From contig OY987242.1 of NCBI GenBank assembly GCA_963920765.1, forward strand, positions 13,540,002-13,604,001: DNA of 64,000 bases, given 5' to 3'. Made by a program: the position numbers and the translations under genes. The notes under the pieces are model-generated. The model was not told the origin of the DNA. It saw only the letters and a list, made by a program, of their open reading frames with translations, and did not search any database. Position 1 is the stretch's first letter. Every line of letters begins with the position of its first letter. The DNA is from Ulota crispa. Lineage: Eukaryota; Streptophyta; Bryopsida; Orthotrichales; Orthotrichaceae. Shown piece by piece: positions 1 to 64,000 of this stretch.

Positions 1-134
1 GGTTTGCTTGTCTTTCTTAGATCCTGACGAAGTTTTTGGAAGATTGTAGTATGGATTATGAGAGCATAAGCAATTGTAAGGGAGGTCTGTTAAAGCTGAT
101 GGTAATAATGTGTCTTTGGTTGTGGTTGCACCAG

Positions 135-1839
135 TTTAACTGCATCAGTTTGGGCTTAGCAGCTGGAGCCGCTGCAGCTGTGGTCTCACGGCACGAGCTT
201 GTGGCATGTGTGCTGTATTCTTTGTCACTTAATCACAAACAGGTACTCTTTACTTTCCCTAAGTATATCATGCTTTAGTGATTATGAAATGCTTGAAAAT
301 CTGGGGCTCCACAAGTCCACAGTACTGTTTTAATTCAACTTTGTTACTTTCTTTAGGGGGTTAGTTTCGTTTAAGACAGCTTGCAACGAATGCTGTAGCT
401 GTAGCTGTTTTTACTCCACGTTATTTAGTTTTAGCTCAGTGCTTATCTCTTGAGGTTGCTGATCTGTCATATTCTTATTCTCACTTTGGTGTGATTTGTA
501 CTGGTGGGTGTGATCAGATGAGTGCATATTACGCTCCAGCATTCTTTGCTCACCTTCTTGGACGGTGCATCCAACGTCGCTCTCCAGTTTCTGGAGTACT
601 GAAACTAGGCTTTGTGGTTTTGATTACGTTCACGGTCTGTTGGTGGCCTTTTTTATCATCTTGGCAATCTGCTGGGCAGGTAAATGTTTCGCCAATTAGT
701 TTCTTTGTACTTTACTACCTGTACATACATCAGCATGTGTCATCAATGTATACATTTCTCCAGTATTCCTAATACACCACATATCCAATGACGTGGTTTC
801 TGTATTTCTTCGTTTTCACTCATTTTCAGGACTCGAAAATTGTGGAAACTGGAGATGTTAGTGTTGCAAAATAATGCTCGGTGTCTGTTACGTGCTGTTC
901 AGGTTTTGCGTCGGTTGGCTCCCTTTGAGCGAGGCCTCTTTGAAGACTACGTTGCAAACTTTTGGTGTGGGACTTCGATGCTCATCAAATGGAAGCAGCT
1001 GTTCTCCATTCCAATGCTGGCACGGTTGGCTCTGGGCGCTACTGTTACGGCGGCTTTGCCATCCATGGTGCAGCAGATCCTGGCTCCAAGTTCCCGAGGC
1101 TTTCTTTTGGCCATGTTCAATGGCTCTTTCGCATTCTATCTCTTTGCTTTCCAAGGTACTGCTTATGCACTATGACCCGCACCAGCTACGGTGTTCATCT
1201 CACTTATTGACCAAGTTCATATTCTGATGATACATACAGCCCAAAAAAATTGCATAAAATGCATTAAAACAAAGCAGTATGTTTCAAGAAATTTTTGCTT
1301 CTAGATATTCTGGTCTTTGAGTAATTCCGTTTTTTCTCTTACAAAGCTATGGTGTCTAATGTCCTGATTGTCTCCTCGTGGGTGATGCAGTGCATGAGAA
1401 GTCCGTGTTGCTACCACTGCTACCAGCCACTCTGTTAGCACTGGAAGAGCCTGGGGTGTTGCAGTACCTCGTACCTTACGCAGTTATTTCAATGTTCCCC
1501 CTACTCCGACGTGATGACCTGGTTTTGCCGTACTTCGCCCTCCTGGCTCTCTTCTTCCTCTCACCCAAGTGCCCTGCTCCTGCAGAGGCAGCAAGAGACA
1601 CACCTTTTAAATGGCTCAATGTAGCCCTCTTGAAAACATGTTCCATTGTAGGAGCTGTCGTTCTTCATTTGCTGTATCTCTTCGTTCAGCCACCCTCCAA
1701 ATTCCCTTTCCTTTTTGAGGCTTTTCTCGTTTCATATTCCTTCGCACATTTTGTAGGTATAGTGCTGTATACAAACTGGATACAATGGTTTGTGCCTGCT
1801 GATGACCAGTGGGTTTCGTCCTCTAAGAAAAGCAATTGA
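135..1839 (+). CDS. ALG6: ALG6-type dolichyl-P-Glc:Man9GlcNAc2-PP-dolichol alpha-1,3-glucosyltransferase, 3' part
   Basis: This ER membrane enzyme adds the first glucose to the lipid-linked N-glycan precursor. The window begins inside the gene, so only the C-terminal part is present. Exons are 135-242, 518-679, 903-1155 and 1391-1839, all with GT/AG introns and a continuous frame, ending in TGA at 1837-1839. Family landmarks read in order are FNCISLGLAAG, SLNHKQMSAYYAPAFFAHLL, LAPFERGLFEDYVANFWC, FAFQVHEKSVLLPLLPATLL and SMFPLLRRDDLVLPYFAL, which follow plant ALG6 almost without gaps. Long hydrophobic stretches fit the multi-pass GT-C fold; the N-terminal catalytic loop lies outside the window. 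It is ALG6 rather than ALG8 by the block around HEKS and the PFERG loop. No defect is visible. Confidence 0.93.
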
Positions 1840-2340
1840 TCAGGGTTGATTTTTCCCATTGCGTTTTTATGCGGTGTATGACTTTCCACTTCATTGTTGA
1901 TTTTTCTCAGAATTCTGTGAGAAATGGGAAGTCGAGTTCTTCCATTTACATGGAGAATGTGGAAAAGACTGCTGGAGGATGTTCAGTGCTAGTCCTGTCC
2001 AACTTGTATTTTTCACTAGCATTAACCACCGTAGGGAAATCTTCCCATTAAGGGTAGGATTATATTTGCAGAAATGGGGTTTGGAAGTTTTATGCAAGTT
2101 TTCTTGCGTAACCCGGGATTATAATTCTTCACTATTAATTACAAATAATTTTCATTAATTTCCTTGCGGTGGTTTACGTTGGGTTTTACGCAAAGCCCTA
2201 AGAAAGTGCTTCCTTTTTTTTGTAACGTTTAGCTTTGTTGAGCATTACTCTATACGTAATATGACTGAGTGCTTCTTCCCCAAGAGGTAGAGTATTTATT
2301 GGCCTTGGAGGGAGGAGATTTTCCATTGAAAGAAGCTATC
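1840..2340. other. ALG6 3' UTR and downstream spacer
   Basis: This stretch follows the ALG6 stop codon and is AT-rich with no further coding signal. It should contain the 3' UTR, but I cannot fix the poly(A) site. It ends at the first TTAA-flanked transposon. Confidence 0.5.
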
Positions 2341-3113
2341 TTAACCCCTGAGCGCCCAGGCCGTATCCACCAAAATCAGGGTTTTTGGAGACCGACAACT
2401 TTGATGCATCGTATCTCGGTCAATCGGATGATTCACAAAAAGTGACCATTGAAAATAGTGGAACACCTACTTAGAAAATGGCTTACAAATTTTGGGAACA
2501 ATTCACCATGGGAGATGGGAGATTATAACATTTGATCAAACAACGTGTGATGATAAAACCTCATTTTTTGGTAGGTAGTTGCTATTTGATGATTTTTACA
2601 AAATTTTATAAGCCCCGGATTCATCTCAAATTTTGTGAGCAGCAAGATCAAATGTGAATGCACACACTTATAAATTATTGAAGATTGCACTTCTTTTTAT
2701 GTCAAGTTTTAGGGCTTCAAATTGCTAATGCACGGAAAACAATGACCGGCACAATCAGTGACAGTTGCCATAATAAGGGTTTAGAACATGCTTGAACCCT
2801 TGCCAACAACTTTCCCGCTACCACAAAGCTTACACAAGGAAGCTTGCATGGAATATTGACCCGTTGCAACATGTAAAATGTTGCTTGCTAAACCGCCCCC
2901 GTTGCCTGGTACGGTGTTTCACCAAATCAAATCTCTTGCAGCGTTTATACAACAATTTGACTTTCCTCGCCATTACTCCATTGACATGCACAACTTAAAT
3001 GCTTTTGTAATTGTAATTTGTAATAAAACCAAAAAGTTAGATCTAGTGCCTCAAAATAAGACTTTAAAATCTGGAGCGACCCGAATCGAGTTGCTGGGCC
3101 ACTCAGGGGTTAA
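2341..3113. mobile_element. TTAA-flanked piggyBac-like non-autonomous element
   Basis: TTAA lies at both edges (2341-2344 and 3110-3113). The left terminus reads CCCCTGAGCGCCCAGG and the right one, reversed, reads CCCCTGAGTGGCCCAG. It is 773 bp with no transposase-like frame. The TTAA duplication with CCC(C/T)T ends is the piggyBac signature; the superfamily call is inferred because no transposase is present. Confidence 0.75.
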
Positions 3114-3624
3114 AGAAGTTTGAGTACGTATCTTATTTGAAAAGCAAGTTGGTGTTACAAGGATATAGTCTCTTGTAGGGTAAACAAAATTAAAGAGAAA
3201 CATTGTTTGTAGGTGGACTTTTGGAGCATGCAATATCGCTTTTAAAATCAAAACAGGACAATCTAAAGTTTTGTGAATAGGTGTGCAGGTCTCAAAACCG
3301 ATATGTGAAGGCTTCAAATATTATGTTTTCTTTCAAGATTTCTAGAATAAATTTAGTTATCTAAATTCAAATGGCAATTCAAAATTCCCAAATACAATCT
3401 TCCAATAGTAAACCTAAGCTCTTACATTTGTTGGACATTTGAAAAAATTGTCTTTTTACCATGGCCCCACAAACAAGAGATTGTAGTCATTAAGTCCAAC
3501 TTGAGAATTGGTATTCTTCCAATTGCTTGACATGCTATGATTGTGTGCTATGAGAAAATTTTAAGGTCCCAAGGAAACTTGTCATCCAAGTTTGACTTAT
3601 GTCAGATTTTTGGCTAGTGTTAGT

Positions 3625-3990
3625 GAGGATGCCCTTGTGGATTCTTCTACCTTGCGACATCTCCATTCAACTCCAGAAACGTCATTAAAGGAAACACGCT
3701 ATTTCTTTTTCTAATGTTGATCACTTGTTTCCTCCACTTGTGCAATTAAGTAAACTTATGTTCAACCAATGACAAATATCCTTGTCTATAAAAACAAATA
3801 GATTCTCCATCCTTGATCATCCTACCTACTTTTGCAGAAAGAAAGACAATATTTGAAGGAGTTTTGTTCACAAGAAAACTACAAATTTTGCCATGCCAAA
3901 AATACTATTTTGACTAGCCCATTCATTAATTACTACATTCTCATCCAAAATCCCCCAATCCATTATCTTCCCGTATACGTGGAGATGCTC
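3625..3990. mobile_element. MITE related to the 24861-25197 element (PIF/Harbinger-like)
   Basis: The interior matches the better-preserved copy at 24861-25197 over most of its length, including the segment around CCTACTTTTG and the terminal GAGATGCTC. The right end at 3990 is clear. The left end (GAGGATGCCC near 3625) is degenerate, and no target duplication is convincing. Confidence 0.55.
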
Positions 3991-4229
3991 TTGTATACCC
4001 AACAGCTGCTTACAGTACATTTGGTCACAAGTGCCTACACTTGAAACTACATAGTACAATGCAATATACAATATTGTATGTGATTTAGTTTGCTTGGTGA
4101 GGCTCGGATCTAGGGAAGTGCAGGATGTGATACGGGATAAGTTGGGCATGGTGTACATTTGATGAGAAGCTGGTGCATGTCACACTCAGTTGCAGAACAA
4201 CAAGATTATGAAGTCTCCCATACTTAGAA

Positions 4230-4547
4230 GGTAGGAACACCTATAAGCGTCAGTGTCCCCATAACCGTCACTTTTGAAATCTTAGAAAATTTGTGGAAGT
4301 GAATAGATGTAATGACAAGAATGTACAACATGTGAACATGAATTCTTAAAATGATTATGGGTGCAATGGCAGTTTGCTCTTTAAAAATTCATAACTTATT
4401 TTCATGGTATCTAAATAATACATTTGAAAGTGCAAACTTATTTTTTTCTGTTCCTAATAGGATCTTGTAATTTGCTAGATTGCTAGATGTTCATTAATAG
4501 TCATCATGTTCAAAACCCTTAGTTTGACGTTTATGGGTGCTCCTACC
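4230..4547. mobile_element. Inverted-repeat element, GGTAGGA family, uninterrupted copy
   Basis: The ends read GGTAGGAACACCTATAAGCG and, reversed from the right, GGTAGGAGCACCCATAAACG, about 318 bp apart. A second copy in the opposite orientation lies at 51045-51772 and carries a nested MITE. This copy preserves the unoccupied site for that insertion near 4410-4435. There is no coding content. Confidence 0.65.
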
Positions 4548-5385
4548 TGAAATGTATGCAAATCAACATGGCCACCAACCACAATAGCAACAAGTGTACT
4601 ATAAGTTGAAATAAACGAGTGTAAAGCCGATGAGGTTGTGCCACGTATGCCTTTAAAAAAAAGTAGACGTGGCTTGAGTACAAATGCACACATCATATTA
4701 CCATCTACATGTCATATGTCATTGTGTACAAGTATGCCTTGCACAGGTTTTGTGTCGTGTTTCTTTTAATTTTTGATGACTTTGAGGTGACTACTTCACC
4801 CCTCGTTTTTCTTGTCTTTCTTTATTTCCCTCCTCAAATATTTCGTGACTTTTCATTTTCCCTTTCCTTACCTTTTCTTGTTCCTCCTCCCTTTTGAATT
4901 TCAATTTTAGGTGATGAAGAGACATCAAATTTTGAGTGACGGGCAAACACCCAATGCTTGACATTCAATGCTTTATAATAGAGAACTTTGAACTTATGGA
5001 GCTAATAGAAAATTTTGAATATCTTGTGACAAACAGACAACCCATGTTTAATGATAAAGATTGATAGTACATGCATTTTTTTTCTGTTTCACTTAGTCTC
5101 TCGCACTTTTCATTGAAAGTGGTTTACATAAACACATTTGATTCTTAGAAAGCACTTGAAAAAATTAGGCAGTTTTTGGCAATTCTACACAAATGATGTT
5201 TTCGCCGTTAAGGCTCATCCATGAGCGTATTTTTCTTTTTAGAGTGCACAAAGGACCGAGTTCATTATTATAAATCTAAGTGTAAAATAACCAACTTTGG
5301 TATATTTTGTACAATAATAGTAGAATAGGTACAAATAAGTGTGCTACCTAGGGGATTATTTTGTTTCTTTGTTGGTTGCACAGCA
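4548..5385. other. AT-rich spacer, no gene seen
   Basis: Only short chance frames and homopolymer-rich sequence are seen here. I recognise no coding motif, structural RNA or paired termini. Confidence 0.4.
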
Positions 5386-5610
5386 TGCACCCGTGAATGC
5401 AAGCAAGGAAGAAATGGATGGCATCACGAACTTGTACAAGTTTATCCTTTAAAACTTACTAATATTAGCAATATCATCCAAATTTTGGCAAATATGGTGT
5501 TTGCCCAGAAGGGATTTGGTGATTTCATCTGTTATTCAACCAGTTTCTTTAATATCATGCTAGTCAAAACGAGGTAATGTTGTGGCCAAATTTTGTCCAA
5601 CCTAAAGGTT
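5386..5610 (+). repeat. Unnamed dispersed repeat (copy 1 of 4)
   Basis: This segment resembles 31305-31520, part of 14420-14540, and 50400-50615 in reverse. Shared blocks include GCAAGGAAGAAATGGAT, AGGGATTTGGTGATTTC and the right part around GAGGTAATGTTGTGG. Neither a coding frame nor terminal repeats are evident, so the class is unknown; it could be a degraded MITE or a SINE. Confidence 0.45.
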
Positions 5611-6833
5611 TAATTTGCTCAGTTCCTTTTAAACAAGCAAAAGTGACACACCATTCTTGCAACGTGAAGAACAATATACAATAACAATCCAAGAGAATTG
5701 CAATATTATTCTAATTCTATGTAAAACCCACAAAAATAACAAAAACGATGACAATTTGAATTTCAGAATCAAGAACATGGTATTTTTGAAGGAAAATCAA
5801 AAATAGAGTATGCAACCAAAGTTCGGTATTCGTCTTAATTATAATCTAATCGATATATAAATTGAATCACATACATTTTCTATAAATTGAATCACATACA
5901 TTTTCTATTCACTTAGAAATAGCAAATGCTACTGAGAACAACATATATTCATAGAGCATGGCAAAATGCATAATGTTAAGAGACCTCAAGTACAACAACA
6001 ACAAATGCAATAAATGCAATAAAGACATTATTGCACAAGTTATTCCAGTTAATGCATCCTGCACTAACAATGCTAACATGAATTACATCAAGAAATAGGT
6101 GAATTTGTAAGGCGCATAAATAAATTATTTTATGGTAATCTAAGTTAATTAAATATATTGTGGACTATTCTACCTAAAAATTATCTCAAAAGATGCAAAT
6201 CAAGTGGCTAAAATCCCCAAAGGGATTTTGTTAGCATGTAGCTTAACAAGGTGTGAAGAATGTCATATCACAAATGAGCCCTATCACCAAGTTTTCACTT
6301 GAGAGATCGTAAAAAGTTACAGTATGTCCTTGAAAAACCAAGGGAGAGATGCATGCCACACTTTCACACTAACCATACATAATTTGCCCAAATTTGCTCA
6401 AATTTGCCCAAATTTGCCCAAATTACTATGAAGGGTTCTTGCACTGTTTATAATATTTTACCAATTCAAATAGCTTGTGTAGTGCAAACCAGAATGTATG
6501 GTGAGAGGAGGAGACTTTTCTAAGCCAATTTTAGCCACAGCCTTACCTTATTTTGACATTGGCTGCCTCAACAGTGAAAAAAATTGGGTGAAACTGCTAA
6601 CTCCATCTCAAAAATACCATAGGTGAACTGATACTAATATTAAATTATGCCATGAAAGAATGTACACATGGATGATTCTATCCAAATTTTCCTTACCTGC
6701 CTGATTGGGTGCACGTCGCTTGGTTAACGAAAATTTTAAAAAATTGCTTGTTAATACTGAAAATTCTAGAGCATTTAGGGCTAAGTGGTCTACTTTAGAG
6801 AACTGGCAAATCTCTGGAGTAAACTACATTGAA
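5611..6833. other. AT-rich spacer with small tandem repeats
   Basis: No gene is seen. It contains a near-perfect duplication of about 25 bp (unit starting TATAAATTGAATCACATA) at roughly 5855-5906, and a 10-bp tandem repeat (unit AAATTTGCCC, about four copies) at roughly 6380-6424. Confidence 0.5.
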
Positions 6834-7636
6834 TAGTGCGTTTAGGTTGCCCCACACATTTCTTGACATTTTGCATTATATAAATATTTACAACGGTCAT
6901 AGTAATTTTCATTAGAAATTATTGCAAAAAATAAAATTTAAAAGTCCCGGCAACGTCAATGATGCAGTGGAAAATCAAATTAGCTACATCTAGAGTGTGA
7001 ACCATGTGAAATTCTGCATGCACCTCCAAGTGACCAAACAATGAGTCACTAGGTACCTTTTTAGGGTTAGGCAACCTAATTGTAAAGGTAACCTAAGGGC
7101 CGCTTCACACTATGACCAACTAAGTTGAGAGGCCATAGGATTGAGCGGCCAAACTTTGGTGAGAGGCCAACCAAATGGGTTAAAAATAAGTAATAAAATA
7201 TTTTTTTGACACCTTTGGCCGCCCTTAGTGTGAAGTTTCCAAAAGCCAAGTCCAAAGGCCAAACTCTTGTCAATGAGCTTTCACAACCTCTCAACTTGAA
7301 TGGCCATAGTGTGAAGCCTCCAAAGGTCAAGTCCAAAGTCCAAAACCATAGCATTTATTAGATCTTCCAAATCTAATGAACAAGATCTTGTAAGCTTTTG
7401 ATTATTTTATGAAAACAATGTGACGGCCTCTCAATCATAGTTCGGGTCTCCATTTCTACTTGACCCAAACTATTACCGAGAGGTCGTCAACCTTGTATGA
7501 TAAAGTGCTACCATGTAAACATTTGAAAGATGACGACCTTTGGAATTTGGACTCTGGATATCTTGCAATCTGATTGCTGCAAACTGATGGTTTCTGGACC
7601 TTCAACCATAGTGTAAAGCCGCCCTAAATGCAATGT
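6834..7636. mobile_element. Inverted-repeat element, GTGCRTTTAGGTTGCC family, interrupted copy
   Basis: The left end GTGCGTTTAGGTTGCCCC (about 6837) and the right part, resumed after an insertion at 7625, match the second copy at 20040-20346 along their length. The element is split by a PIF/Harbinger-like MITE (7097-7624), and TAA repeats on each side of that insert. The family's own target duplication is not clear. Confidence 0.6.
7097..7624. mobile_element. PIF/Harbinger-like (Tourist-type) MITE, nested
   Basis: The termini are GGGCCGCTTCACACTATG and, reversed from the right, GGGCGGCTTTACACTATG. They are flanked by a TAA duplication (7094-7096 and 7625-7627). The 528-bp interior is made of subterminal repeats around CCAAGTCCAAAGG in both orientations and encodes nothing. 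A 3-bp TAA target site is typical of PIF/Harbinger; the superfamily is inferred from that and from the ends. Confidence 0.72.
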
Positions 7637-8873
7637 TCTGTTTATTGAAAAGAGACACTTCATGTCTCCATGTGACGTGCCACATGGAGTGAAGAAAACT
7701 TTATAAAGAATGTGACTTTACAAGGATTGCCATGAGCTCAAGATTGTGTCCGACAAGGATTTTTATTACATTTTTGAGATTACGTTTCATGTGTAGTTCT
7801 AGAGGGGAGTTCAGAGAATTGCACAAAAGTGTCACGACAAAAGCCAAAAAGATAGACATGAGACATTGGTTTTCAATTTTGAAAGAAAAGTTAGTATAGC
7901 AAGGTTTGAAATATTGATACTAAAATCAACTATGAGACCCTCTTCACTTATCAGCAAGAGACCCAACAAGGTTATCACATTTTATAGTGGGAACGATGCT
8001 TCCATGCATATTTGGATGATTTTAGGCCTAGGCATCTAAAATAATTAGGTGAAAATTTTGGTGAATTTATGGAATCCAATCGAAGAAGCATGAGGTGTGC
8101 TATATGTTGGGTGAAAATTTATGATCTATCTATACTAATAAGTGGGAGGATTTTCCTTAGGGCGCCCTTTTCTAGAATTTTCTAGAAAATTTTGTTGTAA
8201 GTTGAAGCAAGAAAGGATGCACAAGATATAGAACACCAAGTGCCCTCAAACCATGTCCTTTTTTCAAAAAAATTAAACCTTTTTGGTGGAAGTTGAAACA
8301 ATAAGCCATGCCTCCAAAATATAAAACACCAAATTTCCTCCAACCATATGCTAAAAAATCAATAAAATGCCAAATATCCTTCAGCAAAGTATTAAAGAGT
8401 AGCTTTGTGATGAAAGCAACTAATTTTTTTTTTATAAAAAAACCCAAAACAATGATGCATGAACGATTAGATTCTAGACCAGTATTGGGATATTAATTTT
8501 TTTAATAAAGTACATCAAGATCATATTCTAGAGTAATTGATTTGTGATGTATCAATTTTTTGTAAAATTAAATGTTGCATTATCCATACATGTCCAACTC
8601 GCGCAAAGCGTGTGCTTGTATACTGGTAGTAGCTAATTGTATGAATGAACTTGCTCACACAGAGGATTTTATCCTTTCCTTTGCTTTTTCCTCACTTGTG
8701 TATTGTAAGGGTGCGTGTTGCTCAACCCATGAAATACCAAAAAAACATTCCCTGATACTTACCACAAGTACCAATGTTTGAAAATAAATTTAGTGTGGCC
8801 GGTTTAAAATCCAACATTTCCCATTTCCAACTAACTTGGTCTTCATTGAATTGCATTTGCTGTTTTCCTGTAT
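7637..8873. other. AT-rich spacer, no gene seen
   Basis: Short frames here have no recognisable protein features, and I see no paired termini. It ends at the TTAT flank of the next element. Confidence 0.4.
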
Positions 8874-9814
8874 TTATCCCCTAACGTCCAAGCCTTTTTT
8901 CTGAAAATACATTGAAAACTGCCATTCTCAGTCATTTGATCCCAAGAACAACTCTTTTCTTTTTTCTACAAATCAAATTGTAGGATCTTGCAGTAGTCTT
9001 ATGCAAGCCATGGTAAAAGTTTCATGATGTTTAACCGAACAATATGAGAGATATGAGCATTTGAAGTTAGTAGAAAAAGTTCTTTGATCTTTGTTCAAAA
9101 TTTTTGAGTCCCTTTGACAGCATACTATGAACATTTTTTAAACCATGGATGCAAGTGAAATTTGTCCAACATGTGCTATCATGTTAGGCATATTTCCACA
9201 AGTTCTCATTGCCAACAAAAATTTTGAACATTCCATTCATGAGCTTGCATTGCAAACATGTGCTTGAAATTCACACTACATTGAGGTTTTTTGCAAACCA
9301 AAATTTCAATGGATGTTTTTAAACACACAAATCCTAACAAGAAATTGGAAGGTTTTATCTTTATTGACCACCACAAAAAAGAAATTGAAAAAAAACCAAG
9401 TCTCTAGTAGATATTGCAATTCAAAAGCTAATGTGTTTATCAAATACAATAATGAATTTATTTGATATATTATTGTTTTGGATATACCCCAATGAAGAGA
9501 CATACCTTCAACGATTGCCCTTGGGAAAAGTTAATGAAAAATGACATGCCCAAATTGCCCCTAATTTAAAAAACACTCATAAAACACTCATAAAACACTC
9601 ATAAAACACTCATAAAACACTCATAAAACACTCATAAAACACTCATAAATTTTGAATTGTAAATCCAATTTCAATAAATATCATATCCCACATAGCCTTG
9701 CAAAGTTATGTTTGAAGTATAAAATTCAAAACAATTAATCAAAAATCCTAAAAGAAAAAACTTGCCCAAAATTCATTTTATCCTCCATAGGGACAATGGG
9801 CATTCAGGAGTTAT
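8874..9814. mobile_element. piggyBac-like non-autonomous element with TTAT flanks
   Basis: The ends are CCCCTAACGTCCAAGCC and, reversed, CTCCTGAATGCCCATTG. The interior is closely related to 26832-27694, sharing for example CATGTTAGGCATAT and GCATTGCAAACATGTGCTTG. Both flanks are TTAT instead of TTAA (8874-8877 and 9811-9814), a direct 4-bp repeat. It carries an expanded 11-bp tandem array at 9570-9649 and no transposase frame. Confidence 0.72.
9570..9649. repeat. 11-bp tandem array inside a transposon
   Basis: The unit ACTCATAAAAC is repeated about seven times with no visible divergence. The related element at 26832-27694 has only one to two units at the matching place (about 27510-27530), so this is a local expansion. 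Confidence 0.85.
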
Positions 9815-10791
9815 ATTGAAATATGTTGTAATTAGTTCTTTTTTAAAAATTGGCCAGTTTCTTAGCGGGCAGTTTCAAGGCCAGGCCACAGAGGCCAGAA
9901 CTGCCAATTCAAACCGGCAATTTGTAAAAAACAGGTGACGGTTCTTACATGTTTGTGAAAAAATAGATTCTTTGACTTTCTAGGGCCCACTTCTCTAGTC
10001 TATACGAAACTGCTAATTTTGAGAGTTCACAAACTGCCATCTCAAACCTCCTACCTTAGAATGATGGAGAGATTATTTTTAAATGGATAATAGATGAAAA
10101 CTTGGAAAAGTAGTTGTCCCCAATTTTCCAAAAAGACAAGTCACTTCTCATCCGTTTCAAACTGCCAGTTTTGTGGCTGTGTGGCCCAGGCATCAGATTC
10201 AACCGATTAATTTCAACCAGGTGACAATTCACTAAATGCCGGTTCTTCCCGTGCATTGATAGGGACTACTCACTACTCACTACTGTAAAGAGTGAGAGCA
10301 TCAGAGCAGGAGCAGAGTTTGAATACAGAATGCTCGAGAGAAAGTAGAGGCGGAGATTCTGGGATGACCGTTTAAATTTAAATTTGAAGGTCTCGGTCTC
10401 CCCCCCACCTCGAGGTTATTTTAAATTCTGACCAATGCGAGGCTGCCTCGCTGCATGACTCATGAGAGCTCCGAGGGCGGCCTCGTCAAGGCGCTCTCTC
10501 TGGGGCTCCCTCTTTGCTTGCTACAGATTTTACTGTTGCTGCTTGTTTTTTGTTTACTAATTTCTTTTCTTGGGATCTAAAAGCGAACTTCTATGCTGGC
10601 CCTGAAATAGGAAAACCCAAAATCGATAAATAAATTCTCATTGCAATGTGTTTGTCACTTTTGAAATTTATTATTCCCAGCCAATATGGAAGTTTGCACT
10701 AAATTTGAAAAAAAAAATTTCAACAGGGGCTTCACTTTTCGTTTTCGATGTGGCTGTTGTTGCTAAGGTAACCTTACCCATACCCGAGAGT
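9815..10791. other. Spacer with a GC-richer patch
   Basis: Most of it is AT-rich. About 10290-10530 is clearly richer in G+C than its surroundings and contains TGACTCATGA and several CG dinucleotides. I see no exon pattern or matching termini; it could be a MITE or a promoter relic. Confidence 0.35.
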
Positions 10792-11678
10792 TTGACCCCT
10801 AAATTATCAAGGCCATTTTCTGCCAAAAACCACTCAAAATTGCCCTTATTGTTGCATTCATCAAAAATTTCAATAAAATGTTGTTCTTGAAAATTTAACC
10901 ATAGGATCTTGTAATGCACTTGTAGAAAAAGAAGTGGTAAAAATTTCGTGACATTTGGCCGTACGGATTGAAAGTTATGAGCATTTGAAGGGAAAAGTTT
11001 TTTTTTTCCATTGTGCCCAAAAATTTCAGATGGCTTTAATCACCATTTGCTGATTTTTTTGCACTAAGGACCTTGATGTTGTAATTTTATCTTATAGATA
11101 ATCAAGTTAGACATATATGTATACCAATTTTCAAGGCAATCAAAGACATGTAACACATCCTAAAGAATATTGCAACGCCACTATATGACAAGTTTTGCAA
11201 ATACACTATGACATTTTTTAGTGAAGTTTCCCACCACATGTGTTTAGATATGGAAAATCCAAACATTGTGTTTGAAGATTAACATGTACTTCAAATGTTG
11301 AAAAAAAAAAGTTAAAAAACTCTAAAACTCTAAAATTTAGAAGCTCCCAAAGCCCAATATGACCTCCTAATCAAAAATGAAAGGGGAAATAATGGGGACC
11401 ACCAAAGCAACATGTGGCAACTCCTCCTTATACCCTTGCCTTCAAAGTCAATATTTTCTCCCTTGCCTAAGCTGCACCTCGAACTGCTTTTGGCCAGAAA
11501 AAGCCCATAACTTGTGAACCGTGTGACATAATCACATGTTTTTTTGCATCCCACAAACCTTATACATTCCTACACACTCATAAAAAGTTTCAAAAAATAA
11601 TGTAAAAATTTGAAATCACAGGAGCCTACCCAAAATCCCAAAAGTCCCCTGCGGGGACTTTGGGGCTTTAGGGGTTAA
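10792..11678. mobile_element. TTAA-flanked piggyBac-like non-autonomous element
   Basis: The right end is perfect (GGGGCTTTAGGGG followed by TTAA at 11675-11678). The left end reads CCCCTAAATTATCAAGGCC after TTGA, one base from TTAA. The interior shares the motif ACCATAGGATCTTGT and following segments with the elements at 20509 and 26832. It is about 887 bp and non-coding. Confidence 0.68.
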
Positions 11679-12847
11679 GGGTTTAGGGTACTTCAAGGTC
11701 TCGGAAAATTTAGAAAAAACAATTTGTAGGGTTAGCCTTTCAACAAGCTTTGATGGAATTTTATTGTTGTGGAAAAAGTACTATAGAATGTTTGATATGA
11801 AAGGGCAAAGTTACAGCTCATAGGGTCCCTAAAAGCAACTCTAGACTGGTCTTGAAACTGCTTGGATGTGTTCATGTAGTGGCCCTTGACGGTCCCAATC
11901 CCAACCCTCCCAAAACAGTTGAGCAATTGACATGTGGCAAAATTTGCTTGTGCAAGCAACGTTCATTACTCCACTTTGGGTTCATTAGTATATTGCAAAG
12001 CCCTCAAATCTAGGATGCAAAATTGAGTGCTGCTCAAGATTGGGTGTGTTTACCTTAGCAATGTTTGTGGATAAGCATCTCATTCACAATAAGCAAGCTC
12101 ACTGTAAGAGAGCATAATCAAATTGGACACATTTATTCAGTTTGGATATTGTGTTCTTGTAATAAAGTGAAAATTGCAAAATAAAAGGTTGGATCAAATG
12201 TAAGAAACTATTATAGCGTCAAACATTGAGGAGTGAAAGGAAAAAGTAAACATATTTTTACCTTGTTAGTATCCAAGTAGGACATATTTTAGTTAGCCTT
12301 TTTTCCATAAGACAAAGTTTTAGACACTTGGATGCATTAGAGATTGCAAATACCAAGGGATTGATAGAGAGTTGGGTAGGTATGGATGGTTGCTAGTAGA
12401 TAGGTATGTACAAATGGGCTGATATTGATATAGAATTCTGGTTGAAATGTTGGGCGGTGCTAGCAATTAGTTTAGGATATTTTATTCTTACCCTCTATGC
12501 CTAACTCTTCATGTGAGTGTTTCTGAACCTTACTTTTGATTTTAAGGTTTTGGAATTTGTGTCTTAACTAGCAATGGCAAAGTGTCAAAATTTTCTAAGG
12601 GATACGTTTTATATGGCTATGGATAGTATATCCAAAAATCTTTTTATGTAATGTTTTATGCAATATCCATTGTCATTCTCAACTCAGTTTTGAAAGTTAA
12701 AACGATCCTATGTCAAAACGCTATACCAAATTCAGCTTAATTCTAAGACAAATCAATATTTTGAGCTCCAAATTAACAATATCATGGCATTATAGGAGTC
12801 TAATCAGAGAATTTCTCAATTGAGGAAATTTCAATTTGAATGTAAGC
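11679..12847. other. AT-rich spacer, no gene seen
   Basis: No convincing coding frame, RNA or paired terminus was found. Confidence 0.4.
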
Positions 12848-13253
12848 TTAAGGTAGGAGGCTCGAAAAGCAATCCTTTAAGGGCTGATCTGCTTTTTCAT
12901 GGTCTTCCCCATACCAAAAAGATTTAAGAGTAGTTTTCAGACTAAGAGAAATGGATGCTAAATGTAACCCAATATTATTTTTATTTTTTGGGGTATTATT
13001 GAATTGTTGATAAATTTTCAAAGCTTTTTGTAGTAGGTACCTATTTAGAATTATAAATTTCTCATAAACCATCCCCCCTTTAATGTATACAGAGATTAGG
13101 TGAATCCAAGATTTGTGATTGGCTCTTGCAATAAAAGACAATTTTTCTTTTAAGACTAGGGAGGGTCCATTCAAAAACCACCTCATATTCATTCTTGGGT
13201 TACCTATGTGACTAGTTAACTGGTAGGGTCGCTTTTTGAGTCTCCTACCTTAA
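12848..13253. mobile_element. TTAA-flanked inverted-repeat element with GGTAGGAG termini
   Basis: TTAA lies at 12848-12851 and 13250-13253. Inside it the ends are GGTAGGAGGCTCGAAAAGC and, reversed, GGTAGGAGACTCAAAAAGCG. The terminal sequence differs from the CCCCT class but uses the same target, and it shares its first bases with the family at 4230 and 51045. The short minus-strand frames across it do not resemble a known protein. Confidence 0.6.
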
Positions 13254-13982
13254 TGGGCCCATGCAAAACTGATTGGAAAGAAAAATAAACAAACCAAGAT
13301 GTTGGAGGTGATAGTAAGGAACCCAGTTTTTGGGTATTTGAGCTCAAGAGAAGGCCCATATGGGAAGTGGTTGGAGGGTCAAAAGTATTAAAATTTAGTG
13401 TCTTATTCATATCATACAAGACTAATCCCCTATATCTGCTTGTAATTTGTAGTTTGTAAGGACTATAAGAAGGAGGAATGAGAGTAGGTGGGTTCCAATC
13501 ATGCATGAGTAAATAAGCCATATTGTATCCAATTGAGCTTACCACGAGTACCATTTAAATTTATTAAAAATAAACAATAACATTTTTAATTAGCAATGAT
13601 AAAACTAGTACACACTAGAGGTTCTTGCATTTGTCATTGTCATGTTATAATCATATAACATGATACATTTGAGTAGTTTACACAAGGTAGAGTCCTATTT
13701 TGTGTGTACCTTACCTATATGTCTCTTACCTAAATAAATATGGTAATGTGTCAAGATTGAGAGACATGGCTTCTCTTGAACTCAAATATCCTCTAATGGA
13801 TCCACTAATGTGACTTGCTGAAACTATCAAAAGAACCAAAGGTTTTATTTTTTATTTTTTTGTTTTTGTTAAGCAAGCGATCTCAGCCTACAATTAGGAA
13901 AATTAAAAAATTAAATAGAATCTTCCATGAGTGTTTGTTCATCCATAAAATATTCTAATATTATTATACTTCATTTAAAATT

Positions 13983-14402
13983 GGGGAAATTACAAATAGA
14001 GCATGAAAACGTAAAGTATTACAAATAGGGGCGCAGTTTCAAAATAATTACAAATAGGGGCACAATTTCAAAAAAATTGTAAATTTTTGTAATTTTTTGG
14101 TTTGGACATTGGTTGATTTAGATACATCACATTAAATGTTAGCAAACTTCCAAAAAAATTGAAAGTCTTTATAAACTACCATTTCCTTTACTAAAACGGC
14201 TTGATTTGGAGAGACTTTTAAGTTTTTTAGAAATTAGGTAACATTGAATGTAATGTGTCTAAATCAACCAATGTCCAAACCACAAAAAAATTACAATAAT
14301 TTACAATTTTTTTTGAAATCGTGCCCCTATTTGTAATTATTTTGAAACTGCGTCCCTATTTGAAATTTTTTACGTTTTCATGCCCCTATTTGTAATTTCC
14401 CC
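13983..14402. mobile_element. Long-hairpin MITE, MULE-like
   Basis: Two arms of roughly 180 bp are inverted copies of each other. The ends are GGGGAAATTACAAATAG and, reversed, GGGGAAATTACAAATAGG. The block CCCCTATTTGTAAT recurs inside each arm. GGGGAAATTAC-type ends with long terminal repeats resemble Mutator-like MITEs. The flanks are A/T runs, so a 9-bp duplication cannot be judged. Confidence 0.7.
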
Positions 14403-14638
14403 TAAAAATTTAGCAAACTTTGTGTTTGTTTGAGAAGCATTTGAAAATTTCATCCATTTTTTTAGCCCAATTTTTTCAATGTTAAATATCCATTGTCAAA
14501 ATGAGGTAAGATTGTGACAAAACTTTGCCTACATAGAATTCTTTAAGAAGAACTTTCAAGAACCCACCAAATGTTGATTAGAGGTTTAGGGTGTTTCCAC
14601 TAAACCTCAAAAACTTCATCATGAGGAAACAAAGAACG

Positions 14639-14906
14639 CCATATTTGTTAATTTGGGACTAAACGTCCATTTTGGGATAAAAATAGGTTTAAGGTAATCA
14701 CCTTAAACCAAGCTCTAGATTTAAGTAGCATTTTTTTGGTACATGTGCCCTCACTTGAGAGGAGGAATTTGCGAGGGACAAAATCTTAGTGGCTCATACT
14801 GAATCTAATACCTTCAAATTTGGCGTTTAAATAGTTTAAGGTAACTTTTTGGGTTCAAGGTGAAGTCCAATTTGGGAATTGCGTTTTCCCAATTTAATGA
14901 ATATGG
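14639..14906. repeat. Inverted-repeat family ATATTAGGTAAATTGGG, copy 1
   Basis: It is related along its length to 19711-19960 and, in reverse, 37030-37276. Shared blocks include GAGAGGAGGAATTTG and GGTAACTTTTTGGGTT. The ends read CCATATTTGTTAATTTGGG and, reversed, CCATATTCATTAAATTGGG. It is a small non-coding MITE-like element of unknown superfamily. Confidence 0.6.
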
Positions 14907-14909
14907 CTT

Positions 14910-15615
14910 TAAAGTGCTTCATGTTTCCTATGTTGACCACTTGTTGTCCCCACTCGTTCAATTAGGTAAATTAATGTTGAACCAAAAATAAGTCTCCTCA
15001 TTTGCAAAAACAAATTAAATTCTCCATCCTTGATCATTGGACCTACTTTTGTAAAAATAACGTTTAAAGCATCTGCACCCTTGCACGCAACCTAGAGCTC
15101 TTTAAAGCACGTGTCCACAATGCTTCCATAACCACGGGTTTGCTCAAATCTTAGATTCCCTACCCTTGCCCTCAAGTAGGTACTAGCAAGCATTGAGAGC
15201 ATATCATAGAGGAGAGATGTCAAGCTTCAATCACAAGCCTCTTTTGTTGACCAATCAACAAGTTTCAATTGTTTTGAATTTGGACTTGTTAACAATTCAT
15301 CAAACCCTAAATGTTCCAATTTTGAGCTACAATTGAGTGAGCCCTATCTTGTGTAGGGCATTGGTGCTTCTATGGTGAGGCGCGTCAAATGGAGCGGCCA
15401 TGCCAAGGGCTCTTGTGCGACTATTGAACATGTGTGAGTGTGAATGCTCTTAGTATTTGAAAAAATGTTATGCACGGGGAACATACAATTTTTACCTCAT
15501 CTAAAACAATCAAAATAAATAGATAACAGATCTATGCATTAATTACTTCCTTCTCATCCAAAAGTCCCCTACCCAATTTCCTACCCAGTTGTTTCCCGTA
15601 CAGGTGAAGATGCTC
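14910..15615. mobile_element. Left-truncated copy of the GAGCATCT MITE family, interrupted
   Basis: The left part (14915-15063) and the right part (about 15500-15615, ending GGTGAAGATGCTC) match consecutive parts of the 24861-25197 element. The two halves are separated by a second MITE at 15067-15449. The far left end is missing. Confidence 0.5.
15067..15449. mobile_element. PIF/Harbinger-like MITE nested in a related MITE
   Basis: The ends are AAGCATCTGCACCCTTG and, reversed, GAGCATTCACACTCACAC. TTA is duplicated at 15064-15066 and 15450-15452. It is 383 bp and non-coding. Nesting is inferred because the flanking sequence rejoins into a copy of the 24861 family. Confidence 0.5.
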
Positions 15616-16175
15616 TTTGTTTGTATTCTTAATTTAGTATAGGGCAATGCCTGACGTGAATCACGAGCACAAATGAGCAGGAAAGGATGAAAAATCAAAG
15701 ATAAAAATTGAAGTCGAATGAAAATTTCGTAATGCTCAATTACGCAGAAAGACCCACAGAATTGAGCATTAAGATGCAGAAGCCTCCCAGGAACTGAAGG
15801 GCGAGTTTCCTGGGAGTGGTTTACTGGTCCCAAAATCCCTCCCCTTGTTCCTGGATCCCTGAAATGAAGAGCCCGAACTAGCTGGGTCTGTTTGGGCCTT
15901 GGGGGGAAAAATGGAAAATGGATCAACTTGGGTCCGAGCGGGAAAGAGCGAGTCGCTGCCCATTCAGCTCATGCCACGTCAGTTTCCCCCAAAGCTCACG
16001 GTTTTGGGTGCCAACATTATTTTTTGTACTCCCTACCACCAGACTCCTTTTTTTTCTAATAATTTTTTCTTTGCTCGATAATCCAAGCTAGGCAGATAAA
16101 TTTTTATTTCGTATTGAACGTCATTATCTATCAAGAATGTCCCTTGAGTATTCAGTTATATTTTGAGTCATATCT
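15616..16175. other. Spacer, no gene accepted
   Basis: Frames of up to about 127 codons occur on the minus strand near 15543-15926, but they show no family motif and no splice pattern. Confidence 0.35.
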
Positions 16176-17103
16176 TTAACCCCTGAAGCACTGAACACCT
16201 TTTTTTGGCAACATGGCAATTTTGGGCAGCTCACTATCAATGGGGTTTTCATTTTTTTTTTTGAAATTTTCACACATTATGTGTCTAAGGAGTAGCTTTA
16301 AGGCCCAACAACTTTCATAACTTTTGACTTCATGGTTCAAAAATTATTGCATGATATGTACTTTTCTTTGCTTGTCAGACAGCAAAAAACTTCTTTAAAA
16401 ATTACATTTTTTGAATTTTTTTTTATTGAAATTGGTTCTTCAAATTTATATGTACTTGGGAAGCTTTGAATAATTTTTATTTTGATGAGTGAGATGAAAG
16501 TTATGAGGAGATTTTGTTTGCGGGCAGTTATGGATTCTCTACTCTAAAATAAACATTGAAGTCCATTGATTTACTCAATTTTCAGTATTTTAGAAAAGAA
16601 ATAAAACCAAAAAATATATATTGTTTATCATAACATTATAGCCTTTGGGATTGGAAATTTTCATTTCCATAATTAAGTTCTTAACAATTTAGTGGTTTGA
16701 ATCATTCTCTACTTCTTTTTACTTACTATTTTTTTCCATGTGTTTTACAATTCCAAATGATTTGAAAATTTTCAAGTGTATACCCACTTGCTTTGAAGAA
16801 CAAATCCAAAAAATTACAACTATTTTGGAGTTTTTTTCATACAAATATGACCTTGGGAAGTGCAATGGCCTAGATTTTTGCAAGGACAAAAATAGCTTTT
16901 TGTCAATTCAAACTCAAATATCCAACAATCTACATGGTGAAAACTCCTGAATTTATTTTCACATCTTTTGATACTAGTGTAATACAAGATCTTATGACTA
17001 TATTTATCACAAAAAAAAAAATCTAAATTTTGGTCCTTGTACTAGAAATGGCAATTTTGGAGCTGTTTTGATGAAAATTTGAACTTAGTGCTTTAGGGGT
17101 TAG
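16176..17103. mobile_element. TTAA-type piggyBac-like non-autonomous element
   Basis: The left TTAA (16176-16179) is followed by CCCCTGAAGCACTGAAC. The right end, reversed, reads CCCCTAAAGCACTAAG and is flanked by TTAG, one change from TTAA. The interior matches 33076-34031, including GGGCAGTTATGGATTCTCTA, and part of 20509-21478. It is about 0.93 kb with no transposase. Confidence 0.72.
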
Positions 17104-17601
17104 TTTACATAAGTTGTGTGAAGTATGGGTTTGATGGTACAAAACTGGAATTATAAAGCATGCAAAAAAGCTTTTCCGCAAAGTTTAAGCAGAAGTTCTT
17201 TACAATTTATAACTAAGATAGTAAACTATCATAACTACTAATGATGCACATATTTATCCAAGATATTAACTGTTATTATTTTTATTTATCTTGGCTTTGC
17301 ACTGGCTAATACAAAAAATGAATTAGTTCAATAAGGGACCACTCCAAGCGTTTAGGAGTTAAACCGCCTATAAGTTTTTACAAACCAATGATAACCTTTG
17401 ATTGTGATCTCTACCATCTCAAGTAGTTCAAAATTCATTGAATCGCTTCTACGATTCATCCGAGAAGCTCTTCAAATAGTATATGACAACTATTGCCTTG
17501 GATGAACCTCTACCCATTTTAAAACTTCAAAAATCCATTATCAGTTCTGAAAGAATCTGTAAAAGTGCGCCAAATTGGATTATGTGCAAATTCCATTTAT
17601 C

Positions 17602-17843
17602 TTAACCCTTGAGTGCCCAACCCAAATTCATGGAGTGTTGGATCTCATTGCAAATAATTTGGTATTACAAGTTCAAAAACAACATTTGGAAGAGTTAACC
17701 ATTGATATTGCTCAAGGATTAGGGTTCGCAGATGTTGAAAAATTTGGTAAATTTTTATTGCACAGATCAAAAGTTTATAATGGTTAAAGACAACAAATTG
17801 TTGAATATAGAGAAGATTTGGGACTTTGGCGCTCAAGGGTTAA
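17602..17843. mobile_element. Short TTAA-flanked MITE (242 bp)
   Basis: TTAA lies at 17602-17605 and 17840-17843, with ends CCCTTGAGTGCCCAACC and, reversed, CCCTTGAGCGCCAAAG. Its size is like that of the 32326-32575 element, but the interiors are not obviously alike. Confidence 0.75.
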
Positions 17844-17890
17844 ACAATGTTTTGAAGGTTTATATATCCTCCAAAAAGGAAATTCAGTCC

Positions 17891-18808
17891 TTAACCCCTA
17901 AGTGCCCAAGGCACCCAATTTGGGTGTCCAAAAAAGTGCATGAAACTTTGAAATTGTGTTGAAGGCATTGATTTTATTGTTTTCAAGTTTTTTTTGTGAA
18001 AGTTGTGTGCTAATGTTAGCTTCACCATCCAAATTCAACTTCCTCCATATCTTATTCCAATTATTTTTGGTGGAAAGTAAACCGCAAGCATATATTTTGT
18101 GTCATGAATAGTGTCATGAGAGTGTCGTGAACAGTATCATAGAGCCTATGAGAAGTTGCCACATTGAAAAGACAAGCATCAAGTTGAGCAAAAGGTGAAG
18201 ATTTCCTTTGGGCACTCCCTTGGGTAGTAAGGGCCTTTTTGTTGAAATTTTGACATCTAACAAAATCTAAAAGTGCTTTTGGACTAATTCCACTTGGAAT
18301 ATCTTTGTTATAAAAATTAGAATCCATTCATTGTTGAATTTTTTTTCACTCAAATTGGTTTTTGGTCAATAATTGAAGCTAATTTTTTTTTGTTGTATTA
18401 GTTGTTTGTACTTTGATAGTTACATTGCAGGCTCATTTGTGAAACTGTGGTCATGGATTTGGAAGGGGGGCCATTAGTTATGAAGTAACGACAATAAACA
18501 CTAAAGCATCCTAAGTGTTTGCTTCCCAATTTCGTATCCAAAAATTGCCAATTTGCATTTGAAGTTTTGGGTGGCTCCAAAAAAAACAAAAAATTCTACA
18601 CTAATCATCATTCAATCACAAATATCTTAAAATCTGCATGGCCATTTCGGGTTTTTTTTGGGTAGCACCATCTAGAAGCCTTGAAGTTCAAGATTCAATG
18701 GTTACAATTTATTTTTGATGTTTAATAATAATCTTGCAAGCACAATTCAAAAAATTCAAAACTGCCTTTCAAAAACAAGAAAAACACCCTTGGGCATTTG
18801 AGGGTTAA
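17891..18808. mobile_element. TTAA-flanked piggyBac-like non-autonomous element
   Basis: TTAA lies at 17891-17894 and 18805-18808, with ends CCCCTAAGTGCCCAAGG and, reversed, CCCTCAAATGCCCAAGG. It is 918 bp and non-coding. It begins 47 bp after the end of the preceding TTAA element. Confidence 0.75.
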
Positions 18809-19394
18809 AGAAAGGAAAATTAATACCTACTTGATGGTAAAGAGCATGTGACAAAAACCAAAGCAAACATTCCGGCTAACATGAATTTTTTTAGATTAAT
18901 GGCAATTTCTCTTACGCATCAGTCTACCTACTCACCTTGAAGCTGGGGAATGCTAAATCATGAGCAAGGATTCATGAGCCGTGAACTGTGAGCGTAATTT
19001 ATTTATCCAAAAAAATTAAATTCCACCTATAAATATGTACATAGGACCTTATGATTGCACATTATAAACATTTGTCTCATGAAAAATAATTGTTTTTTAA
19101 GTTTTTCCATTAATTTTGAGCTCAAAATTGATTCCCGCTCACAAAATCATGGCTCACCGCTCATAAGCTCACCGTTCTACGCTCACAAAATAGGTTACCT
19201 CCCTTGAAGCTACCAATTTTTGATTCAAAGCGTTCAAGCAGCGGGTAGCGTTTTCAAATGTGATCAAATTTCTAAACCAAGCTTTATACTGAAAATCAAT
19301 TGCAAAAAGATCTAATTCTTATAAACTTTCATCAAAGAAGCAATGAATACCACACTGCTAGATTTTAGTTCTTAGCAGATGTTTAGCAACTTTA

Positions 19395-19650
19395 GGGCGG
19401 CTTTACACTAGGATAAATTGAAGTTGTATTGGAGCCGAAGGTCTAAATCTTTGCCTCCCATATAGGTTTGGTTTCTTGAAATCAATCCTAGGGCCTTAAC
19501 CCTAGGAGTCAAGGCCAAAGTCTTGAATAAAATAACCATCGCTTCAAAGGTAAGGTTTGACAAAGCCCTAAGGCCAAGAATTGAGTTTGTCACACAATAA
19601 AAAGGTAAGACTTGTGGTCCAAATCTCATTATCAAATTTGCAGTACAGCA
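19395..19650. mobile_element. Partial copy of the GGGCGGCTTTACAC MITE family
   Basis: One terminus, GGGCGGCTTTACACTA preceded by TTA, matches the ends of the 7097-7624 MITE. Copies of a subterminal AGGCCAAAGTC motif follow. I could not find the opposite terminus, so the right limit is a guess. Confidence 0.35.
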
Positions 19651-19710
19651 CAACTATTTTGATAAAAATTGAATTCTTGGGATAGGTAACATTGTTGGGT
19701 GCAATTAACG

Positions 19711-19960
19711 AGATATTAGGTAAATTGGGCAAAAGTGGATATTTTGGGACTTCTGAGTTTGGGGGTAATCACCCTATATCAAGCTCCAGCTTTTTTTTTT
19801 TGTATATGTGTCCTCGCCTGAGAGGAGGAATTTGTGAGGGAAAAAATCTTAATGACTTAAATTGAATCTGATACTTTTGAATCTAATTTGAGGTAACTTT
19901 TTGGGTTTGAGGTGGAGTACAAAATGGTACTTTTGTTTTTCCCAATTTACCTAATATGAC
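19711..19960. repeat. Inverted-repeat family ATATTAGGTAAATTGGG, copy 2
   Basis: This is the best-preserved copy. The ends are ATATTAGGTAAATTGGGC and, reversed, ATATTAGGTAAATTGGG, about 250 bp apart. It is non-coding, and the target duplication is not clear. Confidence 0.68.
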
Positions 19961-20039
19961 CATAATTGGAAAACCTCATTGCTATCCTTGATCTCCTTCT
20001 TCATTCCTTATTTACAAAAAATTAACTCTTGTACACTAA

Positions 20040-20346
20040 ACAATGCATTTAGGTTGCCCCTCAGTAATTTCTTACATTTTACACTATATAGATACTTCTT
20101 GATATTACAATAATTTTCATGAGTAATTTCCACAATAAGTAAATTTTAACAACAACAAGGACTTAGCTACAACAACAATGCTGCAAGGAAAAAAAGAAAA
20201 AAGAAAAAAGCATTGTCCAAGTTGTAAGCCATGTGAAATTCTAATATTTAAAAAGTTGCATGCGCCTCCAAGTGGCCAAATAGTAAGTCATGAGGTAACT
20301 TTTCAAGATAAGACAATCTAATTGTTAAGGCAACTTAAATGCACTA
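20040..20346. mobile_element. Inverted-repeat element, GTGCRTTTAGGTTGCC family, intact copy
   Basis: It matches 6834-7636 minus the nested MITE. The ends are AATGCATTTAGGTTGCCCC and, reversed, AGTGCATTTAAGTTGCC. The sequence GCAACTTAAATGCACT near 20331-20346 is the unoccupied counterpart of the nested insertion at 7097. Confidence 0.62.
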
Positions 20347-20508
20347 TTTTGGTGTAGTTATAGATTCTCCACTTTTTGACATCAAAACTTTTAGTTAAAA
20401 AAAAAAAAGGCTCCCAATATAGTCTTATTTTAATAAGCTTCTGGGAGCATTATTGAGGCCATAAATGGCTGAGATTATTACTCAAACTATCCAGCCTCAA
20501 ATCCTAGG

Positions 20509-21478
20509 TTAACCCCTAAAGGCCCAAGCCCTTTTATTCCGGTGAAAGTCACTGAAAAAATGCCACTTCTTGGGGAATAAGTAGAAAAGTAGGATATAAA
20601 TAAAATTTGCTTTGCAAATCCAACCATAGGATTTTGCCCTAGACTATGGGAGGTACTTGTGAGAAAAAAATCAGCTCATTCTTGATGTAGAGGAGTGAAA
20701 TATTGACATTTGAAGTGAAAAAAAAAAGCTTTTTTCCGTGTTGCCCAAAAAATTTAGAAGCCTTTGACCGCTCCTATATCAAAAAAGATTCTCTACGCAA
20801 AGTTGAGGTTTATTTTTTCCATGTAGAAGACCAAGTAAGGATTGTGTGGGAGAATTTTCAAATGAATTGGAGGTGTGAATCATACTTTGTAAAATCTTGC
20901 AATGCCATATGGCCATGAAATTTACATATCCACTGGCAAAATTGGAGGATTTATGTAAAATTCAGAAAAATATGAATTACTTTGATCCAAATGGTGAAAA
21001 CCAAGGAATATTAGTCTAATACAACTTAGAAAAAAAAAAGTCAAAAAACAAATACACAAACGGCTCAAAAAATTAAAGCACCAAATTTTACAAGGGCCAA
21101 AAGGAATGGAGGTTTGGGAGTCCCATACCTACCTGCAAACTAAAACTTCTCACTCATCAATCAAAATTGAATGATTCAAGTTTCACATATATAAATCTAA
21201 AGAACCACTTTCAAGTTTTTTTTTTTTTTTTTTAAATGCAAGTTTTAAGGAATTTTTTGGGTTGCCTGGATTGCTTGCCCTCCCCTGTTTTTCAAAAATT
21301 CATGCATAACTTCCTCAATAAATGTTGGAATGAAGAAAAAACTTAGATGCTTGCATAAGTCTTGGAATTCCCCAACTTTAATAAAAGTTTCAAAAAATCA
21401 CACAAACTAGTTTAGTTATAGGTACATGCCTAAAATCCATTTTTCCCCCAAGGGGATAGTTGGGCTTTTAGGGGTTAA
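20509..21478. mobile_element. TTAA-flanked piggyBac-like non-autonomous element (best ends)
   Basis: TTAA lies at 20509-20512 and 21475-21478, with ends CCCCTAAAGGCCCAAGCC and, reversed, CCCCTAAAAGCCCAACTATC. It is 970 bp. The left part matches the reversed right part of 33076-34031, and the right part matches both arms of 32572-33079. No transposase is encoded. Confidence 0.8.
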
Positions 21479-21486
21479 ATTGACCC

Positions 21487-22248
21487 TTAGAGTAGCCTCA
21501 ATGGTTACGCTGTAGATGCAAGCACTAAAAGGGTTCAAAAGCTCATTCAATACACTCTTGTAAGTGCTGATTCTGATTAATAAGAGTGAATAGACCCAAT
21601 GCACTTGAAAATGTAGTAACATGGAAAGGGCCTGAGATAGGAATTGGCTCACATAGGAATTAGCACCTAACACAATTTTTGACATTCGTGGGCCCATTGG
21701 TTAGAATTGGGGAAGTGCAAGCTCTCTTACACAAGTTATGACACGAGGTGGGATCACTTCAAGAATCTCTTCCCCGTTCTTCTTCAAGGCTCAATTGTCA
21801 TCATGACCCTCTTAACTACACCTTTTTGCTTCAATTGGAGTGGCACTATAACTAAAGCATTGTGCTCTAATTTAGTGTGGTGCTCTAAAACAATACACTT
21901 CTAAGAATAGTTGACATTGTTCCTTCAAATATCTATTGCTGTCATTGATGAGTTAGGTGGCTTTAGCAAATTAGGTTAACTTGCTAACCCCACTTAACTC
22001 ATCAATGACAATAATAGAAATTTGAAGGAACAATGTCAACCATTTCTACAAATGCACAATTTTATAGCAATGCACCAAATTAGAGCATGCTACCTTTGTT
22101 GCAAAATATTACTTCAAGGCTCTCCTTTGGTATGCACTCTAATTAGAGGAGTTGATTACTATCTCCATTGGGTCCTTTTTTTTTCTTCTTGTCTCCTCCT
22201 TTTTAGTGACAAAGAGTCCACATGAAGTGGCCATTGAGGCTGCTCTTA
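21487..22248. mobile_element. Fold-back MITE, PIF/Harbinger-like
   Basis: The ends are GAGTAGCCTCAATGG and, reversed, GAGCAGCCTCAATGG, with a TTA duplication (21487-21489 and 22246-22248). The arms are mutual inverted copies over several hundred bases, most strikingly about 21905-21970 against 21975-22043. The element could form a large hairpin. It is non-coding. Confidence 0.68.
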
Positions 22249-22577
22249 GCTAAGAGTGTCTCATGCCACACGCCAAATGTTTAGGCCTCGCTTCTTTTTG
22301 GATGAAAAGCAATTAATTTTAGCAATGTTGGCCTCTACATTTATCTTCCCCCTTCATATAAGCCATAATTGATGGAGGCCTCTAAGCCCTCTACAAGCTA
22401 TATTTTATGGTGATCATAGCTTACTTTATTGCTTTTTTAATTTCTTTAACTTGTGATTGGTTGGCATTATATTTAGCAAGTTGCAATGTTGGGGATACAA
22501 GTAGCCATTCCTTCTAAAATGAATAGAGAGGAATTGGAAGGACCTGTACATTTGGAGGGTTGCAGGAGATGTTCTAA

Positions 22578-23025
22578 GGGCATCCCCAATCCAGCTGGCA
22601 TTTGAGCTTCGGAAAGTGTGTCAGCCCATGCCTAACTTGGAGTCAGATATAGAGCAGGGGCATTTTTGGAGTCAGATATAGAGCAGGGGCATTTTCCGAG
22701 TGCAGTAGCCCCAATGCATAAAAGCTTTGACACTCACTAAACATGAGTTTTTAATAGTTTATGTTTTTTTTAAGTGCTTATGTATGGCTAATTCATGTCA
22801 AAAGTATCTGAGATTCTCTTAAATTACGTCAGTGTCAGAGCTGGAGTGGTATGCAGGACTCTCCAAATAGTGAAAATTTGCAAGAGAAGGGCTCTTATGT
22901 GGGGAACCCTGAAAAATGTAGTATGATTTAACTGCTGCATTGGAACCCATGTTTTTGCTCAAGTCCGATTTAAAGCAGTGCACAAGCTTTTGCCTGCCTC
23001 TCTTACGGCTGCATTGGGGAAGCCC
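22578..23025. mobile_element. PIF/Harbinger-like (Tourist-type) MITE
   Basis: The ends are GGGCATCCCCAATCCAGC and, reversed, GGGCTTCCCCAATGCAGC, with TAA duplicated at 22575-22577 and 23026-23028. A 30-bp tandem duplication (unit beginning GGAGTCAGATATAGAGCAGG) lies inside at about 22638-22697. Confidence 0.75.
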
Positions 23026-23028
23026 TAA

Positions 23029-24857
23029 GCTATGAAAATTACAGTTGGGACCACTTCAGGTGAGTACATTAAAGCTTTCAGCACTGGAGAGCAGAATTCA
23101 TCTGCAAGGCTGACAGCACGGTTCTTTCACGGCAGAGAGGATGTGAAAGCACTTACTCCCTGCTCCCTTTCCAGAGGGCCAGGCGGCCAGCCTTGTGACT
23201 CTGCCTAGTTTTTAAAGATTAAGAGTAAGAGTAACAAATCAGTATTTTAGACATGTGCTTTCTATGATAAGTTTTTCATATTCAAATTATAGGAAACTTA
23301 TCAATTAATGTTAAAAGTGATAGGACTCCTCAGTAGGTTTTGTAAAAGAGTTGGATAATCAAAATTCATCCAGTACACTAAAAGCAATATTGTTTTGAAA
23401 TTATTTGTTCATTGTTTATATAAAAAACGCTAGCTCGCTTGGAAATGGACATGGAGAAACGGAATTGCATTGCAAAGTCATACGCTTGCTTAAGAATAAG
23501 ATAATCCAAAAGCAAGCTTGTGCACAAAGGATTGCCCTTGAAAATCTAAATGACAAATAAGTTTTTATTTGAGAAAGTGCAATATTGAATCAGCACTTAG
23601 TAGAAAATGCTCTTTAGTAGGACATCGAAATTAGGGCATAAAGCACAAAAACTCGTGATTTTAGCTTTGATTTTGATTTCTTCTAACTTTTGCATACAAT
23701 AATAAATTGCGTTTTTGGGTTTTGCTTTTTTTGGAGGGGACCTCTTGAATGTGTTTAAAAAAAGGATCAATTTGCAATCATGGTTGCTAGGAACGATTGC
23801 TCAAATACAGGTGATCAAACTTCACATACCAATATGGTACCACAATACATGAGAGCTCTAAATCAAATGTTTACACATATACTTTGCTAAGGTAGGTATA
23901 TGTTTTTTTATTGTACCAACATAGAAATAAATGACAAACCATGTACATTTTAGGGCAAACTTCAACTTTGAGATGCATATGATACTAATGATGCAATGTA
24001 TATATGTATATAAATATCTAAATATATACTACAATAATGTAGAAAAATATACATGATGAACAATTAGAATTATAGCATCATATGGTATATAATTACAACA
24101 ATAACTTATTTTGGCAATTTTTGTTTTTGCACCAATTTAGTAATTTTTGCATTGCCAAATGATATATTGGTTCTAAAATGCACACAATAAAGGTGCATGA
24201 ATGCCTCCTAAAAAAATTACCAAAAATTATCATCTCATCAAGGCAATAGTATTGAAGGTGAGGAGCTACATTGAACTTAACACCATTGTGTCATTTTAAA
24301 ACTTATTTAACAAGATTTTAGACTATGAAGTCAAATTTGAATTAAAGTGGACCATAGTGATGAAGACAAATTTCAATGTCATGTACATTAACTATAACAA
24401 AACTCTTCAATCATGAACTAATCCTCCATTGAAGAATTTCCTAGTCAATTTTCATGAACCACCTATCAACAAAATCACAAATTTCTCTTTGCTAAATGAT
24501 ATGGATGTTATTCTTAGACTCAAAGTTGCCAAAAGTAGTAGAACATAGCACACACTATATAACATTTGATGCAACACTAATTCATCACAACTACATACAT
24601 GTTAGAAGGCTTCTCTTGTGTCCTAACAAATATCACGTGATATTATAAGTAAACAACAACTTCACCACTTTGGAAAGAGACTATAATTGTTTTTTAAAAT
24701 TCCTCACTTCAAATTTCCCTTGGAAACCTTTAATTATATTTTGCAAAAATATTTTGTTTACAAGTGATTTATCTATAGTACATCACCTAATTTTTAAAAC
24801 ATATTTGGGCCAATCTCTATTGTAGCCATCTTCACCATTTGCCTTAGGTAATTTTTG
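23029..24857. other. AT-rich spacer, no gene seen
   Basis: I saw no coding motif, no structural RNA and no paired termini in this stretch of about 1.8 kb. Confidence 0.4.
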
Positions 24858-24860
24858 TAA

Positions 24861-25197
24861 GAGCATCTCTAGTCAACCCTAAGAACATCATCACCTAGAA
24901 ACATAATGTTGCTTGTTTCCAATGTTGACCACATGTACTCCCACATGTTCAATCAGGTAAAATAATGTTCACCCAATGACAAATCTCCTTATTTACAGAA
25001 GCAAATAGATTTCCCATCATCAATTATTCAACCTACTTTTGTAAAAAAGGTAGTCTTTGAAAGAGTTGTTATGCAAGAGAAAACTGCAATTTTTGATGTG
25101 CCAATGAGAGTATTTTGACATATTCATATTTTAATCATTCCCTTTTCATCCAAAAATCTCCTAACCCATGTTGTTTCCCGTATGGGTGAAGATGCTC
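24861..25197. mobile_element. PIF/Harbinger-like MITE, GAGCATCT family reference copy
   Basis: The ends are GAGCATCTCTAGTCAACCC and, reversed, GAGCATCTTCACCCATAC, with TAA duplicated at 24858-24860 and 25198-25200. It is 337 bp. Other copies lie at 3625-3990 and, interrupted, at 14910-15615. Confidence 0.72.
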
Positions 25198-25894
25198 TAA
25201 GCTCAATATGGGTGGGGGGGGGGCATTTGTAACTGATGGAGAATGGAGTACCCCTCAACGCCCACACTATTTAACTTGCACAATGTTTACCTTATGATCG
25301 GAATCGGGGGATGTTATGTAAGAATTTCTATGAGAGATCTTGAACAGGCTTTTTCTTATCAGAGATTGCTTACAATGAGAGTGGCTTCATGATTCTAGAG
25401 ACTACTATGTCATATGTACCACAGCCCTGCAGTAACATCATGAAATTCCATGTCTTTGACCGTGCTTAATATCATGAGTTCATGACAGTGGAATTGAAGT
25501 TTGACCGAGTGTGATATCAAAACCCTTCTGCCAAATGAGCTGGGAGATCCAAAAAAAACAATTGAAAGCCAGCTGAATGAGATGTCAAAAAAATTAGTTG
25601 AACGTCAAATCATCGGCTATATCTTTGGGAAATTTTCAGTTAAATTATAAACATAAAGGTATTATTTGGCACATGCACTTAAAAACCGGTTGAAATTAAG
25701 AAATGTACTATTTTTTAATCACTAAAGCTCAAATATCACCCTGCCCCTGGACACTGTTTTTGCACGTTCAACGAACAAGGTGTAAGCTTATGTCCCAACC
25801 TAGTCGATCATGTTGGGCATGTAAGGGGCAAAAGCAAATATGAAAAAAAAAGCTGAAATAATTTAATGAAGCGAACTGTTTGAAGTTTGCCCCC

Positions 25895-26835
25895 TTTACC
25901 CCTAGGGACAGAAAGTGTCTTCTAGCAGTCCATCACTCTTACTTGAAGTGTTGTAATATTTGTATTTATTGTCTATATCTGGCAAAGTTGTGCATACTAG
26001 TCAAATTGTTATGATAGAATTTTCAAATCAATCTTAGACAGATTGAGTTTGTGAAAGCCATTCAAAATTCACAGCGTCAATTTGAGTTCACCAAATTGCA
26101 TTCTAATAATTGCAAATTTGGAGGCTTGTATCTTTTTCATCAAATGTTTGTTTCCAACAAAAAAATTTGGCTTTTGTTCCCCTTAGTAATTGCGGTAAAA
26201 TTTTTAGGTCAATTGAATTTTTCTTGAATGTTTGAGAGCAACTCAAAGTTCAAAATCCACACATTTTTGCATTACAATGAACTTTGGTGGCTTATAACTT
26301 CTTCATAGAAACTTTGTTTTCAATATTTGGAGTTGAAAAAGTTGCACATGCTAGTCTAGTTATTGTCGTTAAAATCCATATCAATAAAAGTCATGAGTGA
26401 ATGAGAAGCATTTTAGTAGAGGGAGGTTTAGCCATAGATGTGATTTTTTGCTACTTTTTCATTGTTTTTTGACTTTTCAAAACAATTTTGCAAACAAAAT
26501 GAGTGTATTGACTGATGCTTTCTTTCACCAATGTGTTTGTATATTGGTATGAACCAATTTTCATATTTTCTTTCATTTGAGTAGGTTTAGAAATTAAATT
26601 TCACCTCCAAATGTGTTTTTAGGAAAATTTCAGCATCTTTTTCCAACACTAAAACATTATAATCTTCAAATCTACGTGGTCAAATAACCCCAAATTCGAT
26701 CCCCACCATCTACAACATGCACACTACAAGATTGTATGGATGGGATTTTCATACTCCACTAGCATTTAGACTTGCAACACTTGAAAAACATGGATGCTTT
26801 TAGGTCTCTTTGGACCTTAGGCAAGGAGGGGTTAA
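25895..26835. mobile_element. Probable TTAA-type element sharing its right TTAA with the next one
   Basis: The right end GGAGGGG abuts TTAA at 26832-26835, which is also the left flank of the 26832-27694 element. The left end would be CCCCTAGGGACAG after TTTA at 25895-25898. The length (941 bp) fits the class, but the termini pair only over CCCCT, so this is tentative. Two related segments around GGCTTGTATCTTTTTCATC recur about 165 bp apart inside it. Confidence 0.4.
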
Positions 26836-27694
26836 TCCCTAAATGTCCGAGCTATTTTTTTTGGAAAAAATTGAAAATGACTATTTTCAATCATTTAATT
26901 CCAAGTACAATGTTTTTCTTTTTTTTACAAATCCAACCATAGGATCTTGTATTTGACTTATGCAAAGAGCTAGGGTGAAAGTTCCATGAGTTTGACTGTA
27001 TAGATCTCAAAATATGAGCATTTGGAGTTAGTATAAAATATAATTTGACCTTTGCCCAAAATTTTGAGGCCCTTTTAACCACATGTGGTGGACATCTTTT
27101 ACATTGTGGATGCTAGAAAGAACATCTAGCATGCTCTAAATCATGTTAGGCATATCTTCACAAGTTCTCATGGCCAACAAAGATTTGAAACATCCCCTTC
27201 ATGGGCATGCATTGCAAACATGTGCTTGAAATTGAAACAATTTCCAATGGTTGTTTCTGAAAAAGAAAAGCCCTCATGGCGGGATTGGAGGGTTTCATCT
27301 TTATTGACAACCACAACAAAAAAATGAAAAAAAATCAATTCTTTAGTAGATATTGTAATTCAAGAGCTAATGTATTTATCAATTACAATAATGTATTTAT
27401 CTAATAAATTACTGTTTTGGATATTCTCAAATGAATGGTCATGCCATGGTTGCCCTTGGGAAAAGTCAATGGAAATTAGCATGCCCAGCTTGCCCCTAGT
27501 TTAAAAACCCATAAAACACTCATAACTACTGAACTATAAATCCAATTTCAATAAGAATTAAGATCTCCATGTAGCCCTTGCAAAACTGTACTTTGAAAAG
27601 AAACTTCCAAATAATTAAACAAACATTCTATTAGAACAAGTATACCCAAAATCCATTTTGTCCCTTGCAGAGACAGTGGGCTTTTAGGAGTTAA
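26832..27694. mobile_element. TTAA-flanked piggyBac-like non-autonomous element
   Basis: TTAA lies at 26832-26835 and 27691-27694, with ends TCCCTAAATGTCCGAGC and, reversed, CTCCTAAAAGCCCACTG. It is a close relative of 8874-9814 and shares ACCATAGGATCTTGT with the other subfamilies. It is non-coding. Confidence 0.75.
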
Positions 27695-28727
27695 GTAGAA
27701 TTTCTCTTTCAGCTAAAACCAACTTTTGAAGCAAAGTGTCACTTTCAAGGCTTTTGATTATTTTTTTGCCATGTAAGAGGTTTTAAACAATTCAAGACTT
27801 TTAAATGACTCAAGACTTGGGACATGTTAAAGTGTGAATTGTTCTTTTAGAGCTAGTTCAAAAGTTTAGTTGAGGAAAGCACCAAGGATCAATGGTAGGA
27901 TCATTTATGAATTAATCATGGTGACATGCTGAAACGAACACAAAATGGTGATTTTTTTACAATAGCACATGTTGAACTGCTTCTCTCACCAAGACAAACG
28001 TATACATTATCATCGCACATTCAATTTCCATCATTGTGCATATCAAATATACATTCTTGAATGCAAACTGAATGGAGATATGCTTGCATTATGACAATCA
28101 CCATGCCCTCCTTTCACGGGGTGCACTCCCCATTTTCTTGTAGTATACGTGCAATCAAAATCTTTGACCCCTATTTTTATATTGTAAGAAATCAATTAAA
28201 TAGCTTGAAAAATTTATGGTGTGTTCTTCCATATTGAAAGTTTACATTACGAATTATTGAAAATTTTCTTTACTCTATATAATTACTTACAAATTTTGGA
28301 AGAAAACAAATATGCTGTATAGCTGAAAAAAAGTTTTGACCACATACATTATGTGGTAAATTTTATTTTTTAAATTATTTTTAAATTGCCAAAAAATAAA
28401 AGCTGGTTCTAGTTTGTCTATACTAAAAATTGGATACAATTGTCATTCAAATGCAATCTTGATAAATATTTGAAGTGAAAATTTAGTCATTCTAGTGCAA
28501 TTTTCAATTGCATATTTGGATATCTTGTTTGATTTATTTGAATCCTATTTTTTTCACGTAAAAGATGTAATGATTTTGTGAGGCCACCCAAAATTTTGGA
28601 GCTAAATAAAACTTTATTAAAAAGAAAATAGGGGGTAGAAATTTTATTTGATTGCACGTGACCTCCAAAGGTTACATTGAGTGACCTCCCCGTGCCTCCT
28701 TTCCCATCCATACTTCTAGTTTAGATG
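27695..28727. other. AT-rich spacer, no gene seen
   Basis: Only short frames lacking protein features are present. No termini were recognised. Confidence 0.4.
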
Positions 28728-29627
28728 TTAACCCCTGAGCAATGATCAGGGAGAACCGGCGGTTAGTGTATTGTTGGTTGAAATTGTAAAAAAAACAGGT
28801 TGAAACTGAAACTTCCAGATTAAAAATCGGTCATTTTTCTCCAAAATCTTATTATAGAATATTATAGTGTATTCTTAGAAGTTCCACAAGAAATAATTGA
28901 TCCATGCTAGTGAAAATCCAGTTGAAATGGGGAAATGTTGGATTTTAGCTGGTAAAGCTAGAATTTCTCCCTGACCCTTGCCCTTGAGGGCCCAACTCAA
29001 AATCGCTCTGGTGCGGGCCTGAGAGATCATTTGAGATTGAAAAGTTTGTAGCATATGCAAAAATACGATCCATGCGTATGAGTCTTTGAAACTAGTTGTT
29101 ACCTTGAATCTCAAGATCTGTCTCAAATTTAGGGCAGTTTAACCCTACCATTTCCAATATTATAATGGTCAAAGGGTGGTTGACATTTGGGTTAGGGTCT
29201 AAATTTCTAAAGCAATGGTATCCATTGATTTAGGGTTTAGGTGATGGAATTATGCGACAATATTTTGGGCCAAGGTTCTACAATGGGTATACCCACTACC
29301 CTCCAATTTTCAATTTTTTTTGACAAGATTCACAATACCAAATCTGACCACAAAAATAGACAACCCAAAATCAACCACTAGGAACCCCGTATGGGTGGGG
29401 TCTCCTCATTTGCCCAATACTGCTCCAAAACTACTTTTTTCATCATTGAATTGAGTCTGACACAACATACGACCATCAAAACCATGGAACACCACTCCCT
29501 TTCATCTAATCCCCACTTTGCATACCATGTGTACCTTCAATTCCCCTAGTCACTCCATCTACAAATGCAACAGTCCAATTAAAATTTTGAGCGCCATATT
29601 TTAGGCGCTAGGGCACTCAGGGGTTAA
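28728..29627. mobile_element. TTAA-flanked piggyBac-like non-autonomous element
   Basis: TTAA lies at 28728-28731 and 29624-29627, with ends CCCCTGAGCAATGATC and, reversed, CCCCTGAGTGCCCTAGC. It is 900 bp and non-coding. The next element of the class begins only 3 bp after its right TTAA. Confidence 0.73.
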
Positions 29628-29630
29628 CAC

Positions 29631-30294
29631 TTAACCTCTTAAGGCCCAAGGGGCTCAAACAGCGCCCCTTTGCATTGTATTTTGAGATGCTTTTTGAGAT
29701 GCTTGATTTTTTCTACAAGATTAAGTTTAGTATTGATTATTTTAAATTGTTTTTATTGAAGTCTTATTTTAGTATCAAAATTCCTATTTTGAAAATGAAC
29801 AATTATGGTTTGTCTATTTAAAATTTTGTGCAAGGGTATCCTTGCAAATCTTCACTTCTTAGTGTTGAGAGCTCTTGAAAATGAGCCTCACATACACTAA
29901 AACTTGGAGAAACAATTACATTAGAAATTTAATTTTAAAAATTGGAGACTAGATTTTGAGGAGACGTAAATTGATTAAGGTTATGCATGTAGTATTTTAT
30001 ATACTCATATTTTTTGGTATCCTCAATTTTAAATTTGAGATGTGAAAAGAGGATTGAAAGGCTTCAAATCACTTTCACAGTTTTAACACCCTCATGATCA
30101 AATCTTACAGTCTTTTAATCTATAAGTGATGTTTTGTGTTATTTTTTCCCATATATTCTCTATCATATCTAGCTTGAATTTATATGGTTACATTTCAAAA
30201 AGAATTGATAAAATTTATCAAAATGTTAGCATTTTGTTCATTCTAAAGCAAGTTTTGAGATACTTAGAAAAGTCAAGGGGCGTTGAGAAGTGGA
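29631..30294. mobile_element. piggyBac-like non-autonomous element with decayed right end
   Basis: The left TTAA at 29631-29634 is followed by CCTCTTAAGGCCCAAGG. The interior matches 35986-36662 in the same orientation, for example GAGCCTCACATACACTA. The right end near 30275-30294 (CAAGGGGCGTTGAGAAG) is degenerate and has lost its TTAA. Confidence 0.58.
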
Positions 30295-30653
30295 GCAACA
30301 TTTTAGACCTTGGTCAAGTAATTCCAAGAATCTCAAAAGAAGAAGCAAATAGTGAGGATGGGTATGAATGTATGCCCACTAACAACAAAGAAATAACCAC
30401 ATGGAGAATCAATTTGAAAGTTGGAAGCAAAAAACAATTGATCCTTTAAACCTATTACATGCACATTGCAAGCAAACATGGAAGAATTTAATATTGCAAA
30501 GTAGTGTAACATTTAACAAATGACTATCATTTCATTAAATTGAAAAATCCTTTTCTAAACTACCACAACTAAGTGGTACTCTTACACAAAGAAAGACTTT
30601 GTGAAAGCACGCCTCAAAAGTTGGGTATATCATTTAAGGATTAAACAACGGCA

Positions 30654-31088
30654 TTAGCAAAAATTTGAGCCCTCCAAGAGCCCCCTACAAAGTCTCTAAA
30701 GGGCCTTAAAACATGTACTTACTACAACAAACAAACCACCAATCCCTTGTTTCCGCTCACCCTTTGAATTCAATATAATCATGAAAATTACATTTTTATG
30801 TTATCCCTATTGGACAAAAACTATAGGTACAAAAGTACAATAGGACCATACATTCTATTTTACTTTATTTGAATAGAAGAGTGAAGTATTTGGATAGTGA
30901 GTAGTGAGCACATTTACATATTTTATGAGTACAATTCCATTTTTATTGTTTGGGTTGTGCATTTGGCTTAGGTCCTTCATACAAGATAGCAATGGGAATG
31001 AGTGCCCTTTTCTTATACTCACGCTAGCCAATTAATAATTTGGTTTATCAAACCTAGGGGGCTCTTGGAGGGCTCAAAATTTTGCTAA
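30654..31088. mobile_element. MITE with 33-bp terminal inverted repeats
   Basis: The ends begin TTAGCAAAAATTTGAGCCCT and, reversed, TTAGCAAAATTTTGAGCCCT, and continue as near-identical inverted copies for about 33 bp. It is 435 bp with no coding content. No clear target duplication is seen. Confidence 0.65.
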
Positions 31089-31304
31089 AGGTCTGTACCA
31101 TTTCTTACAAATGTAGCTACATTTGACAAAAAAATTGCCAAAAAGTATTTATAGCTACAAAATAGTGTGCATATCGTAATATAACGTCTAGCAAGTTGAA
31201 CTAATTATGGAAATCATACATGGGATCACTCATGCTCACACCTCAAGATGGTATTAATCATGATTTTCTTAAAGTTTTTTTTATTGTTAATAGAGCGACA
31301 TACA

Positions 31305-31520
31305 CCCAACAATACAAGCAAGTAAGGAAAAAATGGATAAAATCGGATAGAATGAACAATGTGTGGACGTACATCTATAAGATTACCTCATTTTAGTAAC
31401 TTTCATTCAAAATATTTGTTTGGAGAGGGATTTGGCAATTTCGTCCATTTATTCACCCAATTTTAATATTATGATAGCCTATGTTAAATTAGGGTAAGAT
31501 TTACACAAACTTTTGCCAGA
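31305..31520 (+). repeat. Unnamed dispersed repeat (copy 3 of 4)
   Basis: It shares several blocks in order with 5386-5610, including AGGGATTTGG and a GGTAAGATT-like right part. The class is unknown. Confidence 0.42.
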
Positions 31521-31555
31521 AAAAATAACCCTGGTATCAGTTACTAAACATTGCC

Positions 31556-32176
31556 ACAGGATTATGGTTAAGGGGGAGAGCGACAGTTTTGCCAGGACTT
31601 GTCAGAAATGCTGAACATGGAAGTTGTGGAATCATTGTAAGTTCATATCAGAAGGATGACAGTGCCAGGACCCCAGCATTCCAGCAGCAGGTAATGAGAT
31701 GTTCGCCCAACAATATTACCAATCCGTATGTGATGGAATTAATGAAACTTCACATTTTATAACCATGTTTTTTCATTTTATGGAAAGAACATTTCTTCGA
31801 TCCATTGAATATTTCTATTAACAAAGAAAAACAAGCAGCTACATCACATGAAGTTGTGTTCTTATAGCACGGCCTTGTTTCTCAAATAAGGACGTCCCTA
31901 GTTGAGGCACAAGTAAGTATCCTAGAAACAACAAAGGGAGGGTCACATGGAATTTCAAAAACAACCTCCCATAACAATTTGCAACCTCAATGCACAACCG
32001 GTGTTGAAGCTGACAGAGAGCACACGGAGGTTGATTGCAAGAGGGATGAAGGTATTACAGAAGGATTTTTTGAAAATCGCTTGCATTTATCAACTAGACT
32101 TAAAGCAACTAACTCTCCACGCTCTACAAACTTCCTCTTAGTGCTGGCTAAGACTGCTTGTGTGCCAAGGCCATGA
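31556..32176 (+). pseudogene. Exon-like fragments of an unidentified gene
   Basis: Three stretches read like exons in sequence that is less AT-rich than its surroundings. The first is about 31565-31695 (frame containing ATVLPGLVRNAEHGSCGIIV, then GTAATG). The second is 31868-31912 (HGLVSQIRTSLVEAQ, between a TATAG acceptor and a GTAAGT donor). The third lies within about 31998-32140 (LTESTRRLIARGMKVLQKDF, then a stop). The first two join in phase. I do not recognise the family, and no upstream or downstream exons are visible. It may be a captured or duplicated gene fragment, or chance. Confidence 0.3.
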
Positions 32177-32325
32177 GCTTAATGTTTGACTTTGCGGGCT
32201 GATTGGAGAAAAGTTTCTCCCATCATACTCAAACCAACCTCCAATGTATTGTAATTGTCCCCTCATCTCGGCTAGATTGAGGACACCCTTAGGTAGCCAA
32301 TCAAATTTCTATAAGATATTTTCTC

Positions 32326-32575
32326 TTAACCCTTGAGCATCCAAGAGACATTATAATATCTCTCCAAAAGTTGGGTCAACGCAAGTTTGACCGAGGTAAT
32401 CTCATTGCTCCTTTGGTGAAACCAAATCCAATTGAGTCCATCACAATGGAGATGCTTCCTATTAATAATTTGTATGGTTCCAATCTTGTAGATTGTATTT
32501 TTCAATCCATAGGGGCACTTTGACTGCAAGTATGTTGAACTTTTTTGGTTTCAAGTCTGGGCGCTTAGGGGTTAA
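32326..32575. mobile_element. Short TTAA-flanked MITE, first of a chain of three
   Basis: TTAA lies at 32326-32329 and 32572-32575, with ends CCCTTGAGCATCCAAGAG and, reversed, CCCCTAAGCGCCCAGAC. It is 250 bp. Its right TTAA is also the left TTAA of the following element. Confidence 0.75.
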
Positions 32576-33079
32576 CCCCTAAAGGATTGTTGTCCCTTTG
32601 AGGAGACAAATGGGATTTCATGCATGTACTTATAACTAAACTGCTGTGTGTGCAATTTTCCAAAACTTTTATGGGAGATGGGGAATTCAAAGCTTTGCAT
32701 GGACATCTAATTTTTTCTTCATTGCATCATTTATTGAAGGAGTTAAAAGTGAATTTCTAGAAAATAAGGGAAGGCGGAGAGTCCAAAAACTTCTTCAAAA
32801 ATTGCATTTTTTAAAATAAAAATATGAAACAGGTTCTTTAGACTTATATATATATATATTTTTGCGGGGAGCTTTGAATCAATTTAGATTGAAGAGATTA
32901 AAGTTATGAGAAGTTTTAGTTTGCGGGTAGGTATGTTTTTAATTAGATGCCCATGCAGAGCTTTGAATACTCCATTGTTCATAAAAGTTTCAAAAAACTA
33001 CACAAAGTAGTTTAGTTATAAGTGCATGTTCAAAATCCCATTTGTCCCCTCAAAGGGACAACAGTCCTTTAGAGGTTAA
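32572..33079. mobile_element. TTAA-flanked fold-back element, second of the chain
   Basis: TTAA lies at 32572-32575 and 33076-33079. Both halves are the same kind of end: CCCCTAAAGGATTGTTGTCC on the left and, reversed, CCTCTAAAGGACTGTTGTCC on the right. The similarity runs on for at least 130 bp. Each arm resembles the right end of 20509-21478, so the element looks like two right ends head to head. Confidence 0.78.
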
Positions 33080-34031
33080 CCCCTAAAGGACCATTTTCCC
33101 TTTGGAGGACAAATGGGATTTCACGCCTGTACCTTTGGATAAGCTACTTTGTGTGATTTTTTGAAACTTTTATTAAAGGTCAAGAATTTAGAGATATGTG
33201 TGGGCATCTGATTTTTTCTTCATTATGACATTCAACAAAGAAGTCATGCAAGTGAGTTTATCAAAACTAGGGGAGGAGAGGCAGTTCATGCAGCCCACAA
33301 AACTTCTTTAAAATTGGCATTTTATAAAAATAAAAACTCGGAATTGGTTCTTTAGATTTTTTTATATGTGGGAAGCTTTGAACTTGGCTTTGAATCATTC
33401 AATTTCAATAAATGAGATGAAAGTTATGAGGAGTTTTTGTTTGAGGGCAGTTATGGATTCTCTACTCCAAAATAAACTTTGAAGCCCCTTTATTTTACTG
33501 AGTTTTTAGTATTTTGGAAAAAAAGTTAAAGTAGAGGAAGTAGATTGTTTATCACAACATCATAATCATTGGAGACTTGCATTTTTCATTTTAGTAATAA
33601 AATTCTTAACAATTTAGTGTTTTGACTCATTCTTTGCTTCTTTTTACTTACTATTTTTTTCTTATGTGTTGTATAGTTCCAATTGATTTGAAAATCCTCC
33701 TACATATAGCTAACTTGATCTCTTATTTGAAAAAATCAAAGCACAACTTTGGGTAGAGAATCTTTTTTCATGTAAGAGTGGTCAAATGCTTCTGAAATTT
33801 ATTGGTAGTGAGGAAAAAAAAATTCCCTTCACTTCAAACATAAATATCTCCCTCCTCTCCATCTAGAATGACTTGATTTTTTTCCACATAAGTACCTCTT
33901 GTAGTTTAAGGCAAGGTCCTATGGTTTGATTTCTAAAAATAAAATAAAAAATCTACCTTCTTGCTCATCCCCTAGAAGTGGTAGTTTTCAGTGATTTTGG
34001 CAAAAAAATGGCTTGGTCCTTTAGGGGTTAA
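33076..34031. mobile_element. TTAA-flanked piggyBac-like non-autonomous element, third of the chain
   Basis: TTAA lies at 33076-33079 (shared) and 34028-34031, with ends CCCCTAAAGGACCATTTTCC and, reversed, CCCCTAAAGGACCAAGCC. It is 956 bp, in the opposite orientation to 20509-21478, and related in its interior to 16176-17103. No transposase frame is present. Confidence 0.78.
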
Positions 34032-35985
34032 TACAAAGCTTCTTCCTCTAAAATCAATGTCTACAGCCAACAAATAGTTCCAAAGATCTTTTTTCATTTG
34101 ACAATAACTACTCCTCTTAATGAGCATAACTTTGTGCATATCTTTGTAAGTATTTGCCATACAATGCATAAAAAAACGTTCAAATCTATTATATTAATTG
34201 CAAAGTGTCACTACTCTCTATCACAAAATTGGTCACGTTTTCATCCTATTGTTTCATCCCTTGTTTTTCATCCAATTATTCTCATCACTTTCATATCTTT
34301 ACTTTGCTTGACTGCAACCCTAATTGCACCTAAGAGGTATTGTCCGGTGAAGGCATGTGTTCTAGGTTCAATTTTCCTATTCAAATGGCCAAATCAACTG
34401 GCAATTGATAGGCTGAATTTAGTCATTAGGATATTCAATATGAAGCTCAAGGGATTACTAGATCATCTTTTCAAGAAGTTAATGTATGGGGTGGTGACTA
34501 GAGATGTTTGAACAATTAAGTTCCACTAGTGTGATTTTCTACATGCACAAATATTCATTGTGCTACTAGAATTGATTCTCATTGTGACAATAACAATACA
34601 AAAAGAATTACGATTTCCATTGATCAAATGATTTGTGTTGATCATATGGTTACAATTTGTAAGCATCAAATATTGCTTATATAAAATCATCATTTTCATC
34701 ACGTTTGTGTTGATGTTGCATTGCAACTGGCTTTATTCTAGTATTAGATAAAAGATAAAAAAAAAGTACTGCTTGTATGTACCACTCAAGGCAAATTCCC
34801 ATGTTGGCATGGTCTCCAAATTGTAAAACTTAGAAACAACAAAGGAGTTTGCTTTTAGTAAGATTGTTATGATACAATATGCCAGTTTCATCTATCATCT
34901 CAAAAGATACTTTGACTTGATTTGTTATGGAACGTGGGACATATTCCGTTCCTTTCTATGGTGAGGGGTTAGCAAATAACAAAAGACCCTTAGCATTATC
35001 GATGCTCTTCTATGGTTCTTGGCCAAATATTATAATTTTTACCCTGCTTAGTGGAGTTTCATAAATGGCTTGAGAATGTTCTCGGGCCAAGGGAATATTG
35101 CATATTCTTTGTCTTTTATTTCTCTTTTGTAACACAAAACCATTTCTTCGAATTGGTGAACTCACTGTTTTGAAATACATTATGTATTTGTTTTAGATGT
35201 TAATGATTTAGCTTAGGGTTCCTTTACAATAAGAGTCAAGGCTAATTTTTGAAATCAAGAAGGTCCTAATTTTTGAATAACTGGTTGAATTATTAAATAA
35301 TAATCAAAGGCCTTTTCACTAATTTTGAAAAAAAAATCATTACAAAAAGACTCCAAAAATTGGACTTACTAAAAAAGGTTAGCTTGTTGCATAGGAGTTG
35401 TTGTTGGATTTTATTTAAGATGAAATTGTTTTAAAAAATATATCAAATTTAGTATTTTTGAAACAAGTGCCTATGGCCCTAATACACATCAAAAATACAA
35501 ACCCATTACGGGGTTTCAATTATGATATTCCACATCAATTTCGTTCAAGTGAACTAGATTTGTGAACAACCCAGCCAAGTCACTGTGTGAACAAGCCATG
35601 ACGACCTCTTGGGGTTGTGATTGCATATTCACATGTGCATAACAAGTTGTTCACAAGGACTTGTTCATTGCCTATTTAAGATGTTTGGACCCTATACTAA
35701 ACATGCTCTCAGGTGGACTACAAAAAAATAAAAAGTATCAAAAGGAGAAATAATGAAATTGACCCCAAAAAAAATGGATGTTTTTCAAAAATCACATATA
35801 TTTGCACAAAATAATTCCAATGAATAACGTTTCTAGGCAGGTGAAAAATAGATAATCACTCTTCGTGTTTTTTGAACAATCTACGATAATGAAGCTCATG
35901 TCTCAATGGCTCAACTTGCTGTTTGTTTAAATATTTTCTCCTTTGAAAATTTTAAGGCTTGTAGACGTGGCCTCAACTTTTAGGC
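34032..35985. other. AT-rich spacer, no gene accepted
   Basis: A plus-strand frame of 137 codons at 34098-34511 has no recognisable motif and ordinary desert composition. I saw no paired termini. Confidence 0.4.
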
Positions 35986-36662
35986 TTAATCCCAAAACGG
36001 CATTGAGGACAGAATGCGATTTCAACCAGTTTTTGAAATTAAAAAAAACCTTACCAAAATTATTATTTACCAAAATTATTATTTTGAATATTTTATTTTT
36101 TTGAAAAATTATTTTTGAAGTTTAGTTTGAGCATCAACAATATGATTTTGCAAATGATTGATTATGATATTTTTATTCAAGGTTTTGTGCATGGGTGTCC
36201 ATTGCAATCTTGACTTTTTAGTGTTATGGGCTCTTGGGAGTGAGCCTCAAATACACTAGATCTTTGAGAAAAAATCATATTAAAAATTCATTTAAAAAAA
36301 TTGTAGAGTAGATTTTGAGAAGTCATAAATTGACTAGGTTTATGCATGTTAGGGACTTAGGGTCTTTGACCTCACATTTTTTTGGTGACCAAATTTTTAA
36401 ATTTGACATGTGAAAAGAAAATTGGAAGACTTCAAATCACTTTCATAGTTTTAACACCCTCATGATTAAGCATTATAATCTGTCAATCCATAAGAGATAT
36501 TGTGGTGTTTTCTTTTCTAATGTGATCTCTAACATGTCTAATTTGATTTTGTAAAATTACAACTCAAAAAAACTCATACAACTTATCAAAATGTTGACTT
36601 TTTGTTCAAACTAGAACAAATTCCTACAAGCTCAGGAACTTCCAAGGTCGTTTTGGGGTTAA
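35986..36662. mobile_element. TTAA-flanked element, CCCAAAACGRC subfamily
   Basis: TTAA lies at 35986-35989 and 36659-36662, with ends TCCCAAAACGGCATTGAGG and, reversed, CCCCAAAACGACCTTGG. It is 677 bp. The interior matches 29631-30294. It is non-coding. Confidence 0.73.
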
Positions 36663-37029
36663 GGTCAATCAATTAAAGGAAAAAGAAGCTCTCATCACAT
36701 TCTTAATGTAATGTGTGCTTTTGAGGCCATATGACCGTAAAACTTAATCTCAAATGGCTCCAAGTTTTGATGTCTCCAACGTCTAATGAAAACCGGCCTT
36801 TAATTTATTAAGAGAAGATGAAAACCAGATATAACCCACTTTGATTCATAAATTTTGAACTCATTTGGAATTGGTTATGAATGTTTGAAGTTGGAATGTC
36901 AAAGAATTTTAGAATTGTTATTACCATTAAGAGTATTTTTAAACTCCAATATATATATAGCGCTGTTTGAAAAGACATTTTGTGAAACGGGACAAGTTTG
37001 GAACTATTGAGGGCATTGGACATGGAACA

Positions 37030-37276
37030 CTATATTAGGTAAATTGGGAAAAATGGAGGTATCATTTTGTACTCCACCTTAAATGCAAAAAAATTATCTT
37101 AAACCAGATTTGAAGGTATTAGATTCAGTTTGAGTCACTAAGATTTTTTCCCTCAGAGATTCCTCCTCTTAGGTGAGGGTATGTGTACCAAAAAAAAGGC
37201 TGATCTCGGTTTAAGGTGATCACCTAAAATCTTTAGAAGTCCCAAAATATATTCTTTTTCTCAATTTACTATAGAT
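37030..37276. repeat. Inverted-repeat family ATATTAGGTAAATTGGG, copy 3
   Basis: It is the reverse-orientation relative of 14639-14906 and 19711-19960. The left end TATATTAGGTAAATTGGG is good and the right end is degenerate. Confidence 0.6.
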
Positions 37277-37439
37277 TGAGAGCAGCTTCGGCATAAAATA
37301 ATTCCCCAAAATTTTGCCCAATTATTCCATAAATTATTCTTCAAAAATGCCCAATGTCAAACAATTCAAAAAATTGAAATGCCAAATATTATAAAAGATT
37401 TTAAGCTTAACTAACAATGGAAAGTCAAGGTTGATTCTA

Positions 37440-37880
37440 AGAAGGCTCAATCTCCTGCAAATTTTATACCAAGAGCTAATTTTAAAAAGTGGACGATGCT
37501 TAGAAATAGGCTTGATTCTATTAAACTTTTTGGCTGTATACCAAATAATAACAACTTTTTTTGAAAGTACCTAATCTTGTTTAATTACAAAATCGGATGT
37601 TGAATTGATTTTTTCTCAAAAAATAATTGATTTGGCACAGACATGTCCAATCTGCTCTCAACCTACAGTATCTAATATGGTGTTATGGGTGCATCTTGCA
37701 AAATGTAAATATGATGAACATTCAAAGAAGTTTAATTCTCTTTTGAAAAATCAATATGAATTAAGGAACCCTTTGGAATGGTTTAACAATGTAAACCTCA
37801 TGGATTTAAATGACAAATTCCATCCGTGATGCCTATGTCAGGATGTAGGCTTTGTAAAGAACCCACTTGTCCCTTCTCCA
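37440..37880 (+). mobile_element. 5'-truncated LINE 3' end with poly(A)
   Basis: A frame ending in TGA at 37827-37829 contains CPICSQPTVSNMVLWVHLAKC, which has the C-x2-C...H-x4-C spacing of the zinc-binding region found at the C-terminus of many LINE reverse transcriptases. Upstream, broken frames include KWTMLRNRLDSIKLF. About 50 bp after the stop comes a run of some 17 A (about 37880-37896). Coding end, short 3' UTR and A-tail fit a 5'-truncated non-LTR retrotransposon copy. The reverse transcriptase core is absent, so the clade cannot be given. Confidence 0.5.
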
Positions 37881-37896
37881 AAAAAAAAAAAAAAAA

Positions 37897-40000
37897 TTTA
37901 AAATCTTGAATGTTTGAGTTCTTCTTGTAATAAAGCTTCGAACACATTAGCAAAATAAGTTTACATTCTTTACAATTGGAATATAAAAACATGGACCAAT
38001 CAAATCCAGAATAAAGGCCATTTAAAAACTGTTTTACCCATATGAACAGGATAATATATTTGTGAAAATTTGCTCAACCGATATGCTCCTTCTGATCCCT
38101 CACTATTAATGAGCTAATGGGTGATAAATCATATCTGCTACAAAATCTCTCAATTTGAGGATTGTTGAGCCAATTTGATAAGTTGAAAATTATGTGCTTA
38201 TTACTACAAATTTAATGGTGGTTTAAATATCATTGTGAATGAAATAATTAGACTATTTATGATGACCAAGCTAGGGCAACAAGAATTACCTTGGTATCAC
38301 GTTCTAAGATAGTCTTATAATGTGGAATTCGTACATCAACATAAGAATTAGATACGTTATAATTTGAGATTTGCGGGACATGTGAATGGAAGCTACTGTA
38401 GTGATTGACATAAACCCCAAATTTACAATTGATCTTAACAACAAGTTAAAAGATCCAAACTACAGTTCTCAAGAAAAAGACAATTTTGTCTTCTTCTGTC
38501 CTAAAGCCTAATTTTGAGATGCCTTTATGCAGATAAGATTTTATTATTTCAGAGTGAAGTGTAGAATAGTATTTTATTTACACAAACCTTTAATGCTTCA
38601 CTTTAATTGTATAAAGTAGCTTTCATCTTAATTTTATTAAACATACTTTTTTTGGATAATTTGATTATATGAATAAAGATTCTCTAATAAATGTACACTC
38701 TATTTCAAAACCAGTTTCATGCATCTAAAATTACAACTAGGCCAGTAATTTGAATTGTACGCAACATTATCTTCATATTTTTAAATATTTGAACAGCCTC
38801 AACAACAACCTTTTGGAATTGAACATATTAGAAGAGTTTTAATCACGTGGTTTTAATTACAACTTGAGTTAATCCAAAAACTCACATTCGGTACTATAAC
38901 TCCCAATGTGATCAACACGATTTGAATTGGATGTTGCTTGTGGTATAGGACTGCTTTACAGTGTCTGCATCTTATATTCAATTGTGACTACACAAGATAG
39001 TTTGACATGTGCGCATTACAAGCCATTACACGTTACTTGTAAGGAACAATTCATACAATGTCTCACATTCAAACTCTACAAGCCTCAATTTAATTCTAGG
39101 TTCCAACTTCCTTGTAATGTAAAAGAAAACAAAAAAAATTAAAAAAACTAAACTCTTAATGCACAAAAGATTGTTGTGAATTGATACCAAAATTGGATTT
39201 CTATTTTTGTTGAAACTTTGATGAAAGTCCCACACTCATGGTGCCAATGTTTTCTAAAATTCATTTTGCTTGCATTTCTAAAGTAGAATCAACATTTGAA
39301 ATTCAGAACATTGTGCAAAAGTGTTCAAACTCTCTACCAATTAGATTTCAAGAATTGAGTGGTACTTGAAATCAAGTATCAATATCTTAAACCAGGTTGT
39401 TTGTTTGTGTGTTTGGATGTGTACCACCGCCATGTGCTTGGTACTAAAAAGCTCTCGGCAAGGAGAGTTACACAGGCTTGATTTTGTGGCATTTGGGTTT
39501 ATGGTGGGAAAGTTATTGCATTTCAATTTTTTTTTATGAATTAAGAATTTAGAAAATTACTTTTATTTTTATTTTGATGACATTCTTGGTATCATCGGAA
39601 AGCTCTTGCCAAGGAGGGATGCACATGCCACATACTTAATTTTCATGACGTTTGAAATTACTTTCACTTTTTACTTTTATTGTTATTTTTTTAAAATTTT
39701 ACTTTTAAAATATCTTTTACTATACATTCATTTATAAATTTAAAATTGGACCAACGGCATAGAGCCACACTACTGTAGTGTACTTGAAACCAAGTATGTA
39801 CTGGTCTATAATGGAATCTAGCATATTCAACAATAAGAGCAACAAAAAAAATACCAGGGCAAATACCGGTTATGAAAAAATACAAATAAAGGCAGGAATG
39901 GTTATGTATCACGAGTACAAGGCAAATGAGGGTGTGCCACGTGTGCTCCAAAACAACCGGAGTTGGTAACGAACAACGAAACAACAACCGGAAAGTAACA
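37897..40000. other. AT-rich spacer with a small duplicated segment
   Basis: No gene is seen. Segments near 39440-39500 and 39589-39652 are imperfect copies (AAAGCTCT then GGCAAGGA/GCCAAGGAGGG and what follows). Confidence 0.4.
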
Positions 40001-40824
40001 ACCCCGCCCTCATTCAAACGTCACCGTCGTTGTGAGCCCTTGATGGGCAACACGAGATCATCCGCCAGGGACAGTCGCCGTCGGTGCAGGTCACAAGGCG
40101 CGGGCAAACGAGAACAATGACAGCTAACGGACTTCTGCAACTATTACATCCATCCATCCATCACATGATGGCCGTGCAGGGACCGGATGGGGTGCATGCC
40201 ATGACCATCACGGGAGATGAGAGAGACGACGTTGAAGCTGCGCAAGCAAAGCAAAGCAAAGCAAACCAGCATTGCCCAGCAACGCAAATCAGGCCGATGC
40301 CGCACAGGCACCCGCTAAAGTAACGCCATCGCCACTCGCCACTCGCCACGACGAAGACAACTCCCTTGCAGTGCAGTGCAGTGCAAGAGTGCAATAGTGC
40401 AGCATTGCATTTGGTTTTGGTCATCGCCTGCTTTGTACCCCTCCTTTCAATGCTCGCAGTTTGGTGCAGGGTGTTGTCTCGTGGGGGATTGAGTGGGGTG
40501 CGAGGAGCTTGGCGCCGGGCTTCTTGATCGGAATTTGCGCAGGTGGTGCGGGGTACGAGCAGCTGGGAGGATGGCCATGGCGGCATGGCCACTTGAGCAA
40601 CGCGCGTGTGATCGCAATGCGGGTGCGTGGGGAGGAGTGTGGTCGCGGTGGTGGGTGTGGTTGGATCGCGTGTTGTGAAGGTCGTTTTTATTGAAGTTCG
40701 TTGTGCCTAGGGTGACGTTCTTGGACATCGCCAGCTGAAAAACCCGTTGGGCATTGCCTCCTGGACCGTTTTGGGGCTTGGAGTTGGCGTTTTTCGAATT
40801 GGAGGAGTGTTAAATTTGGCAGGC
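40001..40824 (+). promoter_or_regulatory. Presumed promoter and 5' UTR of the myosin VIII gene
   Basis: Base composition changes abruptly to G+C-rich near 40000 and stays so to the start codon, as expected for a promoter and leader. It contains short tandem repeats: GCAAA units near 40245-40266, CATC units near 40150 and GCAGT units near 40365-40385. No TATA box or transcription start can be assigned, and a 5' UTR intron is possible. Confidence 0.45.
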
Positions 40825-43800
40825 ATGTCGTTTGATGCGTCCAGGAGTACGCTGGAGGAAATGCTGGATTCAATGCGTGGTGGAGAGGGGATGGAGGATT
40901 CAATGTGGGTTGCGTCAGAGGAAGAATCTTCGCCGGATGACGACCTGCTCCTGCCGCTCCCGTTGCGGCCGACCTCCAGGGCGCGCCTCCCGTCGTCGAG
41001 GCGAGCTAAGAAGGCGCTGGCTGCGTGCTTGGACAATCTGGCGGTCCCGACCAAAGGCTCCGCTGCTCTGTTGAAGGAGAATATTGCCGTCGAGTCCCCC
41101 ATTGCCAACTTGATGTCTGATACTAAGTGCGTCCCGAGACCCGATCTTGCATCAGAGAACGGCCACACACTGGTCGTGGCGAACAATGGCAGCTTTGCAA
41201 GCCCTCAGTTCGTTACCTCTCCTTCTAATCTGTTCACGCCGGCGAAGGGAGACAGAGAGCTGGCGAGAGGAGCGCAATCGCCGATAAGCAATTTTGACGA
41301 AAGGATTAATGGTTCGGCGGAGCAATCGAGTTTCAGTTTTCTAACGGCTCAAGAATTGCCCGCCACACCCGCCGCACCAGAGAATCTCGCTCTTCCGGCT
41401 ACCACCACTCCATCGTCAGGCAAGAAATGGAAGGATGACGGTACCCTGCGCTTGAAGAAGGTGCCCCTCCCTTCCGGCTCATCACCACTCATCCTATAGC
41501 TCTATGGCTTTCTAAAAAAAGGGCGAAAGCACGCCATGAACCACTCTTAACTGCCACTTCGGATCGTATGAGCCTGCCTCTCTGTTGATGGATTGGCGCT
41601 TGTGCACGGGTAGCTATGTCGTTAATTTGTGCTGTTTCATTGTGTTTCTGACCGATTGCCGGGCCTGCCATTGCAGAATCTTCGCGTGTGGTGTTTATCC
41701 TCTGAACACACGTGGGTCTCTGGAACGATAGTTTCTGCCGAAGATACCGAAGCCATGGTCCGCACGTCCGATCAACAAGTGAGATTTTCCACATTTTGAA
41801 AACTTCTAGTTCCATTGATCAGGATTTATCAATGCCCAGAGTTTGAAGAGGAAAACCATCCTGATATTGAAGAACCTGTGTTGTCGTGAATTGATGCAGA
41901 TGATCAGATTCAACGCCACCAGATTACAACCAGCGAACCCTGATATCTTAGAAGGAGTGCATGACCTGATCAAGCTGAGCTACCTCAACGAGCCTTCAGT
42001 TTTGCACAACTTAGACTTTCGATATGCCCACGACAAGATATACGTAAATCTCTCTCCCTTTCCCGTCGTGGATATGTTTTTCAAGCTCTCACCGATGTTT
42101 TCAAATGAATGCTCATCACACATGACCTGGGAATTTAATACTTCTTGCAGTTTAATCTGTGCTCAGTTCCGCTTTTCTCCTGTTTTGAATGAATCCCAAG
42201 TGTTGACTGAGAGTGTTGTTGTGCAGACTAGGGCTGGCCCTGTCCTGATTGCTATCAATCCTTTCAAGAAAGTTCCCATCTACGGCCCAGACAATGTGCA
42301 AGCGTATCAGAAGAGAACTCCGGAAAGCTCTAACCCTCATGTGTATATGATAACGGACAGTGCTTTCAAAGCCATGGTTCGAGGTACGTGGCGGACAATC
42401 ATTTCAAGGCTAAATAAACTGCATTTTCTGATATAAGTGACACCTTGCTCATTGGTGAATTTTCTACATTCAGTCTGAATTCCTGTAGAAGTTTGACTCG
42501 GCTACGGAATTTGATTAGGTTTAGAAGGTTTCTACTTGTTAAATAACCGTGCATTGGCTTGTATGTGTGCAGATGGAACTAATCAATCTGTTATAATCAG
42601 GTATGATACTGAACTTTCTGCGCTCTTAGATTCTCCTTTTTTTCTCATTTTTGGCTACCTCAAGTTATCAGTCTAAGAACAGGATGACAGTAGCTTTGTA
42701 CCTGCTGTCTGTTCTCTTATGTTTGATCTACATGTTTTCCTCCCATCTGTAGTATAGCATGTTTCAGTTATAAAATGATGTTTTGGTCATATATGGAAGG
42801 GAATAATCTATAGAATTAAAAGAGTTGAAGGATCATGTGCGTTTCTCTCACCTTGGCAGTGGAGAGAGCGGTGCGGGGAAGACAGAAACGGCAAAAATCG
42901 CCATGCAGTATCTTGCTGCACTTGGAGGCGGTGGTGGGTTAGAAGATGAGATTTTGCAGACGAACCCTATTTTGGAAGCGTTTGGCAACGCCAAAACGTT
43001 AAGAAATGACAACTCCAGTCGCTTTGTAGGTTTTCAACTCCATTTACTTGTTCTTGTCAATATTTATTGCTCATATTTCCACATCCAAATTAAGCTGCCA
43101 TGCAGTAAACCGTATTTTCATTACAAAGTTTACGCCAGATCCTGTGAGGTCAACCATAGGATTTCTCATCTTGTAGTGTTGTTTTTGCTCTTTTTATGAT
43201 ACTATTACTCATGTTTACAGGGCAAGCTGATTGATATCCATTTTGATAAAGTGGGCAAAATATGCGGGGCTAAGATTCAAACTTGTAAGTTTTGTTAAAT
43301 CCCATACTTGGGGATCTTCTTTATTTTTATCTTATTTGGTAGTCCGGTAGCTAAATTCCTTTTGATGTTCACTGTTGTTTTTGATGACCTTATCAAATTC
43401 CTAACTGTGGTTTGTTTGTTGTGGTTGTTTGCAACTTTTTTGTATCTACGTGCGTGAAGATTTATTAGAAAAGGTAAGCCATTTGACGCATGAGCTATCT
43501 ACACATGCTTGATAGAAACAAGCTGTTTCACTCTTGAAATTGTAGCAGTATTTTCAATATTTGTTACACGGCATACAGAACGTGTTTTCTCTGCATACAT
43601 ATTGCTGTAAGGTTTTGAATGTATGTTAATGGATGTAGCTGTTCAGCTAATTAACTTTGTAATAATGAACTTGTGTCATGATCTCAGTCTCGAGTTGTAC
43701 AGCAAGCTGAGGGTGAAAGGTCATATCATATTTTTTATCAACTTTGTGCGGGGGCTGATACAGACATACGAGGTAGATATGGATTACTTCGCTAAACCCT

Positions 43801-46800
43801 TTCGCCTGTATCTTTTTGATTATGGCTTTATACCGGTTTTTTGCTGGATTTTGATCATTAAACCACATTTTCTCTCACTATGTTTCTGACCTGTAATAAA
43901 AACCTGCAACAGACCGGCTACATGTGAAATCTGCGAAGGAGTATCGGTATCTGAATCAAAGCAGCTGTGTGTCTATCGATAACGTCGATGACGCAAAGGA
44001 GTTCCAGCGTTTGCGGGTGAGTCTTCATGATCGCTGTGCTTAATATCCTCCATGAGAGCATTGAACTCGTTTGGGTTTTTTTTGAAACTGTTAAAAGTCC
44101 AGTTTTCTAGGACAGGTTCCACCTCCTTGCGGTATTCTGGACGACCTAGCCTCGGTACAATTAGTAGGGTTTAACAAGGTTAGCTTTATTAGAAACCTTC
44201 CTGGGGGATTTTTTTTCTACCCGAGAGGGACTACCGTAGGTGATCAGTTGCCTCACCTCATCCGAGACGAATAATTATTGTTTTTCAAAATATTAAGTTC
44301 ACCTCTTTGAGTTTTCTTGTAGTCCTTTGTTTTCCCCATTTAAAGGAAGTTTAGTTTGAAAATAATCGTTGAGTAATTTTAACTTCCAATTTTTGAAATA
44401 TGCTTGGGCGAACCTGCTGTTAACCTACGGTAGTTGTGCAGTCACTTCCATACCTTGTAATGTGGCATTATGCTTTGTTTGGTGATTGATTCTTAAACTC
44501 CGTTGGGGACCTTGCAGAACGCTATGAATGTGGTGCAAATCAGCAAGGAAGATCAGGAGCAATCCTTCGAAATGCTTTCGGCTGTCCTGTGGCTTGGCAA
44601 TATCACTTTCAGCGTACTTGAGCATGATAGTCACGTTGTTGTAGATGATAACGATGGTAAACACCAACCGTTGTTTTTTCAAATTTTGAACAAACTCAAT
44701 GTAGCTTGAGTGCATTTTCTGGTAAACTTGCTGTTGAGTTCTTGATCGGCACATTGAATGTTGAGATCTAGCTTATGTTTTTGTTGTGTGCAGCTGTGAA
44801 AGTTGCAGCAGCATTGCTTCACTGCAAGTCCAATGATCTCGTAACAGCTCTTTCTACACGACGAATCCGTGCCGGAGGTGATGACATTGTACAAAGATTG
44901 ACTTTATCGCAGGTATTCATTTCATATCCTCCAGGTTTTGAAGTTAGTAAGCAGCTCTGGTTGTTTCAACGAATATAGTAGGTTTGCAGGTGTGGCTCTT
45001 TGCTGATTCTATCGTGGTCGCAGGCTACTGATTCTAGGGATGCTCTTGCAAAAGCTATATATTCAAACTTGTTCGACTGGTTGGTGGAACGTATCAACAA
45101 GTCATTGGAGGCTGGCAAGCAGCGCACAGGAAGGTCTATCAGCATCCTAGACATTTATGGTTTTGAATCTTTCAAGGTAATGAAGACGTCTTTTGATTGT
45201 TTTCTAGCTGGGGTGCTGACTCTATGTTGGTTGAATGGAATCTAAATCTTTTCCCTGATTGAGCCTGCCTTTTTTGGCCGCATTTTCCTGTTTTTTAGAT
45301 CGGGTCGATAACCTTGTGATTTAAAGGATAACTCTCGCGGATGACATGCAATGCTTGCTGTCAGTAATAGTTTTCTCCTAGAATTTCAGTCTTCGTCAAA
45401 AACAGTCCATCTCAAACCGTTTTCTTGTGATTGTAGAAAAATAGTTTTGAGCAGTTATGCATTAACTACGCCAACGAAAGGCTGCAGCAACACTTCAATC
45501 GTCACCTCTTCAAGCTTGAACAAGAGGTAAATCAAGGGCTGATTCATTTGGTTTCTTGAAATTTATCGTTTCTTAAGCTGGTATATCATGTTCTAGAACT
45601 CATTCTCTCTTGCGATTATATATATGTTATGACCGGACCTGTTAATTGCCTGACCAAACAATTGATGAGAGTGTGGCTTTTTCTACTTGTTTTCAGGAGT
45701 ATACCTCTGAAAACATTGATTGGACAAGAGTGGATTTTGAAGACAATCAGGAGTGTCTTGATCTTATTGAGAAGGTACACGTGCTTTACATGACCCTCCC
45801 CCGTTATACAAAGTAACTCATGTTCTACATTCCTACAATCCATCTGGCAATCGTTGTTCCTCTAGGCTCCAATCAATTTTATGAGACTATTTTTGCAAGA
45901 CCAGGTCATCTGTTTATGTAAGGTTAGGAAACTGTGAATGGAGTCGCTTTAGCCTGGAGCCTGCTACAAAGCTAACATCCATTGGGGTTATGTTTTCTAC
46001 AGAGACCATTAGGATTGATTTCATTACTTGATGAGGAGTGCATGTTCCCACGAGCGTCAGACTTAACTCTTGCCAATAAACTGAAGGAGCATTTGAAAGG
46101 CAATGACTGCTTTAGAGGCGAACGAGATAAGGCATTCAGAGTTTGCCACTATGCTGGAGAGGTTTCCTTCTTGCCACTTCTGCTTTTGTAACGCATGAGA
46201 ATAGTTTTATTTGCTACTCAAACGCATCTAGATCTTTGAGGTTTTTTATACTTTTGGAATAACCTGTGTTTTCTCAAGTATGTCGAGTCCCTTTCCCAAC
46301 TCACTTAAATTTAAATAGTTCTAGACTTGATTGTCTTTAGAGAAATTTAGTTTGTGATTCTGTTGTTATCAGCTTCAGGCAATTAAGATCGAGTTCTGGT
46401 TGCAGGTGGTTTATGAAACAAACGGGTTTCTCGAGAAAAATAGGGACCTGCTTCATGCAGATTTGCTGCAGCTATTAGCATCTTGTGATTGTGCATTGCC
46501 ACAACTGATTGGTGCCTCTATAGGAGAAGATGCCCAGAAGTTACTCAGCCCTAGTCGTAGGGGAGCTAATGGTGGCACAGAATCACAAAAGCAGAGTGTG
46601 GCAGCAAAATTCAAGGTGTGTGGTCCAATTAATTGTTAATCTCTTCCATCTTAAGTATTCTGTGATTGTATCATTCCAATGCATTCGTCTGAACATGTGC
46701 TAATTTTCTTTTGCATGTTTGAAGCTGTTTACGCATTGTGGGGTGTTGCAAACAATTTGGATTACTAACAGCTCCCTCTGTTAATATTTGGTTTCACAGG

Positions 46801-49418
46801 GCCAATTGTTTAAACTGATGCAAAGACTGGAGAGCACTGAGCCCCACTTTATACGGTGCATCAAACCCAATGCATCACAGCTTCCAAATATTTTCGAGCA
46901 GGAGCTGGTGTTACAGCAGCTTCGGTGTTGTGGAGTCCTTGAGGTTGTCCGCATATCGCGTTCTGGCTATCCAACCCGCCATTCACACGACGAATTTGCA
47001 AACAGGTAAAGCAATACTAATTGAGTTTTTATTGATCAACAAGTGCATCTTTGTTGTTAAGTTCATAAACAGTCAATGTGATATCCAAGCTCCTTCACTG
47101 TTGTGCATTCATGTATCTCAAATATCCTGTATTTTATTTTCTGTCAACATGAGGTGTACTCATGAAAGTTGAGTATGCTTAGGAAGCGCTTCTTTCAGTG
47201 ATATAATATGGTGGAACTTATGAATTGGCAGATATGGCTTCCTTCTTCCAAAAGGTCTGTCTAACCACGAGGACATGCTGGACATCTGTGTTTCTATTCT
47301 ACATCAGTTTGGTATAGCCCCAGATATGTACCAAGTTGGTATCACGAAGCTATTTTTCCGCGCTGGGCAGGTACGACGTGGTCATCAGTATCACTTAGCA
47401 TTCTCGTGGGTTTACTGTTTCCTATCATGAAGTGCTTCGGAAGGCTGCTTCACTGAGTTTCTTTTGGCATGCTTCTAAACAACCTTTATTCATGTACTTC
47501 TCAATTAACACCTCTTGTGAAACTGATACCACAGATAGGACATTTGGAGGACGTTAGGTTGAGAACTCTTCAGGGCATTACGCAATTTCAAGCACTGTAC
47601 AAGAGTTACAAGACGCGCTGCGCTTACAAAAAACGACGCGCGACAACAGTTTTCCTGCAATCTCGTAAGGCGTTACCTTCAGTGAATTTTTCACGCTGTA
47701 TGACATGGAAGATGCTTTTATCTCTTGTATCGCTTGTAGACTGAATTGTTTTTCAAAGCTCAGTTTTCTGTTGCAAGTTTTTCCTGTATTTATCCTTGTT
47801 TGTTTTAGAATCATTCATGAATTGTTGCCAGAGTTACATTATTGATGATCAGGATAACCTAACATTGCTCGATGGGAATTACTCTGGTGGGAATGTTTCA
47901 GTGGTGAGAGGGGCAATTGCAAGAAGGCGATTTGAGGTTTTGCTAGATAGGCATCGCGCAGCTATTATGATCCAGAAGTATGCACGGAGGCAGGCTGCCT
48001 GCCGTAAATATCAATTAGCGAAGGAAAGAATTGTAAACGCCCAAGCAGGTAATATCCCTGTCAGTCATACCAATTATTTGATTTTCTTACGTTTTTTTTT
48101 GTCCAACTGCTCTATCGTGCCTCTCCTCTAATCTTTTACTGAGGAATGGCGTTCTGCAGTTGTTCGCATGTGGCTGGCAAGGAAACAGTTCCTTAACCAG
48201 AAAAGGGAGGCTGAGCAACAAAAACTGGCAGCGGAGGCCAAGATAGCAATGGAAGCCCGAGCGAGGGAAGAAGAAGAAGCTCGACTTGAAGAAGAGAAAC
48301 TCAAAGAAGAAGAGCTCAGAATGAAACAACAGGACACGTCTGCTGATGACGAGGGTGATGCAGTGGAGGAATGCATCAAGGAGGTGGCCAACCCGGCACC
48401 TGTAGAAACTGTTGTAGCAGAGGTAGGTTTTCATCTGCTATTCTGCACACTTCGTACTAAGGTTCGAAGACACTCTAAACGTCACTTTAAGCATTTCAAC
48501 CAATATGTAGTGAAGTCATATTTGTTAGATCAGTTACACTCTAGGGAGAAATCACTCTCTGTACACGAGTATATCTTTCGAGATCGATTTTCTGTCACGA
48601 TACACGAATATCGTATGCTCTTATGGTGGTATGATTCACTTCCTGTGTGAAATATCTTGCAGGAAATGAAAGAGGCCACCATCAAAGTGCAACCTTCGTA
48701 TCTGCTGGAGCTCCAGCGGCGCGCAGTCATGGCGGAGAAAGCGCTGCGGGAGAAGGAGGAAGACAACGCCATACTGCGGCAGAGGCTTCTCCATTACGAG
48801 GCACGCTGGATGGAGTACGAAGCCAAGATGTCGTCCATGGAGGAGATGTGGCAAAACCAGATGTCCTCGCTGCAGCTCAGTTTAGCCGCAGCCAAGAGGA
48901 GCCTCGCAACAGACGAGACTCTGCTACAAACGCCTTTGAAGGACGACGGTCACTTCAACGGTGTAAGCAAGCACAGCCGTACGAAGCGGCATCTCCTGCC
49001 ACCGGACGACGAAGACTTCGACTGGGATGACGCCACAAGCAACGGCACCAGGAGTCCGGACCAGTACGTGAACAAGTATTTGTTGACAGCTCCTGAGAAT
49101 GGCACACCTCGTGGCGACGTGGACGCGGCGCGGTCGGTGGTGAATCACCTCGTGAGAGAGTACGATCACCGAACACAGGTGTTCAACGACGACGCTGATT
49201 TTCTCATCGAGGTGAAGTCAGGCTTGACCGAGGCGCAATTGAACCCGGAAGAAGAGCTTCGGAAGCTGAGAATCAGGTTTGATACGTGGAAGAAAGACTT
49301 CAAAGCCAGATTACGAGAGACCAAGCTGGTGATGCACAAGTTGTGCAACATGGATTCGGCGGAGAAGGAGAAGGACCGGACGCGCAAGAAGTGGTGGGGG
49401 AAGAGAACCACCCCTTGA
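40825..49418 (+). CDS. Class VIII unconventional myosin heavy chain
   Basis: This is a plant actin motor of the class linked to plasmodesmata, endocytosis and the cell plate. There are 23 exons: 40825-41460, 41677-41778, 41900-42043, 42227-42383, 42573-42600, 42860-43025, 43221-43284, 43460-43473, 43688-43772, 43913-44016, 44518-44656, 44794-44912, 45024-45176, 45437-45526, 45697-45774, 46003-46161, 46406-46615, 46800-47005, 47232-47370, 47535-47664, 47902-48048, 48160-48422, 48663-49418. Together they give 4,089 nt, or 1,362 residues, in one frame. The N-terminal region has [13 protein letters not shown] and the class VIII motif [13 protein letters not shown] (residues 48-60). The motor follows: P-loop GESGAGKT (357-364), switch I NDNSSRF, switch [10 protein letters not shown] (629-636). 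Then come IQ repeats (about 932-1040), an E/K/R/A-rich coiled coil and the conserved tail with [18 protein letters not shown]. Exon 5 is 28 bp and exon 8 is 14 bp. ATG 40825 is chosen for N-terminal similarity. Confidence 0.93.
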
Positions 49419-50056
49419 TTCTGCAGGTATGGAAACGACGTGTAGCATTCACCAGATTGATCATCCCATTCCACTGCAGTAATTCATGGTTTTGATTGTA
49501 AACCTCGGGAGTAGCCTGGACTTGTGCAACTCCACCTGACTGCTTGTCAGGATCACGTGAGCTCTCCAACTCTGAGCCACCGCGTTTGTGACCATGCCTT
49601 GCACGCCGCGTGCAGTCCTGGAGCATCACTTGCGTGGGACAGGGGATGGTAGAGTGATGAGAGAAAGAAAGCACCGTTTCTTGAGCTTTACTTGGCTCGG
49701 CAATCGTGAGATTCGTGACAGTGTAAATAACAAGTGCGTTCACGCTTGTGCTCAAGAGACGATGGTTGTTCATGTCTGTGACTCCCCTGTGGGCTGCGTC
49801 GTTACGCACCTGGTGTACTTTTGAGGTGTAAGAGAATCGCTTTTCAACGTGTGTGTGTGCTTATGCGTATGGCTTTGTTTTCATTTGTATGCAAATATTG
49901 GCAGCTCTGTCGTGTGGTTCCTGGATCGGTCTGTCAGAAATGGAAGTATTGTTTCTCTTCAGTACTTTCAACTCCGTAGACAATGTTTCTCATTCAGTTC
50001 TGTGGGTTACAGTGCCCTAAGAGAAAAAACAACGTCAAATTTGCTTGGTCTGAACA
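49419..50056. other. Myosin VIII 3' UTR and spacer
   Basis: This region follows the stop codon. The first few hundred bases keep gene-like composition and probably form the 3' UTR. No other gene is seen before the plastid-derived insert. Confidence 0.5.
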
Positions 50057-50185
50057 TTCAATTTATGGGGGGGAGTATGGGTTCTGTAGTAGGTGAAAAA
50101 ATAACCCGTCTTATTGAATATGCTACTGAAAAATCTATACCATTAGTTATTGTATGTTCTTCTGGAGGAGCACGGATGCAAGAAG
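50057..50185 (+). pseudogene. accD: Nuclear copy of a plastid accD fragment
   Basis: In one frame the sequence reads [20 protein letters not shown], then a few variable residues and [10 protein letters not shown]. This is the oxyanion/acyl-binding block of the acetyl-CoA carboxylase carboxyltransferase beta subunit, which is plastid-encoded in most streptophytes. Similarity starts abruptly near 50057 and stops after 50185. Only about 43 codons are present, with no start, transit peptide or flanking accD sequence, so it is a transferred scrap and not a working gene. Its reading frame is still undamaged. Confidence 0.85.
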
Positions 50186-50215
50186 TGTAAAAATATTTTT
50201 TCGTCGTTTTCGAGA

Positions 50216-50355
50216 GCAAATAAAACACCTTTTAAAAGTATTAAGACAGTTACGTGAATAGTAAAAGCATGAATATGATGTACCAAAAAGTCCGCCGTTC
50301 CTAATGGAATTGGTAATAAAGCAACTTTTCCACCTACTGCAACTAAGTCACAGTT
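50216..50355 (-). pseudogene. psaA: Nuclear copy of a plastid psaA fragment
   Basis: On the minus strand one open frame reads [20 protein letters not shown], then [20 protein letters not shown] and GVLFA. This is a conserved membrane-proximal region of photosystem I protein A1. PsaA is preferred to PsaB because PsaB differs here (DARGSK follows in PsaB). Similarity breaks off at 50216, about 30 bp from the accD piece and in the opposite orientation. Only about 45 codons are present and they cannot be functional. Confidence 0.85.
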
Positions 50356-50399
50356 TTTAGCATGAGGTTGTGGAGATCATCTTGCTGGGAATCAGGGAA

Positions 50400-50615
50400 A
50401 TTGTTTTAGGCAAACTGAAGGTGGCATCTTACCTCACTTTGACACTCGCTATAGGCTATAGACAGGATTGAATCGCCAAATCCCTTTGACTGAAACAGTA
50501 GGTATGCCAAAATTTCAAAAACTGGAAGCCGATTTCTCTTCACCTGCACGCATTCTAGGGTGGGTGTCCTACGAAGTAAACACAAAAAAAAATTCCTTGC
50601 AAAATCCCTTGCTAG
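50400..50615 (-). repeat. Unnamed dispersed repeat (copy 4 of 4), reversed
   Basis: Read on the minus strand it shares AAATTTTGGCA, AAGGGATTTGGCGATTC and a GAGGTAAGATG-like end with 5386-5610 and 31305-31520. It directly follows the plastid-derived insert. The class is unknown. Confidence 0.42.
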
Positions 50616-51044
50616 AGATGATAAAAGATTGGTGACTAAATTGTTCTTTCTTACCAGGTTTTGTCCAATTTTCACTTTTATAGTTGTGCAATGGAACATG
50701 AATGAGCGTGAAAAAGTGGTTTGACATTTTGAAAATATTTGAGGTAGTATGTCTCAAGTTAATTAATTTGATTGGATTAGAGAGTTCTTACCTTAAATGC
50801 ACCAAGAAGTCTCATAATTGCAATGAATTCCTTAAAAACTATTATCATATTGCCAGTTGTATCTGACCTTGCTAGAGCATGGATATGTTAAGCTAAACAA
50901 TACCATAGTGGATGTGTTTTGTTGGTAAACATATGGTACCATTTGTACTCATATCTATTGACCTCAAAAATCAAGTCACTATCTTCATCATATAAGAAAT
51001 TGGCCCCAATCAAAAGTGGTCAAAGATGTTTTATTGTTGTTGCA

Positions 51045-51772
51045 AGGAGCACCCATAAGTGTCAGTTTAAGGGTTTGGATATGATGAGTATTAATAAACA
51101 GCTAGGAAATTATAGGATCCTATTAGGAACCTAAAAATAATGAGTTTGCACTTTCGAATGTATTATTTGGATGGGCATTGATATGTGTACCACACTCTTT
51201 CAATTACTGTACCACACCTTGGGGTAAATTTTAGATTCCTACCATCAAAAAGCTGAATTTGAGAATTTGGAATTCAGATTTGGACTTAGAGATTGTCATT
51301 TAGTCTAGGACCATAGAAAACGTTGTAATTGAACAACACTCAATGACAAAGTTCAGTTAGGGGGGAAAAATATTACTTTTACTTTCATTTATAAAAAAAG
51401 ATAAGCTTTTTCAATGGATGTTGTTCAATTAGAACCTTTTTATGATTCTACACTAAATCAAGGTCTCTAAATCCAAATTTGAATTCCAAATTCTCAAATT
51501 CAGCTTTTTGATGGTAGAAATCTAAAATTTATCTCAGGGTGTGGTACAGTAATTGAAAGGGTGTGGTAAGCATATCAATTCCCTATTTGGATATTGTGAG
51601 AACAAGATGTGAGTTTTTAAAGAGCAAACTGCCATTGCACCCATAACCAACACTACGGTTTCATGTTCACATGTTGTACATCCTTGTAATTACATCTATT
51701 CATATCCATAGATTTTCCAAGATTACAAAGGTGACGATTATGAGGACACTAATGCTTATGGGTGCTCCTACC
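51045..51772. mobile_element. Inverted-repeat element, GGTAGGA family, interrupted copy
   Basis: It is the reverse-orientation relative of 4230-4547. The right end, reversed, reads GGTAGGAGCACCCATAAGC, and TTAA follows it at 51773-51776. The left end lacks its first bases. The copy is split by a hairpin MITE at 51173-51583; removing that insert and one 9-bp repeat restores alignment with the 4230 copy. Confidence 0.65.
51173..51583. mobile_element. Long-hairpin MITE, MULE-like, with perfect 9-bp duplication
   Basis: TATTTGGAT flanks it on both sides (51164-51172 and 51584-51592). The ends are GGGCATTGATATGTGTACCA and, reversed, GGGAATTGATATGCTTACCA, and the arms remain inverted copies for roughly 170 bp each. 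It encodes nothing. A 9-bp target duplication with long terminal repeats is characteristic of Mutator-like elements, and the superfamily rests on that. Confidence 0.82.
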
Positions 51773-51776
51773 TTAA

Positions 51777-53732
51777 CATAACAACTCAAAGGTGTGCCTT
51801 ATATAGCAATCAATTAGCAATGGATTCCAAAATAATATTACAAATATTATATATTTTTTGAATTTGTTCTCATCAAACCACAAGATGGTTTTTCCAAGTT
51901 CAATGCATGCAATTTATATTTTCAAACATGCCCAAGAATTTTCAAGATGTACAGACATTTATTGATTTAAGAAAATCATCTTGGATTGGTTGTGAAAAGA
52001 CAACTTAAAAGCATCCACAAATAGCAAAGATAAGCACTATCTTGGCCTTTGAAACACTAATTGCAGTAATGCAATAACATTCATCTTTGACAACGGTTAG
52101 GTTTCCATTAGCTAGCATTCAAACAGTGGCAGTGTATTCTTGTAGTGAGAATAAACCTAGCTTTTTCAATCCATCCACTATTGAAGAAATTAAGAACCAA
52201 ACATACAAACATCTATTACGTGTAGGAATTAGTCCCTTCCTACTCTAAAACAACAATGAAACTTGAAAACATAAAATGTGCAAGTTTTTGCAAAATAATC
52301 CTCATACAATTGTTTACAGCATGCCTCTTGAACATTAAACATACTTCAAACTTGGAATGCTACCTCCAATCTTGGACCTTGGTGGAGGAGCAAAAGATTG
52401 ATACAACACATGATAAAATAGAACCTTTGTAAATCCTTCCTCATATTCTTCAACTAATTCTCTTGTTCCAAAGTTCTAATAACCCAACTTGTTACCTCCA
52501 TGAGCTCAAATTGCCCTTTTTTGTTGTGAGTTACAATACATTCCATTGTGAAGTGAAGTTAGGATTGCAAAAAGCAGCTTTGCAAGGCCACAACACAAAA
52601 TCCTTGCATATCACAATCTAGCCCATGTCAAACAGTAGTTTCACACTCTTAGCCTCAACTTGGGATTGCTTGCTCTTGTGCCTAGATTTTTATGCAAAAG
52701 TTGGTATTGTGACACTCTTGAGGCAAAATTCAAACATAATTGATATCATAAATCTTGCCCTTGTTGTACCACATTCTAATGACCAAGTATGCCTTCCCAT
52801 ATACCTATGAGGAGAAACATAATTAAAATTTGTAATTTTGCTAATAATCCTTGACAGTAAGCATGGCAAACATGCAAAAGCACAATCAAAATTGTGATAG
52901 TAAGCGGTTGGCTTCTAATAGATTTTTTACTCGGCAGGTTCCTGACACAACTAATTCTGATATTGAATGTCATGTTATACGAGTGTAGTATAGTACACAC
53001 GAATGAGGCTGGCTGTAAGCAACACTTGGCCTAAGGACATGAGGGATCCGGCACTGGAGCAAACCGTACCCTGTACCTTGGTGCATGGAAAAATGACATA
53101 TTCGACTTGAACCCTTACTGACTCCCAGCCTTCGTAAAGACCAACACGCAGAAGACTAAATAGGGATAGGGATTAGAGATCAGAATTGTTCCGAAAACTA
53201 TTGCGGGTAACTCCGTTTTTTGCAGCATTTTTACCGTGTCTGGTAACTTATCAGCTGGTTGCAGGATTCCATCGTTCCGACTTCCAAAATCGGTAGACTG
53301 CTGTTGCTGCTATGTCCGTCCGCCATGGCCATTTAAATTCCAAGTCATCGTTTTCAACCCAAACTATGTTTTTTTCGATAGCATCAACTCGTCCAGAAGG
53401 CACTACAGGAATCACAAGAGCACGATCCAGCATTCCCTTAGATCAACGAAAGATTATGCTGGATACTCATAGGTGTAGTTCCAATATGACATCAGTACCA
53501 GAATCTCAAATGACAGGTATAGAAAGATAGATGACGATCCCAAGTGAAGCAGTGTTGCAAAACATGAGAACGTTCAAAAATAGAATAGAATGGAATCAAA
53601 GACCACAAGGCAGTTAATGAGATGCCACGATTTCCCCTGTAGCAGAAAACAGCCGTTGAAATGGAAAGATCAAAATGTGAAGGGATCTGCAATACGGATG
53701 TTATAGACAATACCTGGCCTTTATTTTCATCT
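51777..53732. other. Spacer and presumed AUG7 3' UTR
   Basis: No gene is recognised between 51777 and about 53000. Sequence just below 53732 is downstream of AUG7 on the minus strand and should include its 3' UTR; an AATAAA (minus strand, about 53719-53725) lies only a few bases past the stop and is probably too close to be the main signal. Confidence 0.4.
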
Positions 53733-56700
53733 TCAATGGAAGTCACGCTCAAGGGATAGCGAAAGTATGCTCAGCCCATTGTTAAGAAGTAGCAAAGATT
53801 CTTCACATTCAGCTACCAGTTTGACCAAAGAGGATTCCTCAGCTGTTGCTACAACGGCATCAATGGCGACATCAGATCCCGCAGCCACAGCGGAGTATGA
53901 ATCGCGCATTTTTTGCAAATTTTGCAAAAGCTGCGAGAGCCACAGTAATGGATCAGTCGCAAGGTGTTTGAAACACTCTATGCTTGTCACGGCAACAAGA
54001 AAACATAGAAATTCAAACTATCTCACACACGGTGCAAGAGACATTATGACCAAAATGAGAAGAGAGACACAAGTCTACCAAACTGGCCTCTGCAGATAAG
54101 AAAACTAGAATACTAACCCTTAAAGGATAAATCTTTTGAGCTTAGACCTTTAAAACAGGTGAAAAGGGCCTTCCAAGAATGCACCCTCGAACGATCTACA
54201 GCATGGACAAGAAAATAACGAAAGTCCTTTTTAAGTTGTGAAAAATTCAAGGCCACTGTTGTCTGTTAAGGGTTAAAGCCTTACCCTCAATAACTGGCCA
54301 TACGAATCCAGCAAATGATTGGCAGCGGGTCCAAGTCCATGAAGCTGGGGAACGTCCATCATGTGTGTCCATGGTCGAATTTCCTGCTCAGCACACATGA
54401 CACAACTTCAACAGTCTAATGAGATTCCACGTAGGATTGACCCTTCATTCATATTGCCCGCTCAAAGGGGCGATCCTCTAAAGAACCAGATTTCAAGCGT
54501 CAATAGAGAAATTCACGGCCCTTTTACTATACCTTTGCATAGATAACGTTGAAAGATTTGGCAGAGTCTAGGAATGTCGCAAGCCGTGCTCGCAGTTCGA
54601 TCTCCGCATCCGTGTATTCCTCATTGGGATTATAACTTTGCTGCAAAATCCACTTCACAGCCTTATTCTAATCCTTCACTCAATAAGGTGAGTTTCATCG
54701 TCACAGATAATAATGAAACATACCAAGCCTCGAATCAACAGACCAGAAGCCAAGTAGCTTAAAGGTTTAGCAGCACCATTTTTCACTTGCCGCCCTAAAA
54801 CCTCTACTAGCAGAGTAGAGACATCCGCTTGGTAGCATAGATCAACATATGTAACTAACTACATATTAAATGGCGGATAACTCATTCAAATGACAAGTGA
54901 TATTTAGGATGACACCTCCTGCTCCTGGTGGCTGAATCAGCTCTCATTATAATAGCCATAAGGTGCCGAATAAGGAATTTGCCTATATTGTATTCTATAC
55001 AAATTTATGCGAGTTAAGCTCCTTGCTAGGAAGCAGAACTTTAAAGCAAAAGGTGAAGTTACATACAAGTGTATGAAGTTATAAGGTCATCTAACGACGA
55101 CTGGAAAACGGATAAACAAAGCATCCCATAGCTGACTTCTAAAGACCGCATTTACGTGTTTGCAGTCCCGAGAATCACGTACCTTACCCGACAGCTCAGC
55201 AACCAAAGCATGCAACTGCTCTACTGATTTGACCTGCTCTGAGAGCTGACGTTCCAGGTCTATTATATCATGCCTGCATGCGTGTCAAACAATATTCACG
55301 TTGGCGGACAAAGTGCTCACTTCCTAACCATCATATGCTAACAAAGGCCAAAGATTTAGTGCGTAGTCTATTTGGCTGGTAGGTTGGCTATGCCATGAAT
55401 CCGAATATTGCATGGAATCCAGTTATGAACAAGTATTCTTTAGCATCATAACTTGGGAAATTCAAATAATGGGAAAATTGCAATCTACAGAATAAACAGC
55501 TACATTCGGTCTCTACAGAAGGAAAAACAAAACGAATTCCGTGATTATACCAGATTCGTTATGAATGGAAAGGGTATTTCAGGCTCTAGACGCCCTTGAA
55601 AAAAGGAGAAGGCAATGAGGTTCAGGACACTTACGTTGTACCGTAGGACATGATTGGAACGTCTGCAGGAAAGAGTTTGCATTCATCTGAGAAGACTTGA
55701 GTTTGCTTTTCAGCGATAGCATCAACAAGCAGGATGTCCTTGGCAACTTGGTCATCAACGCTGTTTCCCCTTACACGATCAGTTCAACAAGGTCACAAAA
55801 TACTGCCGAACGGGCAACCAAGAGGTCACCATAAAGGCAATAAAAGCGACACCAGAAACGACACGGTGTAAAACACGTCCCAGTTATGCACCTCGGGCAT
55901 TTCTTTGCTTTCAATGGAACTATAAAATAGCTCAACGTGGCTATCTAGATCTAACGGGCCACTTAAGATTGCACAAATTGAAGCAACAAGCTTGAGACAA
56001 CACACCTTGGTTGTTGAGAAAATCATTTGATATTCATTTTACGTTGATTTGTTCATTGCTGACTCAAATCTAGTCCAAGTAGCAAAAATGAACATGAACT
56101 AGTGTTTAAATGGCTCCTATATGGCATGCAAAAAATATTTGAGCTAACCCTTAAGGGTTCGAACTACCTCTCTCAGGTGAATGGAACACTTGTCACCACT
56201 TTTATGTTACAAATGCAATGGATAGTTTTGAGCTTGTTATCACATAATGCTGGTTCAAATACACAAGTTGTTGCTTCGACGTATGCGATCTTAAGTGGCC
56301 CTAATGACTATCTATTCAAGCATATCATTGGTAAACCTAATCCAATCTGAACCTTAAATGCCCATGCGGTAGCCTCACCTCCACTCAGGGTTGTCAGTGG
56401 CGGTGCTTGCTTCCACGAGCTCCACGATCAAGTGAAGCATTTCTGCTCGACTTTCATAACTGCCTTTTCCCTGCATCCTTCAGGATTATTCAATTGACGA
56501 CATAAAAAAATGTGCATTGACTGCCAAGTAAGCAGAATGAGTGAAACGGATATGGTGCAATGAATTACTACGGTCTTTGATAAAACTCCTTATATGGATC
56601 AAATAGACAGGATCAAAGAGAACGAACATATACGCAGGAACAGAAAAGCTAACCTGGATTGCATCCGGGTCTACTGTAGGAGTCAATCCCAGGTACTTGG

Positions 56701-57612
56701 CAATTTCAGCTAAATCTGCAAATTGCACAAATGTCGCCGTTCACGAACATTTCTGAAATGGTTTGAGCATTGCTACTGTAGGGATTAAATGCACCTTCCA
56801 CTTGTCTTTCAAGAAAAATTTACTGGAAAGTGCTTTCAAATGTAGACCAGCCCCTTGAAGAGCAAAATTTGTTCAGTAGAAGAATGTTTATTTAATGCCT
56901 CCAAGATAACCACACCTAATCGAGCCACCTAAACTCAACGTGACACTCCAATATCTCACACAACGAGAACGTAACGATCTGAGAATCTAACTCACCTCAA
57001 CATTACAACACTTCTCGGTTTTAATTGAAAAACCTTTGAACCCTTACAATTTAGCATACGATATCTAAATAATGCATAATCCCCTTTGATTCGTAACAAA
57101 GAATACTTAGAAAACTTGACCATTCTAATGACCGCAACTATACTCAGCGCTTCAAGTGTGGCAATTAGGTGTGGTTACCGTACCTCACAAGAATGCGATC
57201 GCATCGAGCCAAGTGAAATTGAGAAATGCTGCACCACGGAGGTGACGGAAGACCTAGGAATTAAGCGGGGAGAATCGACAGGGCAAGAGAAGGGGAGAAA
57301 GGGAGAACGAACATTGAATGCGAGCTGCCTCTTCGTCACGATCGGCGCCGTCAGCGAGAAGGCCTTGCTGGCTTGTGAAAGGAGACTTGTCGCCAAGCAA
57401 TCTGCGCAGAAGGCGAGGGTGAGATGGCAGATGAGAGGGCATGGAAGAAAAGAAAGGGGAGGTAAGGAAAGGGACCTGAAGAAGAGCCAGTCCAAGAGAG
57501 CGTAGCGTTCCAAGCCGGCGTAGAGCAGCGACTGCGAGGGAGCGGAGCAGCGCGGATACTGCAGCAGCGACAGCTTGTGATGCACCTCGTCCATGGATCG
57601 CGGCACGCTCAT
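53733..57612 (-). CDS. AUG7: Augmin complex subunit AUG7
   Basis: Augmin recruits gamma-tubulin to existing microtubules for branching nucleation in the spindle, phragmoplast and cortical array; plants carry a distinctive AUG7 subunit. Nine minus-strand exons in transcript order are 57612-57476, 57401-57313, 56715-56654, 56470-56379, 55760-55635, 55273-55183, 54640-54533, 54383-54285 and 53930-53733. All junctions are GT/AG, and they total 1,002 nt for 333 residues, close to the Arabidopsis length. Landmarks are [119 protein letters not shown] and the C-terminal [18 protein letters not shown]. The start [14 protein letters not shown] matches the family's short N-terminus. Intron 4 holds an inverted-repeat insertion. 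The gene looks intact. Confidence 0.92.
54113..54276. mobile_element. Possible small TTAA-type MITE in AUG7 intron 8
   Basis: CCCTTAAAGGATAAATC after CTAA on the left faces CCCTTAACAGACAAC (reversed) before TTAA on the right, 164 bp in all. The ends pair over only about eight bases plus scattered positions, so this is tentative. Confidence 0.3.
55935..56330. repeat. Inverted-repeat insertion in AUG7 intron 4
   Basis: About 50 bp around GGGCCACTTAAGATTGCA (55956-55973) is repeated in reverse near 56283-56312, and GAAGCAACAA follows in each arm. The spacer is roughly 280 bp. It is probably a fold-back MITE; outer limits and target duplication are uncertain. It lies wholly inside the intron. 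Confidence 0.55.
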
Positions 57613-57803
57613 GGCGACCTCCGCCTTCTTCTCATGCGACCCCGATGCACGCCACGGCTCGGCCGAGACGACGACGACGCGACCAAACCACCTGCAGAAC
57701 AGACGATCGACACAGCAACCCCTGAGAAGTGAGGACCCCAGGCCCACACAGAAAATTCAAAATGGAACTCTTTACGCGCCTCTTCCCTGGCAGGTCGGCC
57801 TTT
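57613..57803 (-). promoter_or_regulatory. Presumed AUG7 5' UTR and proximal promoter
   Basis: This is moderately G+C-rich sequence directly 5' of the AUG7 start on the minus strand. The frame stays open upstream to 57747, but the extra residues do not match the family. No core promoter element can be assigned. Confidence 0.4.
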
Positions 57804-57941
57804 CAACGCAAAAACCCCCTCAACGATAAAACCCTCCCAACGATAAAACCCCTCAACGATAAAACCCCCTCAACGATAAAACCCCCTCAACTATAAAACC
57901 CCCTCAACGCCAAACCCCCCTCAACGCTAAACCCCCTCAAA
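57804..57941. repeat. 17-bp minisatellite upstream of AUG7
   Basis: There are about eight tandem units of 16-17 bp with consensus CAACGATAAAACCCCCT. Units vary at the GAT/GCC/GCT positions and in C-run length, and a degenerate ninth follows. It starts about 190 bp 5' of the AUG7 ATG, so it lies in the promoter or leader. Confidence 0.85.
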
Positions 57942-60900
57942 GTTAAAAGCAACTCCACTAGTGCAAGCCTTCAACTCCGGCAAAAGGGAGAGTCGGGAAT
58001 TTGATCGAGGTAATACACCCGTTTGGTTCAGCTTTTCAAGGTCTAGCAAGTACCCGACAATTCTAGTCATGGCAATTCTAGTTAGCACAAGCACACCAAG
58101 AAGAAAACAACAACCAAGAGGGAGCAACGGAGCAAGAAGCGCAATGGGAAGGCACAGGAGGAAAAGTAGGAAGCCAATGCTGGCAGAAAACTTGCTCAGC
58201 AAAACGTCAAAATATACCGAGCGTAAAATACAAGAAATCGGCATCGAGAAAAGCCTAGGCCAAAACTTGCGCAATTGGGCACCTAAAAGGGCCTCAACCC
58301 TAGCAAGACCGGTAGTTCCCTATTGCCGACAACTTTTTGCAAGGCGTGTGTTGATGCCCTAAACCCCCCTCAACCCCGTATGAGCATAATTCCATATTTT
58401 CCATGTACCAGAGAGGTTGGCAAAGGGCCAAGTTGTTAGCCAGGGTGTGTAAAGTATGTTCCCACATTGGTAAACATTCCACATTGGCAAATAAACAAAA
58501 AAAATTGCCAATGTTCTATATAGCCCATTACGTTCATTTGAGTGTGCATGTGAATAGGAAGGAAACAAGTCAAGGAGTAAGATTGTCATTAGTCAAAAAA
58601 ATCTGAAATGTGTTGACGTTCACAATGTGTTATCAATTCTTTAATAAAGTATCATGGGTGGAGTTTATTGGTGAACTTTTGTTTAGAATACTTTGTAATG
58701 ATATGTTACAAGCAACATTTGGAATTGAGTGGTAAATTTGATTTCTATTTTAGGAAGGCAAGCAAAGATGGTGACCTTCTATTGCAAATCATATGTAGAT
58801 ACCAAATTTTGCCTAGTTCTCAAAATTTAGAAGTTTTTGCAAACTGAAAATTTGTTCTTCAATCATATAACTCAAGTTTGTCAATTCCTTCTTTTGCCCA
58901 TAATCCACACTTCCATGCATTAGCATTAAATGTCATACTTAGGTAAATTTGAACTATTTGTGTAATTTTAAACTTTGTCTGCAAAACATAGGAAGATCTC
59001 CCAATGTTGAGGGATGTACATTTCTTGATGTTTGGATAGATCTCCCAATATTTTTCATATAACACACAAAACATTAAGAGATGTGAAGATGTTTTGCATT
59101 TGGATTATTGTTTTTAAACTTTGTGTAGTCCAAATTTGACTTTGTACACTCCAACATTAGTTAATACGTCATTTGGTCAATACCTTGTTATTTTATACTC
59201 TTTACAAAATTTGGCCTTAGTAGTTTGATTCCATGCATACAAAACTTGATGTATTTTCTTCATCCAATTGCTGTTCAATTTTTGAGTTAGTTTTTATCAA
59301 TTTACTGCAAATAAATTTTCATTTCAAAAGCAAACACATAAAAAGAGGTCTATTCATTACAAACATGTCAAAATTAACTTCTAGTATTTAGAGAAAAAAT
59401 CCCTGTCATTTTATGTAATCCTTCTGTTCCGTGGGGGTTAGAAGATACTTTTTTGATAAATGTGAAGATGAGTCATATTATTATAAAGTCCAATTTAAAA
59501 AAATAACGAAACTGTGATTTGCAATGAAGAATTGTGTAATACGTTTCATAATGAACCAGATTCATATAGTTAAATCTACCATTACACTCATCAATATTTT
59601 TCATAGAAATTTCAAAAAAACAACTCAAAAATAATTTTGTAATTGATTATGAAGTGAAAGTTAATGATTTTCACAATACTATTTTTCCTTTATGTTTGTA
59701 ATGTTTGTTGTGGTGGTTTTTGAAAATGCAATATAATATTAATAATTAGATTTTAGTTGAATTTGTATTGTCATTGTTTGAACTTGGAAAGTTAGGTGAA
59801 ACAAATATACCTTTGGAACTATAGAATATTTATCTGCACAAAAATGTTTTTGACATTTATACCAAATTATGCTAGTAAAAGAACTCAAGACTCTTGAAAC
59901 ATGTGGATGTTTGAAAAATAAAACTCTTGTGTAAATGAGATGTGGTGACATTTGTTAACCATTCAAAATTTACACTCTTGGTTTGTAAGGGTCAAGAGAT
60001 TCAAGACAACTTAAAACTCCAAAATGTAACCATGAGATTTTATTTTAGAAACTAGAATAGTAATAAAGAAAATTGCAAAAGTAGACATTTAAGTGGAGGA
60101 ACTTACAAACAGTAAAACATTTTTGAAGATCACAAAACTAACTTAAAGTGTAGATTAAGGTTTGTTTGCACTGGGTGTTAGTGGAGGGTTAGAGGCGATG
60201 TTATGTGGCTCAAGCGGGTGGGGTGTTTACACTAGATGGTACCTTTAGTATCCAAGCCAACTTGGAGGGAATGATAACATTGGTCATAGCTCCATACCTA
60301 CCACTCAATTTGCAATAAGTTTGGAACCATTGTCAGCTTTTAGTTAAGTGTAAAATCAGCTGAAAATGAATATTTCCAATTACTACGACTGGTCTTTTGT
60401 ATCAGCCTTGATCCACATGAAGTAAGTTGCATAAGAGCGGTGGCTCTAATTTTGGAAGCAGTTGACAAGTTTAGCAACAGTTGGCATTCCTTATGTAATG
60501 ACATCCCATAATCATTGAAATGTGATTCTAGCTTGTTGTCCTTTAAAGTGCAGATTGCGATGTCCAAGATTGTACAAACCGCAACGTCCTTGCTTTAGTG
60601 GGTTCAATAGTATCAAGTGAATATTGGCCGGCTCAGGTGAGAACTTTGTACTCTCTATGTACTTGCACGTGTTGTGAAATTTGCACTTACAATTGGTTCA
60701 CGTAGATACGTTTGCAAAGACTTGCAGTGACTTTTTTTTTGTGGCACACAACATTTGTTCACAGGCTCAAGCAATTTTACATTGTTGTTAGTGCAAACAT
60801 TTTGAAAGGATGGAGATGCGCATTGGAAGCTTCTTTAGGGAACTTGAACCAAATGTGGACGGGAGCTCACCATCAGCAGCAAGTACCTGGTTTTGTAAGA

Positions 60901-63061
60901 GTAGAGATCATCATCTGTCAATAGCAGCATTCACAAAGTTAGAATGGATTCTTCACTCATTGATCTTTGCATTTCTGCCTAAAACTTCAAAAATCCAGAT
61001 GACAACATCATTCTTCACATGAAACTCAACAAAAAGAAAAAATAGCTATGTTCTGTTCACCCCGGCACACTTTTGTTATCAACTAGGAAAACTGATTTTG
61101 GCAATCACTCACTTAGCTTAGCTAAGGCGTGGGGTTTTGAGCTCCTACAAAAACTAGCGGAGGACAAATTTTAGATTTTCTACAAATACAAAATTGATAG
61201 CTCTAAGACACTCACTTGACGCAACCTCTCTCTCTCTCTTCACTTGATCAAAACACTAGGGGCACAACCATGACACTCCCCTAAAATGCCTACATAACAA
61301 ATTGTCACGCAAATTGCAGCATGAGAAGGGCACTACATTATGCAAACCCTAACAAAAGAAGCTAAAATTGAAGACATGGAACACATTGACCTCTTCAACC
61401 ACAAGAACAAGAGCTTAAAGTGCACCAAATTTGTTGTGAAGAAATACAATAATTGTGATGCTACTAAATTGCACTCCCATAGGATAGAAGTGTTCCCTTA
61501 AAATTGAACAAGCATAAATGAAGAAGACAAATGCAAAACCCCTACATGCAATCTGTGAAGCATGCAACATAAATCAGAAAGACCACACACATTTTCCCAA
61601 AATCCACTAGAAACTAAGGCAATAAGATTAGATGTGCATTTGAAACAAATATGGACTCAATTTGAATAATCCAACCGTACAAATGTGAAGGGCACCTTGT
61701 TTGTTGCAATGCATCAAAATTTCAGTTAGATCTACCGTTGGAGATGAAATATTATAATGATTGAGTGAGCCATATATGGAAAATCTCTAGTTTTCATGCC
61801 TATGTGGTTTTGAATGTTAGCGCTTCATGCAAGCTTTGATTGAAAAGAGCCTTACATTTCTAGAAAGCAAGGTTTCCCACCTTTCTAACAAGACTAGTTT
61901 CACACAAAATAGACAAAAATAGCAATCACAAGGTGTAGCTAAGTGGACAAAAAGGGTCAAAAATCCCATTTTCTTTGCTTCCGTAAAACGGTTCTACAAG
62001 AAATTTGATAATTGTTACAAAAAATCCGATTGGTGAAAGCAACCAAGAATTGGCCTTAAATGTAGGATGAACTTTTTTTAAATAAATTGATAGCATCATT
62101 TCAATGGATTCTCAAATAGTACAATTATACAACTACCGTATAGAGAAACAATACAAGCGTATTCCTTGAGCACTTTGAAGTTTTTTAAGATTGCACAATT
62201 GAAATATGGCATTCTTCTTGGATGCCTGATGTATTGTGTTGTTGCTTTGATACATCTTTGACCAAGTATGGATACGTATTTTGAGGCCATGATGTATAAA
62301 CACCATTATTTACCAACTCCCATATTTGATTCTATTGTCGTTTTTTGGGTTGGATGCAAAATTCTTGTGATCACAAGCATTCTTCAAGATCATTTTCCAA
62401 ATTGTTGAGCGATTTTACTGTATAGCCCAAAAACTACTCTCCCAAACCAAAATATGGTTTGGTGGTCTCTAAAGGGTTAAATACAAAACTGCAACAGTTG
62501 AATACAATTACAATCCATAAACTACTGATTTTCACACCTAAGCGGGAAAACAACGGCGTTATGAAATTCCACAGTTTGTCGCAAAAGCGCTCTTACATTG
62601 GCGTGAAGACAACCAACCGGCAACCTCAAAAGTTGGTGTATTCAAAGCAAAACAACCTTGACAAATCACATCAGATACTGGATTTGCACCGGCAAACTTT
62701 GAGCAAAGGAAATGGAGCACGCACTCTGTGCAAGAACTCAAAGGGCATGCACTTGCGCATAGCGGTGAACACAGTTATCAAGCATATACAGAAATTGTGA
62801 GGCTGAAATGCAAATGCACACCAAATTTTGGACTAAAGAAGTTAAAACCCATATTCAAACAATATGGAATTGCATGTTGTATATGGAGTCACTGTTTTTT
62901 ATACGGCCCTCATGAGGCCACCCTATCAAAAATTCAACCAATGTAGTTGGCTCCCTTACAAATTTGTTCATTTCTGGGAGGGCACACAGGTCATGTCAAA
63001 ATGAAAAAAAACATTGTATGTAGTGTATCTTGACTGTGCATTGGTCTAGATACACTTCATA
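57942..63061. other. AT-rich spacer, no gene accepted
   Basis: Composition drops back to A+T-rich beyond about 58400. Frames near 57961-58362, 60712-61022 and 62459-62800 show no recognisable family. A CT microsatellite lies near 61226-61240. A lone right terminus (CTCTAAAGGG then TTAA at 62477-62480) resembles the TTAA class but has no partner I could find. Confidence 0.4.
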
Positions 63062-63063
63062 TA

Positions 63064-64000
63064 CAGTGACTTATAAAACCGAGTCAGTGTTTGGATATTT
63101 TTCATTAAATAAGCAATATTATCACATGGAGTGAACAATCCAACAAGCAAAAAATTGTTTCAAAAAGTAGAAGCTGTATTGATTATTTACATGGAAATTA
63201 AAAACAAAATACACATAATATATGGAAGCACAAAATTCTAAAATCAAACCCCTCACTAACTCAATTTTGGACTTGTGAGTCTATACACACTCAAAAATCA
63301 ATTTACTTGCCCGGTGCATAACCAATTGCTTGCACTTTTTGTGGCATGCTCTCATAAAGGTTCTCACATTCAATGGAAGTGATAGAGTGGAAATTTAGAC
63401 CCTTTGGACGTGTTGATTAACAATTGCGCTTTCACTTTAGTGTTGCCCATAGGTGTTTTATAGGTTTTAGGTCAGGTGATTGAGTATGTCACTTTAAAAC
63501 ATTGAAAAGTTGTTTAAACAACACTCTTTCATTGTTTTTGTTGTATGTTTTGGATTGTTGTCATGTTGAAAAATGACTCTAGACGCATCTATGCCATACT
63601 TTGAAAAAACATCATCAGGAGATTAGTCTCTAATACCTCACAACAAACATATTGATTTATTGTACCTTCTATCTTGCAAATCAAACCAAGTCTAACTGCA
63701 CTTATGCAATCCCAAACCGTTGTAAAACCTTTTCCATGTTTCACAGTTTTCTTCATTGTTCAATCTACAAGACCCTCTTTGTCTCAATCCCAACATTAGT
63801 AATGATCATTTAAGCAGAAATGATTGATTAGAGTCTCATCTCAAAAAATCATTTGCTTCCAATTTGCAATAGTCTAATTTTCAAGAGATTTGGCAAAATT
63901 TAAACAAACTTAAATATTGTTTTTTGAAAAAAACGGTTTTTTCTTCTTCACATAAAGCCTTTAAACTTGCAAATTCAATGCACATTGCATTGTCTAGATA
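63064..64000 (-). mobile_element. Decayed Tc1-like (DD34E-type) DNA transposon, running off the window
   Basis: The element's end begins CAGTGACTTATAAAACCGAG at 63064 after a TA at 63062-63063, as in Tc1 elements. Minus-strand frames then give, from N to C terminus, DETLINHFCLND (first catalytic Asp), VKHGKGFTTVWDCISA, IEGTINQY, VIFQHDNNPKHT (second Asp) and SPDLKPIKHLWATLK. The C-terminal stop is at 63303-63305. The usual NPIE is KPIK here, so the third acidic residue is lost. Stops and at least one frameshift break the frame. About 34 residues separate the second Asp from that position, the Tc1 spacing. The N-terminal DNA-binding part should lie beyond 64000. Confidence 0.82.

Follow-up and report, generated by a model that had tools for sequence, protein, structure and literature searches.

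The window, a 64,000-nucleotide stretch of plant nuclear DNA, contains a dense population of TTAA-flanked elements which, judging by their sequence, most probably belong to the piggyBac superfamily as non-autonomous (MITE-like) DNA transposons. A population of this kind had been proposed in the first-pass annotation and is confirmed: 13 of the 14 listed starts, by which the elements are named below, have a matching right end, the exception being 29631, where a clean end is found on the left only and the right end is decayed. The size span of 0.24–0.97 kb given there is correct, the paired elements measuring 242–970 bp including the TTAA, and altogether the 14 elements occupy 10.5 kb out of 34.3 kb.

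When up to 3 mismatches are allowed, the window contains 12 occurrences of the end motif CCCCTRAGTGCCCAAG where 0.35 are expected, and none of 100 shuffles reached this count. A looser TTAA-end pattern, devised post hoc when the ends had already been inspected, gave 10 inverted pairs with a spacing of 200–1000 bp, all within positions 1–37000 and none in 37001–64000, while 200 Markov shuffles contained 0.1 pairs on average and 3 at most. The first profile scan for extra ends, with 202 hits against 95–136 in 20 Markov sequences, was rejected as too loose for element counts. In public collections motifs of the CCCCTRAGTGCCCAAG type were present in no viral contig and in 4 bacterial contigs, with about 15 chance matches estimated by hand for the bacterial collection assuming uniform bases. 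No tRNA was detected in the window by ARAGORN, and no Rfam match was obtained at gathering scores.

In agreement with the earlier claim that no copy encodes a transposase, six-frame searches of the four stretches holding the 14 elements gave no transposase hit, of the DDE_Tnp_1_7 kind or otherwise, in 24 frame-stretches. Therefore the assignment to the piggyBac superfamily rests on the ends and the target site.

Element families and individual copies

More than one diverged family is represented among the elements. The main family includes seven elements, which are 58–76% alike depending on the stretch compared. The first-pass annotation had divided them into two subfamilies, around 16176 and around 8874, and this separation did not hold, since 10792 stands at about the same distance from 8874, 16176, 20509, 26832, and 33076 (59–63% over the longest stretch); the kinship of 29631 and 35986 was retained, their interiors being 74% alike over about 565 bp (577 aligned columns). 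The four close pairs that were measured differ by 24–36%, which indicates that the transposition wave is old.

With the plus-strand copy at 20509..21478 (970 bp, TTAA on each side) as orientation reference, the main-family elements at 8874..9814 (941 bp), 10792..11678 (887 bp), and 26832..27694 (863 bp) also lie on the plus strand, and those at 16176..17103 (928 bp) and 33076..34031 (956 bp) on the minus strand. The copies 8874 and 26832 are 70% identical across almost the full length, and the left TTAA of 26832 also serves an unpaired end-like sequence, heading leftwards from 26835, as its outer TTAA. The element at 32572..33079 (508 bp, no strand assigned) is a fold-back with arms of about 139 bp, 84% alike, and both its ends correspond in type to the right end of the main family. 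It shares one TTAA with the right side of the short element at 32326..32575 (250 bp, no strand assigned) and the other with the left side of 33076, giving 24 distinct junctions for 26 ends.

The remaining elements, likewise given without strand, are found at 2341..3113 (773 bp, with a TIR that is imperfect and about 17 bp long), whose last 50 bp are 76% alike to the right end of 28728; at 17602..17843 (short, 242 bp, ends CCCTTGAG), whose interior has no relative among the elements; at 17891..18808 (918 bp); at 29631..30294 (left end TTAACCTCTTAAGGCCCAAG, right limit approximate); at 35986..36662 (677 bp, ends TCCCAAAACGG and CCCCAAAACGA); and at 28728..29627 (900 bp). The latter is broken near its left end by an insert at 28740..28980, a nested hAT-like miniature element of 241 bp with no strand assigned, which has an 8-bp target duplication (CCCCTGAG/CCCTTGAG, one mismatch) and ends that read inward as CAATGATCAGGGAG and CAAGGGTCAGGGAG. 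The interiors of the short elements 17602 and 32326 were 48–50% alike against 38% in one shuffled control, and at this level their kinship was judged unconvincing.

Ends, target site, and alternative mobilizers

The likeness of the ends noted at first holds chiefly over the first 8 bp, CCC(C/T)T(A/G)A; further in the ends are variable, and those of 35986 fit poorly. C occupies bases 1, 2, and 3 in 24, 24, and 25 of the 26 ends, respectively; the fourth base is C in 22 ends and T in 4, while the strict piggyBac motif CC(C/T)T requires T. The CCCCT variant is also seen in family III of the corals, which is considered consistent with piggyBac by its authors (PMC2872659). The best ungapped TIR match is 14–17 bp long in 8 of the 13 paired elements (the piggyBac criterion is about 12–19 bp) and just 7–8 bp in 8874, 10792, and the interrupted 28728; it extends over 49 bp at 55% in 26832, which has no clean TIR, and over 88 bp in the fold-back 32572.

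Of the 26 ends scored (those of the 13 elements except 28728 left, 25 in all, and the left end of 29631), 8 have a palindrome (at least 70% of pairs) centred at 23.5–25.5, against 4.1% of comparable places, the zone having been picked post hoc. The eight ends belong to eight different elements; the opposite end scores 0.22–0.44 in six of these and 0.67 in the fold-back 32572, and 29631 contributes a single end. The right end of 2341 and the left end of 17891 carry palindromes centred on bp 25, the left end of 32326 one centred on bp 24.5, and the right end of 10792 a near-perfect one at bp 14–34. Four of the eight positive ends are homologous main-family ends, and the letters of the palindrome differ between lineages. 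Averaged over the 26 ends, centre 24.5 scores 0.385, on a par with centres 90 and 103.5 and slightly less than centre 88 (0.392). In piggyBac a dimer of the cysteine-rich domain (CRD) binds a palindrome at bp 17–33, centred near bp 25 (PMC7351741), and the post hoc agreement of the palindromes centred on bp 24–25 with this position may be regarded as suggestive. A palindrome at a fixed place would predict which portion of the end is read by the enzyme.

TTAA is present on both sides of 10 of the 13 elements and identical 4-mers on both sides of 11, the three exceptions to TTAA/TTAA being 8874 (TTAT/TTAT), 10792 (left TTGA, right TTAA), and 16176 (left TTAA, right TTAG). The bases beyond the TTAA are mixed, and among six relatives the identity falls from about 65% inside to 25–28% outside, so that homology stops at the TTAA. 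The TTAT/TTAT of 8874 reads as ATAA on the opposite strand; in a study of the cabbage looper both TTAA and ATAA are called duplications typical of piggyBac (PMC8634313), and the variant sites reported for animal piggyBac elements include TTAG and CTAA (PMC10813416). A search of the window with the joined flanks of the 13 elements produced three junction-spanning hits, none of them a convincing paralogous empty site. With 8874 (64%, E 3e-5) the good part of the alignment is limited to roughly its first 25 bp, well away from the junction, and the site itself stays unaligned. With 33076 an element end makes up the left flank, and past the junction the likeness is weak; with 32572 the hit consists of the element's own flank on the left and of the beginning of a related element on the right.

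The elements could also be read as Tc1/mariner-type (Stowaway-like), with a TA duplication, ACCCCT ends, and an outer T and A that merely reflect target preference; every TTAA contains TA, and, TTAA being palindromic, both readings look alike at intact copies. Such an origin is nevertheless highly improbable. The outer T and A had been described as conserved at nearly every end, and the outer T is indeed found at 24 of 26 ends, while the T-TA-A context surrounds 11 of the 13 elements against 9.3% of TA sites of the region (binomial P 3e-10). The TTAT/TTAT of 8874 is a 4-bp duplication, which TA targeting does not predict, and at least two shared junctions have a P of about 0.002 under TA targeting (0.061 expected) versus 0.13 under TTAA targeting (0.63 expected), as worked by hand from the computed expectations. 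The earlier preference for piggyBac over Tc1 is thus upheld, piggyBac being the best supported reading and Tc1 a much worse one. A PIF/Harbinger (Tourist-type) origin with a 3-bp TTA/TAA (TWA) duplication agrees with the TTA contained in the left flank but is very improbable: such a duplication would put no constraint on the base after the right TTA, which is nevertheless A in 11 of 13 elements, and the left outer base is conserved in all 13.

Sola3 is a TTAA-targeting group, and, because target site and short ends by themselves do not name the enzyme, mobilization by a Sola3-like or undescribed TTAA-targeting superfamily has to be considered, though it appears unlikely. In a fern repeat table Sola is listed with 2,739 copies versus 1,230 of PiggyBac (PMC6890710), while the C-rich first bases and the bp-25 palindrome of the elements fit piggyBac in a comparison made with piggyBac ends. 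Kolobok elements make 4-bp duplications specific for TTAA, but their describers give the termini as 5'-RR ... YY-3' (PMC9587614), which is contradicted by the CC...GG termini observed here, with pyrimidines as the first two bases at all 26 ends, and leaves Kolobok a negligible probability.

Proposed mobilization and relation to known elements

According to the piggyBac reading, a DDD transposase of the piggyBac type, whose gene lay elsewhere and may be lost by now, would have bound the element ends in trans, excising the elements via a TTAA hairpin and allowing their reinsertion into new TTAA sites, at times into the TTAA adjoining an earlier copy. The palindrome at bp 24–25 of one end may have been the site for the dimeric domain of the transposase, giving unequal ends as in piggyBac. 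More tentatively, the elements may belong to a piggyBac lineage native to a non-flowering land plant, with CCCCT tips and a one-end bp-25 palindrome whose letters change while its symmetry is kept, as if it were tracking the dimeric DNA-binding domain of successive transposases; we consider this possible but rather doubtful.

piggyBac is well known in animals and is a widely used tool that can leave no scar. The density of the native population suggests that elements of this type spread in the host plant in the past, and their ends could be used as bait for the matching transposase; should the genome contain an autonomous copy with a DDD transposase, this would provide a plant-derived piggyBac system. 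The elements resemble piggyBac (IFP2) in the TTAA target and possibly in the unequal ends, one of which has a palindrome around bp 25 (PMC7351741), and the superfamily in general in the first bases CCC, CCCTT being the commonest animal motif (PMC10813416). Unlike piggyBac (IFP2), they have no transposase and begin mostly with CCCCT instead of CCCTT, and the sequence relation is seen at the tips only. The coral CMITE families, as described in PMC2872659, are likewise non-coding, with TTAA duplication and C-rich short inverted ends, and their tandem arrays, named in a figure legend, were counted as a further likeness; the ends of coral TTAA MITE family III, CCCCTCAGTGTCCG, are the closest among the printed ends compared. 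However, the CMITEs are about 100 bp long, share a core conserved across families, and come from animal hosts (PMC2872659), while the elements here are 0.24–0.97 kb long, belong to several families, and are found in a plant.

PiggyBac figures among the seven MITE superfamilies listed for angiosperms (PMC10004981), a likeness by listing, as well as among the plant superfamilies (PMC10794571), and it is present in the above-mentioned fern table. The statement that piggyBac is rarely described in land plants is therefore broadly fair, though plant listings exist. Among the literature matches listed on plant piggyBac/TTAA MITEs there was no described plant family with these ends, and the native piggyBac record in plants is thin among these matches; native elements are not mentioned in excerpts of PMC10905368 and PMC4309413, which deal with the use of piggyBac as a tool in plants. 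TTAA/piggyBac MITEs are a known kind, and the elements described here are a new member of it in a land plant.

The plant host is indicated by a Plant_NMP1 exon within 57.2–57.8 kb of the window. An accD-like exon at 50.05–50.19 kb was considered as part of a nuclear accD gene, and thereby as pointing to Isoetes, and this was dropped, because the adjoining bases, on the minus strand, read by eye like what we take to be psaA; this stretch is presumably plastid DNA copied into the nucleus.

Target site of the TTAA-flanked elements

The 14 elements that the first-pass annotation had listed in 2341-36662, named here by their start coordinates, are real: reading of the ends located the right ends of 13 of them (29631 keeps a clean left end only, its right end being decayed), and the end motif occurs 12 times against 0.35 expected, far beyond chance. 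Including 29631, they occupy 10,469 of 34,322 bases. Ten inverted TTAA-end pairs were counted, all within the first 37 kb of the window (shuffle mean 0.1, maximum 3, n=200), with a pattern that was looser than the motif and was composed after the ends had been seen.

Over the 26 ends of the 13 complete elements the TTAA site is kept base by base as T 24, T 26, A 25 and A 25, and the bases beyond it are mixed. Three of the 13 do not carry TTAA on both sides: 8874 is flanked left and right by TTAT, a variant 4-bp site in direct duplication, and the flanks of 10792 (TTGA/TTAA) and 16176 (TTAA/TTAG) look like later one-base changes. Both outer bases are kept in 11/13 elements, while only 9.3% of the TA sites of the region, element junctions set aside, lie within TTAA (binomial P 3e-10, for elements that are incompletely independent owing to two junctions common to neighbours). 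These two TTAA junctions, at 32572 and 33076, are ordinary under TTAA targeting (0.63 expected) and unlikely under TA targeting (0.06 expected). At 26832 a third common TTAA has end-like sequence on its other side, whose partner was looked for and not found.

End sequences and the search for a transposase

The first three tip bases are C in 24/26, 24/26 and 25/26 ends, and the fourth is C in 22/26 and T in 4/26. The piggyBac elements are described as having terminal inverted repeats of 12-19 bp, CC(C/T)T and TTAA duplications (PMC2872659); since the fourth base here is mostly C, most ends are one base off this strict motif, as is family III of the TTAA/piggyBac miniature elements (MITEs) of corals, CCCCTCAGTGTCCG (PMC2872659). 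The Kolobok group has the TTAA target in common with the elements, but its ends are described as purine (PMC9587614), unlike the C-rich tips found here. Judging by target and tips, the set probably belongs to the piggyBac superfamily; the first-pass annotation had read it so, correctly in our judgement.

The statement that no copy encodes a transposase agrees with six-frame translation of four stretches containing all 14 elements (2341-3113, 8874-11678, 16176-21478 and 26832-36662; 24 frame-stretches, stops read as X), in which no Pfam transposase was matched up to E 0.1 by a search whose HMMER filters may drop weak matches. The sole match, Helitron_like_N at 34392-34547 (E 0.002, below the Pfam cut-off), lies outside the elements, just right of 33076-34031. 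The partner enzyme must lie somewhere else, or it has been lost.

PiggyBac is given as one of seven angiosperm MITE superfamilies in one review (PMC10004981), is named among plant superfamilies in another (PMC10794571) and is entered with 1,230 fragments in a fern repeat table (PMC6890710). Among the literature matches listed, in the text they display, "piggyBac" was not seen for the two Isoetes genome papers and no plant family with these ends was described, Repbase and P-MITE being outside this scope. The latter two are places where such families may be filed. Thus the kind is already known and the set adds a new representative to it, and the plant record of piggyBac looks thin.

A palindrome near bp 25

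Counted inward from the tip, a palindrome centred on bp 24-25, a feature absent from the first-pass annotation, is present at one end (L, left; R, right) in 10792R, 17891L, 29631L, 32326L and 2341R, and in three further ends of the main family, to which 10792 belongs: 20509R, 33076L and 32572R; its letters differ from lineage to lineage. The 26 ends scored were 25 from the 13 elements (the interrupted 28728 left end excluded) and 29631L. At centres 23.5-25.5, a zone picked after the palindromes had been seen, at least 70% of pairs were formed in 8/26 ends versus 4.1% of comparable places deeper inside, and a scan with bins five half-steps wide put 7 ends in bin 24.5-26.5 and at most 4 in every other of 40 bins. 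By a second score, 8/26 ends exceeded the shuffle 95% level and 4/26 the 99% level at bp 13-46, compared with 1 and 0 at bp 47-80 and with 9.2% and 1.3% of 371 windows inside elements. By lineage the count is 5/13 (P 1e-4; P 1.5e-3 with only 4 counted), under a grouping made by hand in which 2341R and 28728R, though related, are separate. Against the palindrome stand the late choice of the zone, a mean over the 26 ends at centre 24.5 (0.385) that equals that at centres 90 and 103.5 and is slightly under that at 88 (0.392), and the ends that do not reach the 70% threshold, among them both of 17602, 16176 and 35986.

For piggyBac, a dimer of the cysteine-rich domain is described as binding a palindrome that spans bp 17-33 in one of the two ends and whose minor groove is narrowed near bp 25; in cells, the native enzyme is described as having required unequal ends (PMC7351741). 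It is because its position agrees with this site that the palindrome may be given weight.

Families, divergence and neighbouring sequences

All-against-all comparison united 8874, 10792, 16176, 20509, 26832, 32572 and 33076 in one main family (58-76% identity by BLAST stretch), where six members measure 863-970 bp and the fold-back element 32572 measures 508 bp. Of the subfamilies proposed earlier, the pair 29631/35986 (74% identity in this comparison) stands as a second family, and the split of 16176/20509/32572/33076 from 8874/10792/26832 does not. The right ends of 2341 and 28728 are alike over ~50 bp (76%), and interior relatives of 17602, 17891 and 32326 were not found among the elements, save a single 33-base match of 17891 to 16176. 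Kimura distances are 0.30 for 8874/26832 (76% identity), 0.37 for 29631/35986 (71%), 0.41 for 20509/33076 (69%), 0.49 for 16176/33076 (64%) and 0.18 for the two arms of the fold-back. Such divergence among close pairs, together with the several families, means that the population is old and mixed.

Other repeats include a hAT-like miniature element of 241 bp (28740-28980), nested in the left end of 28728 with the 8-bp duplication CCCCTGAG/CCCTTGAG; a family of three copies 70-79% alike (14630-14912, 19702-19965 and 37032-37269), of which the one at 19.7 kb has inverted ends; and a pair in opposite orientation, 80-83% alike, at 4228-4544 (intergenic part) and 51045-51774 (gene-side part). A 34-bp inverted repeat at 30654-31088 (97% complementary, arms 367 bp apart) is possibly a MITE of a different type. 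The host sequences comprise one exon each of Plant_NMP1 (E 6e-16), of a myosin motor and of the ALG6/ALG8 family; close to the Plant_NMP1 exon lies a tandem array of 8.7 copies of a 17-bp C-rich unit (57803-57948). A plastid accD fragment lies within 50055-50330 (TIGR00515, E 4.5e-17), and the piece directly adjoining it is, by eye, presumably the end of psaA on the minus strand, so that this segment reads like plastid DNA in the nucleus with two separate plastid pieces joined. The accD peptide resembles, as we take it, that of non-flowering plants.
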